Below are positions 1 to 31,008 of a stretch of 31,008 nt of DNA, one piece after another; the first letter of the stretch is position 1; each line of letters opens with the position of its first letter. The notes beneath the pieces are model-generated. The model searched no databases, was not told the DNA's origin, and saw nothing but the letters and a program-made list of their open reading frames with translations. The position numbers and the translations under genes were made by a program. The stretch is from a virus, in the IMG/VR virus record IMGVR_UViG_3300010885_020426, positions 1 through 31,008 of that record. The stretch is one strand, 5' to 3'.

Positions 1-2103
1 AACTCTGAAGGAGATTTTGATATTATTTATAAAAAAGGATATGATGGTGTTGTTTATAAAAATGAAGGAGCGGGAGAAAATACAGGAGAAGATAGCTTTG
101 CTGTTTCTAGGCCAAAACAAATACATATATTAGGAAATCAACAAGACATAGAAGGATTTAAAAAATACATAGCTAAAACTCATAAATCTACTAATGAAAG
201 CATGCTCAATGAATCTAATTCGATTTCAATTCCTGAATTTAATAAAAGAAAAAAAGAAATTGAAAAAGAAAAATCATATATAAACGCTTTTAATAAATTA
301 GAAAAAGAAAATCCAACAACAACTAGAGCAAATATTGAATATTATTTAGTTATGTATTTTATATACAGAAAAAACAAAGCTTTTGCTGAATTACAAGATA
401 TTACATCTAAAAATTTTACACTTGAAAAAATTGAAAAAATAGTAGATGCTAATTTTGAAAAAACAGAATCAAATGTTGATATCAATGATACAAATTTTGA
501 AGGATCCGAAGATGTTATTTATAATGAAAACAAATTATTAATTCTATTAGGAGATTTAAAAGAAAAGTGTATAAGATACGGTACAGGAAAAAAATGGTGC
601 ATCTCTAGAAGAGATACATCAAACATGTTTTTTAGTTATAGAATGAGATTAGATGAACCTGTATTTTATTTTGTATTTGATAAAGAAAAACTTCCACTAG
701 ATAAGTACCGTGCTATAGTAATTTACATAGATAATAAAGGTAAGTACATGGTATCTGATGCAGATAATAAAGGTGATAAAGAAATGACTTGGTCTGAAAT
801 TGAATCAATACAACCAAAACTAAAAGGTTTACAAGATTTATTTAAACACATACCGTTAACACAAGGGGAAAGAGAAGATTATGAAAAATTCAAAGATCCT
901 GTTGAAGACAGTGTTTATGAAAAATACAATTACACTGAAAGAGAAAAGTACATAGGATTTGGTCATGATTTAACTGAAGAACAGATAAGAATGACTTGGG
1001 CTATACCCAATCAAAAAGCATTAATTTCTAAATATGTTACTACCGGTTTCGGTACTAACTTACCCAAAGATATTGAAAGTAAACTATCCCCTAGTGATAG
1101 AGCTAAAAATACTGCTGCTAGGAAAGAATATATTAAACAAGGGGCAAACCTTTCCGACAAACAATTTAAATCATGTAATGATAATTTAAAAAGAGAGTAT
1201 ATTGAAAAAGGAAATAATCTTTCCGACAAACAATTTAAATCATGTAATGATGAATTAAAAAGAGAGTATATTGAAAAAAAGATTGAAAAAGGAGAATATA
1301 TCTCCGACGAACAATATGAATTATGTGATGATGAATTAAAAAGATATTATATTGAAAAAAGGATTGAAAGAGGATATGACATCTCCGAAAAACAATTTGA
1401 ATCATGTAATGATGATTTAAAAAGAGAGTATATTAAAAAAATGATTGAAAAAGGAGAATATATCTCCGACAAACAATTTGAATGGTGTGACAATGAGTTA
1501 AAAAGAAAGTATATTGAAAAAAAGATTGTTAAAACAGGATATGGCATCTCCGACGAACAATTTGAATGGTGTGACGATGATTTAAAAAGAAAGTATATTG
1601 AAAAAAGGATTGAAGGAAGACATAAAATGTCCAACGAACAATTTGAATGGTGTGACAATGAGTTAAAAAGAAAGTATATTGAAGTAGGATATAAAATCTC
1701 CGACTCACAATTTGAATTATTTGACGATGATTTAAAAAAAGAGTATGTTGAAAAAAGGATTAAAAGAGATGGCGAAATCTCCGACAAACAATTTGAATTA
1801 TGTAATGATGATTTAAAAAGAAAGTATATTGAAAAAAGGATTGGAGAAGGAAGATATAAAATGTCCAACGAACAATTTGAATGGTGTGACGATGATTTAA
1901 AAAGAAAGTATATTGAAAAAAGGATTGAAATATATTATGGAATCTCCAACGAAGAATTTGAATTGTGTGACGATGATTTAAAAAGAGAGTATGTTGAAAA
2001 AATGATTGAAAAAGAAGTTCATATTCCAAACTATCAAAGGCAATGGGCAAAAGAAAATAACTTGTTAGAATCAACTAAACCAAAAAAAATAAAAACAAAA
2101 TAA
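1..2103 (+). CDS. Polyvalent-type phage protein, 5'-truncated, with C-terminal tandem repeats
   Basis: The reading frame is open from base 1, so the first in-frame ATG at 202 is probably internal and the true start lies upstream of the window. Residues encoded by about 50-160 (GYDGVVYKNEG, then VSRPKQIHIL) resemble the C-terminal end of ADP-ribosyltransferase-like domains of phage polyvalent proteins; this is from memory and tentative. Around 560-800 is a compact domain with the signature YGTGKKWCISRR followed by beta-strand-like sequence (VFYFVFDK, AIVIYIDNKGKYMVSD), a type often seen in large phages without known function. From about 1120 come eleven repeats, then a short Lys-rich tail. The next gene starts two bases after the stop. 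If the ART reading is right, the protein could be injected and modify host targets, as T4 Alt does, but catalytic residues would lie outside the window. Function is otherwise unknown. Confidence 0.75.
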   Translation, partial: NSEGDFDIIYKKGYDGVVYKNEGAGENTGEDSFAVSRPKQIHILGNQQDIEGFKKYIAKTHKSTNESMLNESNSISIPEFNKRKKEIEKEKSYINAFNKLEKENPTTTRANIEYYLVMYFIYRKNKAFAELQDITSKNFTLEKIEKIVDANFEKTESNVDINDTNFEGSEDVIYNENKLLILLGDLKEKCIRYGTGKKWCISRRDTSNMFFSYRMRLDEPVFYFVFDKEKLPLDKYRAIVIYIDNKGKYMVSDADNKGDKEMTWSEIESIQPKLKGLQDLFKHIPLTQGEREDYEKFKDPVEDSVYEKYNYTEREKYIGFGHDLTEEQIRMTWAIPNQKALISKYVTTGFGTNLPKDIESKLSPSDRAKNTAARKEYIKQGANLSDKQFKSCNDNLKREYIEKGNNLSDKQFKSCNDELKREYIEKKIEKGEYISDEQYELCDDELKRYYIEKRIERGYDISEKQFESCNDDLKREYIKKMIEKGEYISDKQFEWCDNELKRKYIEKKIVKTGYGISDEQFEWCDDDLKRKYIEKRIEGRHKMSNEQFEWCDNELKRKYIEVGYKISDSQFELFDDDLKKEYVEKRIKRDGEISDKQFELCNDDLKRKYIEKRIGEGRYKMSNEQFEWCDDDLKRKYIEKRIEIYYGISNEEFELCDDDLKREYVEKMIEKEVHIPNYQRQWAKENNLLESTKPKKIKTK
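1120..2016 (+). repeat. Eleven tandem protein repeats (SDKQFEWCDDELKRKYIEK type)
   Basis: Eleven consecutive units share the core (I/L/M)S(D/N)xQFxxCxDxLKRxYIEK, with unit lengths of about 23 to 31 residues that vary because the linker after YIEK (KIEKGEY, RIERGYD, GYK and so on) changes length. Cys is kept in ten of the eleven cores and becomes Phe in one (QFELFDDDL). A degenerate twelfth unit (IPNYQRQWAKEN) closes the array. Each unit looks like two short helices, suggesting an alpha-solenoid or binding rod. The DNA copies are similar but not identical, so the array is a diverged in-frame expansion. Confidence 0.85.
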
Positions 2104-2104
2104 A

Positions 2105-2470
2105 ATGAACGAACAATTTGGATCTTTTATTGGAACTCTGTTCCAATCTCGCACACAAGCACATATAATGCACTTACAATCAAACTCATATGCTCAACAC
2201 GTAGCACTTCAAGGATATTATGAAGAAATTGTAGACATTATAGACGGTTTAGTAGAATCATATCAAGGAAGATATGGCATTGTATATGGCTATAAAATGG
2301 AATCAAACGTAGAAGAAAGCACCAATCCCATTACTTATTTTGAAGCATTGTCAAAATATGTAGAAATGAAACGTCAGACTATTACACAAGACAGCTACAT
2401 CCAAAACCAAGTTGATGAAGTAGTAGCTTTGATTAGTAGTGCATTGTATAAATTAAAGTTTCTAAAGTAA
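2105..2470 (+). CDS. Dps/ferritin-like small phage protein (DUF5856-like)
   Basis: This 121-residue, all-helical-looking protein begins two bases after the preceding stop. I recognise the pattern SRTQAHIMHLQ, then QHVALQGYYEEIVDIIDGLVE, from small phage proteins that I recall as DUF5856. The spacing of His20, His32, Asp47 and Glu51 is exactly that of the ferroxidase ligands His51, His63, Asp78 and Glu82 of E. coli Dps; only the equivalent of Dps Asp67 differs (Gln36). It is shorter than Dps (about 167 residues) and lacks the Lys-rich N-tail. A role in iron binding or DNA protection is inferred, and a purely structural four-helix protein remains possible. Confidence 0.65.
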   Translation: MNEQFGSFIGTLFQSRTQAHIMHLQSNSYAQHVALQGYYEEIVDIIDGLVESYQGRYGIVYGYKMESNVEESTNPITYFEALSKYVEMKRQTITQDSYIQNQVDEVVALISSALYKLKFLK

Positions 2471-2475
2471 AAAAT

Positions 2476-3072
2476 ATGAGCATAAAATTTGTAGATTTAC
2501 TACCTTTTGTAGTAGATGATTGTAATTGTAATTTATCAGAGGGTATAAAATACCATCTCACCAACAATATTTCCATATTAGAAAATGTATATAGACCTTC
2601 TTCTAAGAAATATTTTGAACTTTTTCAAGAAGCTAGGGAATTGCAAAATCAAGGAATTATATCTTTGACCGAAGAAGAAAGTGATATATTAAAGAATACC
2701 AATCTAGGTAAATTTGGTATATACGAAGGTATGAAAGTACCGTTAGATTTCCCAATGAGCCATGAATATCTGATGGAGGTTAAACAGGGTAATAAGAACG
2801 TTGAATTAAACAAACCAAAGCGTAATCCTTCAGGAAAAAAAAAGTATGTAGTATTTGTCAAAACTCCAAAAGGAACTATCAGAAAAATACAATTTGGAGA
2901 TGTGCATGGAGGATTAAAGGCTAGGGTAGCAAACCCTGAAGCTAGGAGATTATTTTCAAAAAGGCACAACTGCCCAAGTAAAAATGACAAAACTAAAGCA
3001 GGCTACTGGACATGCAGAATGAATCGATACCCGGCATTAAATAACGGAAAGACATACCCAGGCTTTTGGTAA
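2476..3072 (+). CDS. Conserved phage protein with Cys-containing C-terminal RHNCPSKNDKTKAGYW motif
   Basis: A 198-residue protein of two parts. The N-terminal half (about 1-95) includes ILENVYRPSSKKYFELFQEA and YEGMKVPLDFPM. The C-terminal half (about 110-198) is basic and reads KYVVFVKTPKGTIRKIQFGD, then ARRLFSKRHNCPSKNDKTK and AGYWTCRMNRYP. The second half resembles short basic proteins common in T4-related environmental phages, in which a His and two Cys could form a small metal or DNA-binding knuckle. I know of no assigned function. It follows the Dps-like gene by five bases and is probably cotranscribed. A structural role is possible but not shown by the sequence. Confidence 0.6.
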   Translation: MSIKFVDLLPFVVDDCNCNLSEGIKYHLTNNISILENVYRPSSKKYFELFQEARELQNQGIISLTEEESDILKNTNLGKFGIYEGMKVPLDFPMSHEYLMEVKQGNKNVELNKPKRNPSGKKKYVVFVKTPKGTIRKIQFGDVHGGLKARVANPEARRLFSKRHNCPSKNDKTKAGYWTCRMNRYPALNNGKTYPGFW

Positions 3073-3090
3073 AAGTAAAATAATAAAAAA

Positions 3091-5646
3091 ATGAAAGAAA
3101 CAACACAATTAAAAGAATTATTAAGAGAAACACTCAAAGAAGAGTTAATATCAGAAAAAAAATTAAGAAAACCTAGTAGATTCAAAAAACCTACATCACC
3201 CTCTACATCACCTTCTGCAACATCTGACGAAGAAAAATATGATAAAGAAGAGGAAGAGGATATGGCAGATCCATATAAACCTGATGAGGGAGGAGAAGAT
3301 ACATCCAAATCTGAAGAAGATGGGGAACAACCCGAATCCGAAGAAGATGAAAGATCATGGGAAGAGATAAACAAACCTGAAACATCTGGTACTTGGGAGA
3401 AGCTAAAATATCTATCTTCTATGTTTGGTAGATATAAGGTAAACGGCAAGTTCTTTGGGAAAAAGAAGGAATTAAAAGCATCTAGAGAAAGAATAAAAAA
3501 TTTGTTAGAAAAAGAATCTAACAAGCAAATAAAACAACTAGATGAGCTTATTAAAAAAAATAATCCTGAATTTCCTAATAACTTAAAAAGTGCTGATTTT
3601 TTAAGTAATATACTACTAATATCTTCTGTATATGATTCTATAGTAGAAGCTACTACAAAACAAGGAGAAGGATATTTGGAGCCCAACACAGCTAATGCTC
3701 TTATAAATGACTTAAGAGAGTACGTTAAACATGTACTAGATGCAGAACTTAAAGCTTCCTATTCTACTGTAGATGAGTCTGTAGGAAGTCAAAACAATCT
3801 AACTAAAGAAGATTTAAGAAGAATAGATGAAGCTTTTGGCTTAATAAATGTTAACTTAGAAGAAGACATAGAATCAGATGTTAGAAATAAATTAAAATCA
3901 GATGTAGAAAAAAATAAAGCATTATCTAAGGATGATTCAGATTTTAAAAGTACTAAAGTAGATACTCTAAAATCAAACACATTACCTCTAACTTTGCTCG
4001 GAATTGGCACATCTTTAGGAGCATTTAGTTGGTTAGTTAATACCGATTGGTTTAAAAAACTTTTTGAAGTAACCACAACAAAAACAGAATTAGTACCTGC
4101 TATAGAAAAATCAAATATATTTACTCCTATCAAAAATGGTGAAGGTGTTTATAAATTGTTGGGAAGAGTAACTAAATATAAATTGGATGGCAATTCTAGT
4201 CCTACCGAATTTATAAATTCATTAAAAGAAATTGGAGGAGGTGATGCCAAAGAAGGGGTTGAAAAATTGTGTCAGAGAGGCGGGGTAATGATGAAACCTG
4301 ATGAAGCTAAAAAAGGTCTTCTTGAGTTTCTTAAAAATCCTAGTAAGTTTAGAAACATGAATGATTTGTTTCACGGAACAGCTTCAGGTACTGGGAAATT
4401 GATTCCTACTAATACTACTTTATATGGCACAATAGCAGGTACTCAACTACAATCAATTATTACTAAAGTAGTAATGAGACAAGTAGTTAAAACAACAGTT
4501 ACCACAGGCGGTGGATATATTACTGCAAAAGGACTAGGAGCTTGGCTTGGTCCAATAGGTATCACAGCAGTTGCAGCAGGGGTATTAGTAAAATTAATGA
4601 GAGTAAAGGGACAAAAGACATCAAGGGCCGCAACACTCAATTTATTATACCAATCCTTAAGAAACGTACCGGTACCGGAAGAAGTACAAATAGTAGAACC
4701 TGAAGGAGAGGTAGACAATAAAATAAAAACAGTAGATCCAACAACTGTAAAAATAGAACCACCTACTACAACAACAGGCAAACCTACAGCAATAGATGCT
4801 AAAGAGCCAAGTGAACCAAAAGGAGAAGAAAAACCCACTGAGCCCGAAAAAACTGCTGAAAAAAATGGTGAAAAACCCACTGAACCAAAATCAAATACAA
4901 GCAAAAAACAAAGTGCTGATGATGATAAGTTGTATATAATGTTAAGAGATTTATTTAAAGAGATTGTTAAAAATAAAAAATTTGGATTAAAACCAACAAA
5001 TAATACTAATACAAGCGGTAAAAGCACTTCTGCAGAAAAAAATAAAGTAAAAGCTGCTGCCAAAAATAAAAAAGCTGCTGAAAAAATTATAAGTAAGACT
5101 GAAAAACCAATTCTAGAAGCTATTGTAGATAATCCTCAAGTGCGTCAATATTTGAATGCAAAACTAAAATCAGATAAATTAGAGTTTTTTGAAAATATGA
5201 TAGAAAGGGTAAAAAAAATTATAGAAAAAATAAAAGAAACAGATATTACTAGTTACGGCAATGTAAAATTTAGTTTTAGTTCTAATCCACTGATGTATAC
5301 CAATCTTGATATCTTATTTCACAAAAGAAAAAATGAAGAAGATACAGAATACAAAGAAAGACTTGTTAAATACATAAATGATTTTTTTGTTTCTCTATAT
5401 TCATCTAGTTTTAAAGGAGGCGAGAAAATAGTAGACAAAATGGATAATTTAGGAGGAGGTAATCTTGATTTATTACAAGAACTTAGGTCTAGTAAAAAAA
5501 CCAAAACTTCTCCTATCAAAAACAATTTTAATCGTACGCCTGATCCACAATCCACACAAAAATTCAAGAGTAGCTTATTGAATTTTTTAAGAAATGCTAT
5601 TTTATTATTTCAACATTTATATAATAAAAAATATAAGAAAAAATGA
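3091..5646 (+). CDS. Large probable internal virion protein with two hydrophobic segments
   Basis: An 851-residue protein of unknown function. It opens with an amphipathic leader (MKETTQLKELLRETLKEE, then LISEKK), then a very acidic, Ser/Pro-rich region (about 30-95). A helical region (about 115-260) contains ANALINDLREYVKHVLDAEL. A hydrophobic segment follows at about 292-310 (LPLTLLGIGTSLGAFSWLV), and a Gly/Ala-rich one at about 470-510 (GAWLGPIGITAVAAGVLVKL). A Pro/Glu/Lys linker (about 535-610) and a Lys-rich C-terminus complete it. The mixture of leader, acidic linker and membrane-like segments would suit a protein packaged in the head or ejected with DNA, but this is inference. Its TGA stop overlaps the next ATG (ATGA). 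Confidence 0.6.
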   Translation: MKETTQLKELLRETLKEELISEKKLRKPSRFKKPTSPSTSPSATSDEEKYDKEEEEDMADPYKPDEGGEDTSKSEEDGEQPESEEDERSWEEINKPETSGTWEKLKYLSSMFGRYKVNGKFFGKKKELKASRERIKNLLEKESNKQIKQLDELIKKNNPEFPNNLKSADFLSNILLISSVYDSIVEATTKQGEGYLEPNTANALINDLREYVKHVLDAELKASYSTVDESVGSQNNLTKEDLRRIDEAFGLINVNLEEDIESDVRNKLKSDVEKNKALSKDDSDFKSTKVDTLKSNTLPLTLLGIGTSLGAFSWLVNTDWFKKLFEVTTTKTELVPAIEKSNIFTPIKNGEGVYKLLGRVTKYKLDGNSSPTEFINSLKEIGGGDAKEGVEKLCQRGGVMMKPDEAKKGLLEFLKNPSKFRNMNDLFHGTASGTGKLIPTNTTLYGTIAGTQLQSIITKVVMRQVVKTTVTTGGGYITAKGLGAWLGPIGITAVAAGVLVKLMRVKGQKTSRAATLNLLYQSLRNVPVPEEVQIVEPEGEVDNKIKTVDPTTVKIEPPTTTTGKPTAIDAKEPSEPKGEEKPTEPEKTAEKNGEKPTEPKSNTSKKQSADDDKLYIMLRDLFKEIVKNKKFGLKPTNNTNTSGKSTSAEKNKVKAAAKNKKAAEKIISKTEKPILEAIVDNPQVRQYLNAKLKSDKLEFFENMIERVKKIIEKIKETDITSYGNVKFSFSSNPLMYTNLDILFHKRKNEEDTEYKERLVKYINDFFVSLYSSSFKGGEKIVDKMDNLGGGNLDLLQELRSSKKTKTSPIKNNFNRTPDPQSTQKFKSSLLNFLRNAILLFQHLYNKKYKKK

Positions 5647-5903
5647 AAAAGCCCTATATAGAAGAAAAAATAGGAGATTGGTTTCATAGAACTTTTACAG
5701 CAGAAACAGCAGCATCAGAAATGATATGGCACAGAGATAGGGAGGATAGAATAGTAGAACCCATAGACAATACTGATTGGAAAATACAATTGGAAGATAA
5801 TCTGCCTCAGTTAATACAGGGGCAGATTTTCATACCTAAGGGGGAATGGCACAGAGCAATAAAAGGTACCGGAGATTTAAAAATAAAAATAAAAAAACTG
5901 TAA
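5643..5903 (+). CDS. Small cupin-like protein
   Basis: An 86-residue protein that starts inside the ATGA overlap with the upstream gene, implying translational coupling. The C-terminal part (GQIFIPKGEWHRAIKG) fits cupin motif 2, P-x-G-x2-H, preceded by Gly at nearly the usual spacing. The upstream IWHRDREDRIVEPID fits the first cupin strand pair but lacks the full HxH...E set, so metal binding may be reduced. Similar single-domain cupin-like proteins occur in other large phages. The substrate is unknown. A beta-barrel structural or binding role is as likely as an enzymatic one. Confidence 0.6.
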   Translation: MKKPYIEEKIGDWFHRTFTAETAASEMIWHRDREDRIVEPIDNTDWKIQLEDNLPQLIQGQIFIPKGEWHRAIKGTGDLKIKIKKL

Positions 5904-5906
5904 GTT

Positions 5907-6479
5907 ATGGCATATACAAAATTAAGGAAAGAATTTAAAGAGAAAGATGTACAGAGGTTGAGAAACATTATCACCAAAAAATACGGTGATTCCACAATCA
6001 CTCAAATAGGATATGAAAAACAAACTGAAGACAGACTAGAGGGAGATGTTTGGGAAGAATCTGACAAAACATGGACTATAAAGGATGGAGTAAAGCAAAC
6101 TGTTACAAAACTAGATAAAATAAAGAAGGCTATGAGAATGCCTTTTTGTTGCCCAACTTGTAGCAAACCTATGAGAAATCCTTTAGATAAAAAATTTTAT
6201 CCTATAAAAGGAGAATGTTTTGATTGTGTTGTAAAAATGGAGACAAAGTTGAAATTTGAAGGAAAGTATGATGAGTATTCAAAAAAAATAATTACAAACA
6301 ACATTATTACTCATATAGAAGAAGCCGAGCAATTTATAGAAGAGTTCTTAGGGTCTAGTAAAGACAGCTATATCACAGAACAAGGAGATGTTGAAGATTG
6401 GGATGGAGGAATAGATAAAAATAAAGTTGTAAATAAATGGAAGGAAGAATTATCTGAAATGAGAGATAAGCTTAAATAA
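5907..6479 (+). CDS. Cys-pair (zinc-ribbon-like) phage protein
   Basis: A 190-residue protein of a type found in T4-related phages. After a basic N-terminus comes GDVWEESDKTWTIKDGVKQT, then a probable zinc ribbon formed by Cys82-x2-Cys85 and Cys104-x2-Cys107 (FCCPTCSKPM and GECFDCV). The C-terminal half is helical and charged. The ribbon suggests nucleic-acid or protein binding, but no function is known to me. It starts three bases after the cupin-like gene and ends just before an ATATTTAT motif, which suggests it is the last gene of one transcription unit or at least precedes a new promoter. Confidence 0.6.
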   Translation: MAYTKLRKEFKEKDVQRLRNIITKKYGDSTITQIGYEKQTEDRLEGDVWEESDKTWTIKDGVKQTVTKLDKIKKAMRMPFCCPTCSKPMRNPLDKKFYPIKGECFDCVVKMETKLKFEGKYDEYSKKIITNNIITHIEEAEQFIEEFLGSSKDSYITEQGDVEDWDGGIDKNKVVNKWKEELSEMRDKLK

Positions 6480-6482
6480 TAG

Positions 6483-6490
6483 ATATTTAT
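6483..6490 (+). promoter_or_regulatory. ATATTTAT late-promoter candidate
   Basis: An exact ATATTTAT lies in the 30-base gap between two genes and 19 bases before the next ATG (6510). The same 8-mer occurs in six other gaps in the window. No -35 box is evident, as in T4 late promoters, which consist of a single 8-mer. Confidence 0.45.
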
Positions 6491-6509
6491 AATTACAAAA
6501 AGAAAAAAA

Positions 6510-7034
6510 ATGAATTTAATTAAATTGCTGAAGGAATCTATATTAGCTGAGGCAAAAAAGAAAAAACCTTCTTCAGGCTTGACTAAAAAAGAAAAATCTG
6601 CTGTTGCCAAAAAAGCTAGAGCAGGTAAAGACATAGGAAAAAAAGGAAAGGGGTTTGAAAAAGTAGCAAAAAAAGCTGCTAAAGAATATGGTAGCGAAAA
6701 AATTGGAAAGAAGGTCGCAGCGGCTAGTATGTGGAAAAACATAAAAAGAAAAGGTGCTAAGTTAAAAGAAGGTCATGATGGTATTGATGATGAAGGTAAC
6801 ATGGCTAAAAGCCAATTAAGTGCTATTATAAAATACGCCCAAGCTATACACGATAATTTAGAAGATGATACTCAATTAGACGCATGGGTACAATCTCACA
6901 TATCAAAAGCAGAGCAATTATTAGATCAAGTAGGTCACTTCTTAGCAGGAGAAGAAGAAGATAAACAAAAAGAACCTCAGTATATGCACAATCAACCTAT
7001 TATAGGTACTGTTTTTGAGAGAGGTATTCGATAA
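6510..7034 (+). CDS. Basic internal-protein candidate with cleavable-type leader
   Basis: A 174-residue protein of unknown function in three parts. Residues 1-14 form a short amphipathic leader ending LAE before Ala15, matching the (L/I)-x-E|A consensus of T4 prohead protease. Residues 16-90 are rich in Lys and Ala (GKKGKGFEKVAKKAAKEYG, KVAAASMWKNIKRKG), as expected for a DNA-neutralising protein. Residues 100-150 (KSQLSAIIKYAQAIHDNLED, DAWVQSHISKAEQLL) form a helical domain I have seen in other phage proteins. It ends TVFERGIR. The likely role is a packaged DNA-binding protein; this is inferred from composition and leader. Confidence 0.6.
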   Translation: MNLIKLLKESILAEAKKKKPSSGLTKKEKSAVAKKARAGKDIGKKGKGFEKVAKKAAKEYGSEKIGKKVAAASMWKNIKRKGAKLKEGHDGIDDEGNMAKSQLSAIIKYAQAIHDNLEDDTQLDAWVQSHISKAEQLLDQVGHFLAGEEEDKQKEPQYMHNQPIIGTVFERGIR

Positions 7035-7060
7035 ATACACTACATAATTAACAAAATTAT

Positions 7061-7681
7061 ATGGAAAAAGACATTATTGTGACAGTAATTACTGCTTTAA
7101 TAACTTCGGTGGTTGGTCCAATTGCTGTACACTATTCAAAAGAAATAGTGGAAAGAAGTAAAAATAAAGAAAGAGATCCTTTATCAGAATCTTTAAAGCT
7201 TAACCATACTATAACTGAGAAATTAGATGAGCTTTTGGATAAATTTGAAGGAGATAGAATTTGGATGCTTCAATTTCATAATGGTGGACATTTCTACCCA
7301 ACCGGTAAATCAATGCAAAAATTTAGCATGGTTTATGAACTTTTGAAACCCTCTACACCATCATGTCAAAGTAATTTCCAAAACATACCTTCTAGTTTAT
7401 TTAGCAAGTCTATAAACAGTCTTTATAATGGAGAAATACTTCATTTTGATACATCAAAAGATGATTATAATGATAATATTGGATTTACCACTATAATATC
7501 AAATTCTGGAATTGTGAGTAGTTATGTCATTCCTGTGTTTAGTATAAAAAATGAATTTGTAGCTATTGTGGGTATAGATTATGTTAGCTCTTCTAAAACA
7601 TTAGGAAAAGAAGAAATGTCTGCTTTGAATATAGGATTATCTACAATAGGCGGAGTATTGAATGATTATTTAAAAACATAA
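7061..7681 (+). CDS. Membrane-anchored GAF-like protein
   Basis: A 206-residue protein with one predicted N-terminal membrane helix (about 5-25, IVTVITALITSVVGPIAV), a charged linker that may be a short coiled coil (about 27-62), and a globular domain from about 65. The latter contains RIWMLQFHNGGHFYPTGKS and SSYVIPVFSIKNEFVAIVGI, which look like the strands of a GAF/PAS-type sensor domain. Similar QFHNGG proteins occur in other phages, from memory. No kinase, cyclase or HD domain is attached, so any signal output must be through a partner. It lies between a basic protein and a leader-bearing protein and starts 26 bases after the upstream stop. Confidence 0.6.
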   Translation: MEKDIIVTVITALITSVVGPIAVHYSKEIVERSKNKERDPLSESLKLNHTITEKLDELLDKFEGDRIWMLQFHNGGHFYPTGKSMQKFSMVYELLKPSTPSCQSNFQNIPSSLFSKSINSLYNGEILHFDTSKDDYNDNIGFTTIISNSGIVSSYVIPVFSIKNEFVAIVGIDYVSSSKTLGKEEMSALNIGLSTIGGVLNDYLKT

Positions 7682-7684
7682 AAA

Positions 7685-8263
7685 ATGAAACCTAATTTCT
7701 ATAAAATATTTAAAGATAGGCTTTTTGAAGCTGAAGAAGAAGAATCTGAAAAAAAAGATAAAAAAGAAGATAAAGATAAAAAAGTAAAAATAGAAACAGA
7801 ATCTACTTTAGATAAAGTATTGAAGAAATCTAAGAAGCTTCCTGCTGTATTGTCTAAATTGATGACTACTCAAGACAGTTACAACAAAAAAGCAGAAAAA
7901 GAATTAAGAGAGGTGGTGTCTGATATAAGGTGTGTGTCCTACAGACCAACCACATTTAGAGTAATAATACCAAATAGTAATTATTTTGATATTATATATG
8001 ATCCAACTCCTCTACAGATTGACTATGAAGAAGACTATAATCCTATAGAATTGTTTACTATAAGCGTATTAGGTAAAAGATATAGTATGGGAAACAGATC
8101 AGAGTTGGAGCAGTGCATCGACTACGTAAATACCCTATTAAAATCAAACCCTATAACTAAAAAAGAAGAACCACAAGAACCTGAAGCCGTAGGCGGAGAA
8201 CCAATCCCCGAAGAACCAAAAGCTGAGGAACCACCAGCAGAGGAAAAAGAACCAAAAAAATAA
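7685..8263 (+). CDS. Leader-bearing charged protein, internal virion candidate
   Basis: A 192-residue protein of unknown function. Its first 15 residues, MKPNFYKIFKDRLFE before Ala16, match an (L/I)-x-E|A cleavage site. A stretch of Glu/Lys follows (about 17-45), then a compact mixed alpha/beta domain (about 55-155, with SDIRCVSYRPTTFRVIIPNS and YFDIIYDP), and finally a Pro/Glu-rich tail (about 160-192). The compact domain suggests a folded core carried between disordered tails. It starts three bases after the upstream stop and ends six bases before the metallopeptidase gene. Confidence 0.55.
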   Translation: MKPNFYKIFKDRLFEAEEEESEKKDKKEDKDKKVKIETESTLDKVLKKSKKLPAVLSKLMTTQDSYNKKAEKELREVVSDIRCVSYRPTTFRVIIPNSNYFDIIYDPTPLQIDYEEDYNPIELFTISVLGKRYSMGNRSELEQCIDYVNTLLKSNPITKKEEPQEPEAVGGEPIPEEPKAEEPPAEEKEPKK

Positions 8264-8269
8264 AGAACA

Positions 8270-8704
8270 ATGATATTCCAAAATAGTCAAACTACTAGTA
8301 AACCAATTATGGTTTCTAATAATAACATATCTCCATTTTTAGCAGAGATAACTAAATACATGGAATCAAAAGGAGTACAACTTACTCCGCTACCTAAAGT
8401 AGTTATAAACAGAGACAACAAATATGAATTTGACCCTTTTGGAAAAACAGCTTATTACGACCCTGAAAATAAGATAGTAGTATTGTTTGTAGCAGGGAGG
8501 CACATTAAAGACATTTTAAGAAGCTTTGCACACGAGATGATACACCACAGTCAAAACATAACTAATATGTTTAATTCATCTCATTTAGGTGCCCTAGGCA
8601 ATCCTAGATATGCTGAAAATGATGAGCATTTAAGAAATATGGAAAAAGACGCTTATTTGCGTGGCAATATTCTCTTCAGGGACTTTGAGGATCAATATAA
8701 ATAA
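8270..8704 (+). CDS. HExxH zinc metallopeptidase-like protein
   Basis: A 144-residue minimal zincin. The zinc-binding motif is His88-Glu89-Met-Ile-His92 (in RSFAHEMIHHSQN), and the downstream helix NMEKDAYLRG supplies a likely third ligand, Glu125, in the gluzincin arrangement. The preceding strand IVVLFVAGRH and the Pro/Tyr-rich region (FGKTAYYDPENK) fit the small phage peptidase type. There is no signal peptide. Substrate is unknown; possible roles are processing of a virion protein or cleavage of a host protein. It sits one base before the terminase ATG, so it may be expressed with head genes. Confidence 0.75.
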   Translation: MIFQNSQTTSKPIMVSNNNISPFLAEITKYMESKGVQLTPLPKVVINRDNKYEFDPFGKTAYYDPENKIVVLFVAGRHIKDILRSFAHEMIHHSQNITNMFNSSHLGALGNPRYAENDEHLRNMEKDAYLRGNILFRDFEDQYK

Positions 8705-8705
8705 A

Positions 8706-10292
8706 ATGGCAGAAGAAAAACAAATATCAATAAAGGAAATAATAAAACAGGAATACTTAAAATGTGCTTCTGATCCTATATATTTCCTAAAAAAATACGT
8801 TTATATACAGACTAGTGAAGGCAGAATGCTATTCAATCCATTTTTGTTTCAAGAAAAATTACTACATCTAATAAGTAAACACGATAGAACTATTATATTA
8901 AAGTCTAGACAGCTAGGAATAACTACTTTATCTGCTGCATATTCTTTATGGTTAATGATATTCAATAAGGATCAATCAATACTTGCACTAGCCCCAACAC
9001 AGGATAAAGCAAGAAATATTGTAGATAAAATAAGGTTCGCATATAAAGAATTGCCTTCTTGGCTAAAAGTAGCCTCAATAGAGGACAATAAATTAAGTTT
9101 AATACTAGCTAATGGTTCAAAAGTTAGAGCCGCTTCAGGAGCTTCTGAGAGTGCTAGGGGGTATACCGCAAACGTTCTTATACTAGATGAGGCTGCTTTC
9201 ATAGAAAACGCAGAAGAATTGTGGGGTTCTGCCCAACAAACTCTTGCTTCAGGTAATGCAAGAGCAATAATATTATCTACCCCTAACGGTATGCAAGGGT
9301 TTTTTCACCAAATGTGGTCAGACGCTGAAATAGGAGACAATAATTTTATACCGATTAAGTTAAAATGGGACGTACATCCCAAAAGAGACCAAAAATGGAG
9401 AGATGATCAAGACAAAGAATTAGGAAAAAGGATGGCATCGCAGGAATGTGACGCTTCTTTCTTGTCATCAGGGGATACTTATTTTGAATCAGAGGATATA
9501 GACTACTATGTTAAGAATATAGAAGAGCCTATTGAGATGAGGGGCATGCAGAGAGACTATTGGATTTGGGAATATGTTGATTATAATAGAACATATATGG
9601 CAATAGTTGATACTGCCAAAGGAGACGGATCTGACAGTTCTACTATACAAGTAATTGATGTGTATTCAGGCAACCAAGTAGCAGAGTATAAAGGTCAAAT
9701 AGAAACAAAAATGCTGTCTAGCTTTGCTATTACAGTATGTATGGAGTACAACAGCGCACTACTAGTTATAGAAAACACAGGATTGGGACATTCAGTAGTA
9801 AGTGATGTGTTAGAAATGGGTTATCCTAACATATATTACTCCCCTAAAGGAGACACGTTGAACGTTTCTCAATATATGACACAATTCTATGAATATGATA
9901 CATCAAGAATGACTGCAGGTTTTACAACTTCAACTAAAACAAGACCTGAAGTACTATTATCTATGAGAACTTATGTAAAAGAACACTCAATAAGAATAAG
10001 ATCTATTAGAACAATAAATGAGATGAAGACATTTATTTGGAAAAATAGTAAACCGCAAGCACAAGCAGGTTATAATGATGACTTGGTTATGCCATATGCA
10101 ATAGGATTACATTTAAGAGACAGTGCTATACAATACAAGTCACAAGGAGTGGACATGCAAAGGGCTGTTTTGAATAACATATCTAAACAAAGTTCGTATG
10201 TGCAAGCTTTTAATGGACAAAAACCTGTACAAAACCCATATGATTTTCAAGTGAATGGTCAAGTAGAAGATATAACTTGGTTAGTAAGATGA
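8706..10292 (+). CDS. terL: Terminase large subunit (T4 gp17-like)
   Basis: This ATP-driven DNA-packaging motor is 528 residues long from the ATG at 8706. A longer frame begins at 8661, but that start lies inside the preceding peptidase gene, and 8706 has the usual A-rich context (ataaaATG). The ATPase domain has Walker A KSRQLGITT (66-74), Walker B VLILDEAAF (157-165) and the coupling motif ILSTPNG (189-195). The RNase H-like nuclease has Asp302 (AIVDTAKGDGSD), Glu356 (VIENTGLG) and Asp458/459 (AGYNDDLV). All key residues are present. No small terminase subunit is seen in the window. The gene is followed by a 74-base gap with a promoter motif, then the portal gene. Confidence 0.96.
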   Translation: MAEEKQISIKEIIKQEYLKCASDPIYFLKKYVYIQTSEGRMLFNPFLFQEKLLHLISKHDRTIILKSRQLGITTLSAAYSLWLMIFNKDQSILALAPTQDKARNIVDKIRFAYKELPSWLKVASIEDNKLSLILANGSKVRAASGASESARGYTANVLILDEAAFIENAEELWGSAQQTLASGNARAIILSTPNGMQGFFHQMWSDAEIGDNNFIPIKLKWDVHPKRDQKWRDDQDKELGKRMASQECDASFLSSGDTYFESEDIDYYVKNIEEPIEMRGMQRDYWIWEYVDYNRTYMAIVDTAKGDGSDSSTIQVIDVYSGNQVAEYKGQIETKMLSSFAITVCMEYNSALLVIENTGLGHSVVSDVLEMGYPNIYYSPKGDTLNVSQYMTQFYEYDTSRMTAGFTTSTKTRPEVLLSMRTYVKEHSIRIRSIRTINEMKTFIWKNSKPQAQAGYNDDLVMPYAIGLHLRDSAIQYKSQGVDMQRAVLNNISKQSSYVQAFNGQKPVQNPYDFQVNGQVEDITWLVR

Positions 10293-10301
10293 TAATATAT
10301 T

Positions 10302-10309
10302 ATATTTAT
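10302..10309 (+). promoter_or_regulatory. ATATTTAT late-promoter candidate before portal
   Basis: An exact ATATTTAT in the 74-base terminase-portal gap, 57 bases before the portal ATG. The gap is otherwise A/T-only sequence with no clear hairpin. Confidence 0.45.
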
Positions 10310-10366
10310 GTATATATGTATATCTTTGTACAATAAAAAATACAATAAAACAAAAAAATAATAGAA

Positions 10367-13300
10367 ATGGTTGATCGTACACTGTGGCCTAGACTTAGGA
10401 GAATGTTTTCAACAGATGTTGTAATAAGAAATATAGGAGGAACCAAACTAAAAGTTATGGATGTGGAACGCATTCAGAGTTTTGGCCAACTTCAAACAAA
10501 TTCTCTTGTAGATAGATTTACACGCCTTCATAAGGCAGGGCAAAGAATGCAATTCAATCCCACACTAAATTACCAAACTTTAAGATTACAATTATATTCT
10601 GATTATGAAGCAATGGATACAGACGGTATCATCGCATCAGTATTAGACATTCTCTGTGAAGAAGCTACTTTAAAAGGAGATACTGGGGAGGTTCTTACAA
10701 TTAGAAGTTCTAACGAAAATATTCAAAAAGTATTGTATAATTTATTTTACGATGTATTGAATATAGAATTTAATCTTCCTATGTGGATTAGATCAATGTG
10801 TAAATATGGTGACATGTTTTTACATTTAGAGATTGCTGAAAAATATGGCATATACATGGCTAGACCGTTGTCTGTATATGATATGATTAGAGAAGAAGGC
10901 CAAGATCCTAACAATCCATCTTATATTAGATTTGTTTATGATCCTGTATCAGTAGCCGGAGGTACAACAGCTACTAAAAATAAAGAAACTTTTGAGAATT
11001 TTGAGATTGCCCACTTTAGATTGCTTACAGATACTAACTATTTACCATTTGGTAGATCTTTTATAGAACCTGCTAGAAAATATTTTAAGCAATATGTGTT
11101 AATGATGGATGCTATGTTGTTGCATCGTATTATGAGAGCACCTGAAAAAAGAGTATTTTACATAAATGTAGGAAATATTCCGCCTAATGAAGTTGATGCT
11201 TTCATTCAAAAGACAGTAATGTCTATGAAAAAAACTCCATTTATGGACCAAAATACAGGAGATTATAACTTGAAGTTTAATGTTCAAAACATGCTTGAAG
11301 ATTTTTATATTCCTGTTAGACCTGGTGACACTACTACAAAGATAGATACTGCTAAGGGATTAGAATATGCGGGTATAGAGGACGTTGAATTTCTTAGAGA
11401 TTTGATGTTAGGATCGTTGAAAGTTCCTAAATCTTTTTTGAATTATTCAGATGAATTGAATGGAAAATGTATTCATTCGGATACTAAAATACCTTTATTA
11501 TCAGGAGAAGAGATGACCATAAAGGAGATATCTGATTTATTTGAAAACGGAAATGATCCAAATCTTTGGGTTTACTCTTATGACAAAGAGAGTAATAGTA
11601 TTATACCAGGAAAAGTAGTGTTAGCAAAGAAAACTAGATTAAACGCAAATTTAGTTAAAATTACTTTGGATAATGGAGAGTCTATTATAACAACTCCTGA
11701 TCATGGATTTTTACTAAAGGGCGGAGAAAGGATAAATGCGGAGAATTTAAAAGAAGGAGATTCTTTACAAGCTGTATATAGGGAAAATAGAAAAATAAGA
11801 AACCAACAAAACCCATATGAGCACGTATATCAACCTAATTTAAATAAATGGCAACCTACACATAAAATGGTTGATGAGTGGTTAAACGGAAAAATATTAA
11901 ACAATGGTTTTGATGAGCAAGGTTTGTTTAGTAGGGATTCTATGATTGTAGTTCATCATAAAAATTTTGATAGATATAACAACCATCCTGACAATTTACA
12001 AAGATGTTCTTTTAGAGAGCATTCTGATATACATATTTTAAATGCTAAAAATGGAATATGGAGTGAAGAGGCCAAAATTAAAGCTAAAAATACAAAAAAC
12101 ACTGTTGAGTACAAATTAAAAGCATCTAAAATAGGAAAAGAGAATATGGCTAAACAATGTAAAAAAGATCCTAATGCTAAAAACAGAGTTAGGGACATTT
12201 GGATAAGTAAAACATTTGAGGAAAGATCCGCTCTTACAAAATCTAGGGTAACTGATGAAACAAGAGACAAGTGTAGAAAAAATGGTAAAAAAAGTTATTT
12301 ATTGCATAGCGAAAATCTTTTAAAAGCTTATAAAGATAAATTTAAAGGAGAAAGACATGATTTGAGAAGAGAGAATAGTGTAGTATGGGTAGATAGGCCT
12401 TCTATAGAAGAAATTATATCTTTTATAGAGTCTCATGACAATATAAATGATATAAATAAACCTAGAAAACTTGCTAAAGCTATGGGGTATTCTATACATG
12501 TTTTTGAAGATGCTATAAAAATGGCAGGGTGGGACATAGAAGAATTCTTTAATGAATATACGGGTTTTTTAAAAGGCAGGCATAAATATATTAGGAGAGA
12601 TTATTTAATACAGATTTTATCTAGTTGTAGCTCTTTAAAAGAATTTACTAACAAGTACGGAGTAGGCAGAAAAGGTATTAAATTATTTAATAAAATATTA
12701 GGTGAAAATATTGAAAAACATTTAAATACCACATATAATCACAAAGTAATAAGTGTTGAGTATTTAGATTACACTTCAGATACCTACAATATGGAAGTTT
12801 ATGACAAAAATGAAAATCATAATTTTTTAACTTCTTCTGGTGTTGTAATAAAAAACTCAACAATTTCTGCGCTCGACGTCAGGTTCAGCAGGACTATAGA
12901 AAGAATACAAAGAATTATAATAAGCGAGTTAGAAAAAATAGCTTTGATACATCTTTATGTCCAAGGATATGAAGACGCTGATTTAGTTAATTTCAAATTG
13001 TCATTAAACAATCCTTCTATTATTTATGAGCAGGAAAAAATAGCTCTACTAAAAGAAAAATTCAGTTTAGCTTCTGATATCATGGATAAGAAGTTAATGT
13101 CTTCTGATTGGATTGCTGACAAAATATTCCAAATGAGCGAAGATCAGCTTAATGAACAGAGAGAATTAGTGGTGGAGGATGTAAAAAGAATATACAGGTA
13201 CAACCAAATTGAAAACGAAGGGAACGATCCTACTGTATCAGGAGAATCTTATGGAACTCCTCACGACTTAGCATCTGTTTACAACGGGGCTAACAAGAAG

Positions 13301-13606
13301 CAAGAAGTACCGGACGGATATAATGAGAAGGAACCAAATCCTGTAGGAAGACCTAAAGAGAAATCCTCTATATATGGAACAGATAAATCATCATTTGGTA
13401 GAGATCCTTTAGGAAAATCTCAAAATACGGGAGTAAAATCTAATTATAGTGATAGAGATATAAAAGCTAAACCATTTGCAATGGAGGCTATTAGAGGATT
13501 ACAGTCTATAAAAAATAAGAAAATGGTGCTATTTGAGCAAAAAAATTCAGAACCTAGTATTTTAGATGAGAAAAATGTATTAGGTGATATTGATAATGAT
13601 AATTAG
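10367..13606 (+). CDS. Portal protein (T4 gp20-like) interrupted by an intein
   Basis: The portal forms the dodecameric ring at the head vertex through which DNA passes and which nucleates prohead assembly. The precursor is 1079 residues; removing the intein (368-830) leaves 616, somewhat longer than T4 gp20 (524). The N-extein has the gp20-like core (MQFNPTLNYQTLRLQLYSDY, MDTDGIIASVLDILCEEATL, HFRLLTDTNYLPFGRSFIEP, KVPKSFLNYSDELNGK). The C-extein resumes with STISALDVRFSRTIERIQRI, so the flanks join to a continuous, conserved portal segment. The C-terminal 110 residues are Gly/Lys/Asp-rich (NPVGRPKEKSS, RDPLGKSQN) and may be disordered. The gene ends with TAG just before another promoter motif. 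Confidence 0.95.
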   Translation: MVDRTLWPRLRRMFSTDVVIRNIGGTKLKVMDVERIQSFGQLQTNSLVDRFTRLHKAGQRMQFNPTLNYQTLRLQLYSDYEAMDTDGIIASVLDILCEEATLKGDTGEVLTIRSSNENIQKVLYNLFYDVLNIEFNLPMWIRSMCKYGDMFLHLEIAEKYGIYMARPLSVYDMIREEGQDPNNPSYIRFVYDPVSVAGGTTATKNKETFENFEIAHFRLLTDTNYLPFGRSFIEPARKYFKQYVLMMDAMLLHRIMRAPEKRVFYINVGNIPPNEVDAFIQKTVMSMKKTPFMDQNTGDYNLKFNVQNMLEDFYIPVRPGDTTTKIDTAKGLEYAGIEDVEFLRDLMLGSLKVPKSFLNYSDELNGKCIHSDTKIPLLSGEEMTIKEISDLFENGNDPNLWVYSYDKESNSIIPGKVVLAKKTRLNANLVKITLDNGESIITTPDHGFLLKGGERINAENLKEGDSLQAVYRENRKIRNQQNPYEHVYQPNLNKWQPTHKMVDEWLNGKILNNGFDEQGLFSRDSMIVVHHKNFDRYNNHPDNLQRCSFREHSDIHILNAKNGIWSEEAKIKAKNTKNTVEYKLKASKIGKENMAKQCKKDPNAKNRVRDIWISKTFEERSALTKSRVTDETRDKCRKNGKKSYLLHSENLLKAYKDKFKGERHDLRRENSVVWVDRPSIEEIISFIESHDNINDINKPRKLAKAMGYSIHVFEDAIKMAGWDIEEFFNEYTGFLKGRHKYIRRDYLIQILSSCSSLKEFTNKYGVGRKGIKLFNKILGENIEKHLNTTYNHKVISVEYLDYTSDTYNMEVYDKNENHNFLTSSGVVIKNSTISALDVRFSRTIERIQRIIISELEKIALIHLYVQGYEDADLVNFKLSLNNPSIIYEQEKIALLKEKFSLASDIMDKKLMSSDWIADKIFQMSEDQLNEQRELVVEDVKRIYRYNQIENEGNDPTVSGESYGTPHDLASVYNGANKKQEVPDGYNEKEPNPVGRPKEKSSIYGTDKSSFGRDPLGKSQNTGVKSNYSDRDIKAKPFAMEAIRGLQSIKNKKMVLFEQKNSEPSILDEKNVLGDIDNDN
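11468..12856 (+). mobile_element. Portal intein with HNH homing endonuclease
   Basis: A 463-residue in-frame intein. It starts with Cys368 (CIHSDTKIPLL, block A), has the TxxH motif of block B (Thr443-Pro-Asp-His446 in SIITTPDHGFLL) and ends NMEVYDKNENHNFLTSSG, then VVIKN before Ser831. The terminal Asn is present, but the residue before it is Lys rather than the usual His. The endonuclease is HNH type: VVHHKNFDRYNNHPDNLQRC followed by EHSDIH (His530, His531, Asn539, Asn543, His552). Downstream are two helix-turn-helix-like stretches (about 685-735 and 755-800) that could bind the target site. The element would home into intein-free portal genes of related phages. Confidence 0.92.
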
Positions 13607-13608
13607 TA

Positions 13609-13616
13609 ATATTTAT
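13609..13616 (+). promoter_or_regulatory. ATATTTAT late-promoter candidate
   Basis: An exact ATATTTAT begins two bases after the portal stop codon and 17 bases before the next ATG (13634), inside a 27-base gap. Confidence 0.45.
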
Positions 13617-13633
13617 TATAGATATAATTAAAA

Positions 13634-14473
13634 ATGAAGCTAAAACATAATAAGCTAAGAAATACGTCAATTCTATTTGAATTATTAGTTAGACAGATAA
13701 CTACAGACACTCTTAATAATAGAGATTCTAAAGCTGTTGATATAATAAAGAAGCATTATAACAATAATGAAATAGCAAAAGAATATAAAATATACAAGAC
13801 TCTTTCTGAGAATAAAAATTTATCTGAAGGTAAAGCCAATATCCTTTTAAACATAGCTATTGATTCATATAAAAAGATTAATAAAAGTTTATTAAGTAAG
13901 CAGAAATACGATTTGATATCAGCTATAAAATCCAATTATAATATTAATGAGTTTTTTAAAGCTAATGTTGACAATTACAAAACATTAGCCTCTATTTACA
14001 TGCTGTTCGAGGGCACAGCATCAGATAAAGTAGACCCAGGCAGCGAAGCTAAATACAGATTTTCTATAATGGAGAGTATTTGTGCTCCTAAAGAAAATTT
14101 AGAAAAAAATGAAATACTAGAGCAGTATAAATCTATGGATAAGGGAAGCAAAGCTGTGGTATACAAACTCCTCATCAATAAGTTTAACGAGAAATATTCA
14201 GATTTAGATGACAATCAAAAAACTTTATTAAAAGAATACATATCCAACATATCTACCGCAAACAGTTTACGAGAGCACATAAACAATGAGATCTACAAAG
14301 TAAGAGCAGAGTTCAACAGCTATTTAAAGACTCAAGAAAACACAGCAAGAAAAGTAAAAATAAACGAAGTTTTAAATTTCACAGAAATTATACCCGACAA
14401 CAAACAAGTGTGTGAAAAGGATATAAATAACTTACTATACTACTACGAGCTACTAAAAGAGTTTAAAAAGTAA
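13634..14473 (+). CDS. Conserved head-module protein of unknown function
   Basis: A 279-residue, almost entirely helical, charged protein. It opens MKLKHNKLRNTSILFELLVR, a start I associate with proteins next to the portal gene in distant T4-like phages. A Lys/Asn-rich middle and NEVLNFTEIIPDNKQVCEKD near the C-terminus are the other recognisable features. No catalytic motif is visible. The position between portal and protease is that of the T4 prohead core genes 67 and 68, but it is larger than either and I see no sequence match. A core or scaffold-accessory role is inferred from location only. Confidence 0.6.
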   Translation: MKLKHNKLRNTSILFELLVRQITTDTLNNRDSKAVDIIKKHYNNNEIAKEYKIYKTLSENKNLSEGKANILLNIAIDSYKKINKSLLSKQKYDLISAIKSNYNINEFFKANVDNYKTLASIYMLFEGTASDKVDPGSEAKYRFSIMESICAPKENLEKNEILEQYKSMDKGSKAVVYKLLINKFNEKYSDLDDNQKTLLKEYISNISTANSLREHINNEIYKVRAEFNSYLKTQENTARKVKINEVLNFTEIIPDNKQVCEKDINNLLYYYELLKEFKK

Positions 14474-14477
14474 AAAT

Positions 14478-15389
14478 ATGAATTTAATAGACATACTAAA
14501 AAATTACATATTTGAACAAGATTCTAATCAGAATGATCAAATTGAAGAAATTGTAGACCAATTTTACGATACCTCAGATTTTGAAAATGTATTTTCTAAT
14601 TTGATCAAGGCCTATGATGTCTATAAAGGTATGTCTACGGCAAACACGCAAAAGGAGAAAGAAAAGGCTAAAGATGAGAGAGATAAATCATTAATTAATT
14701 TAGTGCTTGAAATAAGTAGATTTACTGATAATCCCGAAGAAAAAAAAGCAATAGTAGAAGACATAGTAAAAAATAAAGTACAAAACAATGATCTATTAGC
14801 TAAAAATATAAAACTATTCTACGAAAATTACAAAGATGTTAAGCCTCCTTCCTCATATTCCAAAATAACGAGAAAAGAGAGATATGACAAAAGTACGTTA
14901 TCTTATAAGGATATGAAGGCGAAGTGGAATAAAAAGCAGAGAGAAAAGACTAGCAATAAACCCGAAGAAGTAAAAGGAAATAAATCTAAATTCAAAAAAG
15001 ATAGTGTTCATAAAATAATTATTAAAACTCCATATAGTAAAGATACAAAATCACAATGGATTACTATATACAGAAAATTATCAGATTATGATAAATCTTT
15101 ATTAGATGAATATTCAAATTTAAACAAAACTAAGGGTATAAATTACACTTATTTAGATGAAAATGGTAACGAGTATCCTGATTCTGATAATCACAAACAA
15201 GATATATATGTAATAGCTAAAAAAACATATTCTGTTAGGTTAAAAGAAGAAAAAGAATATGGATACTATTGTGTATTAGATAAAAATAAAGCACAAGAAA
15301 TAAAAAAACTGCAAGAAGATTTGATAAATAATAAAACTATCGAAAAAGGTTTTTTTGGTTTAATAAAAATAGAAACCATGATTAAATAA
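14478..15389 (+). CDS. Head-module protein, first half of a tandem duplication
   Basis: A 303-residue Lys/Glu-rich protein of unknown function. Its leader, MNLIDILKNYIFE before Gln14, resembles the candidate prohead-targeting leaders. Residues about 22-120 (EEIVDQFYDTSDFENVFSNL, DNPEEKKAIVEDIVKNKVQN) are repeated in the frame that continues after the stop. Residues about 170-303 form a separate domain (SVHKIIIKTPYSKD, SQWITIYRKLSDYDK). The gene ends at TAA 15387-15389, but the same frame stays open to 16037, so this may be the N-terminal part of a once longer protein. Confidence 0.6.
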   Translation: MNLIDILKNYIFEQDSNQNDQIEEIVDQFYDTSDFENVFSNLIKAYDVYKGMSTANTQKEKEKAKDERDKSLINLVLEISRFTDNPEEKKAIVEDIVKNKVQNNDLLAKNIKLFYENYKDVKPPSSYSKITRKERYDKSTLSYKDMKAKWNKKQREKTSNKPEEVKGNKSKFKKDSVHKIIIKTPYSKDTKSQWITIYRKLSDYDKSLLDEYSNLNKTKGINYTYLDENGNEYPDSDNHKQDIYVIAKKTYSVRLKEEKEYGYYCVLDKNKAQEIKKLQEDLINNKTIEKGFFGLIKIETMIK

Positions 15390-15686
15390 AAAACTCAAAA
15401 CAGTTCATTTTATAATCCTATAGAAAAATACAAAGTAGACGAATATATATCTGAATTAAAAGAATTAACAAAAGATAAAAAAATAAAACAAAATAAAGAG
15501 TTCCAAAAAAATAACACCAAAGTAGTAACACTGTCTCCTGAAATAAAAGACAAAATATATAATTTTTATGATGTAGCAAATTTTAAATTTCCCGCATTAT
15601 TAAAAGCCCATAATGACTATCGAACAAGCTTATCTGCCACAAGAACAAAAGAAGAGAAGGATAAATATAAAGATAAGAGGGATAAA
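15390..15686 (+). other. Open in-frame stretch without a start codon, coding-like
   Basis: These 297 bases continue the frame of the gene at 14478 with no further stop and no ATG. Their translation (DKIYNFYDVANFKFPALLKA, SLSATRTKEEKDKYKDKRDK) aligns with residues about 23-70 of the upstream protein. The stretch is therefore coding sequence in origin. It is either read through, started at a non-ATG codon, or untranslated after a nonsense mutation. Confidence 0.6.
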
Positions 15687-16037
15687 ATGATAATTGAGTT
15701 AATATCTAAAGTAACTAATTTTACAGACAAACTAGAAGAGCAAGAAGCAATAGTAGAAGATATAGTAACAAACAAAATACCTTCTGATTCTAATTTATTA
15801 GCTGAACTAATACAAAAATTTTATATTAAAAATTTTGAAAAAAATAAAAAAATAACGGAAATGTCAAGTACGGGGGGAGGAGCACCCGCAGCAACACAAG
15901 CTACATACACACCCGGTTCCGGTGAAGGAGTTGCACAAAAATATGCTTTTGCTCCGATGAAAAAAAGAAAAGATGAAAATCACGACTTATCTAAAAAATA
16001 CAAAGAATTATTTAAAAAAGAAATAAAAGATTTATAA
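15687..16037 (+). CDS. Second half of the duplication, ATG-initiated remnant
   Basis: A 116-residue frame beginning at the first ATG after the in-frame TAA. It starts in the middle of the duplicated domain (MIIELISKVTNFTDKLEEQE, then AIVEDIVTNKIP), so this ATG is probably not the natural start of the domain. The C-terminal part is different from the first copy: a Gly/Ala/Thr linker (SSTGGGAPAATQATYTPGSG) and a basic end (FAPMKKRKDENHD). Either it is a truncated but functional small protein or the distal part of a split 519-codon gene. No function is known. Confidence 0.4.
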   Translation: MIIELISKVTNFTDKLEEQEAIVEDIVTNKIPSDSNLLAELIQKFYIKNFEKNKKITEMSSTGGGAPAATQATYTPGSGEGVAQKYAFAPMKKRKDENHDLSKKYKELFKKEIKDL

Positions 16038-16044
16038 TATTTAT
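16037..16044 (+). promoter_or_regulatory. ATATTTAT motif abutting a start codon
   Basis: An exact ATATTTAT overlaps the preceding TAA by one base and lies only four bases before ATG 16049. If it is a -10-type element, transcription would begin at or after that ATG, giving a leaderless message or favouring the in-frame ATG at 16091. Confidence 0.35.
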
Positions 16045-16048
16045 CAGT

Positions 16049-18157
16049 ATGACAACTCAACAATTATATCAGAAAACCATTAACGAAGAAATGTCTTCTT
16101 CAGACTTTTTATGGAACGTGAGAAGAAATCCCCAATATTACAATATTATAAATGGATTGATGTCTTTTGAAGATACTGTCAACGTATTAAAGGGAAGAGG
16201 TCACATATGGGAAAATAATGAGGATAGTGCGGTAAAGCCTTTTAACATGATAGGCGTTATGAGGACTTTAAATGAAGCTAAAAAGCCTAAAAAAGAGCCT
16301 AAGTTGACTGCTGACATGGTAAACTACTATGAGTTTACTAAAGGCTGGAAGAAGGAATTAGAAAAAACTGATGATTTAGATAAAGCAAAAGAAAAGGCTA
16401 TAGCAAATATTGCTAAAGATCCAAATTACTACACTAGGCTTGAAATGCAAGCATATCAAAAAAGTAAAAACAAAAAAGAACCCAAAAATTTACCAATTGA
16501 TATCAGCAAGAAAAATGCTAATTACAAGGATGATGCTAATCAAATGCAAAAACTTGATAAAACAAAACCTAAATCTAATGTGGATGATAGCTTAGCTAAA
16601 AAAGAAAAAGCTAAATCAAAATCTGCAGGTTTAAAAAGTATGAAAGGTGGGTATCCTCAGATGAAAAAAATAAATGAGGACGCTGACTCAGATTATCAAT
16701 TTAATAAAAATCAAGAAAAAAGATTAAAAAATATTAAAACGGGTAACGTATATAATCCTGCTAGTCAATATACTCCTGAAGAAATAAAAAAAAGAGCAGA
16801 AGAAAGAGAGAAATTGGAGAAAAATAGAGAACAATCAAAAAAAGATAAACAAAATAAAGAACAAAAAAAGGAAGAAAGAAAGAGAAATATAGTAATACCT
16901 AAAAAAATTAGTGATCTTCCGTCTGGTTATAAAATAGAAGTTGAGTTATACTATCCTCTTAGGGCGACTAGAAATGTGTTTGATCCCAAAACAAAAGAAA
17001 CTAAAGTAGAAGAGAAGTTAATAGTTGTACCTAAAAATAGAATAGATACAACTGGAGAATATAAAGGATTACCTGATACTGATAGTGAAAAAGTTAGTCC
17101 AAGTACTGGAAGGTGGCGTAAAAAAATGCTTACAAAGGAACAAATAATTGATTTTCATAAAAATTCCCAAAAAGAACAAATAGATATAGATCAAAATCCT
17201 TTGTATAATGTTGTAAAAGTATCTACTAATTGGAGAAATGTACCACTAAATCCAAAAAATCCTGATATAACCTACATACCACCTACGCCCACTAGTTGGA
17301 AGGATTCAACAACAAAACAAAAAGTTTTTTCTAATGAGCCTGCTAATGAACCTGCGGCTTCAACTGCAAAAAAATACTATGTTAAAGATACACAATTAAG
17401 TAAAATTAAAACATTTGATACTAAAAAAGAAGCCATTAACTACGCAAAAGAAGAGAATAAAAACAATAATACAAAAGATCGTTTTAAAGTAATGGATAAA
17501 TCTAGTCTTACTAATCCATCAAAAAAACAATCAAATGTAGAACAACCAAGTACTTCAGCAAATCGAGAAATTTATACAAGTGATGTTTCTGTTGATAAAA
17601 TAGATGTCGATAAATATAAATATTTTGTTGTTGATTTTAAACTTAGGACAGTAAGGGGATATGATGACGAAGAGTATGCTAAAAAAACTGCTAGATTAAG
17701 TGGGGATGAGTTTATGGATAAAAATCAATTTATAAATTATAAAAATCCAAAAACTGAACCAACTGTTACTAGTAAAGAAGATAGTAATGATGAAAAACTT
17801 AAAGATTATAGTTCTCCTAAATATAAGTATTTTGTAGTAAATACTAAATTAAAGGAAACTGAGGGATTTGAAAATAAAGAAGACGCTTTAAAGTATCTAA
17901 AATCTGTTACTATTAAAAAAATTGGTGGTTTAAATGAGCCTACAGATAATGCATCGGATTTTAAATACATGGATAAAAAACAATATCTTGATTGGAATGA
18001 GAGAAGGATGAGGGAGTTAAAATTAAAACAAGATTACCAAAGAAAGAAAGGCCTACTAGAATCAATAATAAGAAAAAAAGTAAAAAGATTATTACAAGAA
18101 AACGAAATAGGTAAATATATAGGAGTTGAAGGACCTGACGTAAAAAAAAAAGACTAA
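16049..18157 (+). CDS. Lysine-rich head-module protein with three C-terminal repeats
   Basis: A 702-residue, very Lys/Glu-rich protein of unknown function. The N-terminus (MTTQQLYQKTINEE) resembles a leader, and a second (L/I)-x-E|A match is at 74-77 (TLNEAKK). Residues about 150-290 are low-complexity and probably coiled coil (EEREKLEKNREQSKKDKQNK). A folded region follows at about 295-400 (KISDLPSGYKIEVELYYPLR). Three copies of a domain of about 55 residues lie near 440-495, 520-570 and 589-645 (KKYYVKDTQL, KYKYFVVDFKLR, KYKYFVVNTKLKETEGF, each ending in a MDKxxx segment). The C-terminus is an amphipathic basic helix. Charge and position before the protease suggest a prohead core component. 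The start could be 16049 or 16091. Confidence 0.6.
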   Translation: MTTQQLYQKTINEEMSSSDFLWNVRRNPQYYNIINGLMSFEDTVNVLKGRGHIWENNEDSAVKPFNMIGVMRTLNEAKKPKKEPKLTADMVNYYEFTKGWKKELEKTDDLDKAKEKAIANIAKDPNYYTRLEMQAYQKSKNKKEPKNLPIDISKKNANYKDDANQMQKLDKTKPKSNVDDSLAKKEKAKSKSAGLKSMKGGYPQMKKINEDADSDYQFNKNQEKRLKNIKTGNVYNPASQYTPEEIKKRAEEREKLEKNREQSKKDKQNKEQKKEERKRNIVIPKKISDLPSGYKIEVELYYPLRATRNVFDPKTKETKVEEKLIVVPKNRIDTTGEYKGLPDTDSEKVSPSTGRWRKKMLTKEQIIDFHKNSQKEQIDIDQNPLYNVVKVSTNWRNVPLNPKNPDITYIPPTPTSWKDSTTKQKVFSNEPANEPAASTAKKYYVKDTQLSKIKTFDTKKEAINYAKEENKNNNTKDRFKVMDKSSLTNPSKKQSNVEQPSTSANREIYTSDVSVDKIDVDKYKYFVVDFKLRTVRGYDDEEYAKKTARLSGDEFMDKNQFINYKNPKTEPTVTSKEDSNDEKLKDYSSPKYKYFVVNTKLKETEGFENKEDALKYLKSVTIKKIGGLNEPTDNASDFKYMDKKQYLDWNERRMRELKLKQDYQRKKGLLESIIRKKVKRLLQENEIGKYIGVEGPDVKKKD

Positions 18158-18165
18158 ATGATTTC

Positions 18166-18456
18166 ATGAAGAGGTACATATGGGGATTCAATGATAACGA
18201 TGATCCATATCAAAAAAGCATGGGGGTAGAAACCAATAACATAGTATCTCAATTCATAACTGAACTTGGTCCCGAAGGCATTAAAATCTTCAACAGCTAT
18301 GCTCCAAAGGGTTACGAAATAAAAAGTGTAGATGATTTACAGCATTATCCTACTGACGCCAAAGGAGGATATCCTCAAGCTACTATGTTCAATCCTGATA
18401 AATTAACTTCAAGAAGCGGCAGAGTAGCTGAAAATAGTAAAAAAATAAAAAAATGA
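18166..18456 (+). CDS. Small conserved protein upstream of the prohead protease
   Basis: A 96-residue protein I do not recognise. It has a mixed composition with an aromatic start (MKRYIWGFNDNDDPY), a central ELGPEGIKIFNSYAPKGYEI and a basic tail (SRSGRVAENSKKIKK). The stop overlaps the protease start (ATGA at 18453-18456), so the two are probably translationally coupled and the protein may work with the protease or be packaged with it. Another ATG at 18158 opens only a three-codon frame and was rejected. Confidence 0.55.
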   Translation: MKRYIWGFNDNDDPYQKSMGVETNNIVSQFITELGPEGIKIFNSYAPKGYEIKSVDDLQHYPTDAKGGYPQATMFNPDKLTSRSGRVAENSKKIKK

Positions 18457-19547
18457 GATTATTATCAGAATACTACGAAGTAAGTTTAAATCAGATACAA
18501 CTGACAGAAGCTGTTAACTCAGCTCCTGGCAGCCCTATAATGTTAAGAGGCATAATAATACAGAGAGCTGATGCTAAAAACAGAAATGGTAGAATATACC
18601 CAAAAGATGTACTTAAAAGAGAAATAGATAAGTATATTGAGAACATGGTTGATATGAATAGAGCATTGGGCGAATTAGACCATTGTTTTGTAGAAAACAA
18701 CTTTGATGTACTTACAGAAAGTGGGTGGAAATCCTTTAACGATGTTATTGAAGGAGAGAATGTTCTATCTTATAACATCAAAAACGGTGCTTTAGAGTAC
18801 AAACCTGTTTTAAAAAAGATAGAATCTACATACTCAGGAGATTCTTATTCTATAAAAGCTAGGAATATAAATACTCAAGTTACTGAAAATCACAAATTTA
18901 TATTAGAAGATAGGTATGGAAATAAAGAGTTTCATACTATTAAAGAAATATTTGAAAATAGAGTAAAATATAATAAATCTAAAATAATAAAAATACAAGA
19001 AGATAATTCAAATATAGATGAGTTGTCTGAAATATATGTTGATGATGACATGCAAATAGAAAAGCTACACCACGAAGGAAACATCTATTGTTTGGAAGTA
19101 AAAGATAATAACTCTTTTTATGTCAGACAGAATGATAAATGTTTTATCACAGGTAATTCAGCAGAATCCGTAGTAAACTTAAAAAACGTATCACACAACA
19201 TAAAAAGCATCTATTGGAAAGGAAATGATGTGGTAGCAGATCTAGAAATACTAGATGCTCCCGAATTCCCCGCAGGCAGAATAGCCGCAGGCCTACTAAG
19301 AAGAAAGATTCCAGTAGGGATAAGCTCAAGAGGAATGGGAAGTGTGGATGAAGCTAAAGACGGAACAGTAACAGTAAATGATGACTTTAATCTACTAACA
19401 TTTGACTTAGTATCATTTGAAAGTACTCAAGGAGCAAACATGTATTTACAAGAAGGAAAGACAATATCTAACGATAAAAATTCTAAAATTGACAGCATAT
19501 TAAAAGAACTAATATGCATAAATGCAGGGTACTGTCCTTGTGATTAA
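18453..19547 (+). CDS. Prohead maturation protease (T4 gp21-like) interrupted by a mini-intein
   Basis: This serine protease cleaves scaffold, core and capsid proteins during head maturation. The precursor is 364 residues, or 206 after removal of the intein (78-235), close to T4 gp21 (212). The N-extein carries RADAKNRNGRIYPKDVL and ends in ALGELDH, whose His77 is the predicted catalytic histidine. The C-extein begins SAESVVNLKNVSHNIKSIYW and contains VGISSRGMGSV (288-297) with the probable catalytic serine. The N-terminus has LTE before Ala20, a likely self-cleavage site. The C-terminus is unusually Cys-rich (LICINAGYCPCD). A terminator follows 15 bases after the stop. Confidence 0.93.
   Translation: MRLLSEYYEVSLNQIQLTEAVNSAPGSPIMLRGIIIQRADAKNRNGRIYPKDVLKREIDKYIENMVDMNRALGELDHCFVENNFDVLTESGWKSFNDVIEGENVLSYNIKNGALEYKPVLKKIESTYSGDSYSIKARNINTQVTENHKFILEDRYGNKEFHTIKEIFENRVKYNKSKIIKIQEDNSNIDELSEIYVDDDMQIEKLHHEGNIYCLEVKDNNSFYVRQNDKCFITGNSAESVVNLKNVSHNIKSIYWKGNDVVADLEILDAPEFPAGRIAAGLLRRKIPVGISSRGMGSVDEAKDGTVTVNDDFNLLTFDLVSFESTQGANMYLQEGKTISNDKNSKIDSILKELICINAGYCPCD
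18684..19157 (+). mobile_element. Mini-intein in the protease active site
   Basis: A 158-residue insertion starting with Cys78 (CFVENNFDVLTESGWKSF, block A), containing TxxH of block B (Thr-Glu-Asn-His in VTENHKFIL) and ending YCLEVKDNNSFYVR, then CFITGN before Ser236 (blocks F and G). It has splicing blocks at both ends but no room for, or trace of, an endonuclease. The penultimate residue is Gly instead of His. Joining the flanks gives GELDH-SAESVVNLKNVSH, the uninterrupted prohead-protease motif. Loss of the endonuclease means it can no longer home by itself. Confidence 0.92.
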
Positions 19548-19562
19548 AAAAATTTATTATTT

Positions 19563-19586
19563 AATGCTAAAAAATTTAGCATTTTT
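19563..19586 (+). terminator. Rho-independent terminator after the protease gene
   Basis: A perfect 9-bp stem (AATGCTAAA with TTTAGCATT, loop AAA) is followed directly by T-rich sequence. It lies 15 bases after the protease stop and 11 bases before the next promoter motif. Confidence 0.75.
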
Positions 19587-19597
19587 AATAGTTTATG

Positions 19598-19605
19598 ATA
19601 TTTAT
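19598..19605 (+). promoter_or_regulatory. ATATTTAT late-promoter candidate for scaffold and capsid genes
   Basis: An exact ATATTTAT directly follows a terminator and precedes the scaffold gene by 126 bases. Being between a terminator and two highly expressed structural genes, this copy has the strongest contextual support as a promoter. Confidence 0.55.
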
Positions 19606-19731
19606 TGTTATAATACAAATTAATGTATTATTTTTTACTGCACTGAATACTCTTTCTCTATAAAGAGTCGCATAATAAAAAACCACAATTATTCCTAAAA
19701 TAGGGATACAATCAAAAAACAAAATTTTAAA
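19606..19731 (+). promoter_or_regulatory. Structured 5' leader of the scaffold-capsid unit
   Basis: This is the longest clearly non-coding leader in the window. It contains a perfect 7-bp hairpin at 19649-19668 (ACTCTTT with AAAGAGT) and a smaller 6-bp hairpin with one G-T pair at 19692-19706 (TTCCTA with TAGGGA). The last bases before the ATG are A-rich. The hairpins may stabilise the abundant message or adjust translation; this is inferred. Confidence 0.45.
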
Positions 19732-20766
19732 ATGAACTCAAACTTGTTAAAAGAAGCAATTGCTGATGCAGATGCTATCAAAAAATTAGCCATTGAAAAT
19801 GCAAAGGCATCGTTAAATGAAGCTTTCGATTCTAAAATCAAATCTATGTTAGCTGCTAGATTAAACGAAGAAGCAGACGACGAAATGGAAGAAGGCGATG
19901 AAGACACTATGGAAGAAGCTCGTAGAAAAAAAGCTCCTGTTGAAGACGACGAAGACGACATAGAAGACGAAGCTCCTAGAGAAACTAAAAAAGCTCCTAT
20001 TGAAGACGACGAAGAAGAAGATGAAACAGACGAAGCTTATGACATTGACGAAATCTTAGCCGAAATGGAAGATTATGATAAAATGGAAGAAAACGAAGAA
20101 GATGACACAATGGACGAAGGTTCTTACGAAGAGCAAGACGAGAACTACGATGAGATGGACGAAGAAGTAAATTGGTATCGTAGAAAAAAAGGATTAGATG
20201 AAGCAGAAGAAGATGGAGAAGATGGTGAAGATGATGAAAAGCATGTAGACGAAGAACTTGATCTTGAAGCATTGATTCGTGAAATGGAAGGCGATGATGA
20301 TAAATTACACGAAGAAGATGAAACAGACGAAGAAGAAGAAAACAAATATAAAGCTCCCAAAGGCAAAGGCAAAAATGCTGAAATGGAAGAAATGAAAGAA
20401 GAGCTTTATGAAAATAGAAGACAAGTTAAAAAACTAATTCAAAAAGTTCAAGAATCTAATCTAATCAACGCAAAACTTCTCTATCTAAACAAAGTTCTAC
20501 GTAACCACAATCTTAACGAACAACAAAAAATTAAAGTTATAACTGCTTTTGACAGAGCAACAACTGCTAAAGAAGCTAAAATCGTATTTGAATCTTTGAA
20601 CGAAGCTTTCTCTGTAAAAATTGAAAGAAGAAAAAATGGTTTAAAAGAATCTTTTGGATTTGCATCTAAGGCAGCAGGAACATCTACTAAGCGTGAAATC
20701 ATTACTGAAGTAGATAGTCAAGTTTCAAGATGGCAAAAATTAGCCGGAATAAACAGGTATTTGTAA
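19732..20766 (+). CDS. Prohead core scaffold protein (T4 gp22-like)
   Basis: A 344-residue, extremely acidic protein placed directly before the capsid gene, as gene 22 is before 23 in T4. Residues 1-46 are helical (LLKEAIADADAIKKLAIENA). About 47-215 is dominated by Glu and Asp. About 215-300 is a probable coiled coil (ENRRQVKKLIQKVQESNLIN), and the C-terminus is basic and ends RWQKLAGINRYL. Several (L/I)-x-E|A matches (SLNEAF at 28-31 and again near 290) would let the protease degrade it. Function is assigned by gene order, charge and coiled coil. Arginine codons shift towards CGT here, as in the capsid gene. Confidence 0.85.
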   Translation: MNSNLLKEAIADADAIKKLAIENAKASLNEAFDSKIKSMLAARLNEEADDEMEEGDEDTMEEARRKKAPVEDDEDDIEDEAPRETKKAPIEDDEEEDETDEAYDIDEILAEMEDYDKMEENEEDDTMDEGSYEEQDENYDEMDEEVNWYRRKKGLDEAEEDGEDGEDDEKHVDEELDLEALIREMEGDDDKLHEEDETDEEEENKYKAPKGKGKNAEMEEMKEELYENRRQVKKLIQKVQESNLINAKLLYLNKVLRNHNLNEQQKIKVITAFDRATTAKEAKIVFESLNEAFSVKIERRKNGLKESFGFASKAAGTSTKREIITEVDSQVSRWQKLAGINRYL

Positions 20767-20787
20767 AAAAAATAAAAAAACAAAAAA

Positions 20788-22425
20788 ATGAACGTACAAC
20801 AATTATTGGAATCATCCAATCCACACACTTCAATTATGAACGAGGCCAAGCGTCTTGTTAAGAAATGGAGTAAAACCGGATTGTTAGAAGGTAGGGATCT
20901 TGAAGCCAATCCTTACGGAAAAGAAACTATGGCTCTTATTTTAGAGAACCAAGCAAAACAACTATTAGTAGAACAGTCACAGACTGGTACTGGTGCTTCT
21001 TTTACTGCAGGTCAAGGTGAGCAGTGGTCAGGCGTAGCTTTACCATTGATTCGTAAAATCTTCGCTGATATCTCAGCTAAAGAATTCGTAAGCGTACAAC
21101 CAATGACTCTTCCTGCAGGATTGGTATTCTTCCTTGAGTTTAAATATGGTACTAACGTTCCTGGTGCTACTTCTTCAAACAGATTTACTGTAGGAGATAG
21201 CATGTATGGTACAACTAACGTTAAAGACGTTAACCCTTTCGGTGGCCTTTATGGTGCTGGTAGATTTGGTTTTTCAATCAATGATGCTTCTGCATCTTTA
21301 CAGTACACCGCTACTACAGCATCTGCTGCTGATGTAAACTTTAATACTTTGTATAGTGCATCTGTTGCATCAACTACTAGTACTGTACGTAGATTGACTT
21401 TTGCTAGTGCTTCTACTACTGCATCTGCTATGGACACTAACGGTGTACGTGCTTTTGTATTATCAGGTAGTGGTATTACTGAAACTAACTTGTTAGCTGA
21501 GTTTACTACTTTCAATCCTATCAACGGAACTTTGACTATGATTGTTAGCGGTTCTGCAATTGGAGCAACTGGATTTGCTAACCTATTCTATCAAAAACAA
21601 CCTGCTGACAACAGCCGTGGTGATTTTGAAGATACTACAACTACTCCTTTGACTGGTTCTAATTCAATCCCTGAAATTAACGTAGAATTACGTTCTGAAG
21701 GTGTTATTGCTAAGACTAGAAAATTGAAAGCAAAATGGACTCCGGAATTTAGCCAAGACCTTAATGCTTATCAGTCTTTGGATGCTGAAGCTGAATTAAC
21801 TTCAACTTTGTCTGAATACATTTCTTTGGAAATTGATTTGGAATTGATTGACATGGTACTTCAGAATGCAAACACTACTGATTACTGGTCTGCTAAAAAT
21901 AACAACTTTTACGATAGACCAAGTGGAACTTGGACTGTAAACGCAGTTGCTAGTGGTGGTTACTATAACACACAGGGTCAGTGGTTCGCTACTTTAGGTA
22001 CTAAGATCCAAAGTGTTTCTCGTACTATCCACAAGAAAACAATGCGTGGTCAAGCAAACGTTTTGATGTGTTCTCCTGATATCGCTACAATTATCGAGTC
22101 TATCCCTGGATACGCTGCTGATACTGATGGTAGCAAGCAAGAGTTCGCAATGGGATCTCACAAAGCAGGTCAATTGAATAGCCGTTACAAAGTGTTTGTT
22201 AACCCATACATGCAAGAAAACGCTATCTTGATGGCTTATAAAGGATCACAGTTCTTAGAAACAGGTGCTGCATTCTGTCCTTATATTCCTCTTATCATGA
22301 CTCCTTTATTGTACGATCCTGAAACGTTCACCCCACGTAAAGGATTGCTCACGAGGTACGCAAAGAAGATGCTAAGAAGTGAATTTTTTGGTAAAGTATT
22401 AGTAGCTGACTTAGGCTCTATCTAA
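20788..22425 (+). CDS. Major capsid protein (T4 gp23-like)
   Basis: A 545-residue HK97-fold capsid precursor. The N-terminal delta region (1-62) contains KKWSKTGLLEGRDLEANPYG, reminiscent of the KPLLEGEG segment of T4 gp23, and LVE before Gln63, near the position of the T4 cleavage (Glu65). The shell domain includes VSVQPMTLPAGLVFFLEFKY (VQPM is shared with T4), KAKWTPEFSQDLNAYQSLDA, YISLEIDLELIDMVL and the C-terminal LLTRYAKKMLRSEFFGKVLV. Residues about 165-285 form a Ser/Thr/Ala-rich insertion typical of phage surface domains. Codon use favours CGT, GGT, GCT and C-ending codons, fitting very high expression. A strong terminator follows the stop. Confidence 0.95.
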   Translation: MNVQQLLESSNPHTSIMNEAKRLVKKWSKTGLLEGRDLEANPYGKETMALILENQAKQLLVEQSQTGTGASFTAGQGEQWSGVALPLIRKIFADISAKEFVSVQPMTLPAGLVFFLEFKYGTNVPGATSSNRFTVGDSMYGTTNVKDVNPFGGLYGAGRFGFSINDASASLQYTATTASAADVNFNTLYSASVASTTSTVRRLTFASASTTASAMDTNGVRAFVLSGSGITETNLLAEFTTFNPINGTLTMIVSGSAIGATGFANLFYQKQPADNSRGDFEDTTTTPLTGSNSIPEINVELRSEGVIAKTRKLKAKWTPEFSQDLNAYQSLDAEAELTSTLSEYISLEIDLELIDMVLQNANTTDYWSAKNNNFYDRPSGTWTVNAVASGGYYNTQGQWFATLGTKIQSVSRTIHKKTMRGQANVLMCSPDIATIIESIPGYAADTDGSKQEFAMGSHKAGQLNSRYKVFVNPYMQENAILMAYKGSQFLETGAAFCPYIPLIMTPLLYDPETFTPRKGLLTRYAKKMLRSEFFGKVLVADLGSI

Positions 22426-22444
22426 TTAAATCATCATAAAAAAT

Positions 22445-22477
22445 AAAAAAAGCGAGCGAAATATCTCGCTTTTTTTT
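22445..22477 (+). terminator. Strong Rho-independent terminator after the capsid gene
   Basis: A run of A, then GCGAG, an 8-base loop (22457-22464), CTCGC and a run of T form a stem of about 12 bp with a GC core. It is 20 bases after the capsid stop. The flanking A and T runs could also work on the other strand. Confidence 0.9.
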
Positions 22478-22510
22478 ATGTCTTTTATTTTGTAAAATAA
22501 GGAATTAATT

Positions 22511-23050
22511 ATGATTAAAAATACTAATTGTAGAGAATGTGGAAAAGAATTAGTAAAGAGACAAAAAGTATTTTGTTCTGTTTATTGTAAGCTTAGTAAC
22601 AAAGAATTTTTAGATAAAAGAAATTCTCCAAAAGAAAAACTTGATCCAAATTTAGCTGCAATATGTAAAATAACAGGTAAATACTACAACGACTATAAGA
22701 ACTATTCGGGAGCACTCACTAGACATCTTAGGAACTTCAACATTGAGCTAAAAGACATAAGTGAGTATTTTGATATAGTACCTAACCCTAATGCCTCTAA
22801 ATTGACTTATAATTGCAAATACTGCGATTGGAAAACTACAGATGTTGTAAATAAAACAGGATGCATAACTTCCCACATAGAAGATGTGCATAAAATATCT
22901 ATAGAAAACCATATTAAAAAATACACACAGGATGTAAAATACTTTTTAAAAAATAAATTAATTTTTATTGAATGTCAAATATGCGGTAAAAAATTAAAAA
23001 AATTAACAATAAGCCATTTGAATAAACATAAATTAAACGTAAGTCAATAA
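22511..23050 (+). CDS. Multi-zinc-finger protein of unknown function
   Basis: A 179-residue protein with three candidate zinc sites: Cys7, Cys10, Cys22 and Cys26 (NCRECGKELV and FCSVYC); Cys102, Cys105, His122 and His127 (YNCKYCDWKT and SHIEDVH); and Cys155, Cys158, His169 and His173 (ECQICGKKLK and SHLNKHK). The middle (ICKITGKYYNDYKNYSGALT) recalls zinc-finger segments attached to phage homing endonucleases, but no HNH, GIY-YIG or LAGLIDADG core is visible. It lies between the capsid terminator and the PhoH promoter, with no obvious promoter of its own. DNA or RNA binding is likely; the role is unknown. Confidence 0.65.
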   Translation: MIKNTNCRECGKELVKRQKVFCSVYCKLSNKEFLDKRNSPKEKLDPNLAAICKITGKYYNDYKNYSGALTRHLRNFNIELKDISEYFDIVPNPNASKLTYNCKYCDWKTTDVVNKTGCITSHIEDVHKISIENHIKKYTQDVKYFLKNKLIFIECQICGKKLKKLTISHLNKHKLNVSQ

Positions 23051-23083
23051 ATTAAAATTTGTTATTATCATCAAAGCGATTTG

Positions 23084-23091
23084 ATATTTAT
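23084..23091 (+). promoter_or_regulatory. ATATTTAT late-promoter candidate before phoH
   Basis: An exact ATATTTAT in the 55-base gap before phoH, 14 bases from its ATG. Confidence 0.45.
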
Positions 23092-23105
23092 AATAAATTT
23101 AAAAA

Positions 23106-23786
23106 ATGCACAACAACGATTCAAATCAGAGTACAGAAAAAAAAATCAAGGGCCAAATTAAGTTTTTAATTTCTTTAAATGATGAACAAAAAAGTTGTAA
23201 AACTACTATACTAAATAGTAAAATAACGGTTGTGCGAGGGCTTGCAGGTTCGGGTAAAACATTAATTGCTGCACAAGTAGCATTGGATATGTTGTTCAGA
23301 AAAGAAGTAGATAGAATAGTATTGACTAGACCTGCTGTATCAGCGGGAGAGGATTTGGGATATTTACCGGGAGACAAGGATGAGAAATTATCACCGTTTA
23401 CAGCAGCTATTTATGACAATATGAATGCGTTATATGATAAAGACAAAATTCAAAAAGAAATTCAAGAAGGCAAAATTGAAGTAATTCCTCTAGCATTTAT
23501 GAGAGGTAGGAATTTGAAGGATTGTTTAGTTGTAGTTGATGAAGCACAAAACATAACACACAAGCAAATGAAAATGTTGTTAGGTAGAATATGCGTAGGA
23601 ACAAAAATGATTTTGTGTGGTGACGTTGCTCAGATAGATTTAAAAGATGAAAAAACTAGTGGTTACGATTTCATATGTAATAAATTTAATAATGTAAGAG
23701 GGTTTTCTGTGGTGACTCTTAAAACAAATCACAGGGATCCTATAGTAGAGGAATTATTAGAAATATACACACAATATGAGAATTAG
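23106..23786 (+). CDS. phoH: PhoH-like ATPase
   Basis: A 226-residue P-loop ATPase of the PhoH family, common in large marine and freshwater phages. Walker A is GLAGSGKT (45-52), Walker B is VVVDEAQN (142-149), and the family motifs LTRPAVSAGEDLGYLPGD (73-90), MRGRNLKD and LKTNHRDP are all present. It lacks any added PIN or KH domain, so it is the short core form. PhoH proteins are linked to RNA metabolism, but the phage role is unsettled. It is placed between capsid and neck genes, which is unusual for a metabolic gene and suggests late expression. It ends with TAG. Confidence 0.95.
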   Translation: MHNNDSNQSTEKKIKGQIKFLISLNDEQKSCKTTILNSKITVVRGLAGSGKTLIAAQVALDMLFRKEVDRIVLTRPAVSAGEDLGYLPGDKDEKLSPFTAAIYDNMNALYDKDKIQKEIQEGKIEVIPLAFMRGRNLKDCLVVVDEAQNITHKQMKMLLGRICVGTKMILCGDVAQIDLKDEKTSGYDFICNKFNNVRGFSVVTLKTNHRDPIVEELLEIYTQYEN

Positions 23787-23788
23787 TT

Positions 23789-23796
23789 ATATTTAT
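23789..23796 (+). promoter_or_regulatory. ATATTTAT late-promoter candidate before the neck operon
   Basis: An exact ATATTTAT begins three bases after the phoH stop and ends 19 bases before ATG 23816. Its last four bases form the start of a dyad described separately. Confidence 0.45.
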
Positions 23797-23814
23797 ATAG
23801 AGTAATCTATATAA
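23793..23814 (+). promoter_or_regulatory. Perfect 9-bp dyad with GTAA loop at the neck-gene start
   Basis: TTATATAGA and TCTATATAA form a perfect 9-bp inverted repeat with loop GTAA, which as RNA would be a GNRA-type tetraloop. It ends one base before the ATG at 23816 and overlaps the promoter motif. No T run follows, so it does not look like a terminator. It may be an operator or a translation-controlling hairpin. Confidence 0.5.
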
Positions 23815-23815
23815 C

Positions 23816-24982
23816 ATGGCAGGACAGATAGAAATCAAATATTATGACTCGAGTGTTTCCCTACTACCCGTGTCGGGGAACACTCCCTTTGGGTATTATG
23901 ACCTAGATACTAACTTCGTATACGATGCTCCAAGATTTGTGAAATTTGCCTCACAAAGATTGGGGTATCCTATAATGGAGATAGAATTGCAGGATATTAA
24001 CTTTTATGCTGCATTAGAGGATGCTGTTACTGTGTACGGTAAAGAGCTATATGAATACAAGATAAGGGAGAATTATCTATCTATGGAAGGTAACACTACC
24101 GGAAGTAGTTTTAATAATGTTTATATTCAGCCTAATTTTGGTAACATGATTAGACTAGCGTCTGATTATGGTAGTGAAGTGGGAAGTGGAGGAAACGTAA
24201 CTTATTATAGCGGTTCTTTGCCTATGAAGGCTAATAAGCAATATTACGATATGGATGCTTGGGCTAGCTCTTCTGCTAATTTATCTGCGGGAGATAGCAT
24301 AGAGATAAAGAGGGTTTTTTATGAAGCACCTCCGGCTATTGTAAGGTACTTTGACCCATATGCAGGAACGGGAACAGGTCTTCAATCTTTAATGGAAACT
24401 TTCGGATTCGGACAGTTCTCACCAGGAGTTAACTTTATGTTGATGCCCATATACTTTGATGTACTAAAAATACAATCTATTGAATTTAATGATCAAATTA
24501 GAAAATCAGCATATACTTTTGAATTAGTAAATAACAAATTAAGAATATTCCCAATACCTACTTTTGATAGAAATTTATTTTTTACATACATAAAAAAATC
24601 AGAAAGAAACTCTGTTGCTAGAGACAATAGAGGTAATTTGATAACTAATGTAAGTAATGTACCATACAACATCCCTACTTACTCTCAAATAAATTCAGTA
24701 TACAGAAAGTGGATATTTGACTATGCTTTAGCATTAGTTAAAGAGACGTTAGGTAATATAAGAGGAATGTACCAAACAATACCTATACCGGGGTCTGAGG
24801 TCACACTAAACGGATCAAGTTTGATTGAGCAATCTAATGCTGAAAAAACTGCTCTTATAGAACAACTAAGAGCGACATTAGATGACACATCTAGGCAAAA
24901 ACAATTAGAAAAAAAGGCCAACGAATCTCAAATGATGAGAGATACATTCATTAATTTTCCAATGCCAATATTTATAGCATAA
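23816..24982 (+). CDS. Neck protein (T4 gp13-like)
   Basis: A 388-residue head-completion protein candidate. The region RFVKFASQRLGYPIMEIELQ, then DINFYAALEDAVTVYGKELY, is the pattern I associate with T4-type neck protein gp13, which with gp14 closes the filled head below the portal. The central part is rich in Tyr, Gly and Ser. The segment RKWIFDYALALVKETLGNIR, then SEVTLNGSSLIEQSNAEKTA, is a conserved helical C-terminal core. T4 gp13 is shorter (309 residues). The following gene starts in a TAATG overlap, so the neck genes are translated together. Assignment rests on motif memory and gene order. Confidence 0.7.
   Translation: MAGQIEIKYYDSSVSLLPVSGNTPFGYYDLDTNFVYDAPRFVKFASQRLGYPIMEIELQDINFYAALEDAVTVYGKELYEYKIRENYLSMEGNTTGSSFNNVYIQPNFGNMIRLASDYGSEVGSGGNVTYYSGSLPMKANKQYYDMDAWASSSANLSAGDSIEIKRVFYEAPPAIVRYFDPYAGTGTGLQSLMETFGFGQFSPGVNFMLMPIYFDVLKIQSIEFNDQIRKSAYTFELVNNKLRIFPIPTFDRNLFFTYIKKSERNSVARDNRGNLITNVSNVPYNIPTYSQINSVYRKWIFDYALALVKETLGNIRGMYQTIPIPGSEVTLNGSSLIEQSNAEKTALIEQLRATLDDTSRQKQLEKKANESQMMRDTFINFPMPIFIA
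24968..24975 (+). promoter_or_regulatory. ATATTTAT copy inside the end of the neck gene
   Basis: The same 8-mer occurs here within coding sequence (codons for PIFIA), six bases before the next ATG. Another in-gene copy is at 26977-26984. Both may be chance matches in AT-rich coding DNA. Confidence 0.2.
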
Positions 24983-25368
24983 TGAAAAATTTTATAGATA
25001 TTATATTAGAAAGAGACGATAACAAAGAATCCATAAAAAAGACATACAGGACTTATTCTTGTGTGATTATTGTTAAGTTTCAAAAGAGGATAAACAGAAC
25101 TCAAGCAATCGAAAGAATTAGGGCTATTAAGAGCGTAACAGTAGTTGAGAGTAGAAGTGATGATGCTTTGGAAACATTAAACAGAAAATTAAAAGACTAC
25201 GAATATTCAAATATAGAATTAAAGTTTGTTACTAATAAAAGTGCCGAAAGTCAAATAGATGAGATACTAAGAAATATGGTATTTTCTAATGAAAAGACCG
25301 GTCATGCTAGAGTTCCTGGTGTAATTGCGACAAAGCCTAAATTAGAAACATTAAAAAAATTAGATTAA
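24982..25368 (+). CDS. Small neck-region protein of unknown function
   Basis: A 128-residue protein overlapping the neck gene stop by one base (TAATG). It starts with a short leader (MKNFIDIILE before Arg11) and then a likely ferredoxin-like alpha/beta fold: YRTYSCVIIVKFQKRINRTQ, AIERIRAIKSVTVVESRSDD and YEYSNIELKFVTNK show a strand, helix, strand, strand order. A disordered-looking tail (TGHARVPGVIATKPKLE) ends it. The gene lies between gp13-like and gp14-like candidates, so a head-tail joining role is plausible, but there is no recognised family. Confidence 0.6.
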   Translation: MKNFIDIILERDDNKESIKKTYRTYSCVIIVKFQKRINRTQAIERIRAIKSVTVVESRSDDALETLNRKLKDYEYSNIELKFVTNKSAESQIDEILRNMVFSNEKTGHARVPGVIATKPKLETLKKLD

Positions 25369-25857
25369 ATGGCACTATATGGAGGGTTTAGATCTAGGAG
25401 TATGTTTAGATTTCACAACAGACAGCTAATGAACAGAATCATAGCTGAAGAAGTTGTGTATTATAAACTATCTCTAAAAGAAACACAGTATAATATATAC
25501 GGTGAATCTAAAAATAAGATGTATAATCAGCCAATACTACTAACTTGTTTATATGAAGTGCAGGATCAATCATCTGATGATGCTGAATACGGTAAAAGTA
25601 AAGCACAGCAAGTTGATTATAGGTTTTTAAGAGACGATTTAATAGATTTAAACTTAGTTCCCGAATCAGGAGATATTATATCATGGCAAGAATCTTACTA
25701 CGAAGTTGATTTAGTTGTAGAGAATCAAAGAGTTGTAGGTAAAAACCCCGAATACTCTTTGCAATCTGATTTAGAGAAGTATGGTGAATCTTGGTCTATA
25801 ATATGTAAAACCCATTTAACTAATGTTAACAAATTGAACATAATAAAATCGGTTTAA
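25369..25857 (+). CDS. Head-closure/neck protein candidate (T4 gp14-like)
   Basis: A 162-residue protein that starts directly after the preceding stop. A basic N-terminus (GGFRSRSMFRFHNRQLMNRI) leads to a beta-rich body with VDYRFLRDDLIDLNLVPESG, then DIISWQESYYEVDLVVENQR. The sequence resembles neck proteins of the gp14 type, where a strand pair with PxxGD(I/L)I precedes a surface-binding loop. T4 gp14 is longer (256 residues), so this may be a reduced version or a different head-completion protein. Gene order, after gp13-like and before gp15-like, supports the role. Confidence 0.55.
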   Translation: MALYGGFRSRSMFRFHNRQLMNRIIAEEVVYYKLSLKETQYNIYGESKNKMYNQPILLTCLYEVQDQSSDDAEYGKSKAQQVDYRFLRDDLIDLNLVPESGDIISWQESYYEVDLVVENQRVVGKNPEYSLQSDLEKYGESWSIICKTHLTNVNKLNIIKSV

Positions 25858-25858
25858 T

Positions 25859-27097
25859 ATGGCATATCAAAAAAAAACTATAAAAAATAGACCGAGTTCA
25901 GAAGCTGAAAATATAGATAAAGCAGTCCCCTTATTTGACGGTACTAGCAAACCTCCTATACATACCTATAAAAGAGGTGATGACACTTCACTAAAAGGTG
26001 AAGAGATAAAACACATATCTGTAGGAATACAAGATATAGATGAGGCTGTTATGTATTATTTTAATGAGGTAATAAAACCTTATGTTGTTAACGAAGGCAC
26101 TACATATAGTGTACCTGTTATTTATGCAGAACCTGAAAGATGGAAATCTGCTCAAAAAGATGGTATTTTTAGAGATAAAGAAGGCAGGGTAATGTTTCCT
26201 GTAATTGCTGTTAAGAGAGATAGCTTAGAGAGGAACAGAGATATAACGCATAAAATAGACGGAAATAGATCAAATGTTTATCAGGTGTACAGTAAGAGAT
26301 ATACAAATAAAAATCAATATGATAACTTCGCTGTACTAACAAACAGAGTGCCAATAAAAGAATTCTACAATGTGGTAGTCCCTGACTACTACTTTGTAAA
26401 TTATACATGCGCTATATACGTATCTTTTTTAGAGGATTTAAACAAAATAATAGAATCTATTAGTTTTAGATCAGATTCTTATTGGGGCATGCCTAATAGG
26501 TTCTTATTTAAGGCCACAGTAGATAGTTTTCCTGTGACTCAACAAATAACTGATGGGGAAGACAGAAAGATATTCTGTACATTTTCTTTAAAAATGAATG
26601 GGTATTTGACTCCTAACAATATAGACAAACAATTAGCTACAAATTCTTTTAAGTCTAGATCTAAAGCTCAAATAATATTTACACTAGAAGCAGTTAGTAC
26701 TGATTTAAATAATATAAAATTACCTATGAATAGAAATGTGAGATTAGCAGCAACGTCTTTTATACCTGAGGGGGTTACAGTAAATAGCACAGTTAATGTT
26801 GGTTCTGTAAACCCCCAAATAAACGCATACTTATCTACAAATATAACAAAAGTTGCTAATGTTGTAAATTCTTACAATCAAGTTACTTTTACCGGAGGCT
26901 CTTTTCTACAACCTCCTTTTAATTCAGGAATACCAAATACTGACAAAACTAGTTTCAGTTATTTTATAAACGGACAATATTTATCAGTAAACAATATTAC
27001 ATCTTTTGATGGTACTACTTTAATAATTGATACAGTTAATTTAGGTTTTGAATTATCAACAGATGATGAAGTAATTGCAATAGGTAAATTTGCTTAA
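25859..27097 (+). CDS. Tail sheath terminator/stabiliser (T4 gp15-like) with C-terminal extension
   Basis: A 412-residue protein. Residues about 60-270 follow T4 gp15 in order: an input strand (VPVIYAEPERW; T4 VPITYASKEHF), FPVIAVKRDSL (T4 LPRINLHLVDF), a strand-helix segment NYTCAIYVSFLEDLNKIIES (T4 YELSIFTRYEDDMFQIVEQI), and FCTFSLKMNGYLTPNN (T4 WSLTFEVNGWMYPP). In T4 this protein caps the sheath and connects to the neck. The last 110 residues (about 300-412, TFTGGSFLQPPFNSG, DGTTLIIDTVNLGFELSTDD) are an added beta-rich domain absent from T4 gp15. Placement after neck genes agrees. Confidence 0.72.
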   Translation: MAYQKKTIKNRPSSEAENIDKAVPLFDGTSKPPIHTYKRGDDTSLKGEEIKHISVGIQDIDEAVMYYFNEVIKPYVVNEGTTYSVPVIYAEPERWKSAQKDGIFRDKEGRVMFPVIAVKRDSLERNRDITHKIDGNRSNVYQVYSKRYTNKNQYDNFAVLTNRVPIKEFYNVVVPDYYFVNYTCAIYVSFLEDLNKIIESISFRSDSYWGMPNRFLFKATVDSFPVTQQITDGEDRKIFCTFSLKMNGYLTPNNIDKQLATNSFKSRSKAQIIFTLEAVSTDLNNIKLPMNRNVRLAATSFIPEGVTVNSTVNVGSVNPQINAYLSTNITKVANVVNSYNQVTFTGGSFLQPPFNSGIPNTDKTSFSYFINGQYLSVNNITSFDGTTLIIDTVNLGFELSTDDEVIAIGKFA

Positions 27098-27100
27098 AAC

Positions 27101-28987
27101 ATGACAACAATATTAAAATCTAAACAATTAAGGGCATTTCCATTTAGCGGTTCTGCTATAATCTCAGGTAGCCTTAATGTGACTAACGCAGTTACTGCAT
27201 CTTATTTTAAAGGAGATGGTAGCCAACTGACCGGGGTAATTGCAGAGGGATCCGGTGTTGTCATATTAGATGATAATGTAGTAAAAGGAACAGCTAGGTA
27301 TTTAAACTTTGGTACAAACATATCAGCATCTGTAACTAGCGGCACTGCTTCAATTAATGTTAGAGTAGATACTGATAATCTAGATAAAGTTTTTTATGTC
27401 ACAGAACAAGGTAGTGATATTAATAATGGTAAATCAATTGGAACAGCCTTTAGAACAATAAAAGCTGCGGCTTTAGCTGCTTCTCAAAGTATTGTTGCTA
27501 ATGGAATCACTCCTACTCTACCTTATAGAACAACTATAAGAGTGAAAACAGGTTATTATGTAGAAGAAGCTCCAATAGTGATAGCTAATAACGTTTCTAT
27601 ATTGGGTGATGATCTTAGATCTGTTGTAGTTAGACCTTCAGACGCTACGTCAGGTTCTAATTTATTCTTAATGAATAACGGTAGTTATGCTTTTGGTTTA
27701 AGATTAGAAGGGTGTGCTATAGATAATTTAGAAGATCCTAAAAATGGATTCTTTTTTGCGTTTCAGCCTAGTGCAAGTATATCTACTTCACCTTACGTAC
27801 AAAACTGTTCTGCAATAAGAACACCTCCTGATAAATTTTATACGCCATTAGACTCAGCTTCAGCAAATCCCTTAGTAGGAAATGGTCCCGGTGGTATGTT
27901 AATTGATGATGCGGTACTTGATCCATATAGCCCATTACACTCAATGATTGTAGATTCATATACTCAAGTTGCATTTAACGGTATAGGAGTTTGTGCAAGA
28001 GGTAGAGGGTATGGACAGATGGTATCATTTTTTACAAACTTTTCTAGAGTAGGTGTATATGCTAAAGATGGTGGGCATTGTTCATTATTAAACTCTAATA
28101 CCACATTTGGGGATTTTGGTTTAAGATCTAGCGGTTCAAGAATATTAGTAAATCCCAATACTACCTTAGTTACTAGTGCTTCTTATGTTGATGCAGTATC
28201 ATCAGCATTAATATTAGCTAACACAAGTGCTGTTACTACTTATATGATAAATGAATTAGCTATTAGCGGCTCAACTCAATATACTAGTTCTTATCAATCA
28301 GGAGCAATAAGAACAGCGACACTTAAAGATGCTGGATTATTAGTAAAATGTATTACAGATGATTTACTGTCTCCTACAGTAGTTAGAGTGTCACAATTTG
28401 GATCAGGACAATTTTTAGGTCAAGATACTACAGTAGGTAAAGTCAGAACACTCCCAACCCAATCTAGCTTTTCAAAAGGTGCTGTAACTGCTTTTAGAAT
28501 TAATGATGGTTTTGATATGGCTAGAGACTATTTACTTTCTTATGATAAAATAAATTATTATATTCAAAATAATGCTACGTTTAGTTCTGTTCCAACAACT
28601 ACTAAACAAAAAGTAAGTCAGTTGTTAAATATGCTAAAAGATACTATTCAAAGAGTAGTAATAAACCAATCAGGAGCAGATTTATTAACAGAGTTTGGTT
28701 CACTGATTACATCTACTTCTCATGATTTTTCTTATGCAGGATCCGGTGTAAATTTTTTAGCTCTCCCTAATAACCAAGGGGGTGTAGGAAAGACAAACCT
28801 TGATTTAAGAGTATATCAAGAAAATAATGGTAGAGTATACTATACAGCGGGAGATGAAACCGGAGACCAGTACCAAGGTAATGATTTTATAATTAGACAG
28901 TCAACAGGTACTATAGAAGGTAGAACTTTTTATAGAGCAATAACTGCTCAAATAACACCAATAAACTTAGCATTAGAAACCGTATAA
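27101..28987 (+). CDS. Beta-helix (pectin-lyase-like) virion structural protein
   Basis: A 628-residue protein of the type seen in cyanophage and other T4-like structural modules. The N-terminus has the fibre-type segment GSLNVTNAVTASYFKGDGSQ, then LTGV. Residues about 100-380 show a right-handed beta-helix pattern: GKSIGTAFRTIKAAALAASQ, TTIRVKTGYYVEEAPIVIAN, VSILGDDLRSVVVRPSDA, SPYVQNCSAIR, DSYTQVAFNGIGVCARGRGY and SLLNSNTTFGDFGLRSSG. The C-terminal 130 residues are partly helical (YLLSYDKINYYIQNN, LLNMLKDTIQRVVINQSG) and may trimerise. Such helices usually lie in fibres, spikes or baseplate wedges. The host receptor or glycan is unknown. Confidence 0.75.
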   Translation: MTTILKSKQLRAFPFSGSAIISGSLNVTNAVTASYFKGDGSQLTGVIAEGSGVVILDDNVVKGTARYLNFGTNISASVTSGTASINVRVDTDNLDKVFYVTEQGSDINNGKSIGTAFRTIKAAALAASQSIVANGITPTLPYRTTIRVKTGYYVEEAPIVIANNVSILGDDLRSVVVRPSDATSGSNLFLMNNGSYAFGLRLEGCAIDNLEDPKNGFFFAFQPSASISTSPYVQNCSAIRTPPDKFYTPLDSASANPLVGNGPGGMLIDDAVLDPYSPLHSMIVDSYTQVAFNGIGVCARGRGYGQMVSFFTNFSRVGVYAKDGGHCSLLNSNTTFGDFGLRSSGSRILVNPNTTLVTSASYVDAVSSALILANTSAVTTYMINELAISGSTQYTSSYQSGAIRTATLKDAGLLVKCITDDLLSPTVVRVSQFGSGQFLGQDTTVGKVRTLPTQSSFSKGAVTAFRINDGFDMARDYLLSYDKINYYIQNNATFSSVPTTTKQKVSQLLNMLKDTIQRVVINQSGADLLTEFGSLITSTSHDFSYAGSGVNFLALPNNQGGVGKTNLDLRVYQENNGRVYYTAGDETGDQYQGNDFIIRQSTGTIEGRTFYRAITAQITPINLALETV

Positions 28988-28997
28988 AATATAAAAA

Positions 28998-29345
28998 ATG
29001 GCAATAAGTAATATACCTTTAAATAAATTTAGATTACTATCACAAAACTTAGTGAGCGGCAGTAATCTTATATACTCGTCAAGTATTGACGTGTCTACTA
29101 TTGTGCTATCTACTCAAATAACTAACATAGCAAATACTAACAAGTCTGTTAGTGTTTTAGTACAAAGAAGTGGTTCTAATAGCCAAATAGCTCTAATAAA
29201 AGATGCAATAGTACCGCCAAATGAATCACTAAATCCGTTATCAGGTAAACTAGTTTTGGAGAGGTATGATCAATTTATAATGACAACAAATTCAGGTAGC
29301 ACATTAGACGTAGTCTTATCTGTACTTGAAAATGCAAATAATTAA
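28998..29345 (+). CDS. Small beta-rich virion protein candidate
   Basis: A 115-residue protein between two fibre-type genes. It is Ser/Asn/Leu-rich with alternating hydrophobic strands (SIDVSTIVLSTQITNIANTN, KSVSVLVQRSGSNSQIALIK, DQFIMTTNSGSTLDVVLSVL), the pattern of small immunoglobulin-like or jelly-roll structural proteins. PPNESLNPLSGKLVLERYD resembles a loop common in phage decoration or tail-associated proteins. It has no catalytic motifs. It starts ten bases after the beta-helix gene and ends two bases before the next ATG. A minor tail or fibre-attachment role is inferred. Confidence 0.6.
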   Translation: MAISNIPLNKFRLLSQNLVSGSNLIYSSSIDVSTIVLSTQITNIANTNKSVSVLVQRSGSNSQIALIKDAIVPPNESLNPLSGKLVLERYDQFIMTTNSGSTLDVVLSVLENANN

Positions 29346-29347
29346 AT

Positions 29348-31008
29348 ATGGCAAAGTTAGTAGGAAGGAAACCGATAGAAATTAACATAAATGCCCAAAA
29401 AAATGGGTATATTCCTGTATATGATTCAGAGAGTAAATCTTGGAGTACTGTAAGTACTAGTAGTATTTCTGCTTCTTTTTCTGCCACATCTTCTTACAGT
29501 TTAAGCTCATCTTATGCAGCAACAGCATCTTATGTAGTTACAGCTCAAACAGCTTCTTACGTTTTAAATGCTGTATCATCTTCTTACAGTTTAAGTTCAT
29601 CCTATTCAGTAACAGCATCTTATGTAGTTACAGCTCAAACAGCTTCTTATGTTTTAAATGCTATATCTGCATCATACTTAATAGGATTTAACCCCACTAC
29701 AACAAATACGGGCTCTTTTACAGGCTCTTTTACGGGATCTTTATTAGGCACAGCTTCTTATGCGCTAAATGCTGCAACTGCTTCGTATCTTGTTGGTTTT
29801 GATATTACTACAGTAAAGGTAGGCTCTTTTACAGGCTCTTTTACCGGATCTTTTACCGGATCCCTACTAGGTACATCATCATTAGCAATAAGTTCATCTT
29901 ATGCTCAAACTGCTTCTTACGTTTTAAATGCTGTATCATCTTCTTATAGTTTAAGTTCCTCTTACGCTACTACCGCTTCTTATGTAATAACAGCCCAAAC
30001 TGCTTCTTACGTTTTAAATGCTGTATCATCTTCTTATAGTTTAAGTTCCTCTTACGCTACTACCGCTTCTTATGTTAGAAACTCAATATCTTCTTCTTAT
30101 GCTACTACTGCTTCTTATGCAAATAATGCAACATCAGCATCGTATCTAATAGGATTTAATCTAACATCTATAAATACTGGGTCTTTTACTGGTTCTTTTA
30201 CTGGATCATTATTTGGTACAGCTTCTTATGTAGTAAATGCCCAAACTGCTTCATATTTATTTGGTTTTGATATTGCTACAGCAAAAATAGGAGCATTTAC
30301 TGGGTCTTTTTCAGGATCAATGACAGGATCTTTATTTGGTACTTCATCAACATCAATAAGTTCTAGTTATGCATCAACAGCTTCTTATGTAGTAAATGCA
30401 ATATCTGCGTCTTATCTTGTAGGATTTAATCCAACATCTACAAATACTGGATCTTTTACAGGTTCATTTACTGGTTCTTTATTTGGTACAGCTTCTTATG
30501 TTCTAAATGCTGTATCGTCTTCTTATTCAGCAACAGCATCTTATACAGTAACAGCACAAACTGCTTCTTATGCTTTAACTGCATCAGTAGCTGTAAGTTC
30601 TAGCTATGCTACAACAGCTTCATTTTTATTAGGAAATGTGAATAATGCTACTAATGCCACTTCTGCATCATATGCAGCTACTGCATCAATAGCAACTAGT
30701 TCTAGCTATGCTATTAATTCAACTTCTGCTTCTTATGCAACAACAGCTTCTTATGTATCGTCAAATTTTCAATATGAAGTTCATGTTAGCCAAGTAGATG
30801 GAAATGATACTACTGGTGATGGTAGTTTACTTAATCCTGTAGCTACTATTACTAAGGCATTAACATTAGTAGCAGCACAACGCAAAGTTATTGTTCTTCA
30901 TCCTGGAGGATATAATGAAAGCCCTACAATTGCTTCTGGAAATGTAACTTTACAAACTACTGAATTAACTGGTGGAAATACTGTTCTTTATGGAACGTTA
31001 ACTATTAA
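29348..31008 (+). CDS. Repetitive tail-fibre protein, 3'-truncated by the window end
   Basis: An open frame from ATG 29348 with no stop before 31008 (553 codons seen). Residues 1-35 form the probable attachment end (MAKLVGRKPIEININAQKNG). About 38-475 is a repeat rod made of TASYVVTAQTASYVLNA, SSSYSLSSSYATTASY and NTGSFTGSFTGSLLGTASYA modules, spaced by ASYL(I/V)GF(D/N) segments. After about residue 478 (YEVHVSQVDGNDTTGDGSLL) a beta-helix begins (NPVATITKALTLVAAQ, KVIVLHPGGYNESP), likely the receptor-binding region, which continues outside the window. Repetition and gene order support a tail fibre. Its DNA repeats are described separately. Confidence 0.82.
   Translation, partial: MAKLVGRKPIEININAQKNGYIPVYDSESKSWSTVSTSSISASFSATSSYSLSSSYAATASYVVTAQTASYVLNAVSSSYSLSSSYSVTASYVVTAQTASYVLNAISASYLIGFNPTTTNTGSFTGSFTGSLLGTASYALNAATASYLVGFDITTVKVGSFTGSFTGSFTGSLLGTSSLAISSSYAQTASYVLNAVSSSYSLSSSYATTASYVITAQTASYVLNAVSSSYSLSSSYATTASYVRNSISSSYATTASYANNATSASYLIGFNLTSINTGSFTGSFTGSLFGTASYVVNAQTASYLFGFDIATAKIGAFTGSFSGSMTGSLFGTSSTSISSSYASTASYVVNAISASYLVGFNPTSTNTGSFTGSFTGSLFGTASYVLNAVSSSYSATASYTVTAQTASYALTASVAVSSSYATTASFLLGNVNNATNATSASYAATASIATSSSYAINSTSASYATTASYVSSNFQYEVHVSQVDGNDTTGDGSLLNPVATITKALTLVAAQRKVIVLHPGGYNESPTIASGNVTLQTTELTGGNTVLYGTLTI
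29906..30075 (+). repeat. Perfect 80-base direct repeat with 90-base period in the fibre gene
   Basis: Bases 29906-29985 recur without change at 29996-30075, a period of 90 bases (30 codons). A less perfect pair with the same period is at about 29491-29580 and 29581-29670. The identity points to recent in-frame duplication of a 30-residue fibre module. Confidence 0.9.

Follow-up and report, generated by a model that had tools for sequence, protein, structure and literature searches.

Late transcription in bacteriophage T4 starts at TATAAATA and involves gp55, gp33, and the clamp gp45 (PMC2988020; PMC7892883), and these late promoters are activated by the clamp (PMC2988020). The late promoters of KVP40, 44RR, and S-PM2 are highly similar to those of T4, and those of Aeh1 are altered at −13/−12 (PMC2988020). 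Microcystis phage Ma-LMM01 is reported to have no gp55 and to use host-type late promoters (PMC5780444); it was considered as a parallel and set aside as a different case. In the part of the literature covered by our search, we found no paper on the word ATATTTAT as a phage promoter, none on Microcystis phage Mel-JY01, and no promoter study of Flavobacterium phage immuto.

The window analyzed here is the whole of an IMG/VR record (31,008 bases) and is probably a genome fragment. It carries virion genes of a T4-superfamily phage, all on one strand: terminase, portal with an intein, prohead protease with an intein, capsid, PhoH-like ATPase, head–tail adaptor, and tail-fibre. Its nearest isolate is immuto (capsid 54.7%, terminase 48%). 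An earlier note on this DNA proposed that ATATTTAT, seen in seven short gaps before genes, is a phage-specific late promoter. The seven positions given there were exact, and all seven copies are in short gaps, with the qualification that the one at 16037 has a one-base overlap with a stop codon. For each window gene, we searched the non-redundant orthologues for TATTTAT within 90 nt upstream; this is the core counted in the following list.

6483–6490, + strand: ATATTTAT, 27 nt 5′ of gene 6510; core upstream of 5/5 orthologues
10302–10309, + strand: ATATTTAT, 65 nt 5′ of the portal (gp20) gene 10367; core in 52/74 orthologues
10367–13606, + strand: portal protein gp20 with an HNH-type intein (PF07230, PF14890, phrog_213)
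13609–13616, + strand: ATATTTAT, 25 nt 5′ of gene 13634; core in 61/63 orthologues
13634–14473, + strand: conserved gene of unassigned function with the best-conserved promoter; no PHROG match, 63 non-redundant orthologues
16037–16044, + strand: ATATTTAT, 12 nt 5′ of gene 16049, the weakest of the seven, with one base in common with a stop codon; core in 3/13 orthologues
19598–19605, + strand: ATATTTAT, 134 nt 5′ of gene 19732 (scaffold position) and 3′ of a weak A/T-rich hairpin; core in 0/14 orthologues within 90 nt
20788–22425, + strand: major capsid protein gp23 (phrog_138), operon-internal, without a motif of its own; core upstream in 0/47 orthologues
23084–23091, + strand: ATATTTAT, 22 nt 5′ of the PhoH-like gene 23106; core in 28/34 orthologues
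23106–23786, + strand: PhoH-like ATPase (phrog_170)
23789–23796, + strand: ATATTTAT, 27 nt 5′ of gene 23816 (head–tail adaptor); core in 24/30 orthologues
23816–24982, + strand: head–tail adaptor, gp13-like (phrog_211)
24968–24975, + strand: ATATTTATA, possible eighth site within the 3′ end of gene 23816–24982, 14 nt 5′ of gene 24982; core in 2/11 orthologues

Our results support the interpretation of the earlier note. Taking all the evidence together, we hold it highly probable that ATATTTAT is the core of a late promoter read by host RNA polymerase with a phage sigma-like protein, and the full form ATATTTATA is very probably the late-gene start signal of the phage in the window and of its relatives. 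In the mechanism that we propose, this word would be a stand-alone −10-type element at which transcription starts at the heads of virion operons. Several observations described below weigh against this reading: the sigma gene was not found in the window contig or in the fragments G010 and G011, the similarity of the sigma-like protein to gp55 is weak, copies 16037 and 24968 are poorly conserved, and the relative LR756508 has a sigma homologue but no ATATTTAT near its capsid gene.

The whole window has 10 forward copies of ATATTTAT, one more than the nine counted earlier, and 4 reverse copies. Seven of the 10 forward copies lie in gaps, which amount to roughly 3% of the window (906 non-coding bases of 30,807). 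The copies at 26977 and 30253 are gene-internal, and the one at 24968 may be an eighth site because gene 24982 starts 14 nt downstream. The reverse copy at 15661 is inside 15390–15686, which resembles part of a split gene. The word was present in 7 of the 14 window gaps against a shuffled mean of 0.35, and none of 2,000 shuffles reached 7; when any best 8-mer was allowed, 12 of 500 shuffled gap sets had some word in at least seven gaps, which gives p ~0.02 from the window alone. Taken alone, therefore, the window is suggestive of motif enrichment and not conclusive. Over both strands, the total of 14 copies is a mild excess over the 8.3 expected. One-mismatch variants of the word were not in excess over the whole window (148 against 156 expected). 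The signal in the window is the position and strand of the motif, not its total count.

The earlier note also placed a terminator ahead of the scaffold copy. There is an A/T-rich hairpin between 19548 and 19598 (GCTAAAAAATTTAGC followed by ATTTTT), but it is weak and the terminator scanner made no call there.

It is the relatives, and not the window alone, that settle the motif as real. We compared immuto, Mel-JY01, Rhodothermus phage RM378, and 12 IMG/VR contigs, with genes assigned by a longest-ORF rule. The count was limited to tandem gaps, in which both flanking genes share a strand; a T4 control on gaps shared by divergent genes looks two-stranded. With RM378 set aside, the 14 remaining relatives had ATATTTAT in gene orientation in 209 gaps and reversed in 13, an enrichment upstream of genes that extends across the clade; the p value of 1e-46 for this asymmetry is not to be taken literally, because related genomes are not independent. 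Shuffled gaps of the same relatives yield 0.5 to 2.9 copies of ATATTTAT per genome. The core consensus in the relatives is ATATTTATA, at a median of about 25 nt from the ATG; an A-rich stretch comes next. Upstream of the core, the consensus of these sites showed neither a −35 element nor any other conserved element. The base before ATATTTAT varies, as had been noticed; that claim needs a correction for TATTTAT, which is usually preceded by A (A or C in immuto). A weaker group (G002, G010, and G011) has [AC]TATTTATT, and in the late half of immuto CTATTTAT is as frequent as ATATTTAT.

Conservation follows the operons. The core is found at the heads of operons, namely genes 13634, portal, PhoH, and adaptor at the frequencies listed above and terminase in 32/74 orthologues within 90 nt, and it also precedes gene 6510 in 5/5 orthologues. 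Within the same distance, it was found upstream of none of the orthologues of the operon-internal genes for capsid (0/47), protease (0/34), and gene 25859 (0/30). When the sequences were anchored on the core, the flanks had diverged (mean major-base frequency 0.52–0.55) and the spacing to the ATG was variable. Copies 16037 and 24968 are poorly conserved among orthologues, and copy 19598, at 134 nt from its gene, is beyond the 90-nt reach of the test.

Compared with T4, the likeness is that of a lone 8-bp element without a −35 box, upstream of virion operons, together with a phage protein that has sigma region 2. The core here, in contrast, is TATTTATA, which in register with TATAAATA has A to T changes at −10 and −9. 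We also considered that the motif could be a T4 promoter read on the wrong strand, since TATTTATA is the reverse complement of TATAAATA; this was rejected, as the strand bias follows the genes and the two central bases differ in register. The T4 control gave TATAAATA three times in gene orientation and never reversed, whereas its TATTTAT copies were all reversed; in the tandem gaps of the window, TATAAATA is absent on the gene strand. Lineage-specific variation on one late consensus is also seen among KVP40, 44RR, S-PM2, and Aeh1, where the central AAA is kept or the left end is altered, whereas here the center is altered.

Bacteroidota sigma-A promoters have a TTG box at the −33 distance and TAnnTTTG. 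In immuto, a second class of sites, GTTGC followed by TATATTTAGG (also written TTCnTATATTTAGG), resembles these host promoters in sequence. Like the late motif, it is an A/T-rich upstream word in the same type of gap; unlike it, it has two boxes with fixed spacing. The motif might be nothing more than the −10 (−7) box of a normal Bacteroidota host sigma-A promoter, which would make a phage sigma superfluous. The related word TATATTTAGG in the early promoters of immuto speaks for this, and T-ATATTTA fits TAnnTTTG save for the last base. We nevertheless regard this explanation as quite unlikely. No more than 5% of the 222 late sites have TTG at the −35 distance, against 89% of 19 early sites in immuto, in agreement with the earlier remark that no −35 box is visible. 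A T does not regularly precede ATATTTAT, TTT is followed by A, and the late half of immuto uses CTATTTAT equally often. The two classes coincide in only 1 of 111 gaps (p 0.005) and occupy different parts of the genome, with early-type sites at 22–26 and 61–76 kb and late-type sites densest at 78–154 kb.

The classes also differ in the genes that they precede. With gene classes taken from the annotation of the immuto record, a late-type site stands within 110 nt of 12/27 virion or lysis genes and of 1/24 replication or metabolic genes (p 0.001). The T4-like late context suggested for the window is seen here as a link to virion genes, with the correction that the consensus is two bases off TATAAATA. 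Only the 110-nt window separates the gene classes of immuto: nearest-promoter assignment over long distances fails to do so, as 15/24 other genes are also called late. Late timing would be the most natural reading of the TATTTAT class, which would also mark the start of transcription.

A further explanation is that the word acts in RNA, as AUAUUUAU in the leader, where it would be a processing site, a stability element, or a translation signal. On the mRNA strand it is always followed by a start codon, with the ATG 18–30 nt away for many copies. The distance, however, ranges from 8 to more than 60 nt, and in the window it reaches 134 nt; operon heads have the word and inner genes lack it; the word is nearly exclusive with the early promoters; and it adjoins the sigma gene in many relatives. 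On this evidence, a role in RNA seems very unlikely. That composition alone produced an A/T-rich word has a negligible probability, for although the gaps are very A/T rich and shuffled sets of window gaps sometimes give such a word, chance is contradicted by the strand asymmetry in the 14 related, non-independent genomes and by conservation at orthologous operon heads.

A late promoter of this kind would be read by host RNA polymerase with a phage sigma-like protein of about 250 aa. Weak matches to sigma region 2, at one locus per genome in the relatives, led us to a family of this size, which was found in 12 of the 14 relatives (immuto, Mel-JY01, and 10 of the 12 IMG/VR contigs) and in RM378; at least 590 related sigma stretches are present in IMG/VR. 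A candidate for the gp55-like gene that the earlier note asked for is present in the clade; it was not found in the 31-kb contig of the window. We infer that the phage of the window carries one. The gene was also not found in G010 and G011, which are fragments, and the motif is weaker there too. The members in immuto (encoded at 78150–78872), Mel-JY01, and RM378 are annotated as hypothetical. PHROG 1740 and PF04542, when used alone, did not detect the immuto and Mel-JY01 proteins, and an iterated profile recovered both. Sigma70_r2 (PF04542) matched half of the 12 members with E of at most 0.1, and those of G004 and G005 scored above the curated cut-off.

Searching PDB sequences with the sigma profile was uninformative. 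An AlphaFold2 model of moderate quality (pLDDT 75, pTM 0.46) was compared with the PDB by Foldseek, and nearly all matches were sigma factors, including T4 gp55 in an open complex, at weak E-values of 0.06 or more. In a profile comparison, region 2 was collinear with that of gp55 (E 1.2e-4, probability 55%; 4.5% in a narrower alignment). Besides sigma region 2, the protein would have another, helical part at its C terminus and would be a highly diverged counterpart of gp55; it has about 250 aa against 185 in gp55, and the similarity is at profile level only. In gp55, Y97 stacks on the −12 base (PMC7892883). In our tentative alignment, its position corresponds to an invariant tyrosine of the family, the −9 pocket residues N13 and H95 to T31 and Y/F109, and the −8 residue T99 to G113, although the −8 base is unchanged. 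These changes could fit a promoter with A kept at −12 and A to T at −9, but are a hint only, because the −8 residue differs while the base does not.

No motif was found directly upstream of the sigma gene in 13 genomes; directly downstream, it was present in 8 of the 13 (as TTATTTAAA in RM378). Over 80 sigma loci, the motif occurred 155 times forward and 14 times reversed. Since the sigma gene is without a late motif of its own, it would probably be made from an earlier transcript, and its product would then turn on the late operons. The sigma-like family is the likely reader of the motif, and the phages that share this late promoter are probably mostly phages of Bacteroidota.

The relatives differ in the clamp. 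Mel-JY01, G003, G004, and G005 encode PolB, a gp44-like loader, and a gp45-like clamp. Immuto (a complete genome), G001, G002, G010, and G011 have PolA, and PolB, the loader, and the clamp were not detected in these five; extreme divergence could instead account for these absences. The motif is present in both groups alike, and in the apparently clamp-less group the sigma gene was found in immuto, G001, and G002. As several lineages here have PolA and, unlike T4, no detectable T4-type clamp, loader, or PolB, coupling to the clamp as in T4 is apparently not universal in the group, and a general dependence on the clamp is unlikely. The phage of the window probably belongs to the PolA, apparently clamp-less group, because G001 is among its closest relatives. 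The motif functions like a T4 late promoter, yet we do not class it as one, since the consensus differs, the similarity to gp55 is at profile level only, and the clamp is unlikely to be needed throughout the group.

We lean slightly toward a broader reading, in which these phages share a widespread, undescribed late system made up of a T4-type promoter changed in two bases and an unannotated sigma family, in clamp/PolB and in PolA clamp-less lineages. If so, late transcription would be uncoupled from the clamp in the PolA clamp-less lineages, and the promoter would have evolved together with its sigma, away from their T4 counterparts. The motif makes the late-gene map readable in a large set of T4-superfamily phages that are common in the environment and poorly annotated, and gives a candidate function to a protein filed as hypothetical in isolates. 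One promoter in clamp-bearing and apparently clamp-less lineages makes the origin or loss of the coupling of late transcription to replication in T4 testable, and the two-base difference from T4 offers a clean case for sigma–promoter co-evolution.

Like the group of the window, RM378 has a distant sigma-like member (Rm378p020) and a stand-alone upstream word, TTATTTAAA; unlike it, its word differs at the right end (TATTTAA, 14 forward and 4 reverse), and it encodes another sigma factor of a more ordinary type (Rm378p144). In LR756508, a 484-kb relative, a sigma homologue is present, yet ATATTTAT was not found in the 50 kb around its capsid gene. In that capsid region, TATTTAA occurs 4 times forward and 0 reversed, a weak hint.

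Between the capsid and PhoH genes of the window lies a gene for a zinc-finger protein:
22511-23050, zinc-finger (BED-like) protein.
Upstream of this gene there is a good intrinsic terminator (22445-22476), while the late motif, the putative core of the late promoters, is absent there.

Other upstream words were found in the relatives. In the related contig G004 (stretches L165-L173) the word TCGTATCTTTATAGC recurs upstream of genes, as do TATCTTTGC and TTAACCACTTAAA in the related contig G010 (L180-L184), and these three words are probably early or middle promoters. The Flavobacterium phage immuto (L137-L138) has about 20 near-identical predicted early promoters of the form GTTGC...TTCnTATATTTAGGTATCAATAATTAAAAC at 22-26 and 61-76 kb, and the genes downstream of them are small and of unknown function.

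A homologue of the gp55-like sigma factor, the candidate reader of the late motif, is encoded by the 484-kb relative LR756508. The motif ATATTTAT was not found near the capsid gene in LR756508.1 130001-180000 (stretch L305), and in this genome a TATTTAA variant may stand in for it. The Rhodothermus phage RM378 has, alongside its gp55-like sigma factor, a second, annotated one with regions 2 and 4 (L218:28329-28928).

The replicase appears to have been swapped within one phage group (L145-L214, L137-L144): some members have PolB with a clamp and loader, and others have PolA, with none of those three detected.

In the window, two neighbouring capsid genes each carry an intein:
10367-13606, portal gp20, HNH-type intein at about residues 379-830.
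18453-19547, prohead protease gp21, intein at about residues 87-224.
The ORFs 14478-15389 and 15687-16037, separated by an unannotated piece of 297 bases, contain similar stretches, and 14478-16037 looks like a single, split gene. The 633-residue ORF at 202-2103 consists mostly of tandem repeats of about 20-30 residues each (...ISDEQFEWCDDDLKRKYIEKRIE...), and the contig end (29346-31008) encodes low-complexity, tail-fibre-like repeats (SSYSLSSSYA...ASYVVTAQTASYVLNA).

Follow-up and report, generated by a model that had tools for sequence, protein, structure and literature searches.

A predicted mini-intein directly after the catalytic histidine of a T4-type prohead protease, and related inteins in the same loop of other phages

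The gene for a T4-type prohead protease on a virus fragment is interrupted, directly after the codon of its catalytic histidine, by 158 in-frame codons. This raises the questions of what the insert is, how it came to lie at this position, and whether it has a part in the control of head maturation. The stretch of DNA analysed, here called the window, is 31,008 nt long (IMG/VR record IMGVR_UViG_3300010885_020426, positions 1 to 31,008) and all coordinates refer to it. On this 31-kb fragment of a virus record the protease is flanked by a T4-type terminase, portal, capsid protein and PhoH. From sequence comparison and structure modelling, the insert is read as a predicted self-splicing mini-intein of the class 1 type, with a probability of about 0.93.

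The interrupted protease gene and its empty site

The ORF at 18453–19547 on the plus strand is an uninterrupted reading frame throughout, encoding 364 aa. The flanks of the insert match Peptidase_S77 (Pfam, E 1.8e-21) and the ORF matches PHROG 207, head maturation protease (E 7.6e-40). The order in the precursor is MRLL...ALGELDH, then the intein, CFVENNFDVLTESGW...QNDKCFITGN, and then SAESVVNLKNVSH..., with the following features.

18453..19547, +, precursor ORF, gp21-type prohead (head maturation) protease with predicted mini-intein, 364 aa (Pfam, PHROGs)
18453..18683, +, N-extein, 77 aa, C-terminal end ...ALGELDH (alignment with intein-free homologues)
18681..18683, +, catalytic histidine codon, H77, at intein position -1 (invariant in 60 proteases; Ala in 5jbl)
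18684..19157, +, predicted mini-intein, 158 aa (empty-site alignment, conserved residues, predicted HINT fold)
18684..18686, +, block A nucleophile Cys1 (Cys in 32/32 protease inteins and in the 2 later additions)
18882..18893, +, block B TENH: T67, N69, H70 (T and H in 32/32, N in 27/32)
18990..19049, +, LAGLIDADG endonuclease gap relative to full-length relatives, which have about 190 aa there (flanks IYVDDD..IEK align with IYLDDR..IKK of L085)
19089..19091, +, block F cysteine C136, 22 residues ahead of the terminal Asn (Cys in 30/32; spacing like 6zgq)
19152..19157, +, block G end, Gly157 (penultimate) and Asn158 (Gly in 31/32, Asn in 32/32)
19158..19160, +, Ser+1, second nucleophile, adjoining the catalytic His once the protease is joined (+1 is Ser in 29/32, Cys in 3/32)
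19158..19544, +, C-extein, 129 aa, with the catalytic Ser (GISSRG) and Asp (sequence alignment)
19323..19325, +, codon of the catalytic Ser, S291 of the precursor (invariant in 60; Ala in 5jbl)
19404..19406, +, codon of the Asp that is the third triad member, D318 of the precursor (invariant in 60; H-S-D triad in PMC5694885)

The insert is 474 bases long, its first codon being Cys and its last Asn, and the next codon is Ser. The coordinates in an earlier note on this DNA are exact to the base, from C1 to the GN before Ser. Alignment to full-length relatives likewise agrees with that note in finding no endonuclease and all of blocks A, B, F and G. The residue before the insert had been named as the catalytic histidine, and H77 is indeed invariant in 60 aligned proteases, as are S291 and D318. 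An H-S-D triad has been given for T4 gp21 and for the SPN3US homologue gp245 (PMC5694885). Membership of the Peptidase S77 family, the H77-S291-D318 triad and the fold of the solved T4 gp21 are those of a gp21-type protease. In the solved T4 gp21 chain, 5jbl, Ala stands in place of the aligned His (GELNAPP) and Ser (GVASRG), presumably as expected for an inactivated enzyme.

Close relatives were found by querying with the window capsid protein, which gave 16 contigs with major capsid proteins 72–78% identical. The proteases of all 16 are intein-free and have the same length as the joined window protease. Their exteins are about 64–72% identical to that of the window, with the intein-free L113–L115 at 70–72%. 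The empty-site consensus in these 16 relatives is GELDH-S/A/D-xxx-VVNLKN. The joined flanks of the window give GELDHSAESVVNLKN, which fits residue for residue to the empty sites GELDHSDSNVVNLKN, GELDHASDNVVNLKN, GELDHSQDNVVNLKN, GELDHSQENVVNLKN, GELDHADSNVVNLKN and GELDHDDSPVVNLKN. The insert therefore cuts GELDH off from the remainder of an otherwise complete protease, as had been proposed, at a point that alignment with intein-free gp21-like proteases of the same length defines to the residue. An in-frame insert that is missing from homologous proteases, and whose flanks join into uninterrupted sequence, is characteristic of an intein. Homologues keeping the 158 residues as a stable part of the protein were sought and none were found, the close relatives being intein-free.

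Other intein-free relatives have GELDHP[ED]S in 80/80 cases. The loop after the catalytic histidine (18681 onward) varies freely in the clade of the window, L107–L122 and L142, with the variants SDSN, ASDN, SQDN, SQEN, ADSN, DDSP and SAES; HP[ED]S is otherwise invariant. One possible reason for the release of this loop beside the active site is loss of the homing target. The intein-free proteases of L256 and L258 have a Cys right after the catalytic histidine (GELDHCSQMVVELKN), a natural potential +1 residue.

Inteins in other prohead proteases and in the portal

The first split homologues, in Desulfovibrio phage 7757 and the 484-kb phage LR756508, were found by tblastn. The set was enlarged by alignment-based IMG/VR scans and a degenerate DNA pattern for A-x-GELDH-C. 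An IMG/VR query with the single window protein gave 0 matches, its patterns being too specific; alignments and the capsid protein succeeded. A scan of genome contigs gave only four weak matches, which may or may not be proteases. The total is 34 distinct intein-bearing prohead proteases including that of the window, with near-copies counted once.

In most carriers (29 of the 34) the split follows the second residue beyond the catalytic histidine, ahead of the third, 28 of these being HPx↓S or C and one HSQ↓C (the arrow marks the insertion point). The split in L086 is one residue further on, HPDS↓S, and in L168 it is upstream of the histidine, SE↓SDHP, falling between E and a Ser that lies two residues ahead of His. 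The split is directly after the catalytic histidine in the window (H↓S), L267 (H↓T) and L268 (H↓S). A LAGLIDADG-type block is present in 31 of the 34 inteins, which are 348–395 aa long. The endonuclease-free inteins are those of the window (158 aa), L086 (151 aa) and L155 (158 aa). The intein of L168 (L168:3001-4086) is a related full-length one with the flanks SE↓SDHPEQS, which ends in TLN rather than TGN or SGN.

The inteins of phage 7757 (Nitratidesulfovibrio/Desulfovibrio; PV062637, OR395405), of the uncultured 484-kb LR756508 and of the IMG/VR contigs L085–L177 are, like that of the window, in the prohead protease; the records of 7757 and LR756508 are unannotated. They share with the window the loop after the catalytic histidine, a homologous splicing domain, C1 and Gly-Asn↓Ser ends. 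They differ in keeping the endonuclease (348–395 aa, as against 158 in the window), and in nearly all of them the insertion point is H-P-x↓S, further downstream than that of the window by two residues. The insertion points of L267 and L268, viral contigs of 113 kb and 245 kb, are identical to that of the window and their proteases also lack the Pro, but their inteins are full-length (357 and 365 aa), and identity to that of the window is only 30% and 25%. L086 and L155 are endonuclease-free in the same gene, with splits at HPDS↓S and HPS↓S.

A 6-nt slide after insertion was considered as a source of the shifted point and was dropped. Intein-free GELDH-S/A/D-xxx relatives keep the same length, so the loop changed independently of the intein. 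The association of the missing Pro with the H↓ point was discarded as a test because it is circular, since the +1 residue cannot be Pro.

A second intein is found in the window at 11468–12856, within the portal ORF at 10367–13606. It is 463 aa long, has an HNH endonuclease and splits a T4-type portal protein at ELNGK↓S. Relatives with 57–71% identity are present at the same place in L269, L272 and L273. In L269, which is the same contig as L114, the portal intein is present and the protease is intein-free. The L158 contig (= L270) has both a full-length protease intein and an end-to-end match to the portal intein (41%), so invasion of both head genes in a single phage is possible. The portal-type ORF of L273, at 1460 aa, exceeds those of L269 and L272 by about 365 aa and may contain a further insert. 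The ORFs of L102 and L105 are each about 1700 aa long; that of L102 has two or more intein-like blocks and that of L105, which looks portal-like, three or more. The closest named isolates by portal sequence outside the intein are the Flavobacterium phage immuto group, at 53% over the joined part. One of these, vB_FspM_immuto_2-6A (NC_055915; L274), has an intein-free protease, GELDHPESAIVSLKN. The likeness of portal and protease to those of Flavobacterium phages is a hint that the host of the window phage may belong to the Bacteroidota.

Conserved residues, fold and splicing route

Residue conservation was counted in the first 32 protease inteins, with L267 and L268 added afterwards. C1, T67, H70 and N158 are invariant in the 32 aligned, and C136 is Cys in 30. 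The +1 residue in L267 and L268, the other two H↓ carriers, is Ser or Thr. The penultimate residue of the window intein is Gly, not His. Several inteins without conserved His residues still splice (PMC7664689). The Intein_splicing family of Pfam matches the insert with E 4.4e-7 and 30.3 bits, which is below the curated cut-off of 35.8 bits, and Pfam alone is therefore insufficient to settle its identity. The missing penultimate His and the score below the cut-off both count against an intein, although Gly at this position is the rule of the family (31 of 32). The identity is settled by the empty site in close relatives, the homologous inserts in 33 proteases and the predicted HINT fold.

Modelling of the intein by AlphaFold2 with 30 aligned sequences gave a HINT fold with a mean pLDDT of 91.6. 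Its Foldseek matches are solved inteins and related Hint domains, the best being the class 3 NrdHF intein 6zgq (top), BIL2, PolB1 and Npu DnaE, and VIA-align also gives matches to solved inteins with Z up to 21.3. A profile search of PDB sequences gave partial intein matches only. At 158 aa, and missing the LAGLIDADG block of its relatives, the window intein is of the endonuclease-free kind. Ser+1 is present, as it is not in BIL domains, the activity of which is mainly cleavage.

Class 3 inteins are defined by the lack of an N-terminal nucleophile and by a Trp-Cys-Thr motif (PMC7664689). The window intein differs from these in having C1 and a Phe at the Trp position, while C136 and T156 are present. 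The distance of 22 residues from C136 to the terminal Asn is the same as that from C124 to N146, named in the title of the 6zgq entry. This likeness to the top structural match, together with a Thr or Ser at G:5 in 32/32, could suggest splicing through a branched thioester on Cys136, as in class 3, either instead of or besides Cys1. Such a route is unlikely, since Cys1 is invariant in the family, whereas class 3 inteins lack it, and the equivalent of the class 3 Trp is Phe in 31/32. The window intein is thus filed under the class 1 type from its residues and modelled fold, with the class-3-like route retained as a variant. The protease intein family appears to have the Cys1 of class 1 together with the block F Cys that class 3 inteins use.

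By established intein chemistry, Cys1 would be acylated, the acyl group would pass to Ser+1, and cyclisation of the Asn and an acyl shift would then yield the joined protein. In the window, the protease would be translated as a 364-aa precursor in which Cys1 attacks the His77-Cys1 bond in an N-S acyl shift, probably assisted by the block B Thr and His. The N-extein would be passed to Ser+1 and Asn158 would cyclise. The exteins would be joined via the catalytic His and Ser+1 as ...GELDH-SAESVVNLKN..., giving in vivo a gp21 protease of normal length.

The AlphaFold2 model of the precursor has a mean pLDDT of 84 and a pTM of 0.55. It matches 6zgq (Z 21.3) and, across the insert, T4 gp21 5jbl_B (Z 21.5; 156/164 residues, 2.4 A). 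This model is biased by intein-free homologues and bears on the fold only, saying nothing on activity. In the model, the protease fold can form around the unspliced intein. The earlier note's claim, that no active site is possible until splicing has occurred, is not established.

Descent, retention and the question of regulation

In the extein tree, the window belongs to a clade of 11 rows with 100% support, in which it alone has the intein and 10 rows are intein-free. Over the whole extein tree, intein presence requires nine changes, of which at least five are forced by well-supported branches. The intein tree places the window together with L085, L088, L003 and L162 (99/97; 92/90 after two rows were added), the exteins of which are only 27–35% identical to the window extein. 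The window and L085 are 51% identical in the splicing domain and 32% in the exteins. Exteins and inteins have different nearest relatives, which points to horizontal acquisition of the window intein. Identity to its nearest intein relatives is 51% at best. The G+C content of the intein, 0.27, is below that of most coding blocks (mean 0.32), but 4 of the 44 blocks are equally low, and base composition thus gives no sign that the intein arrived recently.

One origin for all of the inteins at the H↓ point is rejected, a single clade of these having a log-likelihood 32 units lower (p-AU 4e-7). This point was therefore invaded at least twice, in proteases without Pro. With L157 left out, one clade of the Pro-less proteases is not rejected (p-AU 0.44), though two long branches meet there. 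The Pro may have been lost once, the placement of the long-branched L267 and L268 being unsure.

The three endonuclease-free inteins (window, L086 and L155) are in three separate extein clades. The extein neighbours of L086 and L155 are the full-length carriers L164 and L161, respectively, and these two look like separate endonuclease losses. L155 and its full-length sister L161 are 87% identical in the splicing domain and 72% in the extein. Raw differences per site between them in the N-part of the splicing domain are 0.61 synonymous and 0.10 nonsynonymous, and in the last 34 codons 0.51 and 0.00. The splicing domain of this pair, one member of which is endonuclease-free, is under purifying selection; these values belong to the pair and not to the window copy.

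The source of the window intein would be a family of phage inteins with LAGLIDADG endonucleases, homing to the loop after the catalytic histidine. Before it came, the usual HP[ED]↓S target in the window lineage would already have been H-S/A/D-xxx. The intein would have settled two codons upstream of the usual point, where the Ser now beside His serves as the +1 nucleophile, and would then have lost its endonuclease. Its persistence after this loss would follow from the lethality of splicing failure in an essential gene. For the same reason, endonuclease loss followed by retention is to be expected. The best reading of the window intein is as a selfish mini-intein, predicted to be competent in splicing, that has lost homing.

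Homing inteins commonly sit in conserved active-site loops, and no regulatory reason is required for such a position. The earlier note had placed head maturation under the control of splicing and, as speculation, had suggested a benefit in delayed proteolysis. An inactive unspliced precursor would in that case enter the prohead, and delayed or redox-dependent splicing would release proteolysis there. The adjoining catalytic His, the endonuclease-free state in three extein clades and the disulphides possible in principle among C1, C136 and C153 are in keeping with such a timer or sensor. A precedent is the M. smegmatis DnaB mini-intein, which is inhibited by oxidation (PMC6195587). However, ten close relatives in the 100%-supported clade mature their heads without an intein, the distribution is sporadic, and C153 is not conserved (Cys in 11/32). 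The endonuclease is kept in most copies, so that homing accounts for the site. T4-type gp21 also has its own inhibition, its N-terminal region keeping it inactive up to completion of the prohead (PMC9958956). That splicing controls head maturation is therefore not supported, a regulatory benefit has no positive support, and a timer of this kind is quite unlikely. It is a little less probable again that splicing has been co-opted, with the endonuclease-free gp21 inteins of the three clades retained because splicing that is slow or conditional holds back proteolysis of the capsid until prohead assembly is finished.

A degenerate or cleavage-only Hint domain, which would cut the protease without splicing it, is very improbable. 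The penultimate His and the endonuclease are missing, and BIL domains are among the structural matches. BIL domains have no +1 nucleophile (PMC7664689), whereas the window has Ser+1; the core residues are all kept, the Gly-Asn end is common to full-length relatives, and cleavage alone would destroy an essential protease. That the mature protease retains the 158 residues as a stable domain, instead of losing them to leave ...GELDHSAESVVNLK..., is hardly credible: the frame is open through the insert and AlphaFold2 folds both domains together, but all close relatives lack the insert, endonuclease-bearing versions lie at the same place in relatives, and the set of intein catalytic residues is complete.

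The selfish mini-intein favoured here resembles the mycobacteriophage inteins of terminase, portal and other proteins (PMC5050341) and the M. smegmatis DnaB mini-intein (PMC6195587), which are in active centres of essential proteins and in some cases lack an endonuclease. The host proteins named in the text consulted are terminases, portal and nucleic-acid enzymes, whereas that of the window is a capsid protease. Conditional splicing has been shown by experiment for DnaBi1; for the window intein it is a hypothesis. The nearest published statement found concerns Jug phages, in which the prohead protease and portal genes are reportedly fragmented, with introns and inteins common in the genomes; the text available of PMC12363816 gives no boundary or position for a prohead-protease intein. 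A literature search, mostly without subscription papers, turned up no published intein under the names gp21, prohead protease or head maturation protease, which is not proof of absence. The gp21-loop inteins are apparently a widespread set that is undescribed in the literature searched.

The loop right after the catalytic histidine of T4-type prohead proteases is a recurrent intein site, with 34 distinct carriers. Full-length, endonuclease-free and empty versions of this one site are present in related phages, and the insertion point shifts by a few codons to wherever a Ser, Thr or Cys is available. The intein group holds both Cys1 and the block F Cys. Intein-bearing proteases are easily taken for long or chimeric proteins, which is a risk in annotation. 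The recurrent site and its shifting register are of more interest than the single window element. They are useful for studying the choice of an exact insertion site by homing inteins and its change over time, and the protease inteins offer a clear case in which to test whether inteins regulate their hosts, an idea that is disputed.
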